In this document: positions 1-64,000 of the stretch, in pieces
Layout: each line of letters opens with the position of its first letter
Position numbering within the stretch: position 1 is the stretch's first letter
Origin: Clostridiales bacterium Firm_04
Lineage (GTDB): Bacteria > Bacillota > Clostridia > Oscillospirales > Ruminococcaceae
Assembly (NCBI GenBank): GCA_001603005.1
Contig: LVAJ01000008.1
Span: forward strand, 1 to 64,000
Direction of reading: 5' to 3'
Length of the DNA: 64,000 nt
Notes under the pieces: model-generated
What the model saw: only the letters and a program-made list of their open reading frames with translations
Databases searched by the model: none
What the model was told of the DNA's origin: nothing
Program-made: the position numbers and the translations under genes

Positions 1-51
1 ACTGAAAGAGACGGCAATGTAGAACTTGCTCGATTTGTATTGGAAAGATAA
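1..51 (+). CDS. 3' end of an unidentified gene (partial)
   Basis: The first 51 bases read as one open frame ending in TAA, giving a 16-residue C-terminus that finishes in FVLER. The gene starts before the window, so its identity cannot be judged. The hairpin at 85-120 lies just downstream and may end its transcript too, although the U-rich side of that hairpin faces the other strand. Confidence 0.4.
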   Translation, partial: TERDGNVELARFVLER

Positions 52-84
52 ATTCTGATTTATCTTAGAACCCGTATAAAATAC

Positions 85-120
85 AATGCCCCGAAGCACT
101 TTGAAATGCTTCGGGGCATT
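85..120 (-). terminator. Rho-independent terminator of the pectate lyase gene
   Basis: A perfect 14-bp stem (85-98 with 107-120, 8-nt loop) is followed on the minus strand by a T-rich stretch (TGTATTTTATA). It lies 45 bases after the pectate lyase stop codon. The plus-strand side lacks a T-run, so it mainly serves the minus strand. Confidence 0.8.
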
Positions 121-165
121 GCTGTAAAGGCGGCGGGGTGCTTCTGCATTGCCGCTGATTTTGGC

Positions 166-2160
166 TTAAAGCGTGATCTGTCTTGCGATGAAGCGGAGAA
201 TCGCCGTGAGGTCATCGGCAGTGATCCCGGCGCTGCCGTCGCAGTCTGCATTCGCAAGCCCGTGTTCAGTCGGCATGACGCCTTTGTCTGCAACGAGGAA
301 CCGTGCGAGCATGACCGCATCGGAAACATCCGTGATCCCGTCGCCGGTGATGTCGCCGCGGACAGTTTGTGCGGGTGTTCCGGATGCGGAGCTGACCGGC
401 GCTTCTGTTGTGGCGACCGTTGTGGTCTCCGCAGTCGTTGCGGTTGTCAGAACCGTCGTTGTGACCGGTTCAGTTGTGGTTGTGGCGGCGGCTGCGGTTG
501 TCGTGCTCTGCGGCGCGGTCTCTGCCGGCTGGACATATGCGCCGCTGCCGATCGAGACAATTGCCGATTTGTAGCCGATGAGAGCCGCTTTCAGCTCTGC
601 ATTGACAGCGTAGCCGGCATCATCCTTTGCATTGTCGAACTGCCAGCGGAAATCGCCGCCCTGCAGCCGTCCTGCGCCTGCCGTGACGATCGCAGGAACC
701 TGCTCCGGCGCGTCTGCCTGATAGGTATACATGACCGAAGATGTGTCGAAATTGTTGTATGCCGTACCGCCGGAGAGTGTTTTGACGGAATCGGGCACTT
801 TCTCATTTGCCGCTTTGACCTCATAGGCATCGAAGCTGCTGTTGTTCGCCTGATAGGTGATATAGCTTTTGGCATCCTTGATGACGTTGTTGTAAGCCTT
901 GATGATGCCGCCTGCCTCGCCGGAGAATGTGCCCTCGCCCTGCGCATCGGTGCCCTGTTGGCTGCTCAGCATGGGCTTGGGGCAGTTGCGGAAATAGTTC
1001 TGCTCGACGAATGCCGAAGCGCCCATTGTCACGCCGACGCCGTATTTTGCATTGCCGTCGAAATAATTATTATAGATGTGGACGGTGCAGGTGCGGATGC
1101 GGGGATGACGGGAATCGGAATGGTCATACCAGTTGTGATGATAGGTGATGTAGTTTTCCGGCGATTCGGACTTCATGCCCTGCAGATTGCACTTGCCGTT
1201 GTCCCAGAAGTGGTTATAGGAATGCGTGATATAAGAGGATGTTTTCGTATCGAGCGCGCCGTCGCCCTTTGCCTGATCGGCGTCGGAGCCTGCATCGCCG
1301 TAGAACAGGTCGCAGTTGTGTACCCAGACATGATCGTTGTTCTGCTGCAAGCCGATGTCATCGCCCTCATTGCTGTTGCAGTTCATGAAGCCGATGTTCC
1401 GCACCTCGACATTCGAGCAGTTTGCAATGCGCAGCCCGAAGCCGTTGAAGACGGTGTCCTTGCCGATGCCCTCAATGGTCACGCCGCAGCTCAGGCGTTT
1501 GGATGCGCCGCTGCCCTTGAGCAGCAGATCGCCTGCCATGAGCGTTTCGGGATCGGTGAGATTGCCGATGCAGCGGATATCGAGCGGACGCTTGTCATAG
1601 CCCTTCTGATAGGCAGTCAGGATGTTCTGGATGCCGGCTGCAGCGGTTGTTTTGCCCTTGCTGTCGGAGACCACATCCAGCGAAACGGTATTTTTGGTAT
1701 CCTCGGTGACATAGAGCACGACCGCATCACTTTTCAGTGTGCCGTCATTGTTGTAGGCGCCGGACGATGTACCGCCGACGAATCCGAAGCCGGAGCGGTC
1801 GAGTGCGGTGACGGTCACGGTCTGCTCGGCGGCGCCGGAAGCATTCTCTTTGCCGCCGGTCAGCGGCACGACTTTGAGCGTATGCGTGCCGGCTTTCAGT
1901 CCGACCGCATCTGCGCGGAAATATCCGTTGTACTGCCGGATGAGCATGCTGTCGAGCTGCTTGCCGTCTGCATAGACATTGTAGCCCGAAGCACCGGCAG
2001 CGGGTTCCCATTCGCAGTACGCCGATTCGCCTGCGCCCTCTGCCAGTGTCAGCCGGACTGCGTCCGCAGCCTGTGCCTGCATGCCTGCCGCCGGAATCAG
2101 ACCGGCTGCCAGTGCCGCGCAGCAGATCCCTGCTGCAAGTTTGCGATTTGCCTGTTTCAT
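166..2160 (-). CDS. Secreted PL1-family pectate lyase with type I dockerin
   Basis: Predicted to cleave polygalacturonate by beta-elimination outside the cell. The 664-residue protein has a signal peptide (about 1-31, ending AQA), an N-terminal fibronectin/Ig-like stretch (about 34-118), a parallel beta-helix pectate lyase domain (about 120-480) with the PL1 arginine motif RHPRIR at 351-356 and a DxxxDxxxGDGALD region before it, a Thr-rich linker, and a C-terminal dockerin (about 600-664) with two calcium-loop repeats (DITGDGITDVSD and DCDGSAGITADD). The start is chosen at 2160 because GGGAGG sits 8 bases upstream and a signal peptide follows at once; an in-frame ATG further upstream (2253) has no ribosome site. 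The dockerin implies attachment to a cohesin scaffoldin not present in this window. Confidence 0.93.
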   Translation of the reverse strand: MKQANRKLAAGICCAALAAGLIPAAGMQAQAADAVRLTLAEGAGESAYCEWEPAAGASGYNVYADGKQLDSMLIRQYNGYFRADAVGLKAGTHTLKVVPLTGGKENASGAAEQTVTVTALDRSGFGFVGGTSSGAYNNDGTLKSDAVVLYVTEDTKNTVSLDVVSDSKGKTTAAAGIQNILTAYQKGYDKRPLDIRCIGNLTDPETLMAGDLLLKGSGASKRLSCGVTIEGIGKDTVFNGFGLRIANCSNVEVRNIGFMNCNSNEGDDIGLQQNNDHVWVHNCDLFYGDAGSDADQAKGDGALDTKTSSYITHSYNHFWDNGKCNLQGMKSESPENYITYHHNWYDHSDSRHPRIRTCTVHIYNNYFDGNAKYGVGVTMGASAFVEQNYFRNCPKPMLSSQQGTDAQGEGTFSGEAGGIIKAYNNVIKDAKSYITYQANNSSFDAYEVKAANEKVPDSVKTLSGGTAYNNFDTSSVMYTYQADAPEQVPAIVTAGAGRLQGGDFRWQFDNAKDDAGYAVNAELKAALIGYKSAIVSIGSGAYVQPAETAPQSTTTAAAATTTTEPVTTTVLTTATTAETTTVATTEAPVSSASGTPAQTVRGDITGDGITDVSDAVMLARFLVADKGVMPTEHGLANADCDGSAGITADDLTAILRFIARQITL

Positions 2161-2224
2161 GTTGGTTTCCTCCCAAAAATCATTCGTGTTTTCCCTGCGG
2201 AGCTCTGTTTTTTGCTCCGGTATT

Positions 2225-2253
2225 ATTATAACGTGAATTTTGCCGCAGCGCAA
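2225..2253 (-). promoter_or_regulatory. SigA-type promoter of the pectate lyase gene
   Basis: On the minus strand TTGCGC (2248-2253), a 17-bp spacer and TATAAT (2225-2230) are followed by a leader of about 57 nt before the start codon. The stretch 2254-2402 between this and the hrcA promoter shows no gene or structure I can support. Confidence 0.75.
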
Positions 2254-2402
2254 TGAACAATCCTACCGAACTACTGTACAATCATCCTCTGAATATGCCG
2301 CAAAAGCAGATTTGTGTGCCAAAAATATTGACGATGATACATCGGAAAAGGCGAATGACTTTGTGCGAGGTGACGAAGTTTGTGAAAACTGTGCGGGAAT
2401 GC

Positions 2403-2431
2403 TTGACAAGCGGGCGGAAAAGTGGTATCTT
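2403..2431 (+). promoter_or_regulatory. SigA-type promoter of the hrcA-grpE-dnaK operon
   Basis: TTGACA (2403-2408), a 17-bp spacer and TATCTT (2426-2431). The predicted transcription start falls inside the CIRCE element that begins at 2436, the usual arrangement for HrcA autoregulation. Confidence 0.85.
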
Positions 2432-2435
2432 ATAT

Positions 2436-2462
2436 TTAGCACTCGGAGAGATAGAGTGCTAG
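2436..2462 (+). promoter_or_regulatory. CIRCE operator (HrcA binding site)
   Basis: TTAGCACTC, nine bases, then GAGTGCTAG: the classical CIRCE inverted repeat with one change at the last base. It lies directly after the -10 box and 70 bases before the hrcA start, so bound HrcA would block initiation until heat stress withdraws it. Confidence 0.95.
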
Positions 2463-2531
2463 CACATGAAAAAGCAGTCTGCAACCGGCATGCACCGGAA
2501 GCGGGACTGCGGCGGGAAAGGAGTGGCGCGA

Positions 2532-3572
2532 ATGGATGACCGGAAGCTCAGGATCCTTGCCGCCGTCGTGGATGAATACGTCACAACCGGCGAACCGGTC
2601 GGTTCCAAGACCATTGCCGCGCTGCCGGATATCAAGGTATCTTCCGCAACGATCCGCAATGATATGGCGGTGCTGGAGCAGCTCGGACTGCTGGAGCAGC
2701 CGCATACCTCTGCCGGCAGAGTGCCGACCTTTCAGGGGTATAAGGTCTATATTGAAAAATGTATGTCCGGCGCACAGCTGCCGGAAGCCGAAAAGCAGCG
2801 GCTCGACAGCATGTTCGAGAAAGACGGCGCGCTCACGGAGGACGGTCTGATTCAGTCCGCAACCTCAGCGCTCGCCGAGATCACGAAATGTGCCGCCGTC
2901 GCCGTCAATGCGATGCCGCAGTTCTCGGTGATCTCGAAGGTCGAGGTCATCCCGACCGGCAAGCGGCTCTATGTGATCTTGCTGATCACTTCGGCAGGCA
3001 ATATCAAAAACAAGGCTTGCAGACTGGAATTTGACCTCAACGATGAACAGCTGCAATTCTTTACCGCATTCCTGACAGAGCATCTGCACGGCGTATCGCT
3101 CAGCGATCTTTCGCCGGAAATGGTAGATAAGCTTGTCACCGCAATGGGCGCCTATATGGCAACGCTCAGTCCGCTGGTGCAGGGGCTCTATGAGCTCAGC
3201 CGCGACATGATGCGGCAGGAGCTGACCGTCAACGGCACGCGCAATCTGCTGACCTGTCAGGAGCTTGCAACACAGGATATCGTTGAATTTATGGAGAATC
3301 AGGATGTCATCATGCCGATCCTCAATGATACGTTCAGCGGCATCCATGTGATGTTCAGTGAAGATGCCAAGCGGGAGCACCCGCAGCAGACATTCGTGAT
3401 CGGCAATTCGAGCATGATCGTCGGGCAGTATCAGAAGGACGGCAAAACCGCCGGACGGCTCGGCATCATCGGTCCGATGCGGCTGAATTATGCAAAGGTG
3501 ATCCCTTATCTTGAATATTTTACAGAGAAAATCAGCAATCTGATTTCCGAAAAGGAGGAGGACGACACATGA
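2532..3572 (+). CDS. hrcA: Heat-inducible transcription repressor HrcA
   Basis: Represses the heat-shock operon by binding CIRCE; activity normally depends on GroEL folding. The 346-residue length is typical. The N-terminal winged helix contains VGSKTIA and SSATIRNDM, the HrcA DNA-binding region, followed by HTSAGRVPT and a GAF-like C-terminal half. I place the start at 2532, where AAAGGAG lies 8 bases upstream; an in-frame ATG at 2466 has no ribosome site and sits against CIRCE. The stop overlaps the grpE start (ATGA), so the two are translationally coupled. Confidence 0.95.
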   Translation: MDDRKLRILAAVVDEYVTTGEPVGSKTIAALPDIKVSSATIRNDMAVLEQLGLLEQPHTSAGRVPTFQGYKVYIEKCMSGAQLPEAEKQRLDSMFEKDGALTEDGLIQSATSALAEITKCAAVAVNAMPQFSVISKVEVIPTGKRLYVILLITSAGNIKNKACRLEFDLNDEQLQFFTAFLTEHLHGVSLSDLSPEMVDKLVTAMGAYMATLSPLVQGLYELSRDMMRQELTVNGTRNLLTCQELATQDIVEFMENQDVIMPILNDTFSGIHVMFSEDAKREHPQQTFVIGNSSMIVGQYQKDGKTAGRLGIIGPMRLNYAKVIPYLEYFTEKISNLISEKEEDDT

Positions 3573-4162
3573 CAGACGAGATTCGCGATGCGGACGGCTG
3601 CGAGGACTTTGAGTCTTTGGAGGAAAGCGGACTGCATGAGGCTGCGGAGGAACCGGAAGATCCCGAAGCGCTGACGGAGGACACCGCGGACGCGGAAGCC
3701 GGCGACGGCGAGGCGGAATCCGCAGAGGAACCCGATGCCGCAGAAAAGGCATTGCAGGAAGCAAATGACAAGTACATGCGGCTGTTTGCGGAGTTTGACA
3801 ACTTCCGGAAGCGCACCGCAAAGGAGAAATCCGAGACCTATCAGGACGCCGTCGCAAAGACCGTTCTGGAGCTGCTGCCCGCCGTGGACAGCTTTGAGCG
3901 TGCAATGGAATCCCCGTGCACGGACGAAGCCTACCGCAGCGGCATGGAGAAGATCTATCAGCAGATGACTTCGATCCTTTCAAAGCTCGGCGTCGAGGAG
4001 ATCCCCGCACTGAACGAGCCCTTTGATCCGAAGGTGCACAACGCGATCCGGCAGATCGAGGATGAGAACTTCGGGGAATCGACCGTCTGCCAGGTCTACC
4101 AGAAAGGCTATCGCCTCGGAGACCGCATCATCAGATGCGCAATGGTATCCGTTGCCAACTAG
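3569..4162 (+). CDS. grpE: Nucleotide exchange factor GrpE
   Basis: Releases ADP from DnaK. The 197-residue protein has a long acidic N-terminal tail (about 1-60, Glu/Asp-rich), then the coiled coil (DKYMRLFAEFDNFRKRT) and the beta-domain ending (VCQVYQKGYRLGDRIIRCAMV) typical of GrpE. An AAGGAGG ribosome site lies upstream inside hrcA and the start overlaps the hrcA stop. The 82-nt gap to dnaK contains two small GC hairpins (CCGG/CCGG and GCCGC/GCGGC) that could affect mRNA processing but are not followed by T-runs. Confidence 0.95.
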   Translation: MTDEIRDADGCEDFESLEESGLHEAAEEPEDPEALTEDTADAEAGDGEAESAEEPDAAEKALQEANDKYMRLFAEFDNFRKRTAKEKSETYQDAVAKTVLELLPAVDSFERAMESPCTDEAYRSGMEKIYQQMTSILSKLGVEEIPALNEPFDPKVHNAIRQIEDENFGESTVCQVYQKGYRLGDRIIRCAMVSVAN

Positions 4163-4244
4163 TCCGGTGCATGCCGGATGCCGCGGAAAAAGCGGCACAA
4201 TATTTTGATGATTCTGAAAAGATTATTCTTAGGAGGATAAGATT

Positions 4245-6098
4245 ATGAGCAAGATTATCGGTATCGACCTCGGTACAACCAATTCCTGCGTCGCTGTTAT
4301 GGAAGGCGGCAACGCAGTTGTCATCCCGAACGCAGAGGGCGCAAGAACCACGCCGTCTGTTGTTGCAGTTTCCAAGACCGGTGAGCGTCTGGTCGGTCAG
4401 ATCGCAAAGCGTCAGGCGATCACCAATCCGGATAACACCGTCATTTCGATCAAGAGAAAAATGGGCTCCAACGAGAAGGTCACCGTGGACGGCAAGGCTT
4501 ATACGCCGCAGGAGATCTCCGCAATGATCCTGCAGAAGCTGAAGGCGGATGCAGAGGCATATCTCGGCGAGCCGGTTTCCGAAGCGGTCATCACCGTTCC
4601 GGCATACTTCACCGACAGCCAGCGTCAGGCAACCAAGGACGCAGGTCAGATCGCAGGTCTGAACGTCAAGCGTATCATCAATGAGCCGACTGCTGCAGCA
4701 CTGTCCTACGGCATCGACAAGGAAGATGAGCAGAAGATCATGGTCTTCGACCTCGGCGGCGGTACGTTCGATGTCTCGATCATCGACATGGGCGACGGCG
4801 TGACCGAAGTGCTTGCAACTGCCGGTAACAACCGTCTCGGCGGCGATGACTTCGACCAGCGCATCATCGACTGGATGATCGACGAGTTCAAGAAGACCGA
4901 GGGCATCGACCTCAGAAACGACAAGACCGCAATGCAGCGTCTGAAGGAAGCAGCTGAAAAGGCAAAGATCGAGCTTTCTTCCATGACCACGACCAATATC
5001 AACCAGCCGTTCATCAGCGTGGACGCAAACGGCCCGAAGCATCTCGACCTCACGCTGACACAGGCAAAGTTCAATGAGATGACCGCAGACCTCGTCAAAG
5101 CGACAATGGGACCGGTCGATCAGGCACTCCGCGATTCCGGACTCAGCCCGTCTGATCTGGATAAGGTTCTGCTTGTCGGCGGTTCTTCGAGAATCCCGGC
5201 TGTGCAGGAGGCTGTCAAGCAGCGCATCGGCAAGGAGCCGTTCAAGGGCATCAATCCGGATGAGTGCGTGGCACTCGGCGCCGCATATCAGGGCGGTATC
5301 CTCGGCGGCGACGTCAAGGAAGGTCTGCTCCTGCTCGACGTCACCCCGCTGTCCCTCGGTCTGGAGACCATGGGCGGTGTCTGCACCAAGCTGATCGAGC
5401 GCAACACCACGATCCCGACCAAGAAGTCGCAGGTGTTCTCCACCGCTGCGGATAATCAGCCGGCAGTTGACATCGTTGTCCTGCAGGGCGAGCGTGAATT
5501 TGCACGTGACAACAAGAAGCTCGGCGAGTTCCGTCTTGACGGCATCGCACCGGCACCGCGCGGTGTCCCGCAGATCGAAGTCACCTTCGATATCGACGCA
5601 AACGGCATCGTGCATGTTTCCGCAAAGGATCTCGGCACCGGCAAGGAGCAGAATATCACGATAACTTCTTCCACCAACATGAGCAAGGAAGATATCGACC
5701 GCGCAGTCCGCGAGGCAGAGCAGTTTGCTGAGGAGGACAAGAAGCGCAAGGAATCCGTCGATGCGAAGAACAACGGTGAATCCCTCGTGTTCCAGTGCGA
5801 GAAGGCACTCAAGGAGTTCGGCGATAAGGTCTCCGCAGATGACAAGGCACCGATCGAGAGCGCACTCAATGACCTGAAGGAAGCGCTCAAGAGCGACAAC
5901 ACCGAGGACATCAAGGCAAAGACCGAAGCGCTCCAGAATGCATTCTATGCACTCAGCTCCAAGGTTTACCAGCAGGCAAATCCGCAGGGCGGCGCACCGG
6001 ATTTCAGCAACATGGACACGGGCAATATGGGCGGCAGCGCAAACAACGGCGGCAGCAATGACGACGGCGTTGTGGATGCCGATTTCACCGAAGCATAA
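4245..6098 (+). CDS. dnaK: Molecular chaperone DnaK (Hsp70)
   Basis: ATP-driven chaperone acting with DnaJ and GrpE in the cytoplasm. At 617 residues it is of normal length. The N-terminus [19 protein letters not shown], the phosphate motif [12 protein letters not shown], the [14 protein letters not shown] stretch, the substrate domain ([18 protein letters not shown]) and the final DADFTEA are all diagnostic. The ribosome site AGGAGG precedes the ATG by 9 bases. Codon use is strongly biased, as expected for a highly expressed gene. Confidence 0.98.
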
Positions 6099-6118
6099 TC
6101 ACAAAAGAATGATGCGTC

Positions 6119-6143
6119 AGGGGTGGAATATTCTTCCGCCCCT
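6119..6143 (+). other. Hairpin between dnaK and dnaJ
   Basis: AGGGGTGGAA pairs with TTCCGCCCCT around a 5-nt loop, directly after dnaK. No T-run follows, so it is more likely an mRNA 3'-end stabiliser or a weak attenuator than a full terminator. The rest of the 332-base dnaK-dnaJ gap holds a small open frame and the dnaJ promoter. Confidence 0.45.
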
Positions 6144-6199
6144 CTCGCCGTACCTGTATATACATCCGGATTGCAGCCGCATGGAAAGGACACAGCCGC

Positions 6200-6298
6200 A
6201 TGAACGACAAACGCGATTATATCATCATGACACTGGCAACACTGGCGATTCTGGCATTGCTGATTCTGTTTTATTCGATGCTGTCATGCTGCCTTTGA
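6200..6298 (+). CDS. Possible 32-residue single-pass membrane peptide
   Basis: A short open frame with a GGAAAGGA ribosome-like site 9 bases upstream encodes a charged N-terminus (MNDKRDY) followed by one strongly hydrophobic helix (ILALLILFYSML) and a CC pair near the end. Such tiny membrane proteins are often missed. No family is recognised; it could be fortuitous, but the site, the topology and the position in an otherwise empty gap argue for expression with dnaK. Confidence 0.4.
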   Translation: MNDKRDYIIMTLATLAILALLILFYSMLSCCL

Positions 6299-6334
6299 GG
6301 CACGCGGCAGCGGGCTGAAAGATTTGCAGAAGCC

Positions 6335-6363
6335 TTGCAATCCGTCCGGAATTGTGCTATAAT
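6335..6363 (+). promoter_or_regulatory. SigA-type promoter of dnaJ
   Basis: TTGCAA (6335-6340), a 17-bp spacer and a perfect TATAAT (6358-6363). There is no CIRCE here, so dnaJ can be transcribed independently of HrcA in addition to any read-through from dnaK. Confidence 0.8.
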
Positions 6364-6430
6364 ATACAGGTCTTTATCTGCGGGCAGAACCGCAGTCAGA
6401 ATGAGATCAACACACGAAAGGGTGTAGAAT

Positions 6431-7588
6431 ATGGCTGACAAAAGAGATTACTATGAGGTACTGGGCGTCAGCAGATCCGCTACGGATGATGAGCTGAAAA
6501 AGGCATATCGCCAGCTGGCACGGCAGTATCATCCCGATCTGCATCCGGACGATCCGACCGCAGAGGAAAAATTCAAGGAGATCACCGAGGCTTACGAGGT
6601 GCTCTCGAACAGTGAAAAGCGTCAGATCTACGATCAGTACGGTCATGACGGCCTCGACAGCAACGGTATGGGCTCCGGCATGGGCGGATTCTCTGATGTC
6701 AGTGAGATCCTTGAGAGTCTGTTCGGCGGCATGGGCGGCATGGGCGGCATGTTCGGCGGCGGCAGCCGGATGCAGAATCCGAATGCACCGCGCGCCGGCA
6801 GAGACCTTCAGACCAGCGTGACCATTGACTTCATGGATGCATGCAACGGCAAATCGCAGAACGTGCAGGTGCAGCGCATGGAGACCTGTCCGGACTGTCA
6901 CGGCTCCGGCAGCGCAGGCAATTCCGGTGCAGAGATCTGTCCGGACTGTCAGGGACGCGGAACGGTCAAATCGACACAGCGCACGCCGTTCGGCATGATC
7001 TCGTCCTCGAAGCCGTGTCCGCACTGCGGCGGCAAGGGCAAGATCATCAAGAACCCGTGCCAGAAGTGCCGCGGCGCAGGCAGAGTGCGCATTACCAAGA
7101 GCATCAATGTGGATATTCCGGCGGGCATCGACGACGGTCAGATGATCCGCGTTTCCGGCATGGGCGATGCGGGTGTGAACGGCGGTCCGAGCGGCAACCT
7201 GATTGTCGGCGTGAACGTCAGGCAGCATCCGGTCTTCCAGCGCGAGGATTACGACATTCACTGCGATATCCCGATCACCTATGCACAGGCAGTGCTCGGC
7301 GATGAGATCGTTGTCCCGACCATTGACGGCAATGTGAAGTACCGCATCGGCGAGGGTACACAGACCGGAACCGTTTTCCGTCTGCGCGGCAAGGGCGTCA
7401 AGAAGCTCCAGCGCAATGACCAGCGCGGCGATCAGTATGTCAAGGTCTATGTCGAGGTGCCGAAGGGGCTTACCAAGAAGCAGAAGGAAATGCTCCAGCA
7501 GTTCGAGTCCTCGCTGGAATCGAAGAATTACGCAAAGCGCGATACGTTCTTCAAAAAGCTCAAGGATCTGATCGGCAAGGATAAGTAA
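6431..7588 (+). CDS. dnaJ: Molecular chaperone DnaJ (Hsp40)
   Basis: Co-chaperone that delivers substrates to DnaK and stimulates its ATPase. The 385-residue protein has a J domain with the HPD motif (YHPDLHPDD), a Gly/Phe-Gly/Met linker (about 75-115), four zinc repeats ([32 protein letters not shown]) and the C-terminal substrate-binding domain. The ribosome site is AAAGGGTG. It closes the heat-shock cluster and has its own promoter. Confidence 0.97.
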
Positions 7589-7600
7589 ACAGCATCATCA

Positions 7601-7634
7601 AGCCCCGAAGCAGAATTGTTTCGGGGCTGTTTTG
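7601..7634 (+). terminator. Rho-independent terminator after dnaJ
   Basis: AGCCCCGAA (7601-7609) pairs with TTCGGGGCT (7620-7628), followed by GTTTTG. It lies 12 bases after the dnaJ stop. Confidence 0.85.
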
Positions 7635-7717
7635 ATATTTGCGGCAAAATTTTCTGCCGTGCGTGATATTTCCGACAGTTTTTCCGTCATTACTGACAGA
7701 GAAGGAGGTGAAGCGGC

Positions 7718-8275
7718 GTGACCGATGCAGAGATTATCCGATTGTATCAGCAGCGCGATGAAAAAGCGGTGCAGGAGACAAAACAGCAGTACGAATCCCT
7801 TTGTATGACCATCGCATACAACATTCTCGGGACCCGCGAGGATGCGGAGGAGTGCTTTGACGATGCACTGATGCATCTCTGGCATGCGATCCCGCCTGCC
7901 GAACCGGAATCTCTCGGTGCGTTCCTTGTGACCGCAGTCCGGAATGCGGCGCGGGACCGTCTTGCGTATGCCAATGCAAAACGGCGCGGCGGCGGTCAGC
8001 TGACTGTCGCAATAGACGAGCTGAAGGACTGTTTTCAGTCGCCGGAGCATCCTGACCGGATGCTGGACAGCATTGCCCTGCGCGATGCATTCCGGCGGTT
8101 TCTGCCGACGCTCTCTCCGGCAGCACGCATGATTTTCCTGCGGCGTTACTGGCTTTGCCTGACCGCAAAGGAGGTCGCAGCGGAAACAGGCTGTTCGGTC
8201 GGGCGTGTGAATATGTCACTTCTGCGCACCCGCAAAAAGCTGAAGACATTTTTGGAAAAGGAGGAATTGCTGTGA
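7718..8275 (+). CDS. ECF-type sigma-70 family RNA polymerase sigma factor (pair 1)
   Basis: The 185-residue protein has the two-domain layout of an alternative sigma factor: region 2 (about 10-80, with YNILGTREDAEECFDDAL) and region 4 (about 120-185, with LSPAARMIFLRRYW and a helix-turn-helix ending MSLLRTRKKLK). The start is GTG at 7718, 7 bases after AAGGAGGTG. The stop overlaps the start of the following membrane protein, so they are coupled. By position that protein should hold this sigma factor inactive. The locus at 48394-51614 is a paralogous pair with a different ectodomain. Confidence 0.85.
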   Translation: MTDAEIIRLYQQRDEKAVQETKQQYESLCMTIAYNILGTREDAEECFDDALMHLWHAIPPAEPESLGAFLVTAVRNAARDRLAYANAKRRGGGQLTVAIDELKDCFQSPEHPDRMLDSIALRDAFRRFLPTLSPAARMIFLRRYWLCLTAKEVAAETGCSVGRVNMSLLRTRKKLKTFLEKEELL

Positions 8276-9852
8276 AACAGGAAGATTTTTTCAAGATCAT
8301 GGACGGTGCATCGGAACAGGATATCACAGAACTGATGCAGCATCGCCGGTTCCGGCAGATTCCTGCTGATCAGGAGGAACATCACATGGAGCAGACAGAT
8401 GAACCCCACAAAAAAGGCATCCGGATGCGCAAAAGGGGAATGATCACCGGATCTGCAGTTGCGGCGGTACTGCTTGCACTGAATATCGGCGGCGGCTATC
8501 TGCTTTCGCGCAGCAGAGCGGGCGATGATCTGCTTTCTGTCACGAGCGAGGAGTGCGTCGTTTCCGAAGCGGAAACCTTACCAGAAACAACTGTGACTGT
8601 CAGCGGAACAGAACTGGCAGCAACGACTGTGCGTGCATCCGAACAGTACACAATTACCACTGCAAATGCATTGACTGCGGCGTCGGAGCGCAGCAGTCAG
8701 ACGACAGCAAAGCCGGCGGCCGGTCAGACGGCGCCGTCCGGCACGGGTACAGCCGAAAATACGACCGCGAAAATGACAGCAAAAACATCGGCAAACACAT
8801 CAGAGAAAACGACAGCCAAAACGACTGCGGATACGACCGCAAAGATCACGGCGAAGCCCGTACAGACCACGACCGCACCGCCGGAGACCGATACCGCGGA
8901 ATACATGCTGATTCCGGCAGACAGACCGTATGAGGTCATTGACGGCGAGGCGGTCTGCCATGCGAAGCCGAGCGAGCAGATCAAAATGATGCTGTGGGTG
9001 GAGAACGGCAAGGGCAGTACCTTTTTCTATGTGCCGTTCAATATCTCAAAATTCGATTATCTGCCGGATCCCAATACGATGTACTGCAATATCGGCGGAA
9101 CCGGAAACGGTATGTGGCTGGAGAACTGCGACGACCGCATCCTGACATTCAGGGGCATGGAGAGTGAAGTCTCCGCAGTGCCGTTCAACGGCTGCCTGAC
9201 GGATTTCAAGCTGCTTGCACCGGCAAAGCCCGGACGCTATGTCTTGCGGGAATGCGGCGCGGAATCTGATCTGGCGCGGGATCCTTCCGATGACAGCAAG
9301 GTGACCGGCATCACGGTCATTGTGGATGAGGAGGATCTTTCCGCGGCCACGAAGACAAGCTTTCCTGTGAAGCCGGATACGGCAGAAGGGCTGACCTTCT
9401 TCTTTATGCCGACCGTTGCACACGCCGGCGAGAAAAACGTGCCGGTCGATGTGCTGATTCAGGGGAACGGTCCGTTTGAAGCAGGCGAGGTGCGCGTCAT
9501 GTATGATGCTGCGCTGAAACCGGTGACGGATGCAGAACAGCTCGTGCTCCGTACAGAGGGAACGCTGCTGGCGCATGCGCCGGAGATCAGCGGGACTGCG
9601 CAGGACGGCGAACTGGAAGTGACGTTCAACAACCGCTGGAAGAAAACTGATGAAGGCTATGAATCATCCGACCGGTACAACACGGTCATTCGGGGCGACG
9701 GCGAGCTGTTCACGCTGTATTTCGATATGCCGGAGGAATGCGGACGCTATCGGCTGAACGCATGGTACGGCAGTCTGGACGGGTACACTGTGGGATGCGA
9801 CTACCAGAGCAAACAGGGTGATCTTCCGGGCGAGATCGTTGTCGTGCCGTGA
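8272..9852 (+). CDS. Membrane-anchored putative anti-sigma/sensor with beta-sandwich ectodomain (pair 1)
   Basis: Starts with GTG at 8272 overlapping the sigma stop, after AAGGAGG. The 526-residue protein has a short cytoplasmic N-terminus (about 1-55; SEQDITEL resembles the sigma-contact stretch of the second pair), one transmembrane helix (about 58-78), a long Thr/Ala/Lys-rich linker (about 95-205) and two extracellular modules that look like beta-sandwiches. The second (GPFEAGEVRVMYDAALKP and later DGELFTLYFDM) is reminiscent of cohesin-like folds. I infer that it senses polysaccharide or a secreted protein and controls the adjacent sigma factor, as RsgI proteins do in Clostridium thermocellum, but it is not a recognisable RsgI. 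Confidence 0.6.
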   Translation: MKQEDFFKIMDGASEQDITELMQHRRFRQIPADQEEHHMEQTDEPHKKGIRMRKRGMITGSAVAAVLLALNIGGGYLLSRSRAGDDLLSVTSEECVVSEAETLPETTVTVSGTELAATTVRASEQYTITTANALTAASERSSQTTAKPAAGQTAPSGTGTAENTTAKMTAKTSANTSEKTTAKTTADTTAKITAKPVQTTTAPPETDTAEYMLIPADRPYEVIDGEAVCHAKPSEQIKMMLWVENGKGSTFFYVPFNISKFDYLPDPNTMYCNIGGTGNGMWLENCDDRILTFRGMESEVSAVPFNGCLTDFKLLAPAKPGRYVLRECGAESDLARDPSDDSKVTGITVIVDEEDLSAATKTSFPVKPDTAEGLTFFFMPTVAHAGEKNVPVDVLIQGNGPFEAGEVRVMYDAALKPVTDAEQLVLRTEGTLLAHAPEISGTAQDGELEVTFNNRWKKTDEGYESSDRYNTVIRGDGELFTLYFDMPEECGRYRLNAWYGSLDGYTVGCDYQSKQGDLPGEIVVVP

Positions 9853-9920
9853 TCGGACGGCAGATTTTGATTGACATATCCATTGATTTGACTGATTGAA
9901 CTGTTTCATGATATGATTTT

Positions 9921-9960
9921 GGCGCTGACCGATGCGGTCAGCGCCGTTTTGTTTGTTATT
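9921..9960 (+). terminator. Rho-independent terminator of the sigma/sensor operon
   Basis: GGCGCTGACC (9921-9930) pairs perfectly with GGTCAGCGCC (9936-9945) and is followed by GTTTTGTTTGTTATT on the plus strand. It sits between convergent operons; the minus-strand side has no T-run. Confidence 0.85.
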
Positions 9961-9976
9961 TCCGATTGTTGCGCAG

Positions 9977-10414
9977 CTACACGCTGTACCAGATCACGCC
10001 GCCGGCAGCGACGGTCAGTGCGAGCAGCTTCCGCCACGAAAACGGCTCCTGCGCCGAGCCGAACCAGCCGGTCAGGGCGATGCAGTATGCGGCGATCAGC
10101 TGCGACACCACGATCACGAGCTCTGCCTTTGCCGTGCCGAGCCGTGCAATGCTGAACACGACCGTTCCTGTGATGAGCGCACCGAATACGCCGCCGAGCA
10201 GCAGATAACGCGGCTGAATTTGCAGGAGCACCTCAAAATCCTCTTTCTGCCCGCCGAAAATGCGGATCAGAAAGCTGACCAGCGCCGCCGTCAGGGAAAC
10301 AAACACGCCGGTCGTCCAGAGCCCTGCCGATTTGGAAACAGCCGTATTGCACACGCCCTGCACGCTCATGAGCACGCCGGAGAGCACAGCGGTGAGAATC
10401 CCGATCATAATCAT
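9977..10414 (-). CDS. YdcZ/DMT-type small membrane transporter family protein (DUF606)
   Basis: A 145-residue protein with five hydrophobic segments (for example IGILTAVLSGVLMSVQG and YLLLGGVFGALITGTVVFS), matching the half-size drug/metabolite-transporter fold of the YdcZ (DUF606) family. Such proteins usually work as dimers and their substrates are mostly unknown. The start ATG at 10414 follows AAAGGACGG. It is the last gene of the long minus-strand operon that begins near 17.7 kb, 45 bases after a lipoprotein gene. Confidence 0.7.
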   Translation of the reverse strand: MIMIGILTAVLSGVLMSVQGVCNTAVSKSAGLWTTGVFVSLTAALVSFLIRIFGGQKEDFEVLLQIQPRYLLLGGVFGALITGTVVFSIARLGTAKAELVIVVSQLIAAYCIALTGWFGSAQEPFSWRKLLALTVAAGGVIWYSV

Positions 10415-10459
10415 GCGATCCCGTCCTTTCTGCGGATAGGATGCGCATTTTTCTGCGGG

Positions 10460-10891
10460 TTATGCAGATGCTTCTGCGGCAGACTTCCCGTCCCAGAACG
10501 GATAGCCGTAGGATTCGAGCTGCTCCGGCACAGGATCGCCCTGCGTGTCGATGCAGCGCAGATACACCGCCTGTTCCATGACGCCTGCTGTGTCATATTC
10601 GATCAGATAGTCCGTTTCCGGCAGACCTTCCGCTGCGAAGATGCGGGTGTTTTCATCGCCTTCCACATAGCCGAGGCATTTCCCGAAATGCGTGCGGTTC
10701 TTTTCGATGCCGAACAGGATATAGGTTCTGCCGTCCCATTCCCGCGTAGCAAATGTATCTTCCGGATCATCCGGATTCACAAAATACCCTTCGCGGAATA
10801 CGACCGGATCATCCGGCAGCGCAAAGCGGTCTTCGCCGCAGCCGGTCAGACAGAGCGCTGTCAGCAGCAGCGGGATCCATTGCTGTTTCAT
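10460..10891 (-). CDS. Small lipoprotein of unknown function
   Basis: 143 residues with a lipoprotein signal (LLLTALCLTGC; Cys at about 18), so it should be exported and lipid-anchored. The mature part is acidic, with several aromatic residues and no recognised domain. Its start overlaps the stop of the DUF2809 gene upstream by four bases, so it is part of the same transcript. Confidence 0.7.
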   Translation of the reverse strand: MKQQWIPLLLTALCLTGCGEDRFALPDDPVVFREGYFVNPDDPEDTFATREWDGRTYILFGIEKNRTHFGKCLGYVEGDENTRIFAAEGLPETDYLIEYDTAGVMEQAVYLRCIDTQGDPVPEQLESYGYPFWDGKSAAEASA

Positions 10892-11316
10892 GCGGCTGCT
10901 CCTTTCTCCGGATGAATGCTTGCATCCGGCAGTGTTTTTGTGGTATAATGTAGACGCAGCTCACAGAGCATGCACGGCACGATGCCGATGCAGTAGCTCA
11001 GCAGGTCGATGACGGAAAATCCCGTCCCGATCAGAATGCGGAGCAGCCGGTTTGTGATGTGAAATTTGTCGCAGAAGCCCCAGCGCTGCAAAAACTCCAC
11101 GGCAAATGCAAAGAGCAGTATGCCGGCAGGCAGCAGCAGCCCGTGCTTCGGCTTCATCGGGGAGACCGTGCGCCAGAGCGTATAAAGCAGGATGACTACA
11201 AGCACATCGCCGAGGTAGGAGCGCACCCAGCCGTGCGCAAACATACCGATCAGCACCTCGATGCCGAACAGCACCGCCGAGGCGATCGCCATGCCGATGC
11301 GGATGCGCCGGCTCAT
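10888..11316 (-). CDS. DUF2809-type membrane protein
   Basis: 142 residues with four predicted membrane segments. The stretch WVRSYLGDVLVVILLYTLWR and the later FAVEFLQRW are characteristic of DUF2809/VanZ-like small membrane proteins. Function unknown. It overlaps both neighbours by 4 bases (start with the upstream gene, stop with the lipoprotein), which shows tight translational coupling in the operon. Confidence 0.7.
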   Translation of the reverse strand: MSRRIRIGMAIASAVLFGIEVLIGMFAHGWVRSYLGDVLVVILLYTLWRTVSPMKPKHGLLLPAGILLFAFAVEFLQRWGFCDKFHITNRLLRILIGTGFSVIDLLSYCIGIVPCMLCELRLHYTTKTLPDASIHPEKGAAA

Positions 11317-11687
11317 GCCTGCGGCTCCACGGTCACGGTGACGGCGTCATTCAGATTGATCCATTCCGGCGATGTGGAAACGGTCACGGTGAGCTCGCCG
11401 CATTTGTCGCCGAGCTGAACGGTCTGCTGATCGTCCGAGATGACCGGCATCTCCGGATCGCCGTCTGCCCAGTATGCAGAGGTGATGTACATGCGGTCGA
11501 GATGCTCCCAGCTGCAGATGTCATGGATCGAAACGATGCTGTCCGGCTGTGTTTCGTAATCATTCAGTGTGATCTCCGGTATCGGACCGCGGAATGTATT
11601 GACCGCGGCTTTTGCGAGGACCAGCATGCAGGCATCGAACAGCAGGCAGCCTGCTGCGGTGATTGCATAGAGTGTAAACTTTTTCAT
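11313..11687 (-). CDS. Membrane-anchored exported protein of unknown function
   Basis: 124 residues. One N-terminal hydrophobic helix (about 4-24, with Ala- and Cys-rich core) is followed by an exported domain with YITSAYWADGD and a C-terminal beta-rich region ending in TVTVEPQA. The start is put at 11687, 9 bases after GAAAGGA, rather than at 11705. No family recognised. It overlaps the next gene by four bases. Confidence 0.6.
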   Translation of the reverse strand: MKKFTLYAITAAGCLLFDACMLVLAKAAVNTFRGPIPEITLNDYETQPDSIVSIHDICSWEHLDRMYITSAYWADGDPEMPVISDDQQTVQLGDKCGELTVTVSTSPEWINLNDAVTVTVEPQA

Positions 11688-11747
11688 GAGAAACATTCCT
11701 TTCATAATGATGTTGATTCTTTGCCGGTTTGTCCGGCGCTGCTGTCT

Positions 11748-12569
11748 TTATACCCAGATGACGAGCAGACCGGTCTCATAATTGATGAGCGCGCCGCTGC
11801 CGACGTAGCACATATTCGCCTGCTTCGCCGGCTTGTAGATCACCGCATTGCTGAGATCATCCTGAAATCCGGCTTTTTTGACGAGCTCCTGATACACAAA
11901 GGGGGGCAGCGCATCCGGACGGTGCGCAAGATACGCTTCGTCTGCACGGTATCCGGCTTCGCGTTCTGCGAGGTCTTCCGGATCAGGCGGCGTATTCTGT
12001 TCGCGGATCACACCGGAATACGCATCGAGCCGTTCTGCGGTCTGATTCAGCGTATCCGCATCGGTGTGCAGGAACAGGAATGCGCACGGTGTATAATCCT
12101 GCGCGATCATGTCCGGTTCGGTGCGGAAGTAGTAATCCTTGTGAATCTCGGGCAGCTTTTCAGGGGGAATGTTGTTTTTTGCAAATGCGGATTCGCGCAC
12201 GCCGTTTGTGTATACAAACCATTTGAGGCGGTACATCTGCGGGTTTCGCGTGCCGGTGAGGCAGATGAACGGAGGCGAGAGGGCAGCCGCCAGCAGCCCG
12301 ACTGCGATCGTCTGCGCGATGCGGAGCAGCGGACGGAATCTGCCGGTTTTCTCATGCAGGAGCGAGCAGAGCGGCACGATCACCAGTCCGGCGATCAGAA
12401 CCGGCAGCGCCAGTCTCAAAGAAATGCCGGCTGTCATGATCAGCAGAAACATGACGAACGGGAGCGATGCTGCACATCCGATGTTTGTTCTGCGCAGGCG
12501 TTTGTGCCGCGGGGAAATCTCCGGCTGTACATACTGTGCATACGCCGGATTTTGCAGATTTTGTTCCAT
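11748..12569 (-). CDS. Tandem paralogue 4 of an unnamed membrane protein family
   Basis: 273 residues. A basic cytoplasmic N-terminus (ISPRHKRLRR) precedes two or three membrane segments, a conserved turn (YRLKWFVYTNGVR), the family motif LPEIHKDYYFRTEP, a LFLHTDADTL strand, and the C-terminal signature GALINYETGLLVIWV. The same order of motifs is present in the genes at 12589, 13400 and 14603, so these are four tandem copies. The ATG at 12569 follows AGAGG. I do not recognise a described family; the exported half has an alpha/beta look. Confidence 0.65.
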   Translation of the reverse strand: MEQNLQNPAYAQYVQPEISPRHKRLRRTNIGCAASLPFVMFLLIMTAGISLRLALPVLIAGLVIVPLCSLLHEKTGRFRPLLRIAQTIAVGLLAAALSPPFICLTGTRNPQMYRLKWFVYTNGVRESAFAKNNIPPEKLPEIHKDYYFRTEPDMIAQDYTPCAFLFLHTDADTLNQTAERLDAYSGVIREQNTPPDPEDLAEREAGYRADEAYLAHRPDALPPFVYQELVKKAGFQDDLSNAVIYKPAKQANMCYVGSGALINYETGLLVIWV

Positions 12570-12588
12570 ATTTTACCTCTTTCCGGAG

Positions 12589-13380
12589 TCAGTTCCAGAA
12601 TGCGAGCAGTCCGGTCTCATAATTGATGAGCGCATTGCCGGAAATGCCGAGTTTTCCGTTCGCGCGCTGTTCCAATAGGACGAATTTGTGATAGATCTTT
12701 GCGTGGGAGAGATCTTCTCCGAAGCCTGCGGTATCCCGAAGCTTCTGCCAGACCTCTGCGGGCAGCGCCTGCGGACGCTCCGGCTGTTCTGTTTCATCTG
12801 TCTGCGCGGACGCTGTATCCTCAGTCAGGCAGGTGACATCGGGATCGGCTGCAAACTGCGCTTCATACTGCGCCAGCGTTTCCGTATCGGTATGCAGGAA
12901 CAGAAAGGATTTGTCCTGCACGGTCGGCAGAATGCTGAAATTGTAATCGCGGTGCACTGCCGGCAGTGTTTCCGGCAGGATGCTGTTTTTGGAATGGAAC
13001 GCATCATGCAGACCGTCCTCATAGATGAACCGCCGGATGCGGTACAGCTGCGGGATCCGCGTTCCGCTGATGCAGAGCATCGGGATCGCGATCGCAGCAG
13101 CAGTCATTGCGATGCCGAGTACACGGAAAACAGCGAGCGGCAGGCGGAGCTTTCCGGTTTTCTCATGCAGATGAAAGAGCGCGGGAATGATCAGCAGAAC
13201 GATCACCAGCACCGGAATCGCGAGCTTTACGGACAGCCACAGCGTAAACAGCTGCAAAATGAGCAGAAACGGGAGCGTAACGGCGCATCCGGTGTTGATA
13301 CTGCGCAGGCGTCTGCGCCGCGGAGAGATCTCCGGCTGCACATGCCGCGCAGGCGGCGGGTTTGACAGATTCTGTTTCAT
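12589..13380 (-). CDS. Tandem paralogue 3 of the unnamed membrane protein family
   Basis: 263 residues beginning MKQNLSNPP at 13380 after GGTGAAG; in-frame codons further upstream are overlap with the neighbouring gene. It shares with the copy at 11748 the N-terminal block QPEISPRRRRLR, the membrane pair, RIRRFIYEDGL, LPAVHRDYNF, FLFLHTDTETL and the ending ALINYETGLL. These two are the closest pair of the four. The gap to the next gene is 19 bases, the same as between the other copies, suggesting a tandem duplication that included the ribosome site. Confidence 0.65.
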   Translation of the reverse strand: MKQNLSNPPPARHVQPEISPRRRRLRSINTGCAVTLPFLLILQLFTLWLSVKLAIPVLVIVLLIIPALFHLHEKTGKLRLPLAVFRVLGIAMTAAAIAIPMLCISGTRIPQLYRIRRFIYEDGLHDAFHSKNSILPETLPAVHRDYNFSILPTVQDKSFLFLHTDTETLAQYEAQFAADPDVTCLTEDTASAQTDETEQPERPQALPAEVWQKLRDTAGFGEDLSHAKIYHKFVLLEQRANGKLGISGNALINYETGLLAFWN

Positions 13381-13399
13381 ATCTTCACCATATTTGTCG

Positions 13400-14146
13400 T
13401 CAGATCCACACAAGCAGCAGACCGGTATCGCGGTCGATGAGCGCGCCGGTGTATGGCTGCCGGTGACTGTAATCGCCCTGTGTTGCGTAGTACACAAAAT
13501 GCTGCGCGCCGGTTTCTTTGACGGCTTCCGCGACCGCATCCGGCATGGCATCCGGAAATGCCCGGTCTGACTGATCCGCAGCGGGATATTCGATCCGCAC
13601 GAGCAGCTTTTCATCGGGGAGCATTGCGTTCACCGACGCTTCATACCGGTCGAGCCATTCCGTGTCCGTTGTGTACAGCCGCAGCTGTCCGTCCGGCTTT
13701 GTATCCGAAAGGACGCTCGGCGCGTGGATCCGGAAGCTGTAATCGGAATAGCTGTCCGGCAGCTGCTCCGGCATCAGGATCCGGCTGCATGCGCTGCATG
13801 TGACGCCCTCGCGGTAGAGCGTGCGTCTGACGCGGTGCAGCGCGGACGACTGCGGAAAGCTGACGCAGAGCACCGTCATGATGCAGGGCAGGCACAGCAG
13901 TCCGATGCTGATGCCGCGCACGGGATAGAGCAGCAGCTTGCCTTTGCCGGTTTTGCGGACCGGCACCGCGCAGAGCGGCAGGATCAGCAGCCAGACCGGC
14001 AGCGATACGATCGGTATCAGCGCGGTGAGTCCGGGGACGCATAAGCCGCTCAGCACGGACAGGATCACGCATCCGATGCCTGCTGCGTTCAGAAGATGCC
14101 GGCGCTTTGTTTGGAGCCGTTCGGCATCTGTGTGCGGTTGTTTCAT
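13400..14146 (-). CDS. Tandem paralogue 2 of the unnamed membrane protein family
   Basis: 248 residues, starting at 14146 after AAAAGGGG and overlapping the stop of the upstream gene. Two or three membrane helices are followed by HRVRRTLYREGV, LPDSYSDYSF, LRLYTTDTEWLDRYE and the ending GALIDRDTGLLLVWI. It groups with the copy at 14603 (both have YTTDT and a LCLPCIMT.LC membrane segment). It carries a CSAC pair not seen in the others. Confidence 0.65.
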   Translation of the reverse strand: MKQPHTDAERLQTKRRHLLNAAGIGCVILSVLSGLCVPGLTALIPIVSLPVWLLILPLCAVPVRKTGKGKLLLYPVRGISIGLLCLPCIMTVLCVSFPQSSALHRVRRTLYREGVTCSACSRILMPEQLPDSYSDYSFRIHAPSVLSDTKPDGQLRLYTTDTEWLDRYEASVNAMLPDEKLLVRIEYPAADQSDRAFPDAMPDAVAEAVKETGAQHFVYYATQGDYSHRQPYTGALIDRDTGLLLVWI

Positions 14147-14583
14147 GGAATTTGCCCCTTTTCTCCGTGATTCTGCTGCTCCTGCGGGGAGAAGCGCAGC
14201 TTTGCAAGGAATACCGAGAGCAGCAGCAGGATCAGTGCTGCGGGAATATAGATCAGAAACAGTCCGCCTGCATCCCCGATATTCGGACTGCCGTATTCGC
14301 GGATATAATCGGGATTGAACAGCGTATAGACGGCAGTGTGGATACCTGCGCGGATGCTGAACCAGACCGCCGGCAGAAAGCTGACGATCGCAGTGATGCT
14401 GCGCAGACGCCGCGCGTTTGTCCGCTTTGTCCAGAGGAGCGCTGTGCAGATCAGAACGGTCGGAACCGCCGCTGCGAGCATGATGCCGATTCTGCCGGGG
14501 AATGCCGCCGCACTGAACAGGCAGGCGCATCCCGCGCAGCCGAGTCCGCAGAGCATATCCGCTGTGATTTGTATCAGTTTCAT
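14143..14583 (-). CDS. Polytopic membrane protein of unknown function
   Basis: 146 residues from the ATG at 14583 (AGGACA upstream). Four membrane segments, including one with CGLGCAGCAC near the N-terminus, and a short cytoplasmic tail rich in charged residues (FSPQEQQNHGEKG). It does not carry the motifs of the paralogue family it is embedded in. Start and stop positions show it is co-transcribed and coupled to the gene at 13400-14146. Confidence 0.6.
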   Translation of the reverse strand: MKLIQITADMLCGLGCAGCACLFSAAAFPGRIGIMLAAAVPTVLICTALLWTKRTNARRLRSITAIVSFLPAVWFSIRAGIHTAVYTLFNPDYIREYGSPNIGDAGGLFLIYIPAALILLLLSVFLAKLRFSPQEQQNHGEKGQIP

Positions 14584-14602
14584 GTTGTCCTCATTTCTGT
14601 TG

Positions 14603-15364
14603 TCAGAACCAGACGAGCACCAGACCGGTCTTCCGGCTGATGAGCGCACAGCCGTAGGTCAGCGGATTGCCGGTTTCGTCTGTCGGTTCATACCAGACAA
14701 ACTGTTCTTTGTCTGCGTTCTGCATCATGCTGTAAAGATAAGCAGACAGATGATTCGGACGGATGTCTTCCGGTTCTTCGCCGTCTTCCGGATCATAGGA
14801 CGCATCATCCGGAGCGTGAAATTCCAGCCGGATCAGTCCGGCTTCCGCGGCAAGCTTTTCCTCAAAGGCATCGAGCCACGCGGTATCTGTTGTATACAGC
14901 TGTAAAACAGCATCCGGATGATAGTCCTGTGCGGCTGCCTGCGCGCGGGTATGAAAAAGATAACCGCTGAAGTCTGCGGGCAGCTTTTCCGGCGAGAGCA
15001 CGGCGCTGTGCCGGATATCGCGGACGCCCTCGCGGTAGATGAACCGTTTGATGCGGTAGAGCGCGGGCGTTTTGCTGAAGCCGATGCAGAGCATCGTCAT
15101 GATGCATGGCAGGCACAGCAGCGCCGCGGCGATCCCGCGCACGGTATAGAGCAGCGGCTTGCACCTGCCGGTTTTCCGGATGATGACCGAGCAGACCGGC
15201 AGCACGAGCATCCAGACGATCAGCATCGGGAGCAGCAGCTTGTGCGTCAGCCCCAGCACGCCCGTGCCGATCATCATGGAAAAGAATGCGCATCCGCAGC
15301 CGCACAGATTTTTTTCTGCGCGATTCTGCTTTGTGTTCGTCTGACTGTTCCGGAGCGCCGGCAT
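14603..15364 (-). CDS. Tandem paralogue 1 of the unnamed membrane protein family
   Basis: 253 residues from the ATG at 15364, which follows GAGGAATGATCGT. Motifs in order: a Cys-rich first helix (CGCGCAFF), LCLPCIMTMLC, YRIKRFIYREGVRD, LPADFSGYLF, LQLYTTDTAWLDAFE and the ending CALISRKTGLVLVWF. It is the first of the four copies downstream of the DUF4173 gene, only four bases after its stop, so all are likely one transcript. Confidence 0.65.
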   Translation of the reverse strand: MPALRNSQTNTKQNRAEKNLCGCGCAFFSMMIGTGVLGLTHKLLLPMLIVWMLVLPVCSVIIRKTGRCKPLLYTVRGIAAALLCLPCIMTMLCIGFSKTPALYRIKRFIYREGVRDIRHSAVLSPEKLPADFSGYLFHTRAQAAAQDYHPDAVLQLYTTDTAWLDAFEEKLAAEAGLIRLEFHAPDDASYDPEDGEEPEDIRPNHLSAYLYSMMQNADKEQFVWYEPTDETGNPLTYGCALISRKTGLVLVWF

Positions 15365-15368
15365 ACGA

Positions 15369-16949
15369 TCATTCCTCGTGCGGGATATCGACATGGACGC
15401 GCTGGATCAGAATCTGTGCAGGGAGATTCCAGCTTTTGTCCTTGCTTTCCCGATAGATCTCGTCTGTCCGGATCTTGGCTCTGCGGACAAATTCGTCCCA
15501 CTGTCCCGCGCGCCGCAGCGCATCCGGATGCTTGGTCATGACGAGATAGGCATCCTCGGAGAGCCCGCAGAGCATGTCAACATCCAGTTCAGAGAGTGTT
15601 CCGTTCTCATAGCGTGTAATGTTGTATTCCGCGATGCGCTGTTCCGGCATTGCAAAGCAGAGCAGTCCGAACAGCAGCGTGAAGGAGACCGTCAGGATCG
15701 CGGCGGTCGGCAGACGGCGGACAAACTGTTTGACCAGCAGTGTCAGGAAAACGACGCCGAGCAGCACCATGAACCATGCGGTATAGAGCCGCAGCGCGGT
15801 CAGACCGTAGGCGTTGATATAGAGCACCATTTTTGCGATTGCCGTCGCAATGATGAACAGCGTGAACAGGCAGAGCATCACGGCATAGCCTGTCAGCAGC
15901 TTCGGGCGCGTGTTTCCGCCCTTTTTGGCACATCCGGTCAGCACGAGGATGACCGCGAGATTGATGATCGCGATCGCGCACAGCTCAAAGAAGCCGCGCC
16001 GTGCGTATTCCGAATAGATCATATCCGAGGGGAGCTTGCCTGCGAATGCAGAGAGGAAATAGTTTGTCTGCGAGACCACATAGAGCAGATAGAGCACGCA
16101 GATCGGCGTGACACCGGCGTAGAGTCCCGCATTCGGGATGATGCGCGCCCGCAGCAGCTTCTGCTCGTGGTAGGCTTCATCCGGCAGCGGATTCAGCTTG
16201 CGCTGGGCAGCGCTGTAAAGCATGCCAAAGAGCCAGATCCCGGCGGGGATCGCCAGCAGGATCTCCAAAACAGTCAGGTACACATTGTCGGAGATCATCT
16301 CGAAGACATCAGAGAGCATGCGGTTGACGCCCTCATCCGCGCTGGAAAGCAGCACAGCGACCACAGCTGTCAGCGGGATCGTCACCAACAGACCGAGCAG
16401 GATCGCTTTTGCGTTGCCGGCAGACTTGCTTTTTTTCGTCAGCTCGGCATATGCCTGCGGGCCGGCAGAGGCATGCCAGAGCGGTGCGGAGCAGCAGGAA
16501 TCCCAGAGGTCAAACGGCAGATACCGCGTGACCAGTCCGGTGCCGCTGCAAACGGCATGCGTCCGCCAGACGATCGCGGGCAGCAGAAACAGCACGCAGA
16601 GCCCGTGGATCAGGGGCGCTGCCGTCAGCGAGAAGACAAGGCTGAATGCAATGATGACCGCGCCCATCAGATGATGCACGGGCTTTGGCTTGCAGCCGGA
16701 TTTCCGGATATAGAGGCAGCTGAACAGATACAGCAGCAGGAAAAATCCGGTCGTGAGGAAGCCGTCTGCTTTGAACAGGATATAGCGGATAAAGAGGAAT
16801 CCGAGCGGCAGCGCGAGCAGTGCAAAGAGGGTGTCATGCGGCTGCAGCTTCCATTTCGGTTTGAAGCTCTGCGTATCCGGCAGGGCTGCGGGTTCGGTCG
16901 GCGGGATCGTCTGTTCCGGCACTGCTGCCGGCTGTACGGTCTGTTCCAT
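15369..16949 (-). CDS. DUF4173 domain-containing polytopic membrane protein
   Basis: 526 residues with about eleven to twelve membrane helices, a Pro-rich cytoplasmic N-terminus (about 1-38) and an exported or cytoplasmic C-terminal tail (about 440-526) containing the LDVDMLCGLSEDAY stretch. The arrangement and the block YILFKADGFLTTGFFLLLY match DUF4173 membrane proteins, whose role is unknown. The start at 16949 follows a GGAG site. It sits directly after the XRE/DUF2975 regulators and before the paralogue cluster. Confidence 0.75.
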   Translation of the reverse strand: MEQTVQPAAVPEQTIPPTEPAALPDTQSFKPKWKLQPHDTLFALLALPLGFLFIRYILFKADGFLTTGFFLLLYLFSCLYIRKSGCKPKPVHHLMGAVIIAFSLVFSLTAAPLIHGLCVLFLLPAIVWRTHAVCSGTGLVTRYLPFDLWDSCCSAPLWHASAGPQAYAELTKKSKSAGNAKAILLGLLVTIPLTAVVAVLLSSADEGVNRMLSDVFEMISDNVYLTVLEILLAIPAGIWLFGMLYSAAQRKLNPLPDEAYHEQKLLRARIIPNAGLYAGVTPICVLYLLYVVSQTNYFLSAFAGKLPSDMIYSEYARRGFFELCAIAIINLAVILVLTGCAKKGGNTRPKLLTGYAVMLCLFTLFIIATAIAKMVLYINAYGLTALRLYTAWFMVLLGVVFLTLLVKQFVRRLPTAAILTVSFTLLFGLLCFAMPEQRIAEYNITRYENGTLSELDVDMLCGLSEDAYLVMTKHPDALRRAGQWDEFVRRAKIRTDEIYRESKDKSWNLPAQILIQRVHVDIPHEE

Positions 16950-16983
16950 AGGGATACTCCTTTCAATGCCAGTCTCGGCGGTG

Positions 16984-17193
16984 TCATTCGTCCTTCACAT
17001 ATTCCAGCACATCGCCGGGCTGACAGTCCAGCTCGCGGCAGATCGCTTCCAGTGTGGAGAAACGGACAGCCTTTGCCTTGTTATTTTTCAGGATCGAGAG
17101 ATTCGCTGGGGTGATGTCCACGCGTTCCGCAAGTTCTCCGGCGGAGATTTTGCGTTTTGCCATCATGACATCAAGATTGACTACGATCGGCAT
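16984..17193 (-). CDS. YozG-type XRE helix-turn-helix regulator
   Basis: 69 residues, essentially one Cro/CI-type DNA-binding domain (ELAERVDITPANLSILKNNK) followed by FSTLEAICRELDCQPGD. The start at 17193 follows AAAGGAG by 8 bases. Small XRE proteins of this type are commonly encoded next to DUF2975 membrane proteins, as here, and are thought to work with them in a membrane-signal response. It probably regulates the operon promoter at 17718-17746. Confidence 0.85.
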   Translation of the reverse strand: MPIVVNLDVMMAKRKISAGELAERVDITPANLSILKNNKAKAVRFSTLEAICRELDCQPGDVLEYVKDE

Positions 17194-17207
17194 GCACTCC
17201 GCTCCTT

Positions 17208-17684
17208 TCAAATGGTATAATCATTTTCTTCCCGCAGTTCCACGGCTGCATCCAGCAGATTCTTGACGACGCGGACGATCAGTCCGACAAATGCCGCCAT
17301 GAATGCGATCAGGAACGCAACGAACCGCCAGAAGGTCAGGTAGACGAACTGCCAGAAGGTCGTGAACAGCCAGACCGCTGCGACGGCAAAGCAGCACCAT
17401 GAGATGAGCCGGAAACAGGTCGCGTTTTCCGTGACGAACACGCGCTGCGCGTGGATGTTCCGCAGCAGCTTGTGCAGCTGCCAGAGCGCGAAGATCGCGA
17501 GCCCGTCGCTGATGTAGAGCACGACCGGCATGACGCCGTGCAGGTCCGTCTTTTCGGACAATGCAGCGTACCATTCCGAGATGACCGGAATGCAGAACAG
17601 TGCGGCGATCGCCATTACAAGCGTTGCGATCGTCAGGGTGCGGGAGAGAAACAGAGATTTGGTTGCGGTCCATTTGGTTGTCAT
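17208..17684 (-). CDS. DUF2975 family membrane protein
   Basis: 158 residues with four membrane helices (for example LTIATLVMAIAALFCIPVI and FVAFLIAFMAAFVGLIVRVV). The start at 17684 follows AAAGGAG. DUF2975 proteins pair with small XRE regulators such as the next gene, 14 bases downstream. It is the first gene of the eleven-gene minus-strand operon. Confidence 0.8.
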   Translation of the reverse strand: MTTKWTATKSLFLSRTLTIATLVMAIAALFCIPVISEWYAALSEKTDLHGVMPVVLYISDGLAIFALWQLHKLLRNIHAQRVFVTENATCFRLISWCCFAVAAVWLFTTFWQFVYLTFWRFVAFLIAFMAAFVGLIVRVVKNLLDAAVELREENDYTI

Positions 17685-17717
17685 GCGGAACACTCCTTTG
17701 GATTTGTTGTTGAGCCT

Positions 17718-17746
17718 AGTATAGCACAAAACTTTCTGTTTGTCAA
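17718..17746 (-). promoter_or_regulatory. Strong SigA-type promoter of the DUF2975-XRE-DUF4173 operon
   Basis: On the minus strand TTGACA (17741-17746), a 17-bp spacer and TATACT (17718-17723), leaving a short leader to the start at 17684. Gene spacing (4 to 60 bases, several overlaps) suggests one transcript down to about 9977. Confidence 0.85.
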
Positions 17747-17821
17747 TAGAAAATTATCGTTTTTCGATATATTTTTCTCGAAAATCAAGATTTTATGCGG
17801 AGAGGGGACAGCTTCATTCCC

Positions 17822-18238
17822 ATGAAACACAAGCTGATACTGAAAAAAACGCAGAAGATCGCCTTGCTCTGTCTGCTGCCGTTCGCGGCTGCGGGACTGC
17901 TGCTTCTGCTGAAACAGGCATATGCGGCATGGGTGATGCCGTGGATGCCGCCGTGTCTGATCCGGACGGCGACCGGACTGCGCTGTCCGTCCTGCGGGAT
18001 GACGCACAGTGTCTTTGCGCTCTGCCGGCTGGATCTTGCGGGCTCGCTGCGGGCGAATGCGCTGATCCTGTTCGGGGTGCTGCTGCTGGTTCTGCTGTAT
18101 GCAGAGTGCTGGACGCGCGTGCTCGGCAGACCGAAAAAGCTGATCCCGCGGAAAAAAGGCTTCTGGATCGGCGTGCTGATCGCGGCACTTGCCTACGCCG
18201 CTGCAAGAAATCTGCCGGCATTTGCCGGAATCATATAA
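17822..18238 (+). CDS. DUF2752 membrane protein
   Basis: 138 residues with two or three membrane helices. The core GLRCPSCGMTHSVFALCRLDL matches DUF2752, whose CPxCGxTR-like signature sits before a membrane segment; the usual Arg is His-Ser here. Function unknown. The start is uncertain: ATG 17822 has a distant GGAGAGGGG, and ATG 17795 has no ribosome site. It precedes the exported protein at 18252 by 13 bases. Confidence 0.75.
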   Translation: MKHKLILKKTQKIALLCLLPFAAAGLLLLLKQAYAAWVMPWMPPCLIRTATGLRCPSCGMTHSVFALCRLDLAGSLRANALILFGVLLLVLLYAECWTRVLGRPKKLIPRKKGFWIGVLIAALAYAAARNLPAFAGII

Positions 18239-18251
18239 TAAGGAGAACAAG

Positions 18252-19100
18252 ATGAAAGCATTTTTACAAAAGCACTGGAAATTTCTGCTCTGTGCGGGGC
18301 TGCTGCTGATCGTGGCGGGCTGCTGGCTGACGGTCTGGCACCGGCTCGGCAGGTCGGTCGAGCAGGCGGCGTATCGCTCTGTCTTTGACACGCTGACCTT
18401 CGAGGACGCGTATTATACAAAGTGCGGTCTGCAAACCGTGCAGGACTATGTGCCGGAGGCTGCGGAGATCGGTTCAGCGCTCTGCGGCGAGGAACTCGGC
18501 ATGCTCTCGTTCCCGACGGAGAGCGGCACGGTCGAATGCCCGCTCTATTCCTGCAAGCCGCTGGATGATGCGGACAAGGCGCATGCGATCGTGCTGCTGA
18601 AAGGGCAGGAGGACTATCTTGCCTATGAGCTTTCGGGTTTTCGCTATCTGGATGAATCGCCCTCGATCTGGGCGGTCTGCGCATCCTACGGCATCGGCAA
18701 GGCGGAGGATCTCGAATCGCTGACGCTTGCGGATGCGGACGGCAATGTGCTGGAGACCGTCACGGACAGCGCCGCGCTCAAAGACTTCTTCGACAAGCTG
18801 GTGAAGCTCGGCGACTGCCTGACCGAAGAAGATCTCGCCCATGCATATTATGACGCATATACAGAAAAATTCGGCGAGGACGGCAAGCTGGAAATTCAGG
18901 ACGGCAAGCTGAAAGCCGTCAGCGACGAAGCCTTCTCTGCGGCAATGGACTATTGGAACACCGACATGCGCGCCGTGACGATCCGGCTGAAGAACGGCTT
19001 GCTCATGCGCGACTGCCTCTACGCACCGGTGCCGGGAATTTTTGCAGTATACGGAAACTATCGCCTGACAGAACCGTTCTTTTCCGGCGAAGAATCATGA
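18252..19100 (+). CDS. Membrane-anchored exported protein of unknown function
   Basis: 282 residues with an N-terminal membrane anchor (about 10-30, FLLCAGLLLIVAGCWLTVW) and a mainly acidic exported domain rich in aromatic and Asp/Glu residues. A GGAG ribosome site precedes the ATG by 7 bases. No domain recognised. Probably co-transcribed with the DUF2752 gene. Confidence 0.65.
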   Translation: MKAFLQKHWKFLLCAGLLLIVAGCWLTVWHRLGRSVEQAAYRSVFDTLTFEDAYYTKCGLQTVQDYVPEAAEIGSALCGEELGMLSFPTESGTVECPLYSCKPLDDADKAHAIVLLKGQEDYLAYELSGFRYLDESPSIWAVCASYGIGKAEDLESLTLADADGNVLETVTDSAALKDFFDKLVKLGDCLTEEDLAHAYYDAYTEKFGEDGKLEIQDGKLKAVSDEAFSAAMDYWNTDMRAVTIRLKNGLLMRDCLYAPVPGIFAVYGNYRLTEPFFSGEES

Positions 19101-19138
19101 AAGTATTATGAAGACGAAAAAATACTATGCGGATTCAC

Positions 19139-19167
19139 TTGACAGAAGATGAAAAAACGAGTATAAT
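19139..19167 (+). promoter_or_regulatory. SigA-type promoter of the TM2 gene
   Basis: TTGACA (19139-19144), a 17-bp spacer and TATAAT (19162-19167), a consensus promoter about 57 bases before the start codon. Confidence 0.85.
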
Positions 19168-19223
19168 ACAATCAGCGAAATATATATGTATGCCATTTCG
19201 CTGCCAAAGGAGGTAACAAACAT

Positions 19224-19931
19224 ATGTTTTGCAGAAATTGTGCGGAAGTCATGCTTGACACCGATATTACATGTCCGAATTGCGGCTTTGCCGCGGGTAC
19301 GGGCATCAAATATTGCGCACAATGCGGTTCCGAAACTCCGGCAGGCGCCGTGATCTGCGAGATCTGCGGCAACCCTGTGAATGCAATGGGCATGGGCGGC
19401 GGTCAGCAGTTCCAGCAGGCTTTTCAGCAGGCAGCGCAGCCGTTCCAGCAGGCATTCCGTCAGCAGCCGGATGTTCAGTTCCAGCAGGCGCAGCAGCCGT
19501 TTCAGCAGGCGCAGCAGCCATTCCAGCAGACACAGCAGCCGTTCGGTCAGCCGAACCCGAATTTCCAGCAGCAGTATCAGCAGAGCGCACAGACTTTCCG
19601 CTCCGCCGATCCGAATATGCAGGGAATGGGCACGAACGGCGGCTTTGTGCAGCCGAATACCTTCCGGCAGAACACCGGAACACAGTATTACGGCGAGGTC
19701 ACTTATAAATCCAAGACACTTGCAGGCGTGCTCGGCATTCTGCTCGGCTCGCTCGGCGTCCATAATTTCTATCTCGGCTATACATCCAAAGCCGTTGTGC
19801 AGCTGCTCATGACGCTCTGCACCTGCGGATTCCTCGGCGTGGTCTCTGCGGTCTGGGGACTTGTTGAGGGCATCATGATCCTCACCGGTTCGATCAATCA
19901 GGACGGCAGAGGTCTTCCGCTGAAGGATTAA
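19224..19931 (+). CDS. Zinc-ribbon and TM2 domain membrane protein
   Basis: 235 residues in three parts: two N-terminal zinc ribbons (CRNC...CPNC and CAQC...CEIC, about 3-50), a Gln/Phe-rich linker of FQQAQQP-like repeats (about 60-130), and a C-terminal TM2 domain with two helices (LGSLGVHNFYLGY is the TM2 signature). TM2 proteins of this kind are common in clostridia and of unknown role; the ribbon may bind a partner. AAAGGAGG precedes the ATG. The linker is low-complexity and its repeats could vary in number. Confidence 0.85.
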   Translation: MFCRNCAEVMLDTDITCPNCGFAAGTGIKYCAQCGSETPAGAVICEICGNPVNAMGMGGGQQFQQAFQQAAQPFQQAFRQQPDVQFQQAQQPFQQAQQPFQQTQQPFGQPNPNFQQQYQQSAQTFRSADPNMQGMGTNGGFVQPNTFRQNTGTQYYGEVTYKSKTLAGVLGILLGSLGVHNFYLGYTSKAVVQLLMTLCTCGFLGVVSAVWGLVEGIMILTGSINQDGRGLPLKD

Positions 19932-19944
19932 GTTAAGCAAATAT

Positions 19945-19990
19945 CGGCATCTGATACAAAAACAAAACGAAACAGATGCTGATTTTTTTC
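19945..19990 (+). terminator. Rho-independent terminator after the TM2 gene
   Basis: CGGCATCTG (19945-19953) pairs with CAGATGCTG (19973-19981), followed by ATTTTTTTC. The loop is long (19 nt). Between this and 20153 I see only a possible TATACT box at 20055 without a good -35. Confidence 0.65.
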
Positions 19991-20152
19991 ACAAACGTCA
20001 CCGTTTTTTCACATATATATAGATAAAATTCAGGTTCATTTAAGTTGCTTCCGGTATACTGAAAGCAAGCTAAGGGGGAAGCCGCAGCTTGCTGCGGGCA
20101 AAAATAAACGATACCGCCTTAACAAGTTCGTATCAGTAGGGGAGGCATTGCT

Positions 20153-20911
20153 ATGGCTATCAGTACATTCCAGCGCCGGGAAGTCAAGTTTCTGCTCTCG
20201 AAAGAGCAGTTCGACCTTTTGCTCCCGGTTGTGCATGAGCACATGAACCCTGACGCATATTGTGTGGACGGAAAAGAATACGGGATCTATAACCTGTATT
20301 ATGACACGCCGGATAACTACCTGATCCGGCAGTCACTCGCAAAACCGTATTTCAAGGAAAAGCTTCGCCTCAGAAGCTATTATTCGCCGGCAGATCCCTA
20401 TGCCTCTGTCTTCCTCGAGATCAAGCGGAAGATCGGCGGCATTGTGACCAAGCGCCGCGTTGCCATGACGCTTGTGGATGCCGAAACCTATATCCAGACG
20501 AGGGTAAAACCCTATTATGAACGCTTCATCGACCAGCAGGTGATGAAGGAACTGGATGTCTTCCTGAATTTCTATGATTCCATTCAGCCTCGGCAGTATA
20601 TCAGCTACCAGCGTGCTGCGTTCTTCGGAAAGGACGATCCGGAGTTCCGTCTGACCTTTGACCGCGAGATCACCGCAAGGCGGTATGATCTCACACTCTC
20701 AAAGCCCAGCTACGGCGAACAGATCATTCTCCCCGATCAGCGATTGATGGAAATTAAGGTTCCCGGCTCGCTGCCGCTGTGGATGAGTCAGGCACTCTCC
20801 GAACTGGAGATCCGCCGCCTCAGCTTCTCCAAGTACGGGAACGCTTACAAGAATTATGTTCGCGAGCAAGTCGCAAAACCGAAGAATGAAAGGAAGATTA
20901 TCTATGCTTAA
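20153..20911 (+). CDS. VTC-domain polyphosphate polymerase
   Basis: Predicted to polymerise ATP gamma-phosphate into polyphosphate at the membrane. The 252-residue protein is one VTC tunnel domain: FQRREVKFLL near the N-terminus, EKLRLRSYY, FLEIKRKIGGIVTKRR, LTFDREITAR and LMEIKVPGSLP carry the basic and acidic residues that line the active site in this family. GGGGAGG precedes the ATG. The stop overlaps the next gene, which encodes a DUF4956 membrane protein, the usual partner in Firmicutes. Confidence 0.88.
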   Translation: MAISTFQRREVKFLLSKEQFDLLLPVVHEHMNPDAYCVDGKEYGIYNLYYDTPDNYLIRQSLAKPYFKEKLRLRSYYSPADPYASVFLEIKRKIGGIVTKRRVAMTLVDAETYIQTRVKPYYERFIDQQVMKELDVFLNFYDSIQPRQYISYQRAAFFGKDDPEFRLTFDREITARRYDLTLSKPSYGEQIILPDQRLMEIKVPGSLPLWMSQALSELEIRRLSFSKYGNAYKNYVREQVAKPKNERKIIYA

Positions 20912-21677
20912 CCTCATTGCCGCGCAGTCCGCTGCGTTTGAAGTCCCGAAGATTTTTCAGACAATTTTTAATGACCAGTCAGAGTACATCATCGGATATC
21001 CGGGACCTGTCAAGGTGCTCGGCTGTATCCTCACAGCGTTGGTGCTCGGTATTCTGATCGGTGTTGTATACATGTTTACACACCGCAAGACCGGTTATAC
21101 ACAGAGCTACGTGCTCACAATGCCGATGCTTTCCGGATTGGTCGCAACGATCCTTGTAATGATGAGCGGCTTGGGAAGCGGCGTCGGCATGACTGCTGCG
21201 ATCTCGCTGACCGGTGCATTTTCGCTGGTGCGGTTCCGTTCCGCGCCCGGCGATCCGCGTGACATCGCATATGTGTTCTTTGCAATGGTCATGGGCACGG
21301 TCTGCGGCGTCGGCTTCATCGGCTATGCGGTCGTGATCTTCATTATCATGGCGGCTGCGCTGATCATCTTCAATGTCACAGACTTTGCAGCACCGAAAAC
21401 GCAGGATATGACACTGAAAATCACGATTCCGGAAAACCTCAATTACAACGGTCTGTTTGACAAGGTGTTTGATAAGTACACGACCTCTTATCTGCTCCGC
21501 CGCGTCAAGACCACCGATTTCGGAACGCTGTTTGATCTGGTGTATTCCGTGCGCGTCAGAACCGATGCGGATCAGAAGAAGTTCATCGATGATATCCGTG
21601 CGCTGAACGGCAACCTCAACGTCACGCTGGTGCTCTATAAATACGATGATCAGATCTATGATGCAAAGGCAAAATAA
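20904..21677 (+). CDS. DUF4956 membrane protein, partner of the VTC enzyme
   Basis: 257 residues. Several membrane helices (about 35-160) with the DUF4956 motif ISLTGAFSLVRFRSAPGDPRDIAY (positions about 103-126), then a cytoplasmic C-terminal domain (about 170-257). The start at 20904 follows AAAGGAAG and overlaps the VTC stop by 8 bases. In many clostridia VTC, DUF4956 and a surface beta-helix or CotH-type protein are neighbours, as here, suggesting a polyphosphate or surface-polymer export machine; that role is inference. Confidence 0.85.
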   Translation: MLNLIAAQSAAFEVPKIFQTIFNDQSEYIIGYPGPVKVLGCILTALVLGILIGVVYMFTHRKTGYTQSYVLTMPMLSGLVATILVMMSGLGSGVGMTAAISLTGAFSLVRFRSAPGDPRDIAYVFFAMVMGTVCGVGFIGYAVVIFIIMAAALIIFNVTDFAAPKTQDMTLKITIPENLNYNGLFDKVFDKYTTSYLLRRVKTTDFGTLFDLVYSVRVRTDADQKKFIDDIRALNGNLNVTLVLYKYDDQIYDAKAK

Positions 21678-21689
21678 TTTGCTGTAATG

Positions 21690-21720
21690 AAAAAGACTGA
21701 GGTGCTTCCTCGGTCTTTTT
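21690..21720 (+). terminator. Rho-independent terminator after the VTC-DUF4956 operon
   Basis: AAAAAGACTGAGG pairs with CCTCGGTCTTTTT (one G-T pair) around TGCTT, ending in a T-run. It separates the pair from the lipoprotein gene 40 bases downstream, which may still receive read-through. Confidence 0.85.
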
Positions 21721-21759
21721 CTGCTTTTCCGGCAAGCTTGAAAAATGGGGAGGATTTCG

Positions 21760-23235
21760 ATGATGAGAAATACAAAGATTTTTGCGCTGCTGCTTTCAGC
21801 GATGCTGCTTGCGGCACCGCTGACCGCATGCGGCTCCAACACCGATCCGGCAGACGTCGGCATGGAAAACAGTTCGGAGGCTTCTTCGGAAAAAGATGAT
21901 CCGGAGGAGGAATCGGACAAAGCCGAAACGACCGCGCCTGCGGATGAATCCGACGCAGAGGATTCCAAAACGACCAAAAGCAAAGCCAAGACGACTGCAA
22001 AAGCGGATGACAAGAGCGATCCCAAGACGACTGCTAAAGCGGACGGCAAGACCGATTCCAAAACGACTGCGAAGGCAGACGGTAAGACCGAGGAGAAAGC
22101 TGAAACGAAAACGGATGCGAAATCCGGCGGCAATACAGGCAATGCGGGCAATAACAATTCCGGCGGCGATCAGGCAAATCAGAATGCCGGCGGCAATGCT
22201 GCGGATCCTGCCGGTACAGCGGCGAATGATGATCCGGATGAGGACGCCGGCGATGAGCTGAAACCGATGAAGTATATTCAGCTTTCGGGAACCAGTGCGA
22301 AGTATTCCGGCGAGGGCATCACCGTCAGCGACGGTCTCATCACGATCAGCAAGGGCGGTCATTATGAGATCTCCGGTACGCTGGACAACGGTCAGATCTA
22401 TATTATGACCGACAAGAAAAAGGTCAAGCTGTTCCTGAATAATTGCAGCATCACGAATAAAGCAGGTTCCGCGATCAACTGTCAGAATGCCAAAAAGGTG
22501 ACACTGTATTCGATGCCCGGAACGGTGAATTATCTTTCGGACGGCGGTACACATGATGAGGATAACGGCGCACTCTATTCGGAAGATACCGTCGTGCTGA
22601 ACGGCGAGGGCGAACTGAATATTACCGGTGTTTATGCGCACGGCGTAAAAAGCGATGACGATATTTTCGTCAAGGGCGGAACGATCAATATTACTTCAGC
22701 AAAGTCCTGCCTGCACTCCAACGACGGCATCGAGATCCTTGCCGGTACGCTGTTCTGCGACGGCGGCACAAACGGCATCAAGACCGACGGCTATATCAAC
22801 ATCATGGGCGGCTCGTCGATCTTCCTCGGCGGTACGCGGGATGAAAAGGGCTCGATCTACTGCGGCGGCCCGCTGACGGTCACGGGCGGCAGCTTCTGGG
22901 CGATCGGCAACACATGCAGCCTGCCGGATGCTTCCACAACGACGGCAAATGTGATCGGCGTTGTGTTCCCGAACTCCCAGCCGGCAGAGTCGATCGTCAA
23001 CGTCACAAGCGGCGGCAATACGCTCTTTACGATGACCTCTCCGCGCAATTATAAGTATGTTCTGTATTCCGGACCGAATCTGCTGCCGAACGGCGAGTAC
23101 AGTGTCAGCTACGGCGGCACGGTGAGCGGCGGCTCCGGCGACCGGTATGTATACAGCGGCGGCAGCTATTCCGGCGGCACGGACGGCGGAAGCTTCACAG
23201 CCGGCGATACGGTCACGGTCCACACCGTTTCGTAA
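21760..23235 (+). CDS. Cthe_2159-like carbohydrate-binding lipoprotein
   Basis: 491 residues: lipoprotein signal (LLAAPLTACGS), a long Lys/Thr/Asp/Gly-rich low-complexity linker (about 28-165, with repeated KTTAKADGKT units), then a right-handed beta-helix domain (about 170-430) of the Cthe_2159 type (GITVSDGLITISKGGHYEISGTL; VKSDDDIFVKGGTINITSAK). The C. thermocellum founder binds polygalacturonate. A Gly/Ser-rich tail ends the protein. GGGGAGG is 6 bases upstream of ATG 21760; ATG 21763 is the alternative. Follows the VTC-DUF4956 pair. Confidence 0.8.
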   Translation: MMRNTKIFALLLSAMLLAAPLTACGSNTDPADVGMENSSEASSEKDDPEEESDKAETTAPADESDAEDSKTTKSKAKTTAKADDKSDPKTTAKADGKTDSKTTAKADGKTEEKAETKTDAKSGGNTGNAGNNNSGGDQANQNAGGNAADPAGTAANDDPDEDAGDELKPMKYIQLSGTSAKYSGEGITVSDGLITISKGGHYEISGTLDNGQIYIMTDKKKVKLFLNNCSITNKAGSAINCQNAKKVTLYSMPGTVNYLSDGGTHDEDNGALYSEDTVVLNGEGELNITGVYAHGVKSDDDIFVKGGTINITSAKSCLHSNDGIEILAGTLFCDGGTNGIKTDGYINIMGGSSIFLGGTRDEKGSIYCGGPLTVTGGSFWAIGNTCSLPDASTTTANVIGVVFPNSQPAESIVNVTSGGNTLFTMTSPRNYKYVLYSGPNLLPNGEYSVSYGGTVSGGSGDRYVYSGGSYSGGTDGGSFTAGDTVTVHTVS

Positions 23236-23261
23236 TTTCCCGAAACCAAATCAGAAACAGT

Positions 23262-23305
23262 ACAGTCAGGAAATCGCTGCACGGCGGTTTCCTGACTGTA
23301 TTTTT
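23262..23305 (+). terminator. Rho-independent terminator after the beta-helix lipoprotein
   Basis: ACAGTCAGGAAA (23262-23273) pairs perfectly with TTTCCTGACTGT (23288-23299), followed by ATTTTTA. Confidence 0.9.
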
Positions 23306-23330
23306 ATGCATGAACGGATCCGAATTTTTC

Positions 23331-23359
23331 TTGTACTTTTTGTTTTGATATGGTATAAT
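23331..23359 (+). promoter_or_regulatory. SigA-type promoter of the flavoprotein operon
   Basis: TTGTAC (23331-23336), a 17-bp spacer and TATAAT (23354-23359). The -10 box is the first half of a large palindrome (see 23354-23378), so this promoter is very probably repressed by a dimeric regulator. Confidence 0.85.
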
Positions 23360-23378
23360 GAATGCAGCATTCATTATA
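23354..23378 (+). promoter_or_regulatory. 25-bp perfect palindromic operator over the -10 box
   Basis: TATAATGAATGC (23354-23365), one central A, then GCATTCATTATA (23367-23378): 12-bp arms without mismatch. It covers the -10 box and the transcription start. Not followed by a T-run, so not a terminator. The regulator is not encoded next to it. Confidence 0.8.
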
Positions 23379-23502
23379 TTTTATTTTTATGCCCTTGCAG
23401 ATCCGCATATCGGGCGATGATACCATATGCGCTTCGCTTATATAGTATCATGAATTGAACGTGTATGCCGATGCAAAAAAAATCGTATTCGGAGGTATGA
23501 AC

Positions 23503-24135
23503 ATGAACAAGAAAATCGTTGTTGTGAACGCCGGTCCGCGCAAAAACCGCAATACGGACACACTGCTCACGGAAGCTGCAAAGGGCGCCGCATCCAAAGG
23601 CGCCGAGATCATCCGGTTTGATCTGTTCCGGCTTGAAAAATATACCGGCTGCATCTCCTGCTTCGGATGTAAGCGCGAGAAAAACAAGGGGCACTGTGTC
23701 TGCCGCGACGGTCTGACGCCGGTGCTGGACGCGATCCGCGAAGCTGACGGTCTGATCATCGGCTCGCCGAATTATCTTTCCGAGCTGACCGCATCGTTCC
23801 GCGCGCTGTACGAGCGGCTGATCTTCCAGAATCTGACCTATAACATGGAAACGCCCTGCTGCAATCAGAATGAGATCCCTGTTCTGTTCATCATGACGAG
23901 CAATGCGCCGGATACGATGTACAGCGGGCTGGTGCAGAATTATCAGCAGACGCTCTCGCGCTTTGTCGGGCCGACGGAAACGCTTGTTTGCGGCGACACT
24001 TTGCAGCTGACAGATTACAGCAAAACCGACTGGGAATGGACGATGTTCGATCCGCAGGCAAAGCAGCAGCGGCATGAGACCGTGTTCCCGCAGGAAGTGC
24101 AGAAAGCCTTTGCAATGGGCGCCGCACTGGTCTGA
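23503..24135 (+). CDS. Flavodoxin-fold NAD(P)H-dependent oxidoreductase / iron-sulfur flavoprotein-like
   Basis: 210 residues, an FMN-binding flavodoxin-like fold beginning VVVNAGPRKNRNTDTL and containing ADGLIIGSPNYLSELTASFRALYERL-type residues for FMN-domain packing. The Cys cluster CISCFGCKREKNKGHC (about 49-64) resembles the CxxCxxC pattern of iron-sulfur flavoproteins and of related reductases. The ATG at 23503 is 7 bases after GGAGG; another ATG six bases upstream is too close to that site. It is first in a two-gene unit behind a repressed promoter, so it may respond to a redox-active or aromatic compound; that is inference. Confidence 0.8.
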   Translation: MNKKIVVVNAGPRKNRNTDTLLTEAAKGAASKGAEIIRFDLFRLEKYTGCISCFGCKREKNKGHCVCRDGLTPVLDAIREADGLIIGSPNYLSELTASFRALYERLIFQNLTYNMETPCCNQNEIPVLFIMTSNAPDTMYSGLVQNYQQTLSRFVGPTETLVCGDTLQLTDYSKTDWEWTMFDPQAKQQRHETVFPQEVQKAFAMGAALV

Positions 24136-24159
24136 TCGGCAGGAAAGGCGTGACGGAAT

Positions 24160-24810
24160 ATGAAAAAAGGATTACCGTATATCTGGCTTACAATATTCGC
24201 CGTGCTGCTGATGTTCTTCGGGTTTGCAAACGGAGCCGGCATGAAGCTGACGGCGCTGCTCCTGATCGTGCTGCATATTGCGATCTCTGTCACAGCCGCT
24301 GTGATCGGTGAAAAAAAGGAGAAGCAGGAAAAGGAACGCTATCGCCGCGATTATGTGAAGGAGATCAGTCTGGATCTTGCAGAATTTGGGACGCTGGGAT
24401 TCGAGCACGATATCCGTACAGATGAACTGACACTCGTGACCGGAGATCTGCCAGCAATCTGCGGGGGTGCGGTCATGGATCTGAATGTGGAAGATTACAG
24501 CGGCAAAACGGAACTTGTGCTGAAATGCCTGCGCACAGTCTTTGGCGTGAAGGAGCAGATCGCAGAGAAATGTCTCTCGTATGTCAAGGAAACATATGAA
24601 GATGAGGGTATCACCGAATACAACGGGGAACCGCTGACCGATGATTTTCTGATGCAGCATATGTGTTTTGACTCGATCTGCATTGTGATCGGGCATCATG
24701 CTGTATCCGCGGTCGTGTCCTGCTATTTGGATCTGCACATTCGGGATCATATCAGTGAGCACGGCGTCACGGTCAATGTCTCGGAGGACGGCACACTGGA
24801 TCTCGAATAA
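24160..24810 (+). CDS. Membrane-anchored protein of unknown function
   Basis: 216 residues. Two N-terminal membrane helices (about 5-48), then a charged helix (EKKEKQEKERYRRDY) and a soluble domain of mixed alpha/beta character with GEPLTDDFLMQHM and a final ISEHGVTVNVSEDGTLDLE. The soluble part looks like small immunity-type proteins of the DUF2262 kind, but the match is not strong enough to name. 24 bases after the flavoprotein gene, so probably the same transcript. Confidence 0.55.
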   Translation: MKKGLPYIWLTIFAVLLMFFGFANGAGMKLTALLLIVLHIAISVTAAVIGEKKEKQEKERYRRDYVKEISLDLAEFGTLGFEHDIRTDELTLVTGDLPAICGGAVMDLNVEDYSGKTELVLKCLRTVFGVKEQIAEKCLSYVKETYEDEGITEYNGEPLTDDFLMQHMCFDSICIVIGHHAVSAVVSCYLDLHIRDHISEHGVTVNVSEDGTLDLE

Positions 24811-24857
24811 ATATCCGGTACAAAATCGCAGTATTTGCGCGGATTATCGCGATCGGG

Positions 24858-24887
24858 TTGACAATCCGCCGCAAAAAAGAGTATAAT
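24858..24887 (+). promoter_or_regulatory. SigA-type promoter of recD2
   Basis: TTGACA (24858-24863), an 18-bp spacer and TATAAT (24882-24887), 37 bases before the recD2 start. Confidence 0.85.
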
Positions 24888-24924
24888 AGAACCGGATAAT
24901 TCTGAATGAAAGGGAGGCGGCAGA

Positions 24925-27144
24925 ATGCAGCCGAAAATGGTGCAGGCGCTGCGCGGAACGGTGGATGACGTTCTGTTTTATAACGAGGACAACGGCTATA
25001 TCGTTGCGGATCTCGAAACCGAAGAAGCAATGATCACCGTTGTCGGCGAGCTGGGCAAGCTGGAGCCGGGCGAGGAGCTGGAGCTGACCGGCAGCTTTGT
25101 CAGTCATCCGCGGTTCGGACAGCAGTTCCGTGCGGAAAGCTGTGTGCGCGCCCTGCCCTCGACGGTCGTCAATATCGAGCGCTATCTTGCAAGCGGCGTG
25201 ATCCCCGGCATCGGCAAGGCGCTTGCAAAGCGCATTGTTGCCGAGTTCGGCGAATTTACGCTGCAAATCATTGAGAATGAACCCGCAAAGCTCTGCCGCA
25301 TCAAGGGCATCTCGCCGCAGAAATGCGAGGAAATTGCCGAAGCAGCGAACCAGATCTTCGGGCTGCGCGCGCTCATGGGCAAGCTGCAAGCCTACGGCGT
25401 TTCCGCAGCAGTTGCGATGAAAGCGTTCCGGCGCTGGGGTGCGGATGCATGGGCAGTGATACAGGAGAATCCCTACCGCCTTTGCAGCAGCGGCATCGGT
25501 CTGGCATTCCAGAACGCCGAGATCCTTGCAAGGGATATGCAGATCCCGAACAATTCCCCGAAGCGGCTGCTTGCCGGCTTCCGGTGGCTGCTCGAGACGG
25601 CTGCGCTGGAAGGGCATACCTGCCTGCCGTTTGCGATGTTCCGGATGATCGCCGTGCAGGGGCTCAATATCACGGAGCAGGATTTTCAGAACGGTTATGC
25701 CGACGCGGTCGAGGATCGCGTGATCTATGCCTATGAAGCGCCGCAGGGGACATTCATCTATCTTGATGCTTATTATGAGGCGGAGGATTTCATTGCGACG
25801 CGCATTGCGGCGATGCTTGCGTTCTCTCCGCCGGAGGATTTCGACTGCACGAAAGCGATCGCGCAGGAGGAGCAGGATACCGGCATGACCTATGCGGAGC
25901 TGCAAAAAAAAGCGATCGCATGCGCCTTTTCCCGCGGCATCATGGTGCTGACGGGCGGCCCCGGCACCGGCAAAACGACCACGCTGAATGCGGTCATTCA
26001 CCTGTGCCTGAAAGCCGGCAGCACGGTGCTGCTCGCGGCACCGACCGGCAGAGCGGCAAAGCGCATGACCGAGCTGACCGGCAGAGATGCCAAGACGATC
26101 CACCGCCTGCTCGGCATGGATTACAGCGACAACGGCGAACCGGTCTTCCAGCACAATGAGCAGAACCCGCTTCAGGCAGACGTCATCATCGTGGATGAGG
26201 TATCTATGGTCGATACGCTGCTGTTTGAGGGGCTGCTGCGCGCTGTGCGGCTGTCCTGCCGCGTGGTGCTGGTCGGCGACGAGGATCAGCTGCCGTCCGT
26301 CGGCGCAGGGCATCTGCTGCATACGCTGATCGCGAGCAAACGCCTGCCGGTCGTGCGCCTGAACGAGATCTTCCGGCAGGCGCAGGAGAGCTGCATCATC
26401 CGCAGCGCGCATCAGATCGTGAACGGAGAAATGCCCGATCTGCGCGAAAAAAACAGCGATTTCTTCTTCTTTGACCGGCGCATTGCGTCAGAGGCATCCG
26501 AGCTCGTGCAGACGCTTTACAGCAGCAGACTCCCGCAGGCATACGGCTATACGCCGCAGAACGATATACAGGTCATCTCCCCGACGCGCAAGGGCATCCT
26601 CGGCACGGTCATGCTGAACCAGATGCTGCAGGAGACGATCAATCCCGCGCAGTACGGCAAGCCGATCCTCAAAAATCTGCTGTATACGTTCCGTGAGGGC
26701 GACAAGATCATGCAGATCCAGAATCAGTATGAAATGGAATGGACGCGGGACGGCGAACGCGGTGCGGGCATCTTCAACGGCGATATGGGCACGGTTATTG
26801 AGATCAACAAATCCGCGAATACGCTGAAAGCCGATTTTGACGGCAGGATCGTGACCTACCGCCCCGATCAGCTCGATCAGCTGGAGCTTGCCTATGCCGT
26901 CACGGTACATAAAAGTCAGGGCAGCGAGTTTGAAGCGGTCATCCTCGTGCTGCCGGAGGGTACCGACAAACTCAGCTACCGCAGCCTGCTGTATACAGCG
27001 GTCACGCGCGCGAAAAAGCTGCTGATTCTGGTCGGATCGCCGCGCAAGGTCTTTGAAATGGTGCAGAATCAGCAGAAAACACATCGCTATTCCTGCCTTG
27101 ACACGATGCTGCAAAGCATGGTCTCGCGCGAGGAACTGCCGTAA
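24925..27144 (+). CDS. recD2: RecD2-type ATP-dependent DNA helicase
   Basis: 739-residue SF1B helicase expected to unwind DNA 5' to 3' in repair, without RecBC. The N-terminal domain (about 1-100) and helix-hairpin-helix repeats (GVIPGIGKALAKRIVAEFG; RIKGISPQKCEEIAEA) are typical of RecD2. Motor motifs: Walker A GGPGTGKTTTLNAV (about 349-362), Walker B IIVDEVSMVD, QxxR-like VGDEDQLPSVGAG and the C-terminal TVHKSQGSEF with LLYTAVTRAKK. GGGAGG precedes the ATG. Confidence 0.92.
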   Translation: MQPKMVQALRGTVDDVLFYNEDNGYIVADLETEEAMITVVGELGKLEPGEELELTGSFVSHPRFGQQFRAESCVRALPSTVVNIERYLASGVIPGIGKALAKRIVAEFGEFTLQIIENEPAKLCRIKGISPQKCEEIAEAANQIFGLRALMGKLQAYGVSAAVAMKAFRRWGADAWAVIQENPYRLCSSGIGLAFQNAEILARDMQIPNNSPKRLLAGFRWLLETAALEGHTCLPFAMFRMIAVQGLNITEQDFQNGYADAVEDRVIYAYEAPQGTFIYLDAYYEAEDFIATRIAAMLAFSPPEDFDCTKAIAQEEQDTGMTYAELQKKAIACAFSRGIMVLTGGPGTGKTTTLNAVIHLCLKAGSTVLLAAPTGRAAKRMTELTGRDAKTIHRLLGMDYSDNGEPVFQHNEQNPLQADVIIVDEVSMVDTLLFEGLLRAVRLSCRVVLVGDEDQLPSVGAGHLLHTLIASKRLPVVRLNEIFRQAQESCIIRSAHQIVNGEMPDLREKNSDFFFFDRRIASEASELVQTLYSSRLPQAYGYTPQNDIQVISPTRKGILGTVMLNQMLQETINPAQYGKPILKNLLYTFREGDKIMQIQNQYEMEWTRDGERGAGIFNGDMGTVIEINKSANTLKADFDGRIVTYRPDQLDQLELAYAVTVHKSQGSEFEAVILVLPEGTDKLSYRSLLYTAVTRAKKLLILVGSPRKVFEMVQNQQKTHRYSCLDTMLQSMVSREELP

Positions 27145-27238
27145 AAGCTGTGCATCAGAAACATTTCTGTATCAGTGAGAAAGAAGAATACTATGGGGCG
27201 TATATCTGCGAACCCATTTGCTCATTGGAGGTGTTATT

Positions 27239-27940
27239 ATGGACTGGAAGCTGCTCAAAATGCATTTTCTGGATCTGCCCTATCCGAACCGCTGCGACTG
27301 CTGTTATGCGCGCATTCCCTACGATCAGCAGATCTGTCCGGCATGCCTTGCCGCGCTGGAACAGGAGCGGATCACCTATGCCGACTGGGCGGCGAATCAG
27401 TCGGCGCAGCCGTGGGAAGCGGGCGCCGTGCTCTATTCTTACACGGATACGGCGCGCAACGGGATCATTGCGATGAAAGAGGGCGACCGCGGATTTGCGC
27501 AGTTTGCGGGCACGCAGCTTGCCGAAGCCGTGCGGGAGATCTGCGCACCGGAATCGCTTTCCTTTGTGACATGGGTGCCGGTCTCGCGGCGCAGGCGGCT
27601 CTCGCAGGGCTATGCGCATGCGGAGAATCTCGGCAAGGTGCTTGCGAAAACGCTCGGCGTCCCGACGCGGCATGATCTGCTGACGGAACGGCAGAGCGCA
27701 CTGCGTCAGCATGAGCTGCCGGCAGAGGCGCGTTCGGTCTATGCGCAGCGTTTTCAGTATATCGGCGGCAGTCTGGACGGCAAGCGGATTCTGCTGGTGG
27801 ACGATGTGCTCACGACCGGCAGTACGCTGCGGCGCTGCACCGACCTGCTGCTGGATGCCGGTGCGGAGAGCGTCTGCATTGCGGCGGCATGCGCGCGCGT
27901 GCCGGAGCGGAAAGGAGCAGCCGATGCAGATGAACGCTGA
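27239..27940 (+). CDS. comF: ComF family amidophosphoribosyltransferase-like protein
   Basis: 233 residues. N-terminal zinc ribbon (CDCCYARIPYDQQICPAC) and a phosphoribosyltransferase domain with the PRPP loop ILLVDDVLTTGSTL. ComF proteins are linked to DNA uptake or processing of incoming DNA and interact with replication restart proteins; exact chemistry is unsettled. GGAGGTG lies 6 bases upstream of ATG 27239. It follows recD2 by 94 bases and overlaps the hydrolase gene by 17 bases. Confidence 0.88.
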   Translation: MDWKLLKMHFLDLPYPNRCDCCYARIPYDQQICPACLAALEQERITYADWAANQSAQPWEAGAVLYSYTDTARNGIIAMKEGDRGFAQFAGTQLAEAVREICAPESLSFVTWVPVSRRRRLSQGYAHAENLGKVLAKTLGVPTRHDLLTERQSALRQHELPAEARSVYAQRFQYIGGSLDGKRILLVDDVLTTGSTLRRCTDLLLDAGAESVCIAAACARVPERKGAADADER

Positions 27941-28598
27941 CGGCTTGCAGATCACGGTATCCGGCGCGGAGCATGCAGGCGCGCCGCTGATCTGGGTGCC
28001 GGCATTCGGGAAAGAGGGCACAGAGCTTGCCGAAGCGCTTGCCGCGATGCCGGATGCGCCGGACTGCACGCTAGCGGTCATGGATGTACCGGACTGGAAC
28101 GGCATGCTCTCGCCGTGGGCATCGAAGCGGCTGTATCGCAGGGACAGCGATTTTTCGGGCGGCGCGGATGCTTTTTTGCAGCGCATGACAGCGCATGCCG
28201 TGCCGGAAGTGACCGCATCGCTTTCCGCAGCGCCGGCATACCATGCGCTTGCGGGCTATTCGCTGGCGGGGCTGTTCGCGGTCTATGCGCTGTACCGGAC
28301 GGATCTGTTCCGGCGGGCGGCGTCGGCATCGGGTTCGTTCTGGTATCCGTCGTTCGCGGACTACGCAGAAACGCATGATTTTGCCGCGAAGCCGGATGCG
28401 GTGAGTCTTTCGCTCGGCGACCGCGAAGCCGATGCGCGGCTGCCGGTGCTGGCAACGGTCGCGCAGCAGACGGAGCGCATTGCAGCGCTGTTCCGTGCGC
28501 GCGGGGTGCCGGTGCAGTTTGTCTGGAACGCGGGCAATCATTTTCAGGAGCCTGCGCGCCGTCTCGCATCCTGCATCTGCGGCATGCTGACGCTTTGA
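27924..28598 (+). CDS. Alpha/beta-hydrolase, putative esterase
   Basis: 224 residues. Nucleophile elbow GYSLAGLFAVYAL (Ser in GYSLAG), acid in SLSLGDREAD and His in WNAGNHFQEP give a full triad in the order expected for esterase D/Fes-like enzymes. The ATG at 27924 is 6 bases after AAAGGAG and overlaps the comF end. An internal 130-bp stretch of this gene (28152-28281) is copied almost exactly at 29108-29237. GC-rich, unlike what follows. Confidence 0.8.
   Translation: MQMNADGLQITVSGAEHAGAPLIWVPAFGKEGTELAEALAAMPDAPDCTLAVMDVPDWNGMLSPWASKRLYRRDSDFSGGADAFLQRMTAHAVPEVTASLSAAPAYHALAGYSLAGLFAVYALYRTDLFRRAASASGSFWYPSFADYAETHDFAAKPDAVSLSLGDREADARLPVLATVAQQTERIAALFRARGVPVQFVWNAGNHFQEPARRLASCICGMLTL
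28152..28281 (+). repeat. Source copy of a 130-bp duplicated esterase segment
   Basis: Matches 29108-29237 over 130 bp with one difference (a C to T near 28210). This copy is in the intact reading frame and includes the nucleophile elbow. Confidence 0.9.
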
Positions 28599-28619
28599 TG
28601 CGGCGGGGGGATGATACAT

Positions 28620-29054
28620 GTGAAAAAGACGAAACGTATATTTTTGTGGATTGCTGCGTTCGCAGCATTGATCATGCTTGTTTTTGCGCTGTTACCCGTT
28701 TTTTTCCCGATCATGCGTCATGAAGACGCTGTAAAACGATATGTCGAAGGCTTCATACCCCTGAACACATCATGGGAGAAAGCGCATGAAATCATTGAAG
28801 CAAATGAAAAGTGGTCAATTTTAGAAGAACACACCGATGTCTTAGTTGTTAAGGGAAAAAACGGCACTCAAGTTTTCATTTCTAACAAAGATGATGAGAA
28901 CGATCCGAATGTGACAGAAGTCGGAAATGGAATTATGATCGTTTATCTTGGTGAATATAATCTGCCACTAAACACAGTTGTAGAAGCCAACCTTGTTTTT
29001 CGTGAGGGTTCTCTTTCTTATATTTCTGTAACAAAAATCATTGATTCACTCTGA
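28620..29054 (+). CDS. Small membrane-anchored protein of unknown function (AT-rich)
   Basis: 144 residues: one N-terminal helix (FLWIAAFAALIMLVFALLPVFF) and an exported domain with IPLNTSWEKAHEIIEANEKW and a beta-rich end. The start is put at GTG 28620, 9 bases after GGGGGG; ATG 28611 abuts that site. Its base composition is much more AT-rich than the esterase. With the genes at 29353, 29684 and 30356 it forms a set of orphan short exported proteins that look acquired or fast-evolving. Confidence 0.6.
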   Translation: MKKTKRIFLWIAAFAALIMLVFALLPVFFPIMRHEDAVKRYVEGFIPLNTSWEKAHEIIEANEKWSILEEHTDVLVVKGKNGTQVFISNKDDENDPNVTEVGNGIMIVYLGEYNLPLNTVVEANLVFREGSLSYISVTKIIDSL

Positions 29055-29077
29055 AATGAAGATACGCTTATGATGAA

Positions 29078-29107
29078 AACGGAGGATCCGGCTCATGAAA
29101 ACACAAA
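29078..29107 (+). repeat. 30-bp copy of a ribosome-site/start-codon leader
   Basis: Identical over 30 bp to 30339-30368: the GGAGGATCC ribosome site, spacer and first codons (ATGAAAACACAAA) of the gene at 30356. Here it runs straight into a fragment of the esterase gene. Confidence 0.9.
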
Positions 29108-29353
29108 TTTTCGGGCGGCGCGGATGCTTTTTTGCAGCGCATGACAGCGCATGCCGTGCCGGAAGTGACTGCATCGCTTTCCGCAGCGCCGGCATACCAT
29201 GCGCTTGCGGGCTATTCGCTGGCGGGGCTGTTCGCGGCAATCAAAGCAGATCTTGGAATAGGTGAAGAACAGTATGGAATAGCTGCCTCTCAGTATAAAG
29301 AATATAATGGAAATTATGTGAAAGCGCAGAGACAAAAATGGGGCGATATGTAA
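29095..29353 (+). pseudogene. Chimeric remnant: leader plus esterase fragment plus unknown tail
   Basis: Three pieces are joined. The copied leader and ATG (29078-29107) run into 130 bp of the esterase (29108-29237) out of frame, closing at TGA 29263-29265. In the esterase frame, translation can start at ATG 29132, keep the GYSLAGLFA elbow and continue into a 35-residue tail (KADLGIGEEQYGIAA... KWGDM) ending at TAA 29351-29353. That tail looks like the true C-terminus of a lost protein. No part is likely to encode a working enzyme, since His and Asp of the triad are missing. Confidence 0.65.
29108..29237 (+). repeat. Duplicated 130-bp internal esterase segment
   Basis: Near-identical copy (129 of 130) of 28152-28281 at a distance of 956 bp, in direct orientation, with sharp borders on both sides. 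High identity means a recent event. Confidence 0.9.
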
Positions 29354-29667
29354 TGAAGAGTATGAAAAAGCACAAAAAATACGTCGCAATAGCGTTTCTA
29401 ATACTTTTAATTTCAATGGTTGTGTTCTATAAAAGTCATCCGACATATTATAAGTATAACGATATATGGATCATTGGAAATACAATCTCAGACATAGAAA
29501 ATAGATATGGAGAGTTCGACTTATTCAATAGCGCATATGCTGCTTACTACATCTATACTGACAATAAAGGTTTTCTTCCGGATCATCTGAAACATTACTA
29601 TTATATGTATTATGATGAAAACAATGTCGTTTATAAGGTAGAAGATTCCTGTCAACCCGGAGGGTAA
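29353..29667 (+). CDS. Small membrane-anchored protein with BamE/SmpA-like motif
   Basis: 104 residues: Lys-rich N-terminus, one helix (YVAIAFLILLISMVVFY) and a short exported domain whose IGNTISDIENRYGEFD resembles the G-x-T-x(3)-V-x(4)-G motif of BamE/SmpA-like beta-lactamase-inhibitor folds, followed by a Tyr-rich strand (YYYMYYDENNVVYKV). Start at 29353 with a weak GGGGC site; 29338 is possible. It begins on the stop of the chimeric remnant. Confidence 0.55.
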   Translation: MKSMKKHKKYVAIAFLILLISMVVFYKSHPTYYKYNDIWIIGNTISDIENRYGEFDLFNSAYAAYYIYTDNKGFLPDHLKHYYYMYYDENNVVYKVEDSCQPGG

Positions 29668-29683
29668 TATATGGAGATTTTGA

Positions 29684-30340
29684 ATGAGTAATGTAAAAAG
29701 AAGATTTTTAGCCACGATTGGTACGGTTTCTGCGGTTGTTCTTATTGCATTCCTGCTGCGGCTTTCGGCGGATAAACCCGAGGAAAAGCCGGCAGATTCC
29801 GGATATACTGTGATTGTATGCAACACAAATCAAGGAAATGACCGTGCTCATGATGAGCGATATGTTCTCGGAAAAGATCAGACATATCTTTTTGCACTTT
29901 CTTATGAATGGAATCAATCATCTGCTGATCAGGTTCTTTACAATGGTCTGTACTATAATAACGACACTTTTACGCCGATCTATACGATCCCAACTCCGAT
30001 ATATGAGAGCAACGTTGTGATATCTGCTGACGGAAGGGATCTGTGGATCTGTACGAGAGCCACATTGCCCTTCTATTCAGATGAAGAGATAGATATGACC
30101 ATACCCGTGATACAAAAATACATGGACGGACAATTGCAATTTTCTTTATCACTGCAGGACATATACGGTTCCAAAGATGATTTAGATTATGTGCGGCAAG
30201 GTCACGGCTCGTTTTTCTGTAATTGGAGCACACCTATTTTTGCTGATGCTTCACAGCTTACACTTGTTGACGCAAAAACCTCAAAACAGTATACGGTAGA
30301 CAGTGAATCTGGAACTGTAAAACGTCACTCAATATTCTAA
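29684..30340 (+). CDS. Membrane-anchored exported protein of unknown function
   Basis: 218 residues with an N-terminal helix (LATIGTVSAVVLIAFLLRL) and an exported beta-rich domain containing GRDLWICTRATLPFY and a conserved-looking C-terminus TYTV-like stretch. GGAG lies 6 bases upstream. No family recognised. Similar size, topology and composition to its neighbours. Confidence 0.6.
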   Translation: MSNVKRRFLATIGTVSAVVLIAFLLRLSADKPEEKPADSGYTVIVCNTNQGNDRAHDERYVLGKDQTYLFALSYEWNQSSADQVLYNGLYYNNDTFTPIYTIPTPIYESNVVISADGRDLWICTRATLPFYSDEEIDMTIPVIQKYMDGQLQFSLSLQDIYGSKDDLDYVRQGHGSFFCNWSTPIFADASQLTLVDAKTSKQYTVDSESGTVKRHSIF

Positions 30341-30368
30341 CGGAGGATCCGGCTCATGAAAACACAAA
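30339..30368 (+). repeat. 30-bp leader repeat at the start of the 30356 gene
   Basis: Identical to 29078-29107. Here it is in its natural place: GGAGG ribosome site and the first codons of an intact gene. Confidence 0.9.
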
Positions 30369-30700
30369 AACGATTGATCAAGCCGCTGATTTTCATTGCG
30401 GTATGTTTGGTCGTGTTGATTTTGGCGTATGCTTATATTCTGTACGGAAGCAGCAGAGAATATCGTTACGAAACGAAAAAAGGGGATTGTTTCATCGTAA
30501 CTGCGAATGGATTATTTGATGATTACACGTTAAGCGTTGATGAACCGGACGTGAACTTCTATATGGATTTAGACTATTTTGATCCGAAGGAAGATGACAT
30601 TTTGATAAAGTCAGAATCGGATCAGCGCATTGTTTATGAGATCTGCGGCATGCAATTTTGCAAGGATTTATCGACGGGGGAATTTCAGTTGTATCCGTGA
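30356..30700 (+). CDS. Small membrane-anchored protein of unknown function
   Basis: 114 residues: MKTQKRLIKP, one helix (LIFIAVCLVVLILAYAYIL), then an acidic exported domain (DYTLSVDEPDVNFYMDLDYFDPKEDD) and a final CGMQFCKDLSTGEFQLYP. GGAGG precedes the ATG by 10 bases. Its leader has been copied to 29078-29107. Last gene of the AT-rich orphan set, followed by a strong terminator. Confidence 0.6.
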   Translation: MKTQKRLIKPLIFIAVCLVVLILAYAYILYGSSREYRYETKKGDCFIVTANGLFDDYTLSVDEPDVNFYMDLDYFDPKEDDILIKSESDQRIVYEICGMQFCKDLSTGEFQLYP

Positions 30701-30752
30701 TACTGTGAAGATTGCATGCAAGATGAAATGTTCCGATCATAGCACAAAAATT

Positions 30753-30787
30753 CGCCTGACAGGCTCTTTTCCTGTCAGGCGATTGTT
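30753..30787. terminator. Bidirectional Rho-independent terminator
   Basis: CGCCTGACAGG (30753-30763) pairs with CCTGTCAGGCG (30771-30781). ATTGTTTTG follows on the plus strand and GAATTTTTGTG on the minus strand, so it can end both the orphan gene set and the convergent pilus operon. Confidence 0.9.
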
Positions 30788-30804
30788 TTGCGTATGAAGC
30801 GGAC

Positions 30805-31533
30805 TCACCGCTGTTCCCGCTGCCGTCTGCGCAGAGCGGGCAGCAGCATGACGGCTGCGATGCCGGCGGCTGTCAGCAGAATGCCGGTCAGAAGCGCGGC
30901 CGGCGCCGAATCACCGGTTGCAAGGCTGCTGATGAGCCCCCGCTTTTTTGTCGTGACCGTTGTTGCGGAAGTGGCAGCGGTTGTCTCGGTTACAGCGGAT
31001 GCGGTCGTCAGGACGGGTTCTGTTGTTGCGGCGGCAGTCGTCGTGGTGACGGTTGTGGTCTCTGCCGGTGTGACCTCATCCTGAAACGCGATCTGCTCCG
31101 ATTTGTCCGTTTTGCCCTCTGCGGCAGCGCTGACGGCATAGCGCAGGGTATCCGGTGCATCGCCGTTCTCGACAAACAGCGTCACATGATACACGGTGCT
31201 GTCATAGGTGATCCCGCTGTCCGTACCGGCGATCTCCCGGATCTGGTACAGATACGTACCCGGCTCGGTGACCTCGATCCGGAACGCGCCCGTACCGTTT
31301 TCCGCGATGAGCAGGGTGTTTTCAGCGGGCATGGGCTGCGCAGCACGATCCTGCTCCGGTTTGAGTTCGATTTCATAGGTGTGGGTATCGGCGTCCGTCA
31401 CGGGCAGGCAGGCGACCGGAATCTCTGCGGGCAGCGGCGCATAGGCGGCTGCGTGCAGCAGGGGACAGGCGCATGCAGAAAGAGAGAGCGTGCAGATCGC
31501 CGCGCACCGGAACAGGTTCCGCTTTGCATCCAT
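30805..31533 (-). CDS. Accessory pilin with FctA-type isopeptide domain, sorting signal LATGD
   Basis: 242 residues: signal peptide (about 1-32), one pilin isopeptide-linkage domain (FRIEVTEPGTYLYQIREIAG and YDSTVYHVTLFVEN are the FctA-family strands), a Thr-rich spacer (about 155-195) and a sorting tail: SLATGDSAP, hydrophobic helix, RRRQREQR. LATGD departs from LPXTG. Start ATG 31533 is 9 bases after GGAAGGAG. It lies 24 bases downstream of the class B sortase and is probably the minor or anchoring pilin. Confidence 0.8.
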   Translation of the reverse strand: MDAKRNLFRCAAICTLSLSACACPLLHAAAYAPLPAEIPVACLPVTDADTHTYEIELKPEQDRAAQPMPAENTLLIAENGTGAFRIEVTEPGTYLYQIREIAGTDSGITYDSTVYHVTLFVENGDAPDTLRYAVSAAAEGKTDKSEQIAFQDEVTPAETTTVTTTTAAATTEPVLTTASAVTETTAATSATTVTTKKRGLISSLATGDSAPAALLTGILLTAAGIAAVMLLPALRRRQREQR

Positions 31534-31557
31534 ATCCACACACTCCTTCCGTTTTTG

Positions 31558-32262
31558 TTATGATTCTGTCAGATAGCAGAACACCAGAATGCGCGAGACC
31601 GCATCGCCTTCGGCACAGGTGGAAAGCCCCAGAATGCGCGCATCCTTGTCTTCGGTATAGACCGCCGCATGGTTTTTGAGCTCCGTGCGCAGCGCACTGG
31701 GATCCGACAGATTGAAAATGGTCTTGTTCGCGGCGTTTGCGCGCATCGCGGCAAATACTTCCAGCGAATAGGTCTTCTCCGCTTTTTTTCCGATCATCAG
31801 CGTGCCCTTGCTGTGCTGCTTCAGATAGGCTTCGGAGAGAAAATCGTCGAGCGCGCCGAACATCCTGCCGTATTCCATATGATGCCCGTAGACCAGCGAA
31901 TAGGGATCGGTGAAATCCGCTGCATTCCGGCAGTCCAGAAAAATACTGCCGGAGAGCGAATAGCTGCCGAACGGATCCGTATTCAGATAGCGGATGTTGT
32001 CGCTGCTCTGCATCACGGGGTAGTCGATGCCGGTGCCGTCAATGGTCAGCCACGCTGCCATATCATCGGAAATCGGGGAATCCTCCGGAGAGACCGCGCC
32101 TGCAATGCCGGGCTTATACAGCATCAGTTTTCTGCCGTCCGCGGCATGGCTGTAAACGTACCAGTTATCGTACATACACCAGATGACGATGCACAGGACA
32201 AAGACCAGCGCGAGCAGGAGCAGCCGCTCATAGAGCAGATTCATTTGCTTCCAGAATTTCAC
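31558..32262 (-). CDS. srtB: Class B sortase (pilin polymerase type)
   Basis: Transpeptidase that would join pilin subunits and/or anchor them. 234 residues: one N-terminal membrane helix (about 13-32), then a sortase barrel with catalytic His in LVYGHHMEYG, Cys in LGLSTCAEG and Arg in SRILVFC. The SIFLDCRNAADF stretch and the helix between strands are of class B type, as used for FctA-like pili in Streptococcus pyogenes. GTG start at 32262, nine bases after the pilin stop; ATG 32244 is an alternative. Confidence 0.88.
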   Translation of the reverse strand: MKFWKQMNLLYERLLLLALVFVLCIVIWCMYDNWYVYSHAADGRKLMLYKPGIAGAVSPEDSPISDDMAAWLTIDGTGIDYPVMQSSDNIRYLNTDPFGSYSLSGSIFLDCRNAADFTDPYSLVYGHHMEYGRMFGALDDFLSEAYLKQHSKGTLMIGKKAEKTYSLEVFAAMRANAANKTIFNLSDPSALRTELKNHAAVYTEDKDARILGLSTCAEGDAVSRILVFCYLTES

Positions 32263-32271
32263 AGCGCAGGC

Positions 32272-33552
32272 TTACGCGTCCTCCGATTCCCGCTTTTTGC
32301 TGTGTACCAGCAGGAAGATGATGCCGCCGAGTGCCAGAATGCCGATGATCGCCGGTGCAGCGATCGAGAGCAGAATGCCGGTCGGCACAGTGCCGGAGCG
32401 GTCATTCGTGAAGCCGGTGTACTTGTCGGAATCCATCGTGCCGCTCACCGCGTCATCATAGAGCTTTGCGGGCGTTTCGCCCTCTGCGGCGATCGCTTCC
32501 TTGTCGGTGCCGTTTGCTGCCGTGTAGTCCTCGGCATTTTCCGTCAGTGCATACGCTGTATTCGCAGCGAGACCGCGCACAGTGATGTACTGACCGTCCT
32601 GCAAATAGAAGTGCGTTTCGGCGGAACCGTCCTCGCCGACCGTGATCTCCTGCACATTATCCTTGTTCTGATTCGCTTCGATCGTTGCGGCATTGCTGCC
32701 GGATTTCGCCTCTGCTTCGGAGATATCGACGGTGTAGACCGTGCCTGCGACTGCGCCGCTGATCATCAGCGTGAAGTCGAAATACTTGTCGCGGGAGCCC
32801 TGATTGCCCGTGACCTCTTTGCCGAACGAGAGGTCATAGGTCTGGTAGCTGTTGGTATAGGTCTGGCTCTTGGTGCCCGCCTCTGCGCCGTTCGGGACGT
32901 CCGTTTCGGATTTGCCCTCTGCGGGTGCAGCGGAAGGCGCCGCCGTGACCGCATCCTCATACATGACATAGCTCACGACCTTGAGCGTCTTGTCGCCGCC
33001 CTCCTCGGTGACGTCCTCGACATAGACGTCGAGCGTCCGGACGGGCTTTGCATCATTCGTGACGCCTTGATTTGTGCCCGCCTCGGTGATGTAGTAGCGG
33101 TAGACGCCGGGCTCGGTGAACGGAACGCCGGTGAAATCGACCGTGACGGTCTTCTTCACATACTGTTCATCGGTCGTATCGGCAGTTGCGAATTTGACGG
33201 TATCGGTGCCCTTGTCCGCTTCCGCAGTCGGGGTATCCGCCGCCGTGAACCGGACTGTGCCTGCCGGATCCTCGCCGATCGCCGTGAACACAGGCGTCCC
33301 GACGCCTTTCATGACCGCGAGCTTTCCTGCCGCTGCGGGGATATCGGCATCAGCCGGCGCGATCGTATAGGTGAAGGCTGCGTTCGGTGTATGGGCATCT
33401 GCGTCCATGACGAGATATTTGTCAAAGCTTGTTGTCAGCACGGAATCTGCAGCGAGTGTGCTGCTGTAATTTCCGGCGGCAGCAGCCTGCAGCGGCAATG
33501 CGGAGAGCATCGCAGCAGCGGCGATGAGCGCTGCAAATCCTTGTTTCTTCAT
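32272..33552 (-). CDS. Major pilin with FctA-type isopeptide domains, sorting signal VPTG
   Basis: 426 residues. Signal peptide (about 1-26), an FctA-like N-domain (VTVDFTGVPFTEPGVYRYYITEAG), a second domain starting YDLSFGKEVTGNQGSRDKYFDFTL (about 230-254), and a tail SGTVPTGILLSIA-helix-HSKKRESEDA. The VPTG signal is the form recognised by class B sortases in S. pyogenes (EVPTG in FctA). Lys and Asn residues for internal isopeptide bonds are present in plausible places. GAGGAGG precedes the ATG. The most strongly expressed subunit by analogy. Confidence 0.85.
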   Translation of the reverse strand: MKKQGFAALIAAAAMLSALPLQAAAAGNYSSTLAADSVLTTSFDKYLVMDADAHTPNAAFTYTIAPADADIPAAAGKLAVMKGVGTPVFTAIGEDPAGTVRFTAADTPTAEADKGTDTVKFATADTTDEQYVKKTVTVDFTGVPFTEPGVYRYYITEAGTNQGVTNDAKPVRTLDVYVEDVTEEGGDKTLKVVSYVMYEDAVTAAPSAAPAEGKSETDVPNGAEAGTKSQTYTNSYQTYDLSFGKEVTGNQGSRDKYFDFTLMISGAVAGTVYTVDISEAEAKSGSNAATIEANQNKDNVQEITVGEDGSAETHFYLQDGQYITVRGLAANTAYALTENAEDYTAANGTDKEAIAAEGETPAKLYDDAVSGTMDSDKYTGFTNDRSGTVPTGILLSIAAPAIIGILALGGIIFLLVHSKKRESEDA

Positions 33553-33577
33553 ACTGGTTCCTCCTCTGAAAATACGC

Positions 33578-34144
33578 TTATATGCCGCGTCTCCGCATGA
33601 TGAAGACGATCTTTCCGCATGTGCTGCCGAGCGGGATCCCGCCGAGCGTTCTGCTGTCGGAGACATCGCTCCGGTAGTCGTTCAGTACGAATACGCAGTG
33701 ATCGGGTACCTGATAGGGATACGAAATTGCCGAGCCCTCCGGTGAGGTGGCATATACCACATCGTCGAAGATGCCGAAGCCGTTGACGGTGATATAGTCC
33801 TGATAGATCTCGACGGTATCGCCGCCGAATGCAATGATCCTGCCGAAGCGGATCTGCCCGTCTGCGCGGTAGGCGATCTCATCGCCCTGCCGCAGATCGG
33901 CGAGCCGGTAGGTGACGCAGAGGTCGCCGTCCTTGATCATCGGATAGGCTGCGCGGGTGTGGCAGACATATATGCCTGCGACAAAGGTGAGCAGCAGCCA
34001 GATCACGAGCGCCGTGATGCCGGTTTTCAGGAAAAACGCGATCGCATAATGCTTTGCGGTGCGTTTTTTCCCGGGCGGCTGATTGGGCTGCTGATCCGTC
34101 ACAGCGGTGCTGCCGGAAGCTTCTGCGTGCTGTTCCAATGGCAT
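33578..34144 (-). CDS. SipA-like pseudo signal peptidase I of the pilus operon
   Basis: 188 residues with a cytoplasmic N-terminus, one membrane helix (about 40-62) and a type I signal peptidase fold. Box B reads RAAYPMIKDGD, with Ala where the catalytic Ser of SMxPT should be. Box D reads FGRIIAFGGDTVEI, with Gly in place of the general-base Lys. Box E (NDYRSDVSDSRTLG) is intact. S. pyogenes SipA, needed for pilus assembly, also lacks both residues, so this is likely a pilus chaperone and not a protease. First gene of the operon; the ATG is close to AAAGGAAGG and TTG 34138 is a possible alternative start. Confidence 0.85.
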   Translation of the reverse strand: MPLEQHAEASGSTAVTDQQPNQPPGKKRTAKHYAIAFFLKTGITALVIWLLLTFVAGIYVCHTRAAYPMIKDGDLCVTYRLADLRQGDEIAYRADGQIRFGRIIAFGGDTVEIYQDYITVNGFGIFDDVVYATSPEGSAISYPYQVPDHCVFVLNDYRSDVSDSRTLGGIPLGSTCGKIVFIMRRRGI

Positions 34145-34300
34145 CCCTTCCTTTCGTCAGCAATGCAGATCATGCTGCGCAGAAAACGAGATAATTGATG
34201 AGATATACTACTTCTATGATATCATTTTACAGGAATAATCGCACCGAATACGCATCAAATCTGCACCGGAACATTATCCGGAAAGTATGAAATCACCGGA

Positions 34301-34329
34301 ATTATACTAAGAATCTCTTGATTTGACAA
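34301..34329 (-). promoter_or_regulatory. SigA-type promoter of the pilus operon
   Basis: On the minus strand TTGTCA (34324-34329), a 17-bp spacer and TATAAT (34301-34306). The leader is about 150 nt. The -35 box lies inside the palindrome at 34318-34334. Confidence 0.8.
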
Positions 34330-34334
34330 ATCAA
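34318..34334 (-). promoter_or_regulatory. Palindromic operator over the -35 box of the pilus promoter
   Basis: TTGATTTGACAAATCAA is a perfect 17-bp palindrome with 8-bp arms and a central base. Its position on the -35 element suggests repression, or activation by a regulator that overlaps the box. Confidence 0.65.
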
Positions 34335-34526
34335 AGGGGCGTTTTCCGGCGTTTTGACGAAAATCCGTTGCTTTTTATCCTAAAAATTCTAATGGACAAT
34401 TTGCGTTTTGCTTGGTATCACCAGTATTTCTGCGTATTGCAAGATAATTCTGAAAACGGGAGATTCCGTTTCTGATTTTCCATTTTCTTTCAGATTATTT
34501 TAATGTTCAGGCGGTATAATGCAGAC

Positions 34527-34650
34527 AGTGAAGCGAGGGGATCGCTTCCAAGTTGATTTCAACCCCCATTTTCCCAATTTCTATTTCCCTATTTCCCAGA
34601 TGAATTCATTTCATTCTGCCATGGACTGCGGTTGCAGTCCAATTTTTTTG
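34527..34650 (+). ncRNA. Candidate small RNA with C-rich single-stranded region
   Basis: A TATAAT box at 34515-34520 is followed by a non-coding stretch with a first hairpin (GAAGCGA/TCGCTTC, 34530-34548), a small second hairpin (GTTG/CAAC, 34552-34563), an unstructured pyrimidine tract with repeated TTTCCC and CCCC motifs (34563-34605), and a terminator hairpin (TGGACTGC/GCAGTCCA, 34622-34641) with a run of seven T. No good -35 box is seen. C-rich loops of this kind pair with Shine-Dalgarno sequences in other Firmicutes sRNAs; that use here is inference. Between 34335 and 34514 I see no other feature. Confidence 0.5.
34622..34650 (+). terminator. Rho-independent terminator of the candidate small RNA
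   Basis: TGGACTGC, loop GGTT, GCAGTCCA, then ATTTTTTTG. A strong terminator on the plus strand with no protein gene upstream, which is the main reason to propose a short transcript. Confidence 0.8.
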
Positions 34651-34685
34651 CCTTCAGGCGTATGCGAATCGTGCAAGCAACAGAA

Positions 34686-34728
34686 AAGCCATAGTATTTC
34701 TGACAGTCAATCGGAAATACTATGGCTT
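34686..34728 (-). terminator. Rho-independent terminator of aspS
   Basis: A perfect 15-bp stem (34686-34700 with 34714-34728, 13-nt loop). On the minus strand it is followed by TTCTG after the two T of the stem, 34 bases past the aspS stop. Confidence 0.8.
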
Positions 34729-34762
34729 AGACTTTTATCTCAGCATCATCACAGAAACAGAA

Positions 34763-36508
34763 TTACGCTTCCTCGCGGATCTGGATATTCGCCTCACGCA
34801 GCTGCTGCTCCGTGACCTGCGACGGTGCGCCGAGCAGGAGATCCTGCGCGTTGCCGTTGAGCGGGAAGGCGATGACGTTGCGGATCGTTTCGGTATCGGC
34901 AAGCAGCATGATCATGCGGTCGATGCCGGGCGCCATGCCTGCGTGCGGCGGCGCACCGTACTGGAATGCGGTATACAGCGCGGAGAACCGTGCTGCGAGC
35001 TCTTCCTCGGTGTAGCCTGCCAGCGCAAATGCCTTCTTCATGATATCCACGCTGTGGTTGCGGACAGCGCCGGACGCCAGCTCGATGCCGTTGCAGACAA
35101 GGTCATACTGATACGCAAGAATTTCCAGCGGATCCTGATTTTCCAGCGCATCCAGACCGCCCTGCGGCATGGAGAACGGGTTGTGCGTGAAGTCGAGCTT
35201 ATGCGTCTCCTCGTTGATCTCGTACATCGGGAAATCCACGACGAAGCAAAAACGGAATGCATTCTTTTCGAGCAGATCGAGGCGCTCGCCGAGCCAGTTG
35301 CGGATCTGACCGGAATAAAGGTCAACGGTCTTCGGCTTATCGGAGATGAAGAACACCGTTTCGCCGTCCTTGATGCCGGAGATCTGACGGATCTCGTCAC
35401 GCTGCGCATCGGAGAGGAACTTGTCGATCGGGCCCTTGAAGTTTGCCTGACCTTCGATCGCGGTCAGATAGCCGAGTCCCTTCATGCCGATCGAGGTCGC
35501 GAATTTCAGCGAATCCTCGAAGAATTTCTTGGAGCAGCCGGAGCAGTCCGCGACGATGCCGCGCACAGGCTTGCCCTTGAAGATCGGGAAATCGACATTT
35601 GCGAAGAAATCGGTCAGGTCGATGATCGTCAGCGGGTTGCGGAGATCCGGCTTATCGGAGCCGTATTTCAGCATGGATTCCTTATAGGTGATGCGCTCGA
35701 ACGGTGCATCGGAGATGACTGCATCCGGTGCGAACTGCTTGAACGTATCGGAGATGACGGATTCGCAGACGGCAAGGACATCTTCCTGCGTTGCGAATGC
35801 CATTTCAAAGTCGAGCTGATAGAACTCGCCCGGCGATCTGTCCTGCCGCGCATCCTCATCGCGGAAGCATGGTGCGACCTGATAATACTTGTTGAAGCCG
35901 GAGACCATGAGCAGCTGCTTGAACTGCTGCGGAGCCTGCGGCAGCGCATAGAACTTGCCCTTATGCTTTCTGCTCGGCACGAGGAAGTCGCGGGCGCCTT
36001 CCGGAGAGGAAGCCGTCAGGATCGGCGTCTGGATATCGAGGAAGCCGAGGTCTTCCATTTTGCGGCGCAGATAGGTGATGACCTTCGAGCGCAGGATGAT
36101 ATTCTCGTGCACCTTCGGGTTTCTGAGGTCGAGGTAGCGGTATTTCAGACGCACTTCCTCGCGGGTATCCATAGATTCTGCCGGAATAAACGGCAGCATG
36201 GACTTGGACGGTCCGAGCAGCTCCATTTCCTCGACGAGCACTTCGACGAGACCGGTTGCGAGCTTCGGATCGACGGTTTCTGCATCGCGCTCGACAACCT
36301 TTCCGGTGACGGAAATGACGCATTCTCTGCCGATGCCCTTGAGCATTTCGTCGTCATGGAAGACGACCTGTGTGATGCCTGTTTCATCGCGCAGTGCAAG
36401 GAACAGCACGCCGCCGTGGTCACGGATGGTATCCACCCAGCCCGCGAGCGAGACCGTCTGTCCGATGTTTTCCTTGCGCAGATCATTGCACATTACGGTA
36501 CGGTACAT
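34763..36508 (-). CDS. aspS: Aspartyl-tRNA synthetase
   Basis: Charges tRNA-Asp with aspartate. 581 residues, normal for a bacterial-type enzyme with insertion domain: anticodon-binding OB fold (VSLAGWVDTIRDHGGVLFLALRD), class II motif 2 (FRDEDARQDRSPGEFYQLDFEM) within 200-240 and motif 3 (GAPPHAGMAPGIDRMIML) near the C-terminus. Motif 2 reads RSPGEF where most bacterial enzymes have RQPEF. The start at 36508 follows AGGAGAAAGACT; it lies just behind a T-box terminator, so expression depends on uncharged tRNA. Confidence 0.96.
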   Translation of the reverse strand: MYRTVMCNDLRKENIGQTVSLAGWVDTIRDHGGVLFLALRDETGITQVVFHDDEMLKGIGRECVISVTGKVVERDAETVDPKLATGLVEVLVEEMELLGPSKSMLPFIPAESMDTREEVRLKYRYLDLRNPKVHENIILRSKVITYLRRKMEDLGFLDIQTPILTASSPEGARDFLVPSRKHKGKFYALPQAPQQFKQLLMVSGFNKYYQVAPCFRDEDARQDRSPGEFYQLDFEMAFATQEDVLAVCESVISDTFKQFAPDAVISDAPFERITYKESMLKYGSDKPDLRNPLTIIDLTDFFANVDFPIFKGKPVRGIVADCSGCSKKFFEDSLKFATSIGMKGLGYLTAIEGQANFKGPIDKFLSDAQRDEIRQISGIKDGETVFFISDKPKTVDLYSGQIRNWLGERLDLLEKNAFRFCFVVDFPMYEINEETHKLDFTHNPFSMPQGGLDALENQDPLEILAYQYDLVCNGIELASGAVRNHSVDIMKKAFALAGYTEEELAARFSALYTAFQYGAPPHAGMAPGIDRMIMLLADTETIRNVIAFPLNGNAQDLLLGAPSQVTEQQLREANIQIREEA

Positions 36509-36533
36509 AGTCTTTCTCCTTCTGATAAAAATA

Positions 36534-36792
36534 AAAACGCCCCAAAGCGGTCTTTTTGTCAGACTGCTTCGGGACGAGCGTTTCATGATGAAAACCCGCG
36601 GTGCCACCCGATTTAACCGCTGTTCGATTTTTCGTACAGGCGGTTCACTTTTATATGGGGCATTTGATTGTGTTGTGCGCGTGGGGATTTCCCTGCGCGG
36701 GAGTGTTGCCGCTGCTGCTACTCTCCGGAACGGCGCTTTCAGCCTGATGACGCTGTCTCTCTGACCGGATTTCCACGGAGCGCGGGTCTCCT
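36534..36792 (-). promoter_or_regulatory. T-box riboswitch leader of aspS
   Basis: The minus-strand leader contains the T-box core GGGTGGCACCGCGGG (36595-36609) and an AGAGA motif in the 5' half (about 36747-36752). The terminator hairpin that competes with the antiterminator pairs 36538-36553 with about 36561-36576 and is followed by TTTTTATTTTTATC. Uncharged tRNA should stabilise the antiterminator and switch aspS on. I could not assign the specifier codon with confidence. Confidence 0.92.
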
Positions 36793-36798
36793 ACATTT

Positions 36799-36827
36799 AT
36801 TTTATTCGATTTTGCAGCGTTTGTCAA
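36799..36827 (-). promoter_or_regulatory. SigA-type promoter of the aspS T-box leader
   Basis: On the minus strand TTGACA (36822-36827), a 17-bp spacer and TAAAAT (36799-36804). Confidence 0.85.
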
Positions 36828-36888
36828 GAGCATCGGACGGCGGCGGCGCAGCGAAAAAAGATTTTTTCCCATTTTCACAAAAACGCTC

Positions 36889-36917
36889 TTGACACCGCGC
36901 CGAAATATAGGTATAAT
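36889..36917 (+). promoter_or_regulatory. SigA-type promoter of rubrerythrin
   Basis: TTGACA (36889-36894), a 17-bp spacer and TATAAT (36912-36917): a full consensus promoter, 79 bases before the start. No PerR box was recognised near it. Confidence 0.88.
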
Positions 36918-36995
36918 AAGAGGAAGATGTCCCGTCTGCATCGGGCAGCGGACATCTTTCCGAATCCAATTCTAAAGATATAAGGAGGAATTACA

Positions 36996-37535
36996 ATGGA
37001 ACTGAAGGGCTCAAGAACAGAAGCGAATCTGCAGGCAGCATTTGCAGGCGAATCGCAGGCAAGAAATAAGTATACTTATTTTGCATCGAAGGCACGGAAG
37101 GAAGGCTATGTCCACATCGCAGAGATCTTCGAGGAGACTGCGAACAATGAGAAGGAGCATGCAAAGCTCTGGTTCAAGGAGCTGCACGGCGGCGAGGTGC
37201 CGGACACGATCGAGAATCTGAAGGCAGCCGCGGACGGCGAGAACTATGAGTGGACCGATATGTATGTCGAGTTCGCGAAGGTCGCAAAGGAGGAGGGCTT
37301 CACCCGCATTGCGGCGCTGTTCGAGATGGTCGGCAAGATCGAGAAGGCGCATGAGGAGCGTTATCGCAAGCTGCTCGCGAATGTCGAGGGCGGACTGGTC
37401 TTCTCCCGCGACGGCGACATGATCTGGGAGTGCAGCAACTGCGGTCACATCGTGATCGGCAAGAACGCACCGAAGGTATGTCCTGTCTGCGCGCATCCGC
37501 AGGCATATTTCAAGCTGCGCGCAGAGAACTATTGA
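36996..37535 (+). CDS. rbr: Rubrerythrin
   Basis: Reduces hydrogen peroxide in anaerobes. 179 residues: ferritin-like di-iron domain (about 1-140) with Glu ligands in [22 protein letters not shown] and [10 protein letters not shown], then a C-terminal rubredoxin domain (CSNCGH...CPVCAHPQ) for electron input. AAGGAGG precedes the ATG. Strong promoter and biased codons suggest high expression. Repeat copy A starts 27 bases after the stop. Confidence 0.95.
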
Positions 37536-37561
37536 TCGCCTGATAAAGCAGCAGCAATCGG

Positions 37562-37633
37562 TATCGCTGCGCGATGATCTGAAATGGGACGCCGCCCCAA
37601 ACCCTGCTGGGGGCATAACCCCCAGAACCTATC
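37562..37633 (-). repeat. Structured intergenic repeat, copy A (after rubrerythrin)
   Basis: Reading from the rubrerythrin stop: small hairpin ATCGC/GCGAT, then GAAATGGGACG...CCCCAAACC (second hairpin), then CTGGGGG/CCCCCAG (third hairpin, loop of five), then AACCTATCAT. Matches copies B-E in order and spacing of hairpins and in the linker blocks, while the third stem has its own sequence. Confidence 0.7.
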
Positions 37634-37645
37634 ATAGAATGAAAA

Positions 37646-37676
37646 TGCCCCGAAACGAATTTGACGCTTCGGGGCA
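37646..37676 (-). terminator. Hairpin terminator between repeats A and B
   Basis: TGCCCCGAA (37646-37654) pairs with TTCGGGGCA (37668-37676). On the minus strand it is followed by TTTTCATTC, so it serves htrA best; rubrerythrin transcripts may use it as well. Related hairpins follow dnaJ and pectate lyase. Confidence 0.7.
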
Positions 37677-37687
37677 AATTCTATGTC

Positions 37688-37763
37688 ATAACGGGATTCC
37701 AAAGGGATAGATCCCTTTGGTCAGGTTTGGGCTGAGAGCCCATTCAGAATCATCGCGCAGCAA
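37688..37763 (+). repeat. Structured intergenic repeat, copy B (after htrA)
   Basis: ATAACGGGATTC, hairpin CCAAAGGGAT/ATCCCTTTGG, GGTTTGGGC...GCCCATTCAGAATC, then the ATCGCGCAGC end close to the htrA stop. Opposite in orientation to copy A, so the two form a large inverted pair between convergent genes. Confidence 0.75.
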
Positions 37764-37767
37764 TACC

Positions 37768-39267
37768 TCAATATTCTCCGGACTGATCCTCGATAAGCGT
37801 GAAGTCGATCTCGAATGTCTTGAGGGTACCGTCATCCTGTACGCGTCCGCAGCGGCAGTGCACCGAATCGCCGCCGACCAGCCCGCTGATCGCCTGATTG
37901 ATGCTGTCGTAGTCACTGACCTCGGTGCCGTTCATGGTCAGGATCCAGTCGCCGTCTTCCATGACGGTGTTTTTCAGATCGGAGTCCTGCGAGATTGACA
38001 CGACCTGAATGCCGTGACCGTCGAGCTCCTTCGGGAGCGTGACCTTATCCTTTTCGGCCTCGGCATGCGCGTTGACATTGTCGAGGAACTGGATGCCGAT
38101 GCGGACTCTGCCGCTGACATAGCCCTTTTCCATGAGCTCCTGAATGATCGGCAGCGCCTGATTGATCGTGATCGCGAAGCCGAGTCCCTCGTAGGAGCCG
38201 CCGAGAATGAAACTGCTGCCGTATTTTGAGGACGTAATGCCGATGACTTTGCCGTACATATCGACGAGCGCGCCGCCGGAATTGCCGGGGCTGATCGCCG
38301 CATCGGTCTGGAAGCAGTCCATTTCAAAATTCGTGGATTTTGCGCGCACCTTGCGGTTCATGCCGGAGATGATGCCGGTCGTGATCGAGCCGCTCAGTCC
38401 GGCGGGATTGCCCAGCGCACAGACTTCTTCGCCAAGATGTACGTCGTCGGAATTGCCGAGCACGGCGGGTTTCAGCTTGCCGGCAGAGATTTTCAGCACG
38501 GCGAGGTCGGTCTTGGTATCGTGCCCGACCAGCACCGCATTGTACTCCACATCGCTCTGCGAATCGCCGAACAGCTTGACCGAGTAGCGCGAAGTGTTTT
38601 CCACGACATGCGCATTCGTCGCGATATAGCCGTCCTCGGAGAGAATGATGCCGGAGCCGGTGCCGCTCATTTTGCCGTCTGCATAGGTATAGATTTCGAC
38701 AATGCTCGGCATGACGGTTTCGGCAATGCCGGCAAAGGTATATTTTCCGTTTTCATCGACTGCCGTATCGGGTGTTTCGCTGCGCTTTTGCTGTACGAGC
38801 TCTACGCGGACGATGTTGCCTGCGCGGTAGCCGCCGGATGTGGTACCGTTTTTGATATCCCAGATGACGCAGAACACCGCAAATCCCAGCACGGCGAGCA
38901 CAAGCAGCGTCAGCATCAGGTAGAGGAAGATATGCCGTTTCGGCTGCTCCGGCAGCGCGGGACCGGCTTCCGCAGCGCCCGCGGTCTGCAATGCAGGCTT
39001 CGGCGCGGCAGCTTCTGCGAACAGATCCGGCAGCGCAGGTGCAGGCTCCGGCATCTGCTGCGGCGCGGCTTTCGGTTCCGGATGATCTTCCGCCGGATTT
39101 ACCGTATTTGCTGTATTTTTCGTATCCGCTGCATCGGGTATCCCCGTCTGATCGGGGCGCTCCGGCGCATCCGGCTGCTCCGGCAGAACCTGTTCCTGCG
39201 CCGGAAGCGGATCGGCAGGCGTCTGCACCGGATCGCCGAGCAGTGCTTTCAGTTCTTCATCCGTCAT
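37768..39267 (-). CDS. htrA: HtrA/DegP-family membrane-anchored serine protease
   Basis: Envelope quality-control protease. 499 residues: a long Pro/Ala/Glu-rich cytoplasmic tail (1-110), one membrane helix (about 111-136), a trypsin-like domain with triad His220 (ATNAHVV), Asp254 (TKTDLAVL) and Ser330 (SPGNSGGALV), and a PDZ domain (about 400-499, GHGIQVVSISQDS). The start overlaps the histidine-kinase stop (ATGA) after GGAGGT, so HtrA is made together with the two-component system. Confidence 0.93.
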   Translation of the reverse strand: MTDEELKALLGDPVQTPADPLPAQEQVLPEQPDAPERPDQTGIPDAADTKNTANTVNPAEDHPEPKAAPQQMPEPAPALPDLFAEAAAPKPALQTAGAAEAGPALPEQPKRHIFLYLMLTLLVLAVLGFAVFCVIWDIKNGTTSGGYRAGNIVRVELVQQKRSETPDTAVDENGKYTFAGIAETVMPSIVEIYTYADGKMSGTGSGIILSEDGYIATNAHVVENTSRYSVKLFGDSQSDVEYNAVLVGHDTKTDLAVLKISAGKLKPAVLGNSDDVHLGEEVCALGNPAGLSGSITTGIISGMNRKVRAKSTNFEMDCFQTDAAISPGNSGGALVDMYGKVIGITSSKYGSSFILGGSYEGLGFAITINQALPIIQELMEKGYVSGRVRIGIQFLDNVNAHAEAEKDKVTLPKELDGHGIQVVSISQDSDLKNTVMEDGDWILTMNGTEVSDYDSINQAISGLVGGDSVHCRCGRVQDDGTLKTFEIDFTLIEDQSGEY

Positions 39268-40718
39268 GCAGTACCTCCGTTCGGTCGTTTTTCGTCGATC
39301 CGCTGATAGCGCGGCAGCGTCACGATAAATTCCGTGTACTCATTCTTGACGCTCTTGACCGTGACGAGTCCGCCGTGCAGCGCGATGATGCGGCTGACGA
39401 TGGACAGTCCCAGACCGACGCCCGTGGTATCCTTTCCGCGGGATTCATCGGTTTTGTAGAAGCGGTCGAACACGCGGGAGATCTCCTCCTCGGTCAGTCC
39501 CTCGCCGGTGTTGCGCAGATGCACATGCACCTGCTCGTCCTCGGATTCGACAGCAAAGGCGAGCGTGCCGTGCTTGTTGACGAATTTGATCGCGTTTTCG
39601 GTCAGGTTATAGAACACCTGCTGCACGAGATCCTTGTCCACAACGGCGATCGCGCGCGGGCACTCGTCGAGTCCCTCGACATAGAGCTCCTTCTGATTGA
39701 TCTTATTCTCGAACAGAAGGATCGTTTTGATCAGCAGATGCGTGATATCCGCGCGTTCAAAGCGCGGCGCCATCGTGCCTTCCTCAAAGCGGGAGATATT
39801 CAGCATGGTATGCACAAGCCGCGACATGCGATCCACTTCGGAAGAAACGATCCGCAGATATTTTTTCTCCTCATTGGGCGGAATGGTGCCGTCGAGGATG
39901 CCGTCCACGAAGCCGCCGATGCTTGTAATCGGCGTTTTGAGCTCATGCGAGACATCCGAGACAAAGCGCTTGCGGCTGCGTTCATTGCGGTCAATGAAGT
40001 CCGCCATGCGGTTCATGGTCGTGGTGAGCTGATCCATTTCCGGATCACCGGTCTGCTGAAGCCGCTGCGAAAAATCGCCCTTTGCGTAGGCTTCGGCAGC
40101 CTTTGTGACCTGCGAGACCGGGCTCAGCACGCGCGAGGTATTCAGATAGAAGATCGCAGCGCTGCCTGTTCCGATCAGAATGAGCGAAACGGCAAGCAGC
40201 GTCACGAGCTTTGAGGAGAAGTCGCTCAGATAGCCGACCGGCACCAGCAGCATCAGAAAATATGTGCGGCTGTCCTCATCCGAATCGCCTGCCTGTGCGA
40301 TGCGCTCCACCCATGTTGCCGTTGCTTCTGTGAAATTTCCCGTCGGCCCGCCGACCTGATAATACGGCTCATTGAGCGCCTTGCGCCGGACAGCAGGGGA
40401 GAGCGGGATCTCTGTCACGTTGGAATCCCCGCGCACCAGACATTCGCCTTTGTCATCGAAAATATAGCAGTCCACATTTTCGATCTTCGAGAAATTGGAT
40501 ATCTGATCTTCGAGTTCCTTTGCCGGCAGCGGATCCTTTTGAATGTTCTCTTTGATCATTGAGGTCAGCACCTTTGCGGTCGTGTTGACCTGTTCCTGCG
40601 CTTCTTTCTTGTGCATCCGGTTTGCATAGGACATGACGAGCAGTCCGCTCAGGGAGCATGCAAACAGCAGGACGACCGTGCACAGATAGAAGATGCGGCT
40701 GTAAATACTGTTCAGCAT
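39264..40718 (-). CDS. PhoR-like sensor histidine kinase
   Basis: 484 residues: membrane helix 1 (about 8-30), extracytoplasmic domain (about 35-168), helix 2 (about 170-193), HAMP, HisKA with His258 in DVSHELKTPI, and HATPase with N-box NAIKFVNKH and G-boxes DTTGVGLGLSI. It follows the response regulator by 3 bases and overlaps htrA. Architecture is like PhoR/WalK-type envelope sensors; the signal is not known. Confidence 0.92.
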   Translation of the reverse strand: MLNSIYSRIFYLCTVVLLFACSLSGLLVMSYANRMHKKEAQEQVNTTAKVLTSMIKENIQKDPLPAKELEDQISNFSKIENVDCYIFDDKGECLVRGDSNVTEIPLSPAVRRKALNEPYYQVGGPTGNFTEATATWVERIAQAGDSDEDSRTYFLMLLVPVGYLSDFSSKLVTLLAVSLILIGTGSAAIFYLNTSRVLSPVSQVTKAAEAYAKGDFSQRLQQTGDPEMDQLTTTMNRMADFIDRNERSRKRFVSDVSHELKTPITSIGGFVDGILDGTIPPNEEKKYLRIVSSEVDRMSRLVHTMLNISRFEEGTMAPRFERADITHLLIKTILLFENKINQKELYVEGLDECPRAIAVVDKDLVQQVFYNLTENAIKFVNKHGTLAFAVESEDEQVHVHLRNTGEGLTEEEISRVFDRFYKTDESRGKDTTGVGLGLSIVSRIIALHGGLVTVKSVKNEYTEFIVTLPRYQRIDEKRPNGGTA

Positions 40719-40721
40719 CGC

Positions 40722-41429
40722 TTATTCCGCTTCATCCGGCACGGCGAATTTATAGCCCACGCCCCAGACGGTGCGCAGCTCCCATTTATCGGAGACGCCT
40801 TCGAGTTTTTCGCGCAGACGCTTGATATGCACGTCGATCGTGCGGGAGTCGCCGTAATATTCAAAGCCCCAGACCTCATCGAGCAGCTGGTCGCGCGTAT
40901 AGACGTGGTTCGGGTTCGAGGCGAGGCAGTAGAGCAGTTCGAGCTCCTTCGGCGGTGTCTCGATGACCTTGCCGTTGACGCGCAGCACATAGCCGTCCAT
41001 ATCGACGGTCAGCTTGTCATAATCGACTCTGCCGCGGTGTGCGCTCGGCTCCGGCGCAGCCTGTCCGGTTTTGCGCGTCCGTGCGCGGATGCGTGCGAGC
41101 AGCTTGGTCTTGTCGATCGGCTTGGTGATATAGTCCTCTGCGCCGAGGTCGAGACCGAGCGCCTCATCGTTCGGCTCCGCCTTTGCGGTGACGAGGATGA
41201 CGGGCACATTGGATTTCTTCTGGATCTCGCGCATGACGGTATAGCCGTTCATGCCGGGCATCATGACGTCGAGCAGCACCAGATCGGGATGCATCGCCGC
41301 AAATTTCGCGAGCGCCTCCTCGCCGTCATTGGCAGTGATCGCCGTATAGCCCTCCTTGACCAGAATTGTACGCAGTACCTCACAAATATTCGGCTCATCG
41401 TCAACGATGAGAATTTTTTCCATTGCCAT
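40722..41429 (-). CDS. OmpR/PhoB-family response regulator
   Basis: 235 residues: receiver domain with Asp54 (LVLLDVMMPG), the acidic pair in ILIVDDEP and Lys in VTAKAEP, then a winged-helix DNA-binding domain (about 130-230, with PKELELLYCLASNPNHVYTRDQLL as recognition core). AAGGAGGTC precedes the ATG. The three repeats at 41498-41526 in its promoter are probably its own binding sites. Confidence 0.93.
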   Translation of the reverse strand: MAMEKILIVDDEPNICEVLRTILVKEGYTAITANDGEEALAKFAAMHPDLVLLDVMMPGMNGYTVMREIQKKSNVPVILVTAKAEPNDEALGLDLGAEDYITKPIDKTKLLARIRARTRKTGQAAPEPSAHRGRVDYDKLTVDMDGYVLRVNGKVIETPPKELELLYCLASNPNHVYTRDQLLDEVWGFEYYGDSRTIDVHIKRLREKLEGVSDKWELRTVWGVGYKFAVPDEAE

Positions 41430-41472
41430 TTGTATGACCTCCTTTTAGAATGGGTATAGTTATACAAAATAA

Positions 41473-41526
41473 AGTATACTATATTTCGGATTCATACATA
41501 TGAATGTTCTATGAACAAACTGTGAA
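41473..41526 (-). promoter_or_regulatory. Autoregulatory promoter with three 11-bp-phased Pho-box-like repeats
   Basis: On the minus strand the direct repeats TTCACAG (41520-41526), TTCATAG (41509-41515) and TTCATAT (41498-41504) recur every 11 bp, one helical turn. The last is 19 bp upstream of the -10 box TATACT (41473-41478), where a -35 box should be. This is the layout of PhoB/PhoP-activated promoters with no good -35. Confidence 0.75.
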
Positions 41527-41584
41527 TATTTTGCAAAATCGCAGAAAATCCGCGATTTTACTTGCATTTTGTGTTCTGAAAAGC

Positions 41585-41614
41585 AAACAGGCGGACATTT
41601 CTGCCCGCCTGTTT
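41585..41614 (-). terminator. Rho-independent terminator after the GH10 xylanase gene
   Basis: AAACAGGCGG (41585-41594) pairs with CCGCCTGTTT (41605-41614); on the minus strand GCTTTTC follows. It lies 17 bases past the xylanase stop. Confidence 0.8.
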
Positions 41615-41630
41615 TGGGGATATCAGATTG

Positions 41631-43769
41631 TCAGATGATGCGCGCGATCATTTTGAGGATCGCTGTGATATCATCCGTATCGGTCTGACCGTTGCCGTCG
41701 AAATCGGCGTTTGCGATTCCCTGATCGGAGATGACCAGAGACCTGTCCGAATTGACGAACCGCGCGATCATGACCGCGTCGGAGACATCGACTGCGCCGT
41801 CGCAGTTTGCATCGCCGGTTTTCGGTGCCGGAACAGTTCCGGTGCCGGTCGTCACATCGGAAGCTGTTGTCTTGGTAACATCCGCTGCGATATCAGCCGG
41901 CGACGGGATCTCATCCGCCAGCGCGATCACATCATAGTATGCCGGCAGCGGTCGATAGCCCTGATCTTTTCCAAGATATCGGAACAGCTCTGTTTCGGGA
42001 TCAGCATCCCATGCAGTGATGCCGGTTGTCGTGTAGAATGACACGCTGGAAATGAAATCTGCATTTGTCATCGCTGCTTTGAAGATCTCTTTCCAAAGAC
42101 GGCGACGCTGTGCGTCTGTCCCTTGATATCCTTTGATAATATCCAGCTCGGTGATCTCCACATCCAGACCGAGCGCGTGGAATTGCTTGAGTGCGCTTTC
42201 AAAGAGTTCCGAATCCGGATAGCTTGTCGCGAGATGCGCCTGCATGCCGATGCCGTCGATCAGATCCTCTTTCATAAGCTGCTTGGCTAGATTTACAAGC
42301 CCCTCGGTCTTTTCCGGAATATACTCGTTGTAGTCACTCAGAAACAGCTTGCAGTTTTCCGGTGCATATTTTCTTGCGGCGCGGAAGCCTGCCAGCACAT
42401 GCCCGATGCTGTTTTCGCCGTATACGTTCGCCCATCTGGAAATGTCGTTCGGATCGCCGGATTGTTTGCGCAGCCCGCCTTTTTCGTTTTGCAGGATCTC
42501 GTTGCAGACATCGTAGGCATAGAGATCCAGATCCGGATAATTCGTTTTCAGCTCTGCAAAGGTGTTTTTGATGAAGCTTTCGATGCGGGCATCGGCGGTT
42601 TCTGCATCGCAGTATGTCTGACCGTCGCGGAACAGGATATCCGGCGTCTGACTGTACCAGACGAAGCAGTGTCCGCGGACGCCGATGCCGTTTTCCTCTG
42701 CAAATTTCAGAATATTACTTGCACCGTTCAGATTCACCGTCACATCGGTGCCGTTGACCTCCTGAATGATTGCCTCCGGCTTCATTTCGTTTTCCGCAGT
42801 CAGGGAATTGAAGTTTTTCAGCACAAATTCCTGCGTTTTTTCATTCGTGATCTCATAGGCGTTGATTCCGGCGCCGATCCGGAAATACGGTCCCATGATA
42901 TCCTTGAGCCCGTCGCCGTTCGGGTTATAGGTGTAATTTTTGTTCTGATGCGCACGGAACGGCTGACCGTCCTGCACGGTCTTGTAGGGCACGGTTTTGT
43001 TTTCGATCGGCAGAATATGGGTGCCGTAGAGTTGATTCTTCATGATTTTCAGGCTCGCGGCTGCGTCAGCGCCGTATCCTTCTGCAAACAGCTGCACGCC
43101 CGTCACCAGATCCTTTGTATCCAGTCCGAGCTTTTCCCATGCAGTAATATGATTGGAAATGCTGATCGTTCCTTCGTTCAGACCTTCTTCCGGTTTCACG
43201 TTCCGGACACTCCAGTAGATGTCGATCGGCTCCGGATCTTTGTCCGCCTGATCTGTGCCGGATTCAGAAAAACCGTACATCCCGTACTGCTTCTCGGTGT
43301 GGAAAACTTTATATTCGATGCCGTCTGTGAGAAGCGTGCTTGGGGATGAGATGCTGGTCGGTTTCCATGTGCCCCACTGTTCCACGATAAAGCAAACCTG
43401 CTTTTTTGAGCTGCTCGTAAGCTGCACGCCGAAAAATGAACGTCCGCTCAGCTTCACCGCGCCCGAATAGGAATAATCCACGGATTTCCAGCTGCTGAAC
43501 GGACTGTATCCTGCCCGGCTGATGTCCCTGCCGGCGGAGATCCGCGCAGCTTCGACGTTTTCAAAGCCGCCGGAAAAGCTGCCGTCGTCGTTGAGCGAGT
43601 ACGCGCAGAATGCGTCGTCCTCAGCGCCCTCGACCGGATCATAAACCGCGTCATAGACATAACCGTTCGCTGTGTCGTGCTTTGTAACCGTTTCCGCAGA
43701 AACCGTCATCGGTATGCTGCCTGCCGCGATCGCGCCTGCACTGATGAGTGCCAGCAGTTTTCGTTTCAT
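41631..43769 (-). CDS. Secreted GH10 xylanase with inactive GH11-like domain and dockerin
   Basis: Endo-1,4-beta-xylanase. 712 residues: signal peptide (1-25); a GH11-like jelly roll (about 30-245) with VCFIVEQWGTWKP, IYWSVRNVKP and FAEGYG; a GH10 barrel (about 270-615) with acid/base Glu424 (YDVCNE) and nucleophile Glu541 (EITELD); a Thr-rich linker; a type I dockerin (651-712). In the GH11-like part the acid/base Glu is kept (Glu230) but the nucleophile position is Val125, so that domain should not hydrolyse and may act as a xylan-binding module. AAAGGAGG precedes ATG 43769. Confidence 0.92.
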   Translation of the reverse strand: MKRKLLALISAGAIAAGSIPMTVSAETVTKHDTANGYVYDAVYDPVEGAEDDAFCAYSLNDDGSFSGGFENVEAARISAGRDISRAGYSPFSSWKSVDYSYSGAVKLSGRSFFGVQLTSSSKKQVCFIVEQWGTWKPTSISSPSTLLTDGIEYKVFHTEKQYGMYGFSESGTDQADKDPEPIDIYWSVRNVKPEEGLNEGTISISNHITAWEKLGLDTKDLVTGVQLFAEGYGADAAASLKIMKNQLYGTHILPIENKTVPYKTVQDGQPFRAHQNKNYTYNPNGDGLKDIMGPYFRIGAGINAYEITNEKTQEFVLKNFNSLTAENEMKPEAIIQEVNGTDVTVNLNGASNILKFAEENGIGVRGHCFVWYSQTPDILFRDGQTYCDAETADARIESFIKNTFAELKTNYPDLDLYAYDVCNEILQNEKGGLRKQSGDPNDISRWANVYGENSIGHVLAGFRAARKYAPENCKLFLSDYNEYIPEKTEGLVNLAKQLMKEDLIDGIGMQAHLATSYPDSELFESALKQFHALGLDVEITELDIIKGYQGTDAQRRRLWKEIFKAAMTNADFISSVSFYTTTGITAWDADPETELFRYLGKDQGYRPLPAYYDVIALADEIPSPADIAADVTKTTASDVTTGTGTVPAPKTGDANCDGAVDVSDAVMIARFVNSDRSLVISDQGIANADFDGNGQTDTDDITAILKMIARII

Positions 43770-43843
43770 GATGTAAACCTCCTTTGATGCTTCATTCCTG
43801 TTGATGTGAAATGTCCTTACCGGATACACCGGTCCCCGTAACC

Positions 43844-43872
43844 ATTATACGAAAGAAAAGCCGGAATGTCAA
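43844..43872 (-). promoter_or_regulatory. SigA-type promoter of the GH10 xylanase
   Basis: On the minus strand TTGACA (43867-43872), a 17-bp spacer and TATAAT (43844-43849). The upstream GH11 gene ends in its own terminator, so this promoter is needed. Confidence 0.85.
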
Positions 43873-43900
43873 TAGAACATGGGAAAATTCATAAATACAT

Positions 43901-43939
43901 GCACAAAAAAGCTGCACAGCGCGCGGCTGCACAGCTTTT
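43901..43939 (-). terminator. Terminator after the GH11 xylanase gene
   Basis: AAAAGCTG (43907-43914) pairs with CAGCTTTT (43932-43939), continued after a two-base mismatch by CAGC/GCTG. On the minus strand it runs into TTTTTTGTGC. Confidence 0.75.
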
Positions 43940-43947
43940 GTATTCAT

Positions 43948-45270
43948 TCAGTCAGCCCGTTCTGCGCCGGAAACTGTATCGACATAGAAATCTGTCAGGC
44001 TGTCCGGAGATTCCACATAAAGCTGTAGATTTTCCGCGCCTTCCGGAATCATATATGCGAGATTTTCGAGCGTGATCCATTCGCCGCTCGGTGCCTGCGC
44101 AAGCGCAATCTCGTCATACTTTTCGCCGTCCATGTTGTATTGCAGCGTCATCTTCATCTGGACTTCCGCGCCGCTCTCCTGCATGACCTGCGCCTTGAAG
44201 TGATAGCACTCGCCGGGCTGATAGACCGCGCTGTCGAGCATGACGGTCGCGCCGTTCCAGTTGTCGGTTCTGCCGCTGACGAACAGCGATTGCGAACCCT
44301 CTGCGGCATGCTCCTTGTCCACGGTGACGAGTGAGCCGCCGCGCGGGATCCAGCCCTCTGCGCCGGATTCAAAGCTTGTCTCAAAGAAGCCTGCTTCGGA
44401 CGGCGAATCATCGTGATTCGCCTCTGCTTCTTCAAGCTTTTTGATCGCTTCCTCGTCAACGGTCACTTCGATGTCATCGGCTTCCTTGTAGGTGCCGTCG
44501 ATGTGCAGATCATTCTTGTAGACCGTTGCCTTGCCCTGCGACTGATAGCCCTCGATCGTCAGCGCGACCTCATACATTTTGCCGAGTTCAAGACCGCATT
44601 TTTTCCACGCATCGAAATGCTTGGAAACGGAGATCGTGCCTTCGAGTTTTGTGCCGTCGCCCTGCGGCTTGACCTGCCGGACGCTCCAGTACTGGTCAAA
44701 GGTCTGGATATCGTCGATCGACGGCTGCTCATAGCGCGTGGTTTTGTAGATATCGTAGGTCGCGCCGTCCACGGTGACGGTACCGATCGAAAACGGTGCC
44801 CCGGGCGGTCTCCACGAGCCCCACGATTCGACGATATAATATTCGATCAGCGGCTCTCTGGTCCAGCCGTAGACGCACATATAGGAATTGCCGTCCGGCT
44901 GATAGTCCACGCCGTAATCCACGGAGATATTGCCCATTTCGGGATAGGTTTTCGTGCAGTCAAACTTCTGACCGCGGCGGAACAGTGCATTGTTGATCTC
45001 GCTCCATTCGCAGGAGAATGTGCCCCCGCCCGGTTCAACGCGGAACTCGGTGGTACCCTCATCCTTCCAGAGCTCATAGTCATAGCCGTCAGCGGTGCCG
45101 GTGATGTTTTCGGTGAAGATCTGTGTTTCGCCGGCAGGCTCGGACTGCTGCTGCGACGGGGTGTCGGAGCCGGCTGGTTCCGATGTCTGCGCGCCGCATC
45201 CTGCCGCTGTTGTCATCAGGCAGAGTGCCGCAGTGACAGCTGCAAGCCGTCTGATTTTGGTGTTGCCCAT
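43948..45270 (-). CDS. GH11 xylanase lipoprotein with C-terminal CBM
   Basis: 440 residues. Lipoprotein signal ([10 protein letters not shown], Cys25), short acidic linker, GH11 catalytic domain (about 60-260) with nucleophile Glu143 ([17 protein letters not shown]) and acid/base Glu240 (TIEGYQSQG), and [10 protein letters not shown]. The C-terminal domain (about 290-440, [15 protein letters not shown]) looks like CBM22/CBM4_9 and should bind xylan. No dockerin, so it is held on the cell surface by lipid. ATG 45270 lies about 10 bases after GAGG; ATG 45279 is the alternative. Confidence 0.92.
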
Positions 45271-45322
45271 TGATTGCATTGCCTCGCTTTCGCATTTTTT
45301 GCCCGCACGGGGCTGTAATTTG

Positions 45323-45350
45323 ATTGTACCATAATCGGAAAAAAATACAA
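45323..45350 (-). promoter_or_regulatory. SigA-type promoter of the GH11 xylanase
   Basis: On the minus strand TTGTAT (45345-45350), a 16-bp spacer and TACAAT (45323-45328). Confidence 0.65.
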
Positions 45351-45406
45351 GTTGTTTGTTGCGATTGCCTTGTCGTTTTTTGCTTTTTCCGGCAGGATGC
45401 AAAAAT

Positions 45407-45438
45407 GCCGGATCCCTGACAGCGTGCAGGGATCCGGC
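45407..45438 (-). terminator. Rho-independent terminator after the YesL-like gene
   Basis: GCCGGATCCCTG (45407-45418) pairs perfectly with CAGGGATCCGGC (45427-45438). On the minus strand ATTTTTGC follows. Confidence 0.88.
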
Positions 45439-45470
45439 GCTTTCGATTCAGTTTTGTATTTTGCAGCGGT

Positions 45471-46379
45471 TCAGGAAATGATCTTTCCTTTTCTGCGCTC
45501 CGCTTTGACCGGTTCCTCGCTGCCGCCGCGGTCGGTGAAGATGCGGTCGTCATCATCCGGCGTCGTTTCATCATCCTCCGGATTCTTCTCACCGCTCTCC
45601 TCGTAATACGGATTGATGACGAACTTCTGGATCACGGGATAGTGTACGAACATGACAAGATAGCCGATGAATGCCGCCGGAAAGACCGTGATCAGGAACA
45701 TGAACATGGGGTGGATCATCAGCAGCAGATACATCAGACCGACCATCGCGGCAATGCCGGCTGTGGAGATGATGCATTCCTTCATCGAAAGTCCGGAGAG
45801 CATAAACGCATTTTTCAGTACCGTGCGTTTGTTGAGCTTCGTCGCAGCCTGAAGCGCCCAGATATAATAGTTCATGAACAGCAGCACGACTGCAATTGCG
45901 ATCGAGATGCCGAACGGAATGAAGATCGCCTTGCTGCCGGTCTGCTCCGCGATCTGCGGGTATTCGATATGTCCTGCGATGACCGACGCGATCACGAGCG
46001 CGTCGATGCACCAGTACAGGAATCCGGCGCCGAAATTCTGCTGAAAGCCCTTCTTGAACTCCTCTGTCAGGAAGATCGGCTTATCCAGCACGATCAGCCG
46101 CAGCACCCTTGCGCAGCCCGCCATGACCGGACCTTCGAGCACAAACTGGATCGCGAGCAGCAGCAGCGTCATTGCGTTTGTGAATTTGTTGTCCGTTTCG
46201 ATAAAGACGATCATGGAAGACATCAGCGGAATATGCAGTCCGACAAAGATCAGATTCAGTCCGAGCAGTTTGCCGAGATTGCGCCACATCAGCTCCCAGA
46301 ACCGGAAGAACGGTTTCTTTTTCGGGGCGTTCGGATCAATTCCGGGGCCGGCATTCTGATAGCTGCGAAACAGTCCCAT
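45471..46379 (-). CDS. YesL/DUF624-family membrane protein
   Basis: 302 residues. N-terminal FFRFWELMWRNLGKLLGLNL is the YesL-type opening (Phe-x-Trp-Arg-Asn-Leu), followed by five membrane helices and an acidic cytoplasmic tail (about 265-302). YesL-like proteins are often near carbohydrate-use genes, here next to two xylanases on one side and SpoIIM-like and ProC on the other; their role is not known. AAAAGGAG precedes the ATG by 10 bases. Confidence 0.75.
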   Translation of the reverse strand: MGLFRSYQNAGPGIDPNAPKKKPFFRFWELMWRNLGKLLGLNLIFVGLHIPLMSSMIVFIETDNKFTNAMTLLLLAIQFVLEGPVMAGCARVLRLIVLDKPIFLTEEFKKGFQQNFGAGFLYWCIDALVIASVIAGHIEYPQIAEQTGSKAIFIPFGISIAIAVVLLFMNYYIWALQAATKLNKRTVLKNAFMLSGLSMKECIISTAGIAAMVGLMYLLLMIHPMFMFLITVFPAAFIGYLVMFVHYPVIQKFVINPYYEESGEKNPEDDETTPDDDDRIFTDRGGSEEPVKAERRKGKIIS

Positions 46380-46409
46380 GTTTTTACACTCCTTTTCGGT
46401 TATCGCGCA

Positions 46410-47051
46410 TCATCCTTGCAGCAGGCTGTCGTTCAGCAGCCAGAGCAGAACGGTCTGTCCGGCAGCCGCCAGCAGAACCAGCAGCAGACGAACCTGCATG
46501 CCGGTGATGATTTGCTGTTGTTTTTCATTGAGTCCGGCTTCCGCCGTACCGTGCAGCAGATAGCCGGTCAGCATGCCGGACATCCGCATCGCATCTCTTG
46601 CCGCATATGCCAGCAGCAGCATGCTGCCGAATGCGTAGGGCAAAATCAGAACGCCTGCTGTTACGATCGCGTCGCGCATCGGATATGCCGAAAAGCATGC
46701 GCCCGCCGCGAGCCCGAATGCCGTCCCGCGCAGGAACAGCAGGAGCAGTGCCGCGGGCTGTCCGAATGCGCAGAAGCCGCTCAGCAGAATCCCGCACAGC
46801 AGCGCCAGCACAGGCAGCAGCGCCGTTTTGCAGACGTCCCAGAGTGTCCGCGCCGCATCCGAGACTGCAAGTCCCTGCGTCAGCCAGAGATTGCCGCAGA
46901 GCGCCGGATGCATCCGGCAGAGTACCGCGCCCGCTCCGACGCCGAGCATCGCCCAGCAGAGCAGCAGCCGCACCGGATCCGGCGGCTTGACCGCATCGGT
47001 CAGCCGGCTCGTCCGCACAGTCTGGTACAGCAGATTGGTCATCATTTTCAT
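46410..47051 (-). CDS. SpoIIM-like membrane protein
   Basis: 213 residues, with about five membrane helices. The segment LLSGFCAFGQPAALLLLFLRGTAFGLAAG and the following ILPYAFGSMLLLAYAARDA resemble the stage II sporulation protein M fold, which takes part in engulfment. It is shorter and more divergent than SpoIIM, so the link is tentative. ATG 47051 follows GGAGGG by 6 bases. Between proC (46 bases) and the YesL-like gene (30 bases), in the same direction. Confidence 0.55.
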   Translation of the reverse strand: MKMMTNLLYQTVRTSRLTDAVKPPDPVRLLLCWAMLGVGAGAVLCRMHPALCGNLWLTQGLAVSDAARTLWDVCKTALLPVLALLCGILLSGFCAFGQPAALLLLFLRGTAFGLAAGACFSAYPMRDAIVTAGVLILPYAFGSMLLLAYAARDAMRMSGMLTGYLLHGTAEAGLNEKQQQIITGMQVRLLLVLLAAAGQTVLLWLLNDSLLQG

Positions 47052-47097
47052 GTGCATCCCTCCGCAATACTCTATGCGGAAAGCATGCAGCATATGC

Positions 47098-47922
47098 TTA
47101 TTTTTTGCTGCGCTCTGCACCTGCGAGCTCATAGGCGCGCTGGGTGCATGCATTGCAGCAGGCATCGACGGTATCGGTCAGATTGCCGCGATAGAGCTGA
47201 TCGAGTCCGGCAAGCGTGGTGCCGCCCGGAGAGGATACCATTTTAATGAGCTCGTCGATCGAATAACCGGAATCGGTCATCATTTTTGCAGAGCCGATCA
47301 TTGCCTGCGCGAACAGACGCAGTGCTGCGCCGTCATCGAGCCCCTCGGATTTCGCGTAATCGAGAAATCCCTTTGCATAGAGATAGAGGAATGCCGGACT
47401 GGAACTGTTCACCGCGATGATCTCGCGCATTTTGCTTTCGGGGATCTCCTCTGCGATGCCGCAGGTTGCGAACATCTGCATTGCGAGCGCAAATTCCGCA
47501 TCGGTGATGCCGTCGCATTTTGCAAGTGCCGTCGCGCCGAGACCGAGCATCAGCGGGGTGTTCGGCATGCAGAGGATGATGCGCGCATCCGCGATCGTAT
47601 GCGAGCGGATAAATTCCGCGGAAATGCCCGCGCAGATCGAGATGACGACCTGCTCTCTGCGCAGTGTCAGACCGTCGAGCACGCCGCCGAGCACCTGCGG
47701 CTTGACCGCAAGCACGAGAAAATCGGCAGCATCGGCGAGCGCCTGTGCGCTTTCGCACGGGACGACACCGGCATCGTCAGCGAGGCGGCTGAGCTTCTCG
47801 CTGTCGGTATCGAATGCGAGGGTTTTTGCGATCTCGCCGTTTTTGCAGAGTTCGGAAGCGGCGATGCCGCGCATCATTGCGGAGCCCATATTGCCCGCGC
47901 CTAAAAATCCGAGGGTGATCAT
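47098..47922 (-). CDS. proC: Pyrroline-5-carboxylate reductase
   Basis: Last step of proline synthesis: reduces pyrroline-5-carboxylate with NAD(P)H. 274 residues with the Rossmann start ITLGFLGAGNMGSAMMRGI, VLAVKPQVL, the middle RIILCMPNTPLMLGLGATAL and the C-terminal dimer helices holding DSGYSIDELIKMVSSPGGTTLAGL, all typical. ATG 47922 is 9 bases after AAAGG; an ATG six bases upstream is too close to that site. Confidence 0.95.
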   Translation of the reverse strand: MITLGFLGAGNMGSAMMRGIAASELCKNGEIAKTLAFDTDSEKLSRLADDAGVVPCESAQALADAADFLVLAVKPQVLGGVLDGLTLRREQVVISICAGISAEFIRSHTIADARIILCMPNTPLMLGLGATALAKCDGITDAEFALAMQMFATCGIAEEIPESKMREIIAVNSSSPAFLYLYAKGFLDYAKSEGLDDGAALRLFAQAMIGSAKMMTDSGYSIDELIKMVSSPGGTTLAGLDQLYRGNLTDTVDACCNACTQRAYELAGAERSKK

Positions 47923-47974
47923 ATTCATTTGCCTTTCTATCATCAGATTGTGGGCAGATTTCACTGCCCAGTTT

Positions 47975-48003
47975 ATTATATCACATTCATCTCAAAAAAG
48001 CAA
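47975..48003 (-). promoter_or_regulatory. SigA-type promoter of proC
   Basis: On the minus strand TTGCTT (47998-48003), a 17-bp spacer and TATAAT (47975-47980). It probably also drives the SpoIIM-like and YesL-like genes downstream. Confidence 0.8.
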
Positions 48004-48070
48004 GGCGGGCGGGGGGAGTGGGAGTGGCTGTTCAGGGATTTATTATTTGCATCCGGCGCGCACCAGTATT

Positions 48071-48212
48071 AAAGTTTTGATCCAACTTTTTCAAAAGTTG
48101 GCCCGTCGCAACGGGCGAAACTCCCCAGCGTTCTTTTAGGGGAAGATTGGGGCTTGGGGAAAGTACCCCGTAGGGCTCCCCATTCAAAATAGCATCCGCG
48201 AAGCGGATTCCT
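48071..48212 (+). repeat. Structured intergenic repeat, copy C (expanded form)
   Basis: Hairpin CCAACTTTT/AAAAGTTGG (48082-48101), an extra CCCGT/ACGGG hairpin, CTCCCC...GGGG, then GCTTGGGG...CCCC, CCCATTCAAAAT and ATCCGC/GCGGAT (48194-48208). The order of blocks matches the other copies but this one is longer. It lies between divergent genes, not after a stop codon. The 470-base gap also holds the proC and sigma promoters and an operator-like palindrome. Confidence 0.65.
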
Positions 48213-48261
48213 CTTTTTTATGACTCCCTGTTTCGACCACTCCCGCGGAGCCCCCCGCAAG

Positions 48262-48290
48262 TTGCGCTTTTTGTGATAATGTGATATAAT
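48262..48290 (+). promoter_or_regulatory. SigA-type promoter of the second sigma/sensor operon
   Basis: TTGCGC (48262-48267), a 17-bp spacer and TATAAT (48285-48290). Confidence 0.8.
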
Positions 48291-48350
48291 TTCTGTGCGG
48301 AAAAATTTTTTCCGGAAAATGTAATTTTCGATATCCGATTCCTGTCTGTC

Positions 48351-48370
48351 TTTGTGAAGCGCTTCACAAA
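48351..48370 (+). promoter_or_regulatory. 20-bp perfect palindrome in the sigma leader (LacI/CcpA-like site)
   Basis: TTTGTGAAGCGCTTCACAAA is symmetric with a central GCGC, as in LacI-family and CcpA (cre-like) sites. It sits about 55 bases after the predicted transcription start and 23 before the ATG, so binding would act as a roadblock. As RNA it would form a 10-bp stem without a loop, which argues for DNA binding. Confidence 0.65.
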
Positions 48371-48393
48371 TAATGCCGAAAGGAGGGCACAGC

Positions 48394-48948
48394 ATGGATG
48401 AACAAAACCTGATCGCACTGTATTTCGCACGCAATGAACAGGCGTCTGCCGAAACATACCGCATCTTCGGCGGCTACTGCTACACGATCGCAAACAATAT
48501 CCTCGGCTGCGAACAGGACGCAGAAGAATGCGTCAACGATGTCCTGATCCGCCTGTGGGAAAAGATCCCGCCGACCAGACCGACCAATTTTTATGCGTAT
48601 GTCGCAGCCGTCACCCGCAGCATCGCGCGGAACCGTTATTCCGCATCGCGGGCGAAAAAACGCGGCGGCGGTGAGGTCGCACTCGCGCTGGATGAACTGC
48701 TGGACTGCTCGGATGCAGATTCCGTCGAAACACAGCTCGACAGCAAGGCGCTTAGCGAGGCACTGAACGATTTTCTCGGAACGCTCAAACCGGATCACCG
48801 GAAAATCTTCGTGCAGCGATACTGGTACTTCTGCCCCATTGAAAATATCGCAGAAAACCTGAATGTCTCAAAATCCAAGGTTTCCGTTACATTGATGCGT
48901 ACCCGTACCAAGCTTCGGCATTATCTCGAAAAGGAGGGATTCTTATGA
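48394..48948 (+). CDS. ECF-type sigma-70 family RNA polymerase sigma factor (pair 2)
   Basis: 184 residues. Region 2 (about 10-80: YTIANNILGCEQDAEECVNDVLIRLWEK) and region 4 (about 120-184: LKPDHRKIFVQRYW, then a helix-turn-helix with NVSKSKVSVTLMRTRTKLR). Clearly paralogous to the sigma factor at 7718, down to the RAKKRGGGE/NAKRRGGGQ linker. AAAGGAGGG is 7 bases before the ATG. The stop overlaps the sensor gene (ATGA). Confidence 0.87.
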   Translation: MDEQNLIALYFARNEQASAETYRIFGGYCYTIANNILGCEQDAEECVNDVLIRLWEKIPPTRPTNFYAYVAAVTRSIARNRYSASRAKKRGGGEVALALDELLDCSDADSVETQLDSKALSEALNDFLGTLKPDHRKIFVQRYWYFCPIENIAENLNVSKSKVSVTLMRTRTKLRHYLEKEGFL

Positions 48949-51614
48949 AGCCGGAAGAATTGCTCGATGCAATGAAAAATATTTCACCTGACTATATTGC
49001 AGAAGCGAAACCTGTTCCCCAGACGCATACAGAGTCCCCGAATCCGAAGCGCGCTGCCGCGAACCGTACAAATGCCGGTTCCGCTGTGCTGCCTGAAGAT
49101 GCACCGCGCGGCAATGCAGCAAGGGGAAAGGATATCATCATGAAAAAACAATCAGTCATCCAGCGCGTGCTGACCGGCACCGTCGCAGCAGCAGCCTGCG
49201 CAGTGTTTGTCGGCGGCGGCTGGTTCATCGCAAAGCAGGCAAAACAGCAGCGGCTTGCCGCGGAATCCGAAATCTCCTCGGAATCAGAGGAAATCGCAGA
49301 AAGCAGCGCCGATACGGAGCAGGAGATTCCGCAGACAGAAACCAATTTCCTCGGCGGACAGGGCGAAGTCCGTGTGCTCTCGCATGCGGTGCTGAACTGG
49401 AATCTGTCCAATGCCGTCATGTACGACGATACCCGCTGGTATTTCCGCAACGGCACGTTCTATGCTGACCGCACCGATGCTCCCGCATCCACATTTACAA
49501 AGCTGCCGGAGGAGATCGCCGCGATCGGCAAAAACACGCTCTATGACGGCGAGCGGTTCTATTTCGCGGATGGCAGAAGTCTCTACACCATGGAGCAGGA
49601 CGGTACCCGCTCCGAAACGCCGTTCTTCACGCTCACCGATGAGATGCTGCATGACGGGCAGGACGGCAATGCACTCCGCTTCCACCGGATCGTCCCGATG
49701 GATGAGAACAGCTATCTCATCAGCATGGAGCAGTCCGAGGGCGTTCATGAAGCGGCTTCCGGTCAGGCAGAGGATTACCGGATCATTCAGCGGTTTGTCG
49801 CGATCCTGCATGTCAATGACGGCACAGCGGATGTGCTGGCAGAGACCGTCGGGCATGAGCATTTCCTGCCGGCAGGCGACGGCTCCGTCTTTGCGATCTC
49901 GCAGGACGGAACGCAGGATACCGGCATCATCCGCATTCAGCCGGACGGCAGCTGTGAGGATATCACAACATTCGACGGCACCGGCAATTCGGTCGATGCA
50001 TGGTCGCTGCACGGCGAGCAGCTCTATGTGCTGCTTACGTGGGATGATACGGATCCCGTACACGGCGCACCGTTCCGCAACACAAGCCGCGCTGTGATCG
50101 ACCTCAACACACACGATATTACGCAGAATGACACTGTCTGCACGTATGACAATGAGTTCTTCGTCAACCCCGACAACAACGGCACTGACTGTCTGATCTC
50201 CGCGTTCACGGACGGCGAGCAGGAGTTTGTGATCCGCACGATTCCGGTTGAGAAGGAAGGCGGCGGCAGCTACGGCGTCGCGCTGTACAGCACCGATCCG
50301 GAATGGAGCGACCTGCACGAGCTCTGCCGGTTCAGCAGAGAGGACGAAAGTCTTCCTTATGAGGTGCGATCCCGCGCGGACAGCACCCTCGGCGCATATT
50401 GCTCCTATAATGCATATGCCGATTCGCAGTATGTTGTCATGGTCATCAGCGCGCACATGTTTTCCGTCTGCGACCGCGAAACAGGCGCTGTGCAGTATTT
50501 CTATGCAGACAGTGTGCCGGAGGGCAAAATCGTGCCTGCCGATGTGCTGCATCTGGATGAATCGCGTTTCAAGGAACTGGATCCGGGCTTTACCGGCAAA
50601 AACTTCCTCGGCGGAACCGGTTCGCTGCATATCAACCGGTATGTCGGCAATTACCCCATGTATGATGATGACAATTATTATTTCGACAACTTCTATCTGC
50701 CGCGCAGCAGCAATGAGCCGCACGGATATTCCGATGAGATCAAGGAAAACTACGGATTCAGCCCGCTGCTCTATGGTCCCCACCTGTTTTCCGACGGCGA
50801 ACAGCTCTTTGTCCAGCGCGGCGAGGTGCTGAACCGGATCGACAGCAGCGGAAAGGAAACACCGTTTATCCTTCTGGAAAGCACCGGTCTGGCAGGGGAG
50901 AATCAGCGGCTGGACATCTCACGGATCCACCGCGTCGGCAATTACTATTTCGTTTCAGGATTGGTAAACCTCGAAACCGGAAGAGATGAGAATTATTACA
51001 GCTTCTGCTTCTGGACAGACAGCACCGGTAAATTCATCAGCGGCAGAAATGATTACCAGAACACGTTCTTTGATCCGAGCGACACTGAAGGCGTCTGCGA
51101 TTACATTTACATGTTCGACGACAATCAGATCACCAGAATGTCTGCACCGGAAGGCGAAGCAGAACCGCTGACCTTCAAGCTGCCCGGAAAAGAAAAGCCA
51201 CAGTATTCGCAAATGCTGATCGACGGCGAGAAGATCCTGTACCGGAACGAAAACGGCATGATCTGCGCATATGATACGGATACCGCAGAATACAAAGAAC
51301 TGCTGCATGAAGATGATATTTCGCCTGATTTCGACGATATCACCAGAAGATGGTATTTCTACGGTCAGTACATCTACTATAACACGGACGATCAGGATGC
51401 CTATACCACTTCGCTCTGCCGGTATGACCTGAACACCGGCGAAAAGGAAACGCTCCTGACGCTTGATTTTTCAGAGACTGCTGATTTCATGACATGCACC
51501 TATGATAACGTCATGGAACTCTACCTCGCAAGTCAGAATGTGCTTTACAATACGGATACGGGCGAATATGTCCCGCTCGTTTCTGACAGATTCCGCTCCA
51601 TGTACGAAGAATAA
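48945..51614 (+). CDS. Membrane-anchored putative anti-sigma/sensor with duplicated propeller-like ectodomain (pair 2)
   Basis: 889 residues. Cytoplasmic N-terminus (about 1-72) with ISPDYIAEAKP as the likely sigma contact, one membrane helix (about 75-96), then a very large extracellular part (about 125-889) made of repeated Tyr/Asp/Gly-rich strands, like a DUF5050/TolB-type beta-propeller. The ectodomain is an internal duplication: NFLGGQGEVRVLS...MYDDTRWYF (from about 126) recurs as NFLGGTGSLHIN...MYDDDNYYF (from about 553), each followed by a DG-x-(R/Q)-x-(F/Y) strand and a TPFF/TPFI element. Inferred to sense an extracellular ligand and release the sigma factor. Confidence 0.6.
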   Translation: MKPEELLDAMKNISPDYIAEAKPVPQTHTESPNPKRAAANRTNAGSAVLPEDAPRGNAARGKDIIMKKQSVIQRVLTGTVAAAACAVFVGGGWFIAKQAKQQRLAAESEISSESEEIAESSADTEQEIPQTETNFLGGQGEVRVLSHAVLNWNLSNAVMYDDTRWYFRNGTFYADRTDAPASTFTKLPEEIAAIGKNTLYDGERFYFADGRSLYTMEQDGTRSETPFFTLTDEMLHDGQDGNALRFHRIVPMDENSYLISMEQSEGVHEAASGQAEDYRIIQRFVAILHVNDGTADVLAETVGHEHFLPAGDGSVFAISQDGTQDTGIIRIQPDGSCEDITTFDGTGNSVDAWSLHGEQLYVLLTWDDTDPVHGAPFRNTSRAVIDLNTHDITQNDTVCTYDNEFFVNPDNNGTDCLISAFTDGEQEFVIRTIPVEKEGGGSYGVALYSTDPEWSDLHELCRFSREDESLPYEVRSRADSTLGAYCSYNAYADSQYVVMVISAHMFSVCDRETGAVQYFYADSVPEGKIVPADVLHLDESRFKELDPGFTGKNFLGGTGSLHINRYVGNYPMYDDDNYYFDNFYLPRSSNEPHGYSDEIKENYGFSPLLYGPHLFSDGEQLFVQRGEVLNRIDSSGKETPFILLESTGLAGENQRLDISRIHRVGNYYFVSGLVNLETGRDENYYSFCFWTDSTGKFISGRNDYQNTFFDPSDTEGVCDYIYMFDDNQITRMSAPEGEAEPLTFKLPGKEKPQYSQMLIDGEKILYRNENGMICAYDTDTAEYKELLHEDDISPDFDDITRRWYFYGQYIYYNTDDQDAYTTSLCRYDLNTGEKETLLTLDFSETADFMTCTYDNVMELYLASQNVLYNTDTGEYVPLVSDRFRSMYEE

Positions 51615-51619
51615 CAAAC

Positions 51620-51655
51620 AAAGGCGCTGATGCGAAAATCAGCGCCTTTGCTTAT
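51620..51655 (+). terminator. Rho-independent terminator after sigma/sensor pair 2
   Basis: AAAGGCGCTGAT (51620-51631) pairs with ATCAGCGCCTTT (51638-51649), then GCTTATC. Confidence 0.85.
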
Positions 51656-51668
51656 CGAAAAAAGTGTC

Positions 51669-51745
51669 TCCGACGGATTCAAAATGGGGACTCCGTCCCC
51701 AAGCCTCTGCTTAAGGGCTATTAGCCCTTAAGAATCCCATTATAT
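51669..51745 (-). repeat. Structured intergenic repeat, copy D (after the pair 2 sensor)
   Basis: Reading from the gene end: a shortened first hairpin, GGATTCAAAATGGGGAC/GTCCCC, AAGCC, hairpin TTAAGGGCTA/TAGCCCTTAA (51711-51731), GAATCCCATTATAT. Same blocks and orientation relative to the preceding gene as copies A, B and E, with a different outer stem. Confidence 0.75.
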
Positions 51746-51796
51746 ATGAAAAATGCAAATACATCTTTGATACTGTATTGGGAGCCGGGGGGGAAT

Positions 51797-52594
51797 TTAC
51801 ATTCCTGCTTCGCGCCGGAATCTTGCCAGCACATCGCGCATATCCTGCGGCAGACGCTTTTCGCCCTCTGCCGCGATGCCGTCCGGCACACCGAAAAAGG
51901 CTTCGGCAATGCTGCCGGTGATGCAGGCGATCGTGTCCGTATCGCCGCCGAGCGAGACCGCATTGCGGATCGCGTCCTCGAAGTCCGTGCTCTCCAGAAA
52001 CGCCGCAAAGACCAGCGGCATCGTCACCTGACAGGTCTCGTCATGCCGGTTCTTGGCGCGGAGCTCTGCGCAGCTGCAGGAGAGGTCATAGCCGAAGTTC
52101 TGCTCCGTGTACGTTCTGATCTCATCCATGCTGCTGCCGGTGCGCGCCATGAAGATCGCGGCGGCAGTTGCCTCTGCGCCCTTGATCCCTTCCGGATGAT
52201 TGTGCGAGACCGCAGCCGTCAGCGCTGCCATGTGCCGCGTGGTATCGAGATCGTCAAACAGCCAGCCCGCTGCCGATGCGCGCATCGCAGAGCCGTTGCC
52301 GAAGCTGCCGTTCGGCTTGGGGTTCTCCGTGAACAGCCAGCGCATAAATCTGCCGCCGTAGCCCGCATTCGGATAGCGTCTGCCCCATTTCTGCATGGAG
52401 CGGATGAGCGCCGCCGTGATCTCCGCATCCGGTTCGCCGCGCGTATCCAGCAGCGCTTCCGCAACTGCGACCGTCATCACGGAGTCGTCCGTAAATTCGG
52501 TACCCCGCCCGAACAGCGGGAAATCCTTGACCTTTCTGCCCCTGTCAAACTCATAGGGCGCGCCGATCATATCGCCTAACATTGCTCCGATCAT
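51797..52594 (-). CDS. ADP-ribosylglycohydrolase family protein
   Basis: 265 residues of the DraG/ARH fold, which removes ADP-ribose from proteins or nucleic acids. Metal-binding motifs are present: GTEFTDDSVMT near the N-terminus and SLGGDTDTIACITGSIAEA near the C-terminus; the start MIGAMLGDMIGAPYEF is typical. ATG 52594 is 8 bases after AAGGAGGG. It is alone on its transcript. The target is unknown; many homologues are encoded without a partner transferase. Confidence 0.88.
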   Translation of the reverse strand: MIGAMLGDMIGAPYEFDRGRKVKDFPLFGRGTEFTDDSVMTVAVAEALLDTRGEPDAEITAALIRSMQKWGRRYPNAGYGGRFMRWLFTENPKPNGSFGNGSAMRASAAGWLFDDLDTTRHMAALTAAVSHNHPEGIKGAEATAAAIFMARTGSSMDEIRTYTEQNFGYDLSCSCAELRAKNRHDETCQVTMPLVFAAFLESTDFEDAIRNAVSLGGDTDTIACITGSIAEAFFGVPDGIAAEGEKRLPQDMRDVLARFRREAGM

Positions 52595-52624
52595 ATCGGA
52601 TCCCTCCTTTTCTTTGATGATCTC

Positions 52625-52632
52625 ATTATACC
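52625..52632 (-). promoter_or_regulatory. Extended -10 promoter of the ADP-ribosylglycohydrolase gene
   Basis: On the minus strand TGGTATAAT (TATAAT at 52625-52630 with TG two bases upstream) is an extended -10 box. No clear -35 box, which an extended -10 can dispense with. About 30 bases from the start codon. Confidence 0.6.
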
Positions 52633-52701
52633 ACATAACCGGACGGAAATGGTCACTTCGCAGGCGACATTTTTTGCGGCAGCCCGCACGGGATCAAGGC
52701 A

Positions 52702-53037
52702 TTATTCGGCATTCTGTATTTCCAGCAAAACCGCTGCTCTTTCTTTCAAACGGATCCGGTTCTCGGCAGAGAGCGTCTGATAAATATGCAGCAGTTCGGA
52801 TTCATCCTCTGTCAGCATCTGCGCGGATTCCGTCTTTCTGCCAAGCAGATAATCGACGGAAACACCGCAGTATTCTGCCACATCCGCAAGAAAATTGATC
52901 GGCGCTTTGGTCTCGCCGCGTTCATAGCGGCTGACCTCCTGCTGCGAAATGCCGAGATGTTCGGCAAGCTCTGCCTGCGAGCACCGTGCTTTTCTTGCTC
53001 TGGTCAGATTCGGATACAGATAAAGGTGATTTTGCAT
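52702..53037 (-). CDS. XRE-family transcriptional regulator
   Basis: 111 residues: Cro/CI helix-turn-helix (SQAELAEHLGISQQEVSRYERGETKAP, about 19-45, one of the clearest in the window), then VAEYCGVSVDYLLGRKTE and a C-terminal helical tail for dimerisation. ATG 53037 is 12 bases after CAGGAG; GTG 53049 abuts that site. It faces the gene at 53182 across an AT-rich 145-base gap full of TGATGT/ACATCA half-sites and probably represses both directions, like a phage-type or toxin-module regulator. Confidence 0.88.
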   Translation of the reverse strand: MQNHLYLYPNLTRARKARCSQAELAEHLGISQQEVSRYERGETKAPINFLADVAEYCGVSVDYLLGRKTESAQMLTEDESELLHIYQTLSAENRIRLKERAAVLLEIQNAE

Positions 53038-53097
53038 AAATCCAGTCACTCCTGTTTGTTGATGTATACAAAATCATTCTACATCATATTTGCTGTA

Positions 53098-53126
53098 TTG
53101 ACAAACAATATAAATGATGTTATAAT
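53098..53126 (+). promoter_or_regulatory. SigA-type promoter of the OB-fold gene
   Basis: TTGACA (53098-53103), a 17-bp spacer and TATAAT (53121-53126), a full consensus. A TGATGT half-site (53113-53118) lies inside the spacer. Confidence 0.88.
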
Positions 53127-53130
53127 ATTA

Positions 53131-53152
53131 TTCACATCATTTCTGATGTGAA
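53131..53152 (+). promoter_or_regulatory. Inverted-repeat operator, probably for the XRE regulator
   Basis: TTCACATCA (53131-53139), TTTC, TGATGTGAA (53144-53152): 9-bp perfect arms just after the -10 box. More half-sites lie at 53060-53066 (TGATGTA) and about 53080-53086 (TACATCA), towards the XRE gene. Repeated half-sites on both sides suit cooperative binding. Confidence 0.7.
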
Positions 53153-53181
53153 TATTATTATGAAAGACTGGAGTGATTTAC

Positions 53182-53594
53182 ATGAACGAAACCTCTAAAT
53201 TGAGCCGAAAGACCATAGCGATTATTTGCTGCATTGTCTTAATAATTCTTGGTATTCCCTTTTCAATCCGTCATAAGCAGAAAAATATGATTGAAAAAAT
53301 CTACACTGCTTACATGGATAACGCGAATCAAGCTATGAAAAAATATGATGGCAAGAATATTACTTTGCTTGGCGAAGTTCGTAGTATATCGTCATCTGCT
53401 GCTGATCTGTCGATTGTGCCTATCGGAGACGAAAATTCAATTATATTTGCGAATTGCAATGTTTCTGACGAAAAAATCAGAAGCGGGTAATCAAATTAAA
53501 AAGAGGAAAAAAAGTGAAGGTCAAAGGAACCGTGCATCTGCATGAATTGGCGGCAGGTCTTTATATAGAAATTGATGTGGATCGTATTTCGTAA
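53182..53594 (+). pseudogene. tRNA_anti-like OB-fold membrane protein, frameshifted
   Basis: Frame 1 (53182-53490) encodes an N-terminal helix (TIAIICCIVLIILGIPFSI) and the start of an OB-fold of the tRNA_anti-like type (KKYDGKNITLLGEVRSI... IIFANCNVS), ending at TAA 53488-53490. The missing second half is in another frame: about 53484-53594 reads RGKKVKVKGTVHLHE... YIEIDVDRIS, the expected KxGxKVxVKGxV strand. One base change near 53475-53487, next to a run of six A, would restore one protein of about 137 residues. It may be a real break, a sequencing error or a slippage site. GGAG precedes ATG 53182. Confidence 0.7.
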
Positions 53595-53604
53595 TTTTAT
53601 AACT

Positions 53605-53637
53605 AGCCCCCGATGCCAAATCACGGCATCGGGGGCT
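53605..53637. terminator. Hairpin terminator between convergent genes
   Basis: AGCCCCCGATGCC (53605-53617) pairs perfectly with GGCATCGGGGGCT (53625-53637), 7-nt loop. The T-runs on either side are weak. It sits between repeat copy E and the OB-fold gene. Confidence 0.65.
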
Positions 53638-53649
53638 CTGTTCATATCA

Positions 53650-53735
53650 ATAATGGGATTCCAAAGGGACAAGTCCCTTTGGCGCGGTTTGGGCGCGCAG
53701 CCCATTTTCAATCCGTCCGCGAAGCGGACACATCT
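53650..53735 (+). repeat. Structured intergenic repeat, copy E (after the oxidoreductase operon)
   Basis: ATAATGGGATTC, hairpin CCAAAGGGAC/GTCCCTTTGG (53661-53682), GGTTTGGGC...GCCCATTTTCAATC, hairpin GTCCGC/GCGGAC (53715-53729). It ends two bases before the stop codon of the gamma subunit gene. The clearest copy and a good model for the family. Confidence 0.8.
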
Positions 53736-53736
53736 T

Positions 53737-54269
53737 TCATCCCTGATAATCCGCACCGAGCTGGAGTGCGCGCATGTTGTTGTCAATGGTATGCGCACGC
53801 TTTGCGGGGGTATTCTTTTCGAGCGCCTTGCGGACGGTCTCGAACGAGAAAATACCGGTCTCATGCAGCAGCTTGCCCAGCAGGACGATATTTGCGCCCT
53901 TTGCAAGATTGTTGTCATCTGCAAGCTGGGTTGCCGGAACATAATAGCAGTCGATATCGGTACGGGTGGTCTTTGCATCGACCATGGAGCTGTCCACAAA
54001 TGCCTTGCCGCCCGGCTTGACATTCGGAATGAACGCATCAAAGGACGGGCCGTTCAGCACGACGAGCAGATCCGGTTCGAGCACCTGCGGGGAACCGATC
54101 GGCTCATCGGAGATGCAGACGGAGCAGTTGCACTTGCCGCCGCGCATTTCCGGACCGTAGCTCGGCAGCCACGAGATCTCCTTGCCTTCAAACAGTGCAC
54201 AGTAAGCGAGCAGCTTGCCGGCAAACAGGATGCCCTGTCCGCCGAAGCCTGCCAGCAGAATTTCATAGG

Positions 54270-54273
<4 letters not shown>
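53737..54273 (-). CDS. 2-oxoacid:ferredoxin oxidoreductase, gamma subunit
   Basis: 178 residues, the complete gamma domain: EILLAGFGGQGILFAGKLLAY opening, SYGPEMRGGKCNCSVCIS (the conserved GPExRGG block) and PDLLVVLNGPSFD. Works with the alpha, beta and delta subunits upstream to oxidise a 2-oxoacid with CoA and ferredoxin. Start overlaps the beta-subunit stop by four bases. Whether the substrate is 2-oxoglutarate (Kor) or branched-chain 2-oxoacids (Vor) cannot be decided here. Confidence 0.92.
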
Positions 54274-55054
<781 letters not shown>

Positions 55055-55055
<1 letters not shown>

Positions 55056-56116
55056 TACTGTGCACCTCCGTTCAGCTTCTTGATCTCTGCCAGCACCTCA
55101 TTCGGGGACGGGACGATACCGCCCGTTCTGCCGTAGAAGGATACCGGAATCTTGCAGTCGAGTGCGAGCTTGACGTCATCGACCATCTGACCCATGTTCA
55201 TCTCGACGGAGAGCACTGCCTTTGCATGCTTCGTTGCATCGAGCAGCTGCTTCTTCGGGAACGGCCAGAGCGTCACAGGACGGAACAGACCTGCCTTGAT
55301 GCCCTCTGCTCTTGCCTTGTTGACTGCGGATTTTGCGATACGGGAGGTTGCACCGAATGCGGTGATGACGATCTCAGCATCATCGCAGAGGTAGCAGTCC
55401 GCTTCGGACTCATTCTCCTCGATCAGTGCGTAGCGCTCATAGCGCTTTCTGACCTGCTCCTCAAGGTCAGCCGCTTCGATATAGAGCGAATTGACGATGT
55501 GATGCTCACGCTGCATCTTGGTACCGGTTGCAGCCCACGAAGAATTGTCCGCACCGTTTGCGGAGATCTCCGGAAACTCGACCGGCTCCATCATCTGACC
55601 GAGCAGACCGTCGGAAAGCAGCATGACCGGCACGCGGTACTTTTCGCCGAGGTCAAATGCACGGACAACGAGGTTCACGACTTCCTGCACGGAGTTCGGT
55701 GCGAGGATGATGAGGCGGAAATCGCCGTGGCCGAGACCTTTTGTTGCCTGCCAGTAGTCCTGCTGGGACGGCTGAATGGAACCGAGTCCCGGGCCGCCGC
55801 GCTCGACATTGACGATGAGACATGGCACATCGGAGCCTGCGATATAGGAAATACCCTCGGACTTCAGCGAGATTCCGGGCGAGGACGACGAGGTCATGAC
55901 ACGGGTGCCGGTACCGCCGGCGCCGAGCACCATGTTAATGGCAGCGACCTCGGATTCAGCCTGAAGAAATACACCGCCGCGCTTCGGCATCTGCTTGGAG
56001 AGATACTCGGAAAGCTCAGTCTGCGGGGTGATCGGGTAGCCAAAGAAGCACTTGCAGCCGGCACGGATCGCTGCTTCGGCGAGCGCCTCATTGCCTTTCA
56101 TTAAAACCTTTTCCAA
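55055..56116 (-). CDS. vorB: 2-oxoacid:ferredoxin oxidoreductase, alpha subunit (VorB-like)
   Basis: 353 residues. VLMKGNEALAEAAIRAGCKCFFGYPITPQTELSEYL is the VorB/KorA opening, followed by EVAAINMVLGAGGTGTRVMTSSSSPGISLKSEGISY. The VLMKGN block shows the gene must start upstream of ATG 56101; TTG 56116, 9 bases after AAAGGA, is the best start (TTG 56125 is adjacent to that site). Closest by eye to VorB (branched-chain 2-oxoacids) but KorA is possible. Confidence 0.9.
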
Positions 56117-56138
56117 TGAAAACAATCCTTTCCGTTAC

Positions 56139-56345
56139 TTATTTTTCGATTACGATGGCACAATCCGGACACATCATCGCGCACATGGCACAGCCGATAC
56201 ATGCGCTTTCGTCCGTGCAGTACGCGGTAAACACGCCCTCTTTGTTGCGCTTTTCATGCTGGATCGCAACGATCTTCTTCGGACATGCCGTGGTGCACAG
56301 CTCACAGCCCTTGCAGCGGTCGAATATGACGCTCATCTTTGCCAT
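56139..56345 (-). CDS. 2-oxoacid:ferredoxin oxidoreductase, delta subunit (2[4Fe-4S] ferredoxin-like)
   Basis: 68 residues with two cluster motifs, CKGCELCTTACPKK and CIGCAMCAMMCPDC. First gene of the four-gene operon (delta, alpha, beta, gamma), the order seen in korDABC-type operons. Carries electrons from the TPP site to free ferredoxin. ATG 56345 is 12 bases after AAAGGA; other ATGs at 56357 and 56336 are possible. Confidence 0.93.
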   Translation of the reverse strand: MAKMSVIFDRCKGCELCTTACPKKIVAIQHEKRNKEGVFTAYCTDESACIGCAMCAMMCPDCAIVIEK

Positions 56346-56429
56346 AGGAGATACCATTCCTTTCCTTTGAGATTCAAGGCTTTCGGCTGTTCAGTCCGAG
56401 CGGAAAGTCATCCAAAACCTTTATCCTAT

Positions 56430-56458
56430 ATTATAGCACATTTCATTTCGGATTGCAA
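56430..56458 (-). promoter_or_regulatory. SigA-type promoter of the 2-oxoacid oxidoreductase operon
   Basis: On the minus strand TTGCAA (56453-56458), a 17-bp spacer and TATAAT (56430-56435). Confidence 0.85.
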
Positions 56459-56530
56459 GTCCTTTCCGAACGGTTTGTGAAAAAATTAACAGGCGGAACA
56501 GATGAAAATTCGTGAAATTGAAAAAAGCAG

Positions 56531-56559
56531 TTGACGAACGGGCGAAATTCTGCTATAAT
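56531..56559 (+). promoter_or_regulatory. SigA-type promoter of the flippase gene
   Basis: TTGACG (56531-56536), a 17-bp spacer and TATAAT (56554-56559), 40 bases before the start. Confidence 0.85.
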
Positions 56560-56598
56560 GATACCGTATATCTATATCTGAAAAAAGGATTCTGATAC

Positions 56599-58008
56599 AT
56601 GAACAAATACAAGAAGCTTGCAGTGAACACGGTCGTGTTCGCGATCGGCAGTATCGGATCGAAAATCCTGTCCTTTTTCCTCAGCAAGCTGTATACAGCC
56701 TGCTTTGAGGGCGGAACGGCGGAATTTAACACAAAGGAAATTCTCGAAATGTTCGCGAACTTCCTGATCCCGCTCGTGACATTTTCGATCCAGGATGCGA
56801 TCATTCGCTACGGGCTTGATAAAAACTATGAACAGTCCGCCGTCTTTTCCAATGCGGTGACTGTGCTGAAATACGGCGCGCTCGGCATGGTGATCCTGTC
56901 GCCGCTGCTGGCACTGTATCCGGATATCCGGCCGTTTGTCCCGCTGCTGGTGCTGTATATCATCATTTCCGGCTTCCGGCAGGTCTCGGCGCAGTTTGCA
57001 AGGGCGCGCGGCATGGTCAGGCTCTATGCGGCGGACGGCACGCTCTGCACGCTCTCGCTGCTGATCTTCAATCTGATCTTCGTCAAGGGCCTGATGCTCG
57101 GCGTCACGGGCTTTATGCTCGCCGTCATCTGCTCCGATCTGCTCTCCGGCGTCACGGTCTGGATCGTGGCAAAGCACGGGCAGTTCTATTCCAAGAAGTT
57201 TGTGGACAAAGAACTGCTCGAAGTCATGCTGCGGTTTTCGGTGCCGCTGATCCCGACGGCGCTGCTCTGGATCATCACCGGCTTTTCCGACCGGCTGTTT
57301 GTCCGGCATATGGTCTCGGAAAGTGAGGCTGGCGTTTACGGCGCCGCTTCCAAGATCCCGAATCTGATCTCCATGGTCTCCACGGTGTTCTATATGGCAT
57401 GGAACATGAGCGCGATCACGGAGAATGACTCCAAGGGACGGTCAAAGTTCTATACGCAGGTCTATGAAGCATATCAGGGCATGCTGACGCTCGCAGCCGG
57501 CTTTATCATTGTGTTCATGCCGCTGCTCAATGCGATGCTGTTATCCAAAAAGCGGGACGCCGCTTTCGGGCGCGCCGATCTGTATACGCCGACGCTCGTC
57601 ATCGCGGTGCTGCTGATGTGCTATAATCAGTTCCTATCCAGCATCTATACGGTCACGAAGCATACCAAGAACAGCTTCTATACCAGTCTGGTCGCTGCGG
57701 GGCTGAATCTGCTGCTCAATGCCTTGCTGATCCCGCGGTTCGCCGTTTACGGTGCAATTGCCGCGACGATCGCAAGCTACTTTGTCTGCTATCTGATCCG
57801 CATTGTGGATACCAGACGGCTGATCCCCTTTGACGTTGCGCACTGGCGCTTCGCCCTGAACATCGGCGTGCTGATGCTGCTCGCGCTCAATCAGCAGTGG
57901 GATCTGCATCTCGGCATTTCGATCGACTGGTATCTGCTGGCAGTGCTGACCGCGCTGAACTGCCGACCGATGCTCGCAACTGCCAGAAAGGTTCTGCACC
58001 GCAGCTGA
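56599..58008 (+). CDS. Oligosaccharide flippase family (Wzx/MATE-like) membrane protein
   Basis: 469 residues with about twelve to fourteen membrane helices. The N-terminus (NTVVFAIGSIGSKILSFFLSKLYT) and FGVYGAASKIPNL-like segments fit polysaccharide transporters of the MOP superfamily, which flip lipid-linked sugars. AAAGGA precedes the ATG by 11 bases. No glycosyltransferases adjoin it, so the polymer is not known. Confidence 0.85.
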   Translation: MNKYKKLAVNTVVFAIGSIGSKILSFFLSKLYTACFEGGTAEFNTKEILEMFANFLIPLVTFSIQDAIIRYGLDKNYEQSAVFSNAVTVLKYGALGMVILSPLLALYPDIRPFVPLLVLYIIISGFRQVSAQFARARGMVRLYAADGTLCTLSLLIFNLIFVKGLMLGVTGFMLAVICSDLLSGVTVWIVAKHGQFYSKKFVDKELLEVMLRFSVPLIPTALLWIITGFSDRLFVRHMVSESEAGVYGAASKIPNLISMVSTVFYMAWNMSAITENDSKGRSKFYTQVYEAYQGMLTLAAGFIIVFMPLLNAMLLSKKRDAAFGRADLYTPTLVIAVLLMCYNQFLSSIYTVTKHTKNSFYTSLVAAGLNLLLNALLIPRFAVYGAIAATIASYFVCYLIRIVDTRRLIPFDVAHWRFALNIGVLMLLALNQQWDLHLGISIDWYLLAVLTALNCRPMLATARKVLHRS

Positions 58009-58085
58009 TGCTGCAAAAAAAAACGTACCTCTGCCGCGGATGCGGTACCATATAAAAATACAAAAGAATTTGGAGGATTACTCAA

Positions 58086-58517
58086 ATGGATGCCCGTTCA
58101 ATTTTACTCGCTATGCTCCCGATTGCCATGACACTGGTCAATTATGCGATCGTCCGCGATCTGCTGTGGGGGATCCTGCTCGGCAACAAGTCAAAGAAAT
58201 CCGCACAGAAGCTCAAGGATGCCGCAAAGGGCTGGGAGAAATTCACACAGAATTACATGACGCCGCATATTACAAAGTATCAGAAGGAATATAAGACATG
58301 GAAAACCATGAAGCTTGCGCTCTGCATCCTGACGATCGCACAGCTCATCGGCTTTACGCTTCTGGTCGTGCTGAGACAGCCGTTCTGGCTGGTCGTCGTC
58401 ATCACATGCGTCATCGTCGCATTCAATCTCGTGCTGTTCGGCATCATGATGAACCAGACCGAGACTTCCGATAACAAGCATAACCGCAAGGGCTCTCCGT
58501 GGAAGTTTGAGCAGTAA
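58086..58517 (+). CDS. Small membrane protein of unknown function
   Basis: 143 residues: an N-terminal hydrophobic segment (LLAMLPIAMTLVNYAIV), a basic amphipathic stretch (NKSKKSAQKLKDAAKGWEKF), two further helices (about 77-120) and a hydrophilic tail. TTTGGAGG lies upstream. No family recognised. 47 bases before the zinc-ribbon gene, same direction. Confidence 0.65.
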   Translation: MDARSILLAMLPIAMTLVNYAIVRDLLWGILLGNKSKKSAQKLKDAAKGWEKFTQNYMTPHITKYQKEYKTWKTMKLALCILTIAQLIGFTLLVVLRQPFWLVVVITCVIVAFNLVLFGIMMNQTETSDNKHNRKGSPWKFEQ

Positions 58518-58564
58518 GCCACCCCGTATGCAGAAGCATACCCGTTTTTGAAAGGAGATCTATC

Positions 58565-58918
58565 ATGTTGTTTGATGAATCTATGGGCGGACTCCGCTCC
58601 GTACTGGACAGCGCCGCACAGAAAACCGCAGGCGCACTGGAAGGCTCCCGCAATGTTGTCGAGCGTGCAAAGCTGCGCGCGGCGCTCAATGATGCCTACC
58701 GCAGACTCGGCAAGGCGGAGTATGAAGCTGCCGTCAACGGCGTCAGCAGCATGGAGGAGATCAACATGCTGATCCAGAAGATCACCGAAATGCGCCGTCA
58801 GATGCTCGATATGGAGCGCGGCATGCAGCGCGGCGGGACACTGACCTGCCCGACCTGCGGCAAGCTCAATTCCGCAGAGGACGCATTCTGTCCTTCCTGC
58901 GGCACACAGCTCCGATGA
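58565..58918 (+). CDS. Helical protein with C-terminal zinc ribbon
   Basis: 117 residues: a long alpha-helical region (about 1-90, with charged heptad-like spacing) and a C-terminal zinc ribbon (CPTCGKLNSAEDAFCPSCG). Such small ribbon proteins are often found in clostridia near RNA-modification genes; their role is not known. AAAGGAG precedes the ATG. The stop overlaps the rlmD start (ATGA), so the two are coupled. Confidence 0.75.
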   Translation: MLFDESMGGLRSVLDSAAQKTAGALEGSRNVVERAKLRAALNDAYRRLGKAEYEAAVNGVSSMEEINMLIQKITEMRRQMLDMERGMQRGGTLTCPTCGKLNSAEDAFCPSCGTQLR

Positions 58919-60303
58919 GCCGCCCGAAGCATCCGGAACCGGTACTCCGCAAAAATCAGATCATTACACTGCATATCACTGGTATGACCGCAGAAGGCAA
59001 CGGCGTAGGGCACTTCTGCGGTCTTGCAGTATTTGTACCGATGACAGCGGTCGGCGATACCGCAGAGGTGCGGATCGTCAAGGTGCTGAAAAGCTATGCG
59101 TTCGGCATCATCGAATCGCTGACAGAACCCGCAGCAGGGCGCGTGCAGCCGGAATGTCCGGTGTTCCGGCAGTGCGGCGGCTGCGTCTTTCAGCATGTGG
59201 ATGCGCAGACCGAGCTGCAATATAAGGAGCAGCTTGTCCGCGATGCCTTCGAGCGCATCGGCAGGCTGCATCCGGCATTTGAACCGATCTGCGGCTGCGA
59301 ATCCCGTGCCGGTTACCGCAATAAGGCGCAGTATCCGGTCGCGGAGCAGAACGGGCATCTCGTCTGCGGCTTCTACGCAAAGCACAGCCACAGAGTCATT
59401 CCGTATACCGGCTGCCTGCTGCACCCGCCCGTCTTCACAAAGCTGCTCGAAACGCTGCTGCCGCTGCTGGAGCATTGCGGCGTTTCGGCGTATCATGAGG
59501 AGACCAATTCCGGCATGCTGCGGCATGTGTATCTGCGCCGCGGATACCATTCCGGCGAGGTCATGCTCTGCCTTGTGACGCGCGTTTCGATCAGAAAGAA
59601 GATCGCCGGCGTGCTGCCTGAACTTCTGGCGGCATTTCCGGAGATCAAAAGCATCACGGAATCAGTCAATCCCGACCGCACGAACGTGATCCTCGGCAGG
59701 ACTGTCACAGTACTCGCCGGCGCGCCCGATATCAGCGATACGATGTGCGGAAAGGAGATCCGCATTTCGCCGCAGTCGTTCTATCAGATCAACACGGCGC
59801 AGGCGGAGCGGCTCTATGGCATCGCAAAGGATTACGCCGGTCTGCACGGCACCGAAACGCTGCTCGACCTCTACTGCGGCGCGGGAACCGTCGGGCTTTC
59901 CATGTCGGATGCGGTGCGCAGACTGATCGGTGTGGAGATCGTCCCGCAGGCGGTGGAGAATGCAAAGGAAAACGCCAAGCGGAATCATGTGGAGAACGCG
60001 GCGTTTTTCTGCGGCGATGCGGGAACCGTTGCGGCAAAATTCGCGGCGGACGGCGAGTCTCCCGATGTGATCGTGGTGGATCCGCCGCGCAAGGGCTGCG
60101 ATGCGCTGACGGTGGAATCCGTTGTGCAGATGCAGCCGCAGAAGGTCGTCATGATCTCCTGCAACCCCGCGACCGCTGCCAGAGATGCGGCGCTGTTTGC
60201 GGAACAGGGCTATGCCGTCGAAAAGGTGCGCGCGGTGGATCTGTTTCCAAATACGGCGCACGTTGAGTGCGTAGTATTGATGTCACGCAAAGAAACAACG
60301 TAA
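58915..60303 (+). CDS. rlmD: 23S rRNA (uracil-5-)-methyltransferase RlmD (RumA type)
   Basis: Methylates a uracil of 23S rRNA using SAM. 462 residues: TRAM domain (ITLHITGMTAEGNGVGHFCG), Fe-S cysteines (CPVFRQCGGCVFQH), SAM site (LLDLYCGAGTVGL), VDPPRKG and catalytic Cys in MISCNPATAARD. The last part (AHVECVVLMSRKETT) includes the att-like repeat 60259-60285, and a displaced alternative gene end (HVECVVLMSRDKT) lies at 61475-61516. The reading frame is intact, because the inserted element supplies a substitute C-terminus. Confidence 0.93.
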   Translation: MSRPKHPEPVLRKNQIITLHITGMTAEGNGVGHFCGLAVFVPMTAVGDTAEVRIVKVLKSYAFGIIESLTEPAAGRVQPECPVFRQCGGCVFQHVDAQTELQYKEQLVRDAFERIGRLHPAFEPICGCESRAGYRNKAQYPVAEQNGHLVCGFYAKHSHRVIPYTGCLLHPPVFTKLLETLLPLLEHCGVSAYHEETNSGMLRHVYLRRGYHSGEVMLCLVTRVSIRKKIAGVLPELLAAFPEIKSITESVNPDRTNVILGRTVTVLAGAPDISDTMCGKEIRISPQSFYQINTAQAERLYGIAKDYAGLHGTETLLDLYCGAGTVGLSMSDAVRRLIGVEIVPQAVENAKENAKRNHVENAAFFCGDAGTVAAKFAADGESPDVIVVDPPRKGCDALTVESVVQMQPQKVVMISCNPATAARDAALFAEQGYAVEKVRAVDLFPNTAHVECVVLMSRKETT

Positions 60304-60334
60304 AATAGGCATTTTTAAGCACCAGAATTCATAA

Positions 60335-60383
60335 TTTTAGGCTACTCATCTATTAGGCTACTCAAAAATAAAATAGCCTAAAT
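60335..60383 (+). repeat. Short repeats ahead of the recombinase gene
   Basis: TTTTAGGCTACTC (60335-60347), TATTAGGCTACTC (60351-60363) and the inverted AAATAGCCTAAAT (60371-60383). Another inverted copy, AAATAGCCTACT, begins at 61351 at the end of the gene. They may be recombinase or regulator binding sites. Confidence 0.6.
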
Positions 60384-60424
60384 ATACACAGATTTACACT
60401 AATAATATATGGAGGTGAAGTCGA

Positions 60425-61351
60425 ATGCCGCCAAATGTCCTGATTATTCCCGCCTATCCTGAAAAAAGCATCAAAAAAGTAGGTATTTACTGTCGGGTTA
60501 GTTCATCCAAAAGGGATCAATTAAATAGCCTAACTACACAGATAACAGCTTTAGTTAGAGAAGTTGCAAGGATCTCACAATGGGAACTGACAGATATATT
60601 TATAGACATTGCATCAGCAAAAACAGGTGCATCACGCCGGGAATTTGACAGAATGATTGCTGCCTGTGAGAGGAAAGAAATATCAATTGTCCTTACTAAA
60701 AGCATTAGCAGATTTGGAAGAGATACTCTAGAAACACTTGAAGCACTTCGTAAAATCAAAGCTGCAGGCGCAAAAGTAATCTTTGAAAAGGAACAAGTCG
60801 ATACAACCGATTTTGATTCAGAAAACCTTATTGCTATCATGGAAGCTTTTGAACAGGCTGAAAACGAAGGCAGAAGCATGAATATTCGCGCTGGCCTCGG
60901 CTTCGCAGCACAAACTGGCTCGTCTGGTTTATACGATAGAAAGGTTTACGGCTATACCAAAGATGAAGATGGTAAGCTGATAATTGACTCCGATCAAGCG
61001 CACGTGGTTAGGTCTATTTTTCGCTGGTATTTAAATGGTAGCAGTATTTTAGGAATTACTCGTATTCTTCAAGAAAAAGGAATACATTCTCCTTCCGGAA
61101 AAGAAAAATGGAATAAAAGAACCATAGAAAAAATTCTATCTAATGATAAGTATATCGGAAGAGTAACTATTAATGATTCATTGAGTCAAGGTGGCAAATA
61201 TCGATTAACAGAGCATCATCCACCAATCATTACAGAAGATGTTTTTAATGCTGCACAGGAAGAAAAAAGAAAACGTAGTAACGTTGAATATGATGAAAAT
61301 GGAGCGCATCGTAGTAGTAAAAAATACAGTTCCAAAAAGAAAAAAGACTAA
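60425..61351 (+). CDS. Serine recombinase (site-specific integrase)
   Basis: 308 residues. Resolvase domain with catalytic Ser in YCRVSSSKRDQ (about 23-24), IDIASAKTGASRREFDRMI and SISRFGRDTLE (Arg residues), then a Recombinase domain (KVYGYTKDEDGKL... RSIFRWYLNGSSILGITRIL) and DKYIGRVTINDS. It is shorter than large serine integrases (450-600) because the long zinc-ribbon and coiled-coil part is absent or reduced; the protein ends in a Lys/Ser-rich tail. GGAGGTG lies upstream. Codons are AT-rich, a sign of transfer. Confidence 0.9.
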   Translation: MPPNVLIIPAYPEKSIKKVGIYCRVSSSKRDQLNSLTTQITALVREVARISQWELTDIFIDIASAKTGASRREFDRMIAACERKEISIVLTKSISRFGRDTLETLEALRKIKAAGAKVIFEKEQVDTTDFDSENLIAIMEAFEQAENEGRSMNIRAGLGFAAQTGSSGLYDRKVYGYTKDEDGKLIIDSDQAHVVRSIFRWYLNGSSILGITRILQEKGIHSPSGKEKWNKRTIEKILSNDKYIGRVTINDSLSQGGKYRLTEHHPPIITEDVFNAAQEEKRKRSNVEYDENGAHRSSKKYSSKKKKD

Positions 61352-61474
61352 AATAGCCTACTTTGGTGAGTTGCTCGATTGGATGTCAGTATTTTCTGAG
61401 CGGTAATAAAAAAGTCTATTTTACGCAGTTTTTGATACATTTTGGGTTCCCACCAAAAAATAGGCGACGGATCA

Positions 61475-61501
61475 CACGTTGAGTGCGTAGTTTTGATGTC
61501 A
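61475..61501 (+). repeat. att-like right repeat of the rlmD insertion
   Basis: Matches 60259-60285 with one change (T for A). Read in frame with upstream bases it gives HVECVVLMS, then RDKT and a stop, the displaced end of an rlmD gene. Confidence 0.85.
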
Positions 61502-61620
61502 AGGGATAAAACTTAAAAGTGCCGATTTTACGGCGGTTTTCGGCTATACAGTCAATCAACGAAGTCAACCCTAACAGGCTTTTTACTGTATTTGGAAAAA
61601 CATCTACGAACTGAAAACGC

Positions 61621-61710
61621 CTGACAACCAATCTGCTCAGTGAGGTTAGTGCGTAAATTGGATAACAGAGGGTTCGATACTTCGTAGATTGGTTGTCATT
61701 CGTCAAAATG
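61621..61710 (+). repeat. 90-bp direct repeat, left copy (tRNA-like, att-like)
   Basis: Identical to 63714-63803. Ends in inverted arms TGACAACCAATCT (61622-61634) and AGATTGGTTGTCA (61686-61698). Inside are GCTCAGTGAGGTTAGTGC, like a tRNA D-arm, and GGTTCGAT, like a T-loop. It also holds AGTGCGTA plus TTGGAT, similar to the rlmD att core. No protein is likely. The gap 61352-61734 has no other feature beyond the att repeat at 61475. Confidence 0.9.
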
Positions 61711-61734
61711 CACAAAATGAGGAGGACGATTCAA

Positions 61735-62316
61735 ATGAATGAACGTATATTCGAATCATTCCCGGAACTGCGTACCCAACGGCTTTTTCTAAGACAGATT
61801 ACGCAGGAAGATGATAACAATCTTTTTAATGTCCTGTCGAATGAAGATACATGCGCGTATCTGGTCCATAATGCTGTGCATGATATCGCAAACATTCAAA
61901 GAATAATCACCGGTATGCAGAGATTTTTTGAGGAGAAACAAAGAATCAGATGGGGAATTGCGCAAAAGCAGGATAATTCTATCATCGGACATTGCGGCTT
62001 TTTTGATATTGACAGATCTAACTGTTGTGCAGAGATCAGTTACTGCTTAAAAAAAGAATTATGGGGACAAGGGATCATGACAGAAGCAGCAGATGCAATG
62101 TTAAAATTCGGTTTTGAGGATTATGGATTCCATCGAATAACTGCAAAGGTCATAAAAGGGAATATTGGTTCGATCAGGGTGCTGCAAAAACTTGGGTTTA
62201 CAGAAGAAGGCTTACTGCGGGAAAGTCTTTATAAAAACGGGCAGTATCATGACCTTATGATTCTTTCCGTTTTAGAGAGTGAATATCGTCGTACAAAGCA
62301 GGAGCATGAAGGATGA
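61735..62316 (+). CDS. GNAT-family (RimJ/RimL-like) N-acetyltransferase
   Basis: 193 residues. Typical opening (LRTQRLFLRQITQEDDNNLFNVLS) and acetyl-CoA binding region (ELWGQGIMTEAADAMLKFGFE), then RITAKVIKGNIGSIRVLQKLGFTEEG. Probably acetylates an amino group of a small molecule or protein N-terminus. GAGGAGG lies 9 bases upstream and 10 bases past the 90-bp repeat, so the repeat directly adjoins its ribosome site. First gene of the repeat-flanked cassette. Confidence 0.9.
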   Translation: MNERIFESFPELRTQRLFLRQITQEDDNNLFNVLSNEDTCAYLVHNAVHDIANIQRIITGMQRFFEEKQRIRWGIAQKQDNSIIGHCGFFDIDRSNCCAEISYCLKKELWGQGIMTEAADAMLKFGFEDYGFHRITAKVIKGNIGSIRVLQKLGFTEEGLLRESLYKNGQYHDLMILSVLESEYRRTKQEHEG

Positions 62317-62483
62317 TCAAATAGAAGATGCTATTAGATATTTTCAGATGATATGAGATGAATTGAAAAATCATAGTTGGCAAGAAGGATTATAATCAAA
62401 CCAATACCAGAAGCAATATCATCCCGGATATGTCTTTTCAAATTATAAAGGATTAACAAAGAGTCCGGTGAAGGAGATTCATT

Positions 62484-63485
62484 ATGAGAATAGCAATGGA
62501 TAAGGATTTCAGAGGAAATACGTATATCATTCAAAATGAAGATGTGCTCTTGAATTACAGCGGTGGATTTGCGGATCTGGCTAATGAGATACCGAATACC
62601 CTTAACACAAGATTTGCATCGGCATCCATGGGTAAGACATTTGTTGCTGTGGGTATCCTTCAGCTGATTGAAGCCGGAAAACTGAGATTTGAAGATACTC
62701 TTGGAACTATCCTTGATATCGATCTGAAAAGCATTGATCCGGATGTGACGGTTAAACAGCTCTTGAATCATACATCCGGAGTCCCCGATTATTTTGATGA
62801 ATCGATCATGGATGATTATGAGGCGCTTTGGACGGATTTCCCGAATTACAGGATCCGACATAACAAGGATATGCTTCCGCTGTTTATAGATAAACCCATG
62901 ATGTATCCGAAAGGTGAAAAATTCCAGTACAACAATACCGGGTACATACTGCTCGCTATGATAATGGAAAAAATCTCTGGGATGGATTTTGACATATATT
63001 TAAAGCAGAACGTATTTGATAAATGCAGTATGCATGATACAGGATATTATGCCTTTGACAGACTGCCGGCGAGATGTGCAAACAGCTATATTTACTGTCC
63101 CGAGACAGAAGACTTTCGCTCGAATATTTATTCCGTCGGAGCAAAGGGTACCGGTGACGGAGGAGCATTTGTTACCGTAGAGGATATCGTGAAATTCTGG
63201 AACGCCCTGATCAGACATGAGCTGCTTTCGGAGAAAATGGTATCACAGATGTTTTCCAAACAAAGTGGTGACGGGAAGGATCCGGAAGAGGGGTATTACG
63301 GCTTCGGAGTGTGGATCATCGATAATCCAGAGGGACAGGATTATGTGTATATGCAGGGCTGCGATTATGGAGTGAGTGCACTCTCCGAATACAATCCAAA
63401 TAACGGAATGATCACGGTCATGCTCAGTAATTACGGTGATAATGTGTGGTCGAGAATGAGAAAAGTGCGTAAAGAATTGTATTAG
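62484..63485 (+). CDS. Serine hydrolase of the beta-lactamase / D-Ala-D-Ala carboxypeptidase family
   Basis: 333 residues. Catalytic SxxK motif in FASASMGKTF, YxN in FQYNNTGY and LLNHTSGVPDY are the class C-like (PF00144) signature. No signal peptide, so it should act in the cytoplasm, perhaps as an esterase or peptidase and not a resistance enzyme. AAGGAG precedes the ATG. The end is 229 bases before the right 90-bp repeat. The 167 bases after the GNAT gene have no clear terminator, so they may be co-transcribed. Confidence 0.88.
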   Translation: MRIAMDKDFRGNTYIIQNEDVLLNYSGGFADLANEIPNTLNTRFASASMGKTFVAVGILQLIEAGKLRFEDTLGTILDIDLKSIDPDVTVKQLLNHTSGVPDYFDESIMDDYEALWTDFPNYRIRHNKDMLPLFIDKPMMYPKGEKFQYNNTGYILLAMIMEKISGMDFDIYLKQNVFDKCSMHDTGYYAFDRLPARCANSYIYCPETEDFRSNIYSVGAKGTGDGGAFVTVEDIVKFWNALIRHELLSEKMVSQMFSKQSGDGKDPEEGYYGFGVWIIDNPEGQDYVYMQGCDYGVSALSEYNPNNGMITVMLSNYGDNVWSRMRKVRKELY

Positions 63486-63713
63486 TATTGGGTTACTAAG
63501 AGAAACTCCGAACGGGAAAAATGGCTCAAGTTTATTTATAATCGTTTTTTAGATTGCGAGTTGAGTACTTATTCTTGCTATCATGGCAAAAATCCTGAAA
63601 CGGCGGATTTACGCGGATAATCTGCACTCGGCATTTTCGGATTTGTTCCCCTGCGCACTCATTTTTCTGTATGCGGAAACAGGTAAAAGGGCAAAATGGC
63701 ATACACGGCACAT

Positions 63714-63803
63714 CTGACAACCAATCTGCTCAGTGAGGTTAGTGCGTAAATTGGATAACAGAGGGTTCGATACTTCGTAGATTGGTTGTCATTCGTCAAA
63801 ATG
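63714..63803 (+). repeat. 90-bp direct repeat, right copy
   Basis: Perfect match to 61621-61710 at a distance of 2093 bp. After one mismatch, five further bases match. Between 63486 and 63713 no gene or clear structure is seen. Confidence 0.9.
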
Positions 63804-63847
63804 TACAAAGTGGAAACAAATCCGCATGATAGGGAAAGGAAAATACT

Positions 63848-64000
63848 ATGGTAACAGTAACAATTGAAAACAACAAATTCAAGTTTCACGGTACTTTTGA
63901 CTGCGGATACGCAGGGCTATACCGTGATGATCAAATCATTTTCAACGGCGATCCGGATGATGTCCGCGGTGACGGATTACAGGGCAAAGACGTCTCTGAA
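63848..64000 (+). CDS. Start of an unidentified gene (partial)
   Basis: Open from ATG 63848 to the end of the window (51 codons): TVTIENNKFKFHGTFDCGYAG, then an acidic stretch with DGDPDDVRGDG-like composition. GGGAAAGGAAAA lies upstream. It stands after the right 90-bp repeat just as the GNAT gene follows the left one, so it may be the first gene of a second cassette. No family recognised. Confidence 0.6.
   Translation, partial: MVTVTIENNKFKFHGTFDCGYAGLYRDDQIIFNGDPDDVRGDGLQGKDVSE

Follow-up and report, generated by a model that had tools for sequence, protein, structure and literature searches.

A palindromic unit of about 80 nucleotides, composed of three hairpins in the fixed order tail, middle and outer, is a genuine repeat of Clostridiales bacterium Firm_04 and recurs throughout its genus. 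The family is REP-like in its placement and, in part of its paired form, IS1182-MITE-like. We see roughly an even chance that it is a genus-wide REP-like repeat whose paired form is a MITE, moved by an IS1182 transposase and seeding copies at gene ends, the hairpins then acting in the mRNA. The repeat was met in a window of 64,000 nucleotides (contig LVAJ01000008.1, positions 1 to 64,000), which a sequence-only reading had credited with five copies.

On the gene-sense strand, the element opens with a tail hairpin of type A (GGTATCGC-TTC-GCGAT), type B (GTGTC-TCC-GAC) or a long type (GTCCGC-TTC-GCGGAC). Past the tail follow GATT..AAT, the middle hairpin TGGGC..GCCCA, AAACC with a few more bases, the outer hairpin (CCAAAGGGAT..ATCCCTTTGG and variants) and AATCCCATT. 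The strand first called plus is antisense to the upstream gene; along the gene strand the order is tail, middle, and then the hairpin that had been termed 'outer'. Our covariance model covers the middle and outer hairpins only, and was built with a given structure on 20 copies from the Firm_04 genome (alignment A2), leaving out 14 of the 34 rows of alignment A1, in which the middle hairpin has a different length. An RNAalifold run on the raw MAFFT alignment was set aside, the middle hairpin being misregistered there, and a pairing between the middle-hairpin loop and the linker (UCA/UGA), considered on A1, was dropped by eye, as many copies do not fit it.

Four of the five proposed copies stand, with scores of 28.7 to 85.9 bits; in these, as described, the outer stem varies and still pairs, and the linkers are common. 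Copy 1 (37560..37633, plus strand) is a divergent member at 28.7 bits (E 2e-5), with the outer stem CTGGGGG/CCCCCAG and the tail hairpin GGTATCGC..GCGAT, the latter 24 nt past the stop (37535) of a rubrerythrin gene. Copy 2 (37690..37767, minus strand; 85.9 bits, E 3e-21) has its tail 0 nt from the stop (37768) of a gene for a trypsin-like/PDZ peptidase. The heads of these two copies are separated by a terminator-like hairpin, GCCCCGAAGCG..CGTTTCGGGGC (37646..37676, listed on the minus strand), which, judged by eye, possibly acts in both directions. Copy 4 (51664..51741, plus strand; 56.6 bits, E 4e-13) carries a B-type tail (GTGTC-TCC-GAC) and the outer stem TTAAGGGCTA/TAGCCCTTAA. Its tail lies 49 nt past a stop at 51614, with a terminator-like hairpin in between, located at that stop and ahead of the copy (51613..51656, listed on the minus strand). 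Copy 5 (53652..53731, minus strand; 80.5 bits, E 1e-19) has the long tail hairpin GTCCGC-TTC-GCGGAC, 5 nt past the stop (53737) of a gene for a ferredoxin oxidoreductase subunit; 3' of it stands the hairpin GCCCCCGATGCC..GGCATCGGGGGC (about 53606..53636), a terminator by eye that is not in the terminator-scan listing. Copies 2 and 5 are among the 20 rows used to build the model, and copies 1 and 4 are outside them. All four have one common orientation relative to the gene immediately upstream and follow its stop codon closely, in agreement with the sequence-only reading. Its remark that copies lie near terminators also fits what we see: copies 1 and 2 flank one, copy 4 is behind one and copy 5, by eye, before one.

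The remaining copy was wrongly grouped with the others. Copy 3 (48066..48215 on the plus strand, previously 48071-48212) is outside the main three-hairpin family, where it reaches only 10.6 bits (E=2, on the minus strand), and belongs to a second modular repeat family, partly similar to the main one. Its CCAACTTTT/AAAAGTTGG stem is therefore not homologous to the stem of the other copies. Copy 3 sits between two divergent gene starts, and its family counts at least 57 match pieces in the Firm_04 genome (40 of 70 candidates scored), many elements giving two pieces. Folding energies of the five copies on the gene-sense strand (plus for copy 3) correspond to z-scores of -1.8 to -4.9, and those of four of the five on the other strand to -0.7 to -3.7; copy number together with covariation is stronger evidence than folding energy alone.

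Further copies, on which the case for the repeat had been made to depend, are abundant. A plain DNA search of the Firm_04 assembly (3.54 Mb in 53 contigs, 88.6% complete) gave 41 matches, and the same kind of search found matches in 20 of 41 genomes, namely 20 of 25 in the genus and none of 16 outside it. The covariance model raised the number in the Firm_04 genome to at least 77, with 150 of 755 candidates scored, and detected matches in 29 of 30 genomes of the genus, ranging from 0 (G014) to at least 134 (G004) with 150 candidates scored per genome. Across the order, with stricter filters and 27 candidates scored per genome, 14 of 197 genomes had a match, Firm_04 included, the others being weaker (best 46.7 bits). 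By eye, two of these order-level matches (L272 and L275) have the outer hairpin and AATCCCATT in common with the family and a different middle hairpin. Given matches of this type, the outer module may predate the genus family or be more widespread. Four 194-bp units form a tandem array, and two elements of the Firm_04 genome (L035) correspond by eye to one fused element with a single common outer hairpin in G044 (L123).

Copies are enriched after stop codons, another point raised by the sequence-only reading. We gathered 113 distinct full-length matches (55 own, 58 from relatives) by similarity and with the model, the relatives' loci being mostly the best-scoring ones and not a random sample, and 93 of these (48 and 45) were usable, 20 being omitted because of gene overlap or because one side had no called gene. 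With gene boundaries taken from a simple codon-usage caller and not from annotation, and the core start minus 14 used where the script found no tail (9 of the 113 were tail-less in a like search), a stop codon lies no more than 15 nt from the start of the tail in 17 of the 48 own copies (2.6 expected) and in 20 of the 45 relatives' copies (3.0 expected; the 20 include L116, which runs 18 nt past the called gene end into the gene). The head comes this close to a stop in 1 of 48 and 0 of 45 copies. Compared with random position and orientation within the same gaps, the excess of tails at stops is six- to sevenfold, with none for the head, in a set of copies that are not independent, some being mutually orthologous or situated in one gap. 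The repeat is thus strongly polar, with the tail placed at the edge of a gene, usually at a stop codon. A gene start is found on the tail side of 15 of the 55 own copies and 14 of the 58 relatives' copies, sometimes very near, and 3 of the 55 own copies overlap a called gene. In three species (L039, L050 and L114) a copy precedes the same gene, its core 18-20 nt away from the start codon, and the GGAGG of its tail is 9-11 nt ahead of the start codon (spacing by eye); to judge from this sequence, it could be the ribosome-binding site of the downstream gene.

Fourteen inverted pairs of copies, with tails outward and 18-56 bases apart, constitute a paired form of about 210-265 bp in clear cases. 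Copies 1 and 2 of the window, with the terminator-like hairpin they enclose, are one such pair. A pattern resembling a transposon end, TCAG(T/C)CTGTCG..AAAG with up to two substitutions, occurs on at least one end of 9 of the 14 pairs, one of which (L053) is doubtful and looks spurious, and on both ends of 3; it is absent from the other 5, the window's pair included. Where present, it often follows a terminator hairpin, and similar ends are found at two IS1182 transposase loci (L168 and L239). Of the end patterns searched, one allowing two mismatches gave mostly noise (34 and 48 hits vs 24 and 17 in the control), so that we followed up just the 7 loci that it matched exactly. The left flank of copy 4 in the window looks by eye like an IS1182-type end and does not match the pattern used. 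Most single copies have no IS1182-type end. In 4 of the 14 pairs (L030, L033, L235 and L056), a whole hairpin is directly repeated on both sides, identical over 25, 27 and 32 bp in three pairs and, in the fourth, over 34 bp but for one mismatch (18 exact); the longest match among 182 mismatched flank combinations was 11 bp. The other 10 pairs did not show this duplication. Short target duplications were not in excess of shuffles: 7 copies in a set of 104 had a repeat of at least 7, vs a mean of 3.4 and a maximum of 8 in shuffles. MITEs are short, non-coding, repeated elements with terminal inverted repeats, and the paired form looks like an IS1182-type MITE by its sequence. Like pneumococcal RUP and BOX, the present elements are short, non-coding and repeated, and part of the paired form has terminal inverted repeats; unlike in these bacterial MITEs, recognisable ends are confined to part of the paired form, and single copies are oriented by gene boundaries.

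Members of the IS1182 family (IS1272, TnSha1) insert at hairpins, often terminators, according to passages of PMC4923244 and PMC5678879. Our elements share this preference for hairpin and terminator sites, and matches to IS1182 transposases occur in part of the genus. However, the same passages report that IS1272 replaces or partly deletes the stem-loop, with no target duplication, while in the present genus we see the stem-loop duplicated in its entirety, both at 4 of the 14 pairs and around an intact IS1182 element in G007 (425.8 bits, no stops), which has the same 28-bp terminator-like hairpin on both sides by eye. Duplication of a whole stem-loop is drawn as a possible pathway in one legend (PMC5678879, Fig. 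13, pathway b), and our pairs provide sequence evidence for it in IS1182-type elements, replacement being what the cited part of PMC5678879 reports for IS1272. In the Firm_04 genome, the end search led to an IS1182-family transposase gene beside a terminator (NCBIfam, 331.6 bits for a cut-off of 270). The gene looks decayed: it matches the profile only up to position 418 of 488, and a search of the 3.1 kb to its right turned up no right end. IS1182 transposases were detected in 11 of the 30 genus genomes at E<=0.001, 2 of them above the curated cut-off. These genes do not track repeat copy number: the copy-rich genomes G013, G018 and G041 have no match to the transposase, and G007 has only 5 repeat matches.

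To follow copies through orthologous sites, we scanned with the model 60 stretches from relatives, 20 for each of three window genes, 3' of the gene. A match right after the orthologous stop of the oxidoreductase gene was found in 5 of 20 relatives (one without the usual tail, one partial); a sixth copy, about 340 nt off, has the opposite orientation in G021, and what looks by eye like the remnant of a tail is seen in G003. The rubrerythrin gene gave 3 of 20, two right after the stop and one, in the form of an inverted pair, past a terminator, and the peptidase gene 0 of 20, with fragments in three relatives by eye. The other stretches among the 60 had no model match. This patchy presence implies that copies were gained and lost, or that they are confined to part of the genus. 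Yet some copies have stayed at the same gene boundary in different species, their stems retained through compensatory changes. Among the copies collected, fourteen cross-species pairs have homologous tail-side flanks; these pairs are not independent, some forming trios, and for two or three the matching flank is short. The stem cells of the 11 pairs present in our alignment comprise 14 two-sided changes, 1 one-sided, 6 broken, 133 same and 11 gaps.

Of the two natures first suggested for the repeat, a structured 3'-UTR RNA or a REP/MITE-like mobile element, the second is borne out by the dispersed copies, the inverted pairs with IS1182-type ends, the duplicated terminator hairpins and the presence or absence at orthologous sites. 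The reading we favour would combine the following steps. The paired form would be moved in trans by an IS1182-family transposase, which would attack terminator hairpins and duplicate the whole hairpin, so that copies would be seeded at gene ends. A pair stripped of its outer ends and of one terminator would leave single copies, retained where the tail hairpin abuts a stop codon. There, the hairpins in the mRNA might slow ribosomes at the stop or block 3' exonucleases, as E. coli REPs do. The weakest step is how single copies arrive 0-8 nt from the stop. Speaking against this reading are the absence of IS1182-type ends from most single copies, the 10 pairs with no hairpin duplication, the lack of an excess of short target duplications, the decayed look of the Firm_04 transposase, IS1182 genes that do not track copy number, and the G-U and A-C counts given below. 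In E. coli, according to passages of PMC12306157, REPs situated no more than 15 nt from a stop stall ribosomes. The similar placement makes a REP-like action on the mRNA of the upstream gene our working hypothesis, held tentatively and with distinctly less than even confidence. A more ambitious version, which we find rather unlikely as a whole, is that an IS1182-type MITE that copies terminators seeded hairpins that were then kept as regulatory modules abutting stops or, for a few genes, starts. If true, a transposon would have built a genus-wide layer of 3'-UTR control.

Could the copies be purely selfish or neutral debris of a MITE? Insertion would then be directed by structure, copies would survive where harmless, in the gap between stop and terminator, and their pairing would come from active masters. 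Such debris is suggested by the pairs with their IS1182-type ends and terminator duplications, by the tandem array and by the sporadic presence at orthologous gene ends. Furthermore, 53 of 109 copies have their nearest neighbour within their own genome, vs a shuffled mean of 28 and maximum of 44. However, neither the tail-first polarity at stops, which the head does not share, nor the persistence at the same boundary across species, where two-sided changes outnumber broken ones, is in keeping with this explanation, which we consider doubtful, if a serious contender.

The covariation that the sequence-only reading called for is present in both modelled stems. In an alignment (A5) of 109 matches, 103 of them distinct, from Firm_04 and relatives' loci, 97.8% of stem cells pair and 152 cells in 9 of 15 pairs show two-sided changes, counts that omit the tail hairpin (outside the model) and come from an alignment fitted to a model of 20 own copies, which leans towards its structure. 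Sliding the partners by 1-3 columns left 2-5 two-sided cells and 29-63% pairing, and none of 500 shuffles, which ignore relatedness, reached the observed pairing values. Hairpin-templated (quasi-palindrome) repair is a process that keeps both arms of a palindrome matched, and this or gene conversion, acting with no selection, is a somewhat unlikely but possible source of the whole covariation. It would account for the 152 two-sided cells, far in excess of one-sided standard pairs, for the scarcity of G-U and A-C cells, and for arms that change blockwise, as from CCAAAGGGAT to TTAAGGGCTA, but it leaves the polarity and the placement at stop codons unexplained. On the gene-sense strand, stem cells comprise 10 G-U and 21 A-C. 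Selection on the RNA of this strand would favour G-U, so that pairing may be upheld in the DNA itself or through hairpin-templated repair; these counts do not favour selection at the RNA level. The many copies, empty sites and orthologous sites make selection on the hairpins testable against mutational upkeep.

The excess of A-C over G-U, the reverse of what RNA selection predicts, weighs against the other nature first suggested, that of a conserved 3'-UTR RNA, selected on the gene-sense strand as an exonuclease block, a processing site or a regulator of translation termination, with transposition incidental. The position after stops, the covariation in both modelled stems and the persistence at orthologous boundaries agree with such an RNA. 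Also against it are the copies with a gene start on the tail side, enumerated above for Firm_04 and its relatives, and the Rfam scan of the window, which gave no family at gathering score; at E<=1, positions 37500-37800 had just two weak microRNA-family matches. We regard this explanation as improbable. A REP of the classical kind, moved by a RAYT (Y1/HUH) transposase, the REP-associated enzyme mentioned by the sequence-only reading, would suit palindromic, intergenic and often stop-proximal copies, but is very improbable indeed and disfavoured as the mover, PF01797 being not found in the Firm_04 genome (88.6% complete) and occurring in 3 of the 30 genus genomes, with 48, 31 and 4 repeat matches.

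Enterobacterial REP and BIME sequences are likewise dispersed intergenic palindromes, including stop-proximal ones. The present family differs from them in its three hairpins of fixed polarity, which is not the usual REP architecture, in that no Y1/RAYT gene was found in the Firm_04 genome, and in paired-form ends that point to IS1182. Since this Ruminococcus-like lineage has a system resembling REPs and the Firm_04 genome yielded no Y1 gene, its stop-proximal hairpins may have originated independently of those of E. coli. A literature search of limited reach yielded no description that we recognised as this repeat.

The gene neighbours in the window include, by Pfam, rubrerythrin, the trypsin-like/PDZ peptidase, an ADP-ribosylglycohydrolase, a pyruvate-ferredoxin oxidoreductase subunit, pyrroline-5-carboxylate reductase and a sigma factor; an 889-aa protein of the window has no Pfam match. 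In keeping with the Ruminococcus affiliation assumed by the sequence-only reading, the closest relatives of one window protein among named records come from Oscillospiraceae, Ruminococcus and Clostridia metagenome assemblies, some of them from goat, sheep and water buffalo.

The middle hairpin of the main repeat family is variable in length: in copies from six loci of this genome or its relatives (L022, L032, L035, L037, L040 and L235), it holds an extra hairpin segment (about TGAGTTTGCTTGCAAACTCATAGCGAAGCGTGC), inserted at the identical spot. The middle hairpins of copies 4 and 5 in the window came up as terminator-like in the terminator scan, each on the antisense strand (51685-51701 on the minus strand for copy 4, and 53690-53704 on the plus strand for copy 5).

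Locus L014 presents a tandem array of four 194-bp units (4065-4838), each with one main-family copy; two gene starts flank the array. The related genome G006 has several near-identical copies (L144-L153), many of them close to contig ends; after some of these copies comes a G-rich stretch (AGGGGGATGGGTAACGGAAAGGGG).

At 48066-48215 in the window, and at loci L277-L279, lie members of a second family of modular hairpin repeats, which has 57 match pieces in the genome. It shares with the main family a GGGG/CCCC hairpin and a tail hairpin. A stretch resembling this second family also lies in the relative G023 (L183), where both a terminator-like hairpin and an end with the sequence CAGCTTGTCGGGAAA precede it.

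In the right flank of L044, one terminator-like hairpin has an IS1182-type end on each side, an arrangement that looks as if elements had inserted around the hairpin. At L205, inspection by eye found only end-like remnants between two terminator-like hairpins.
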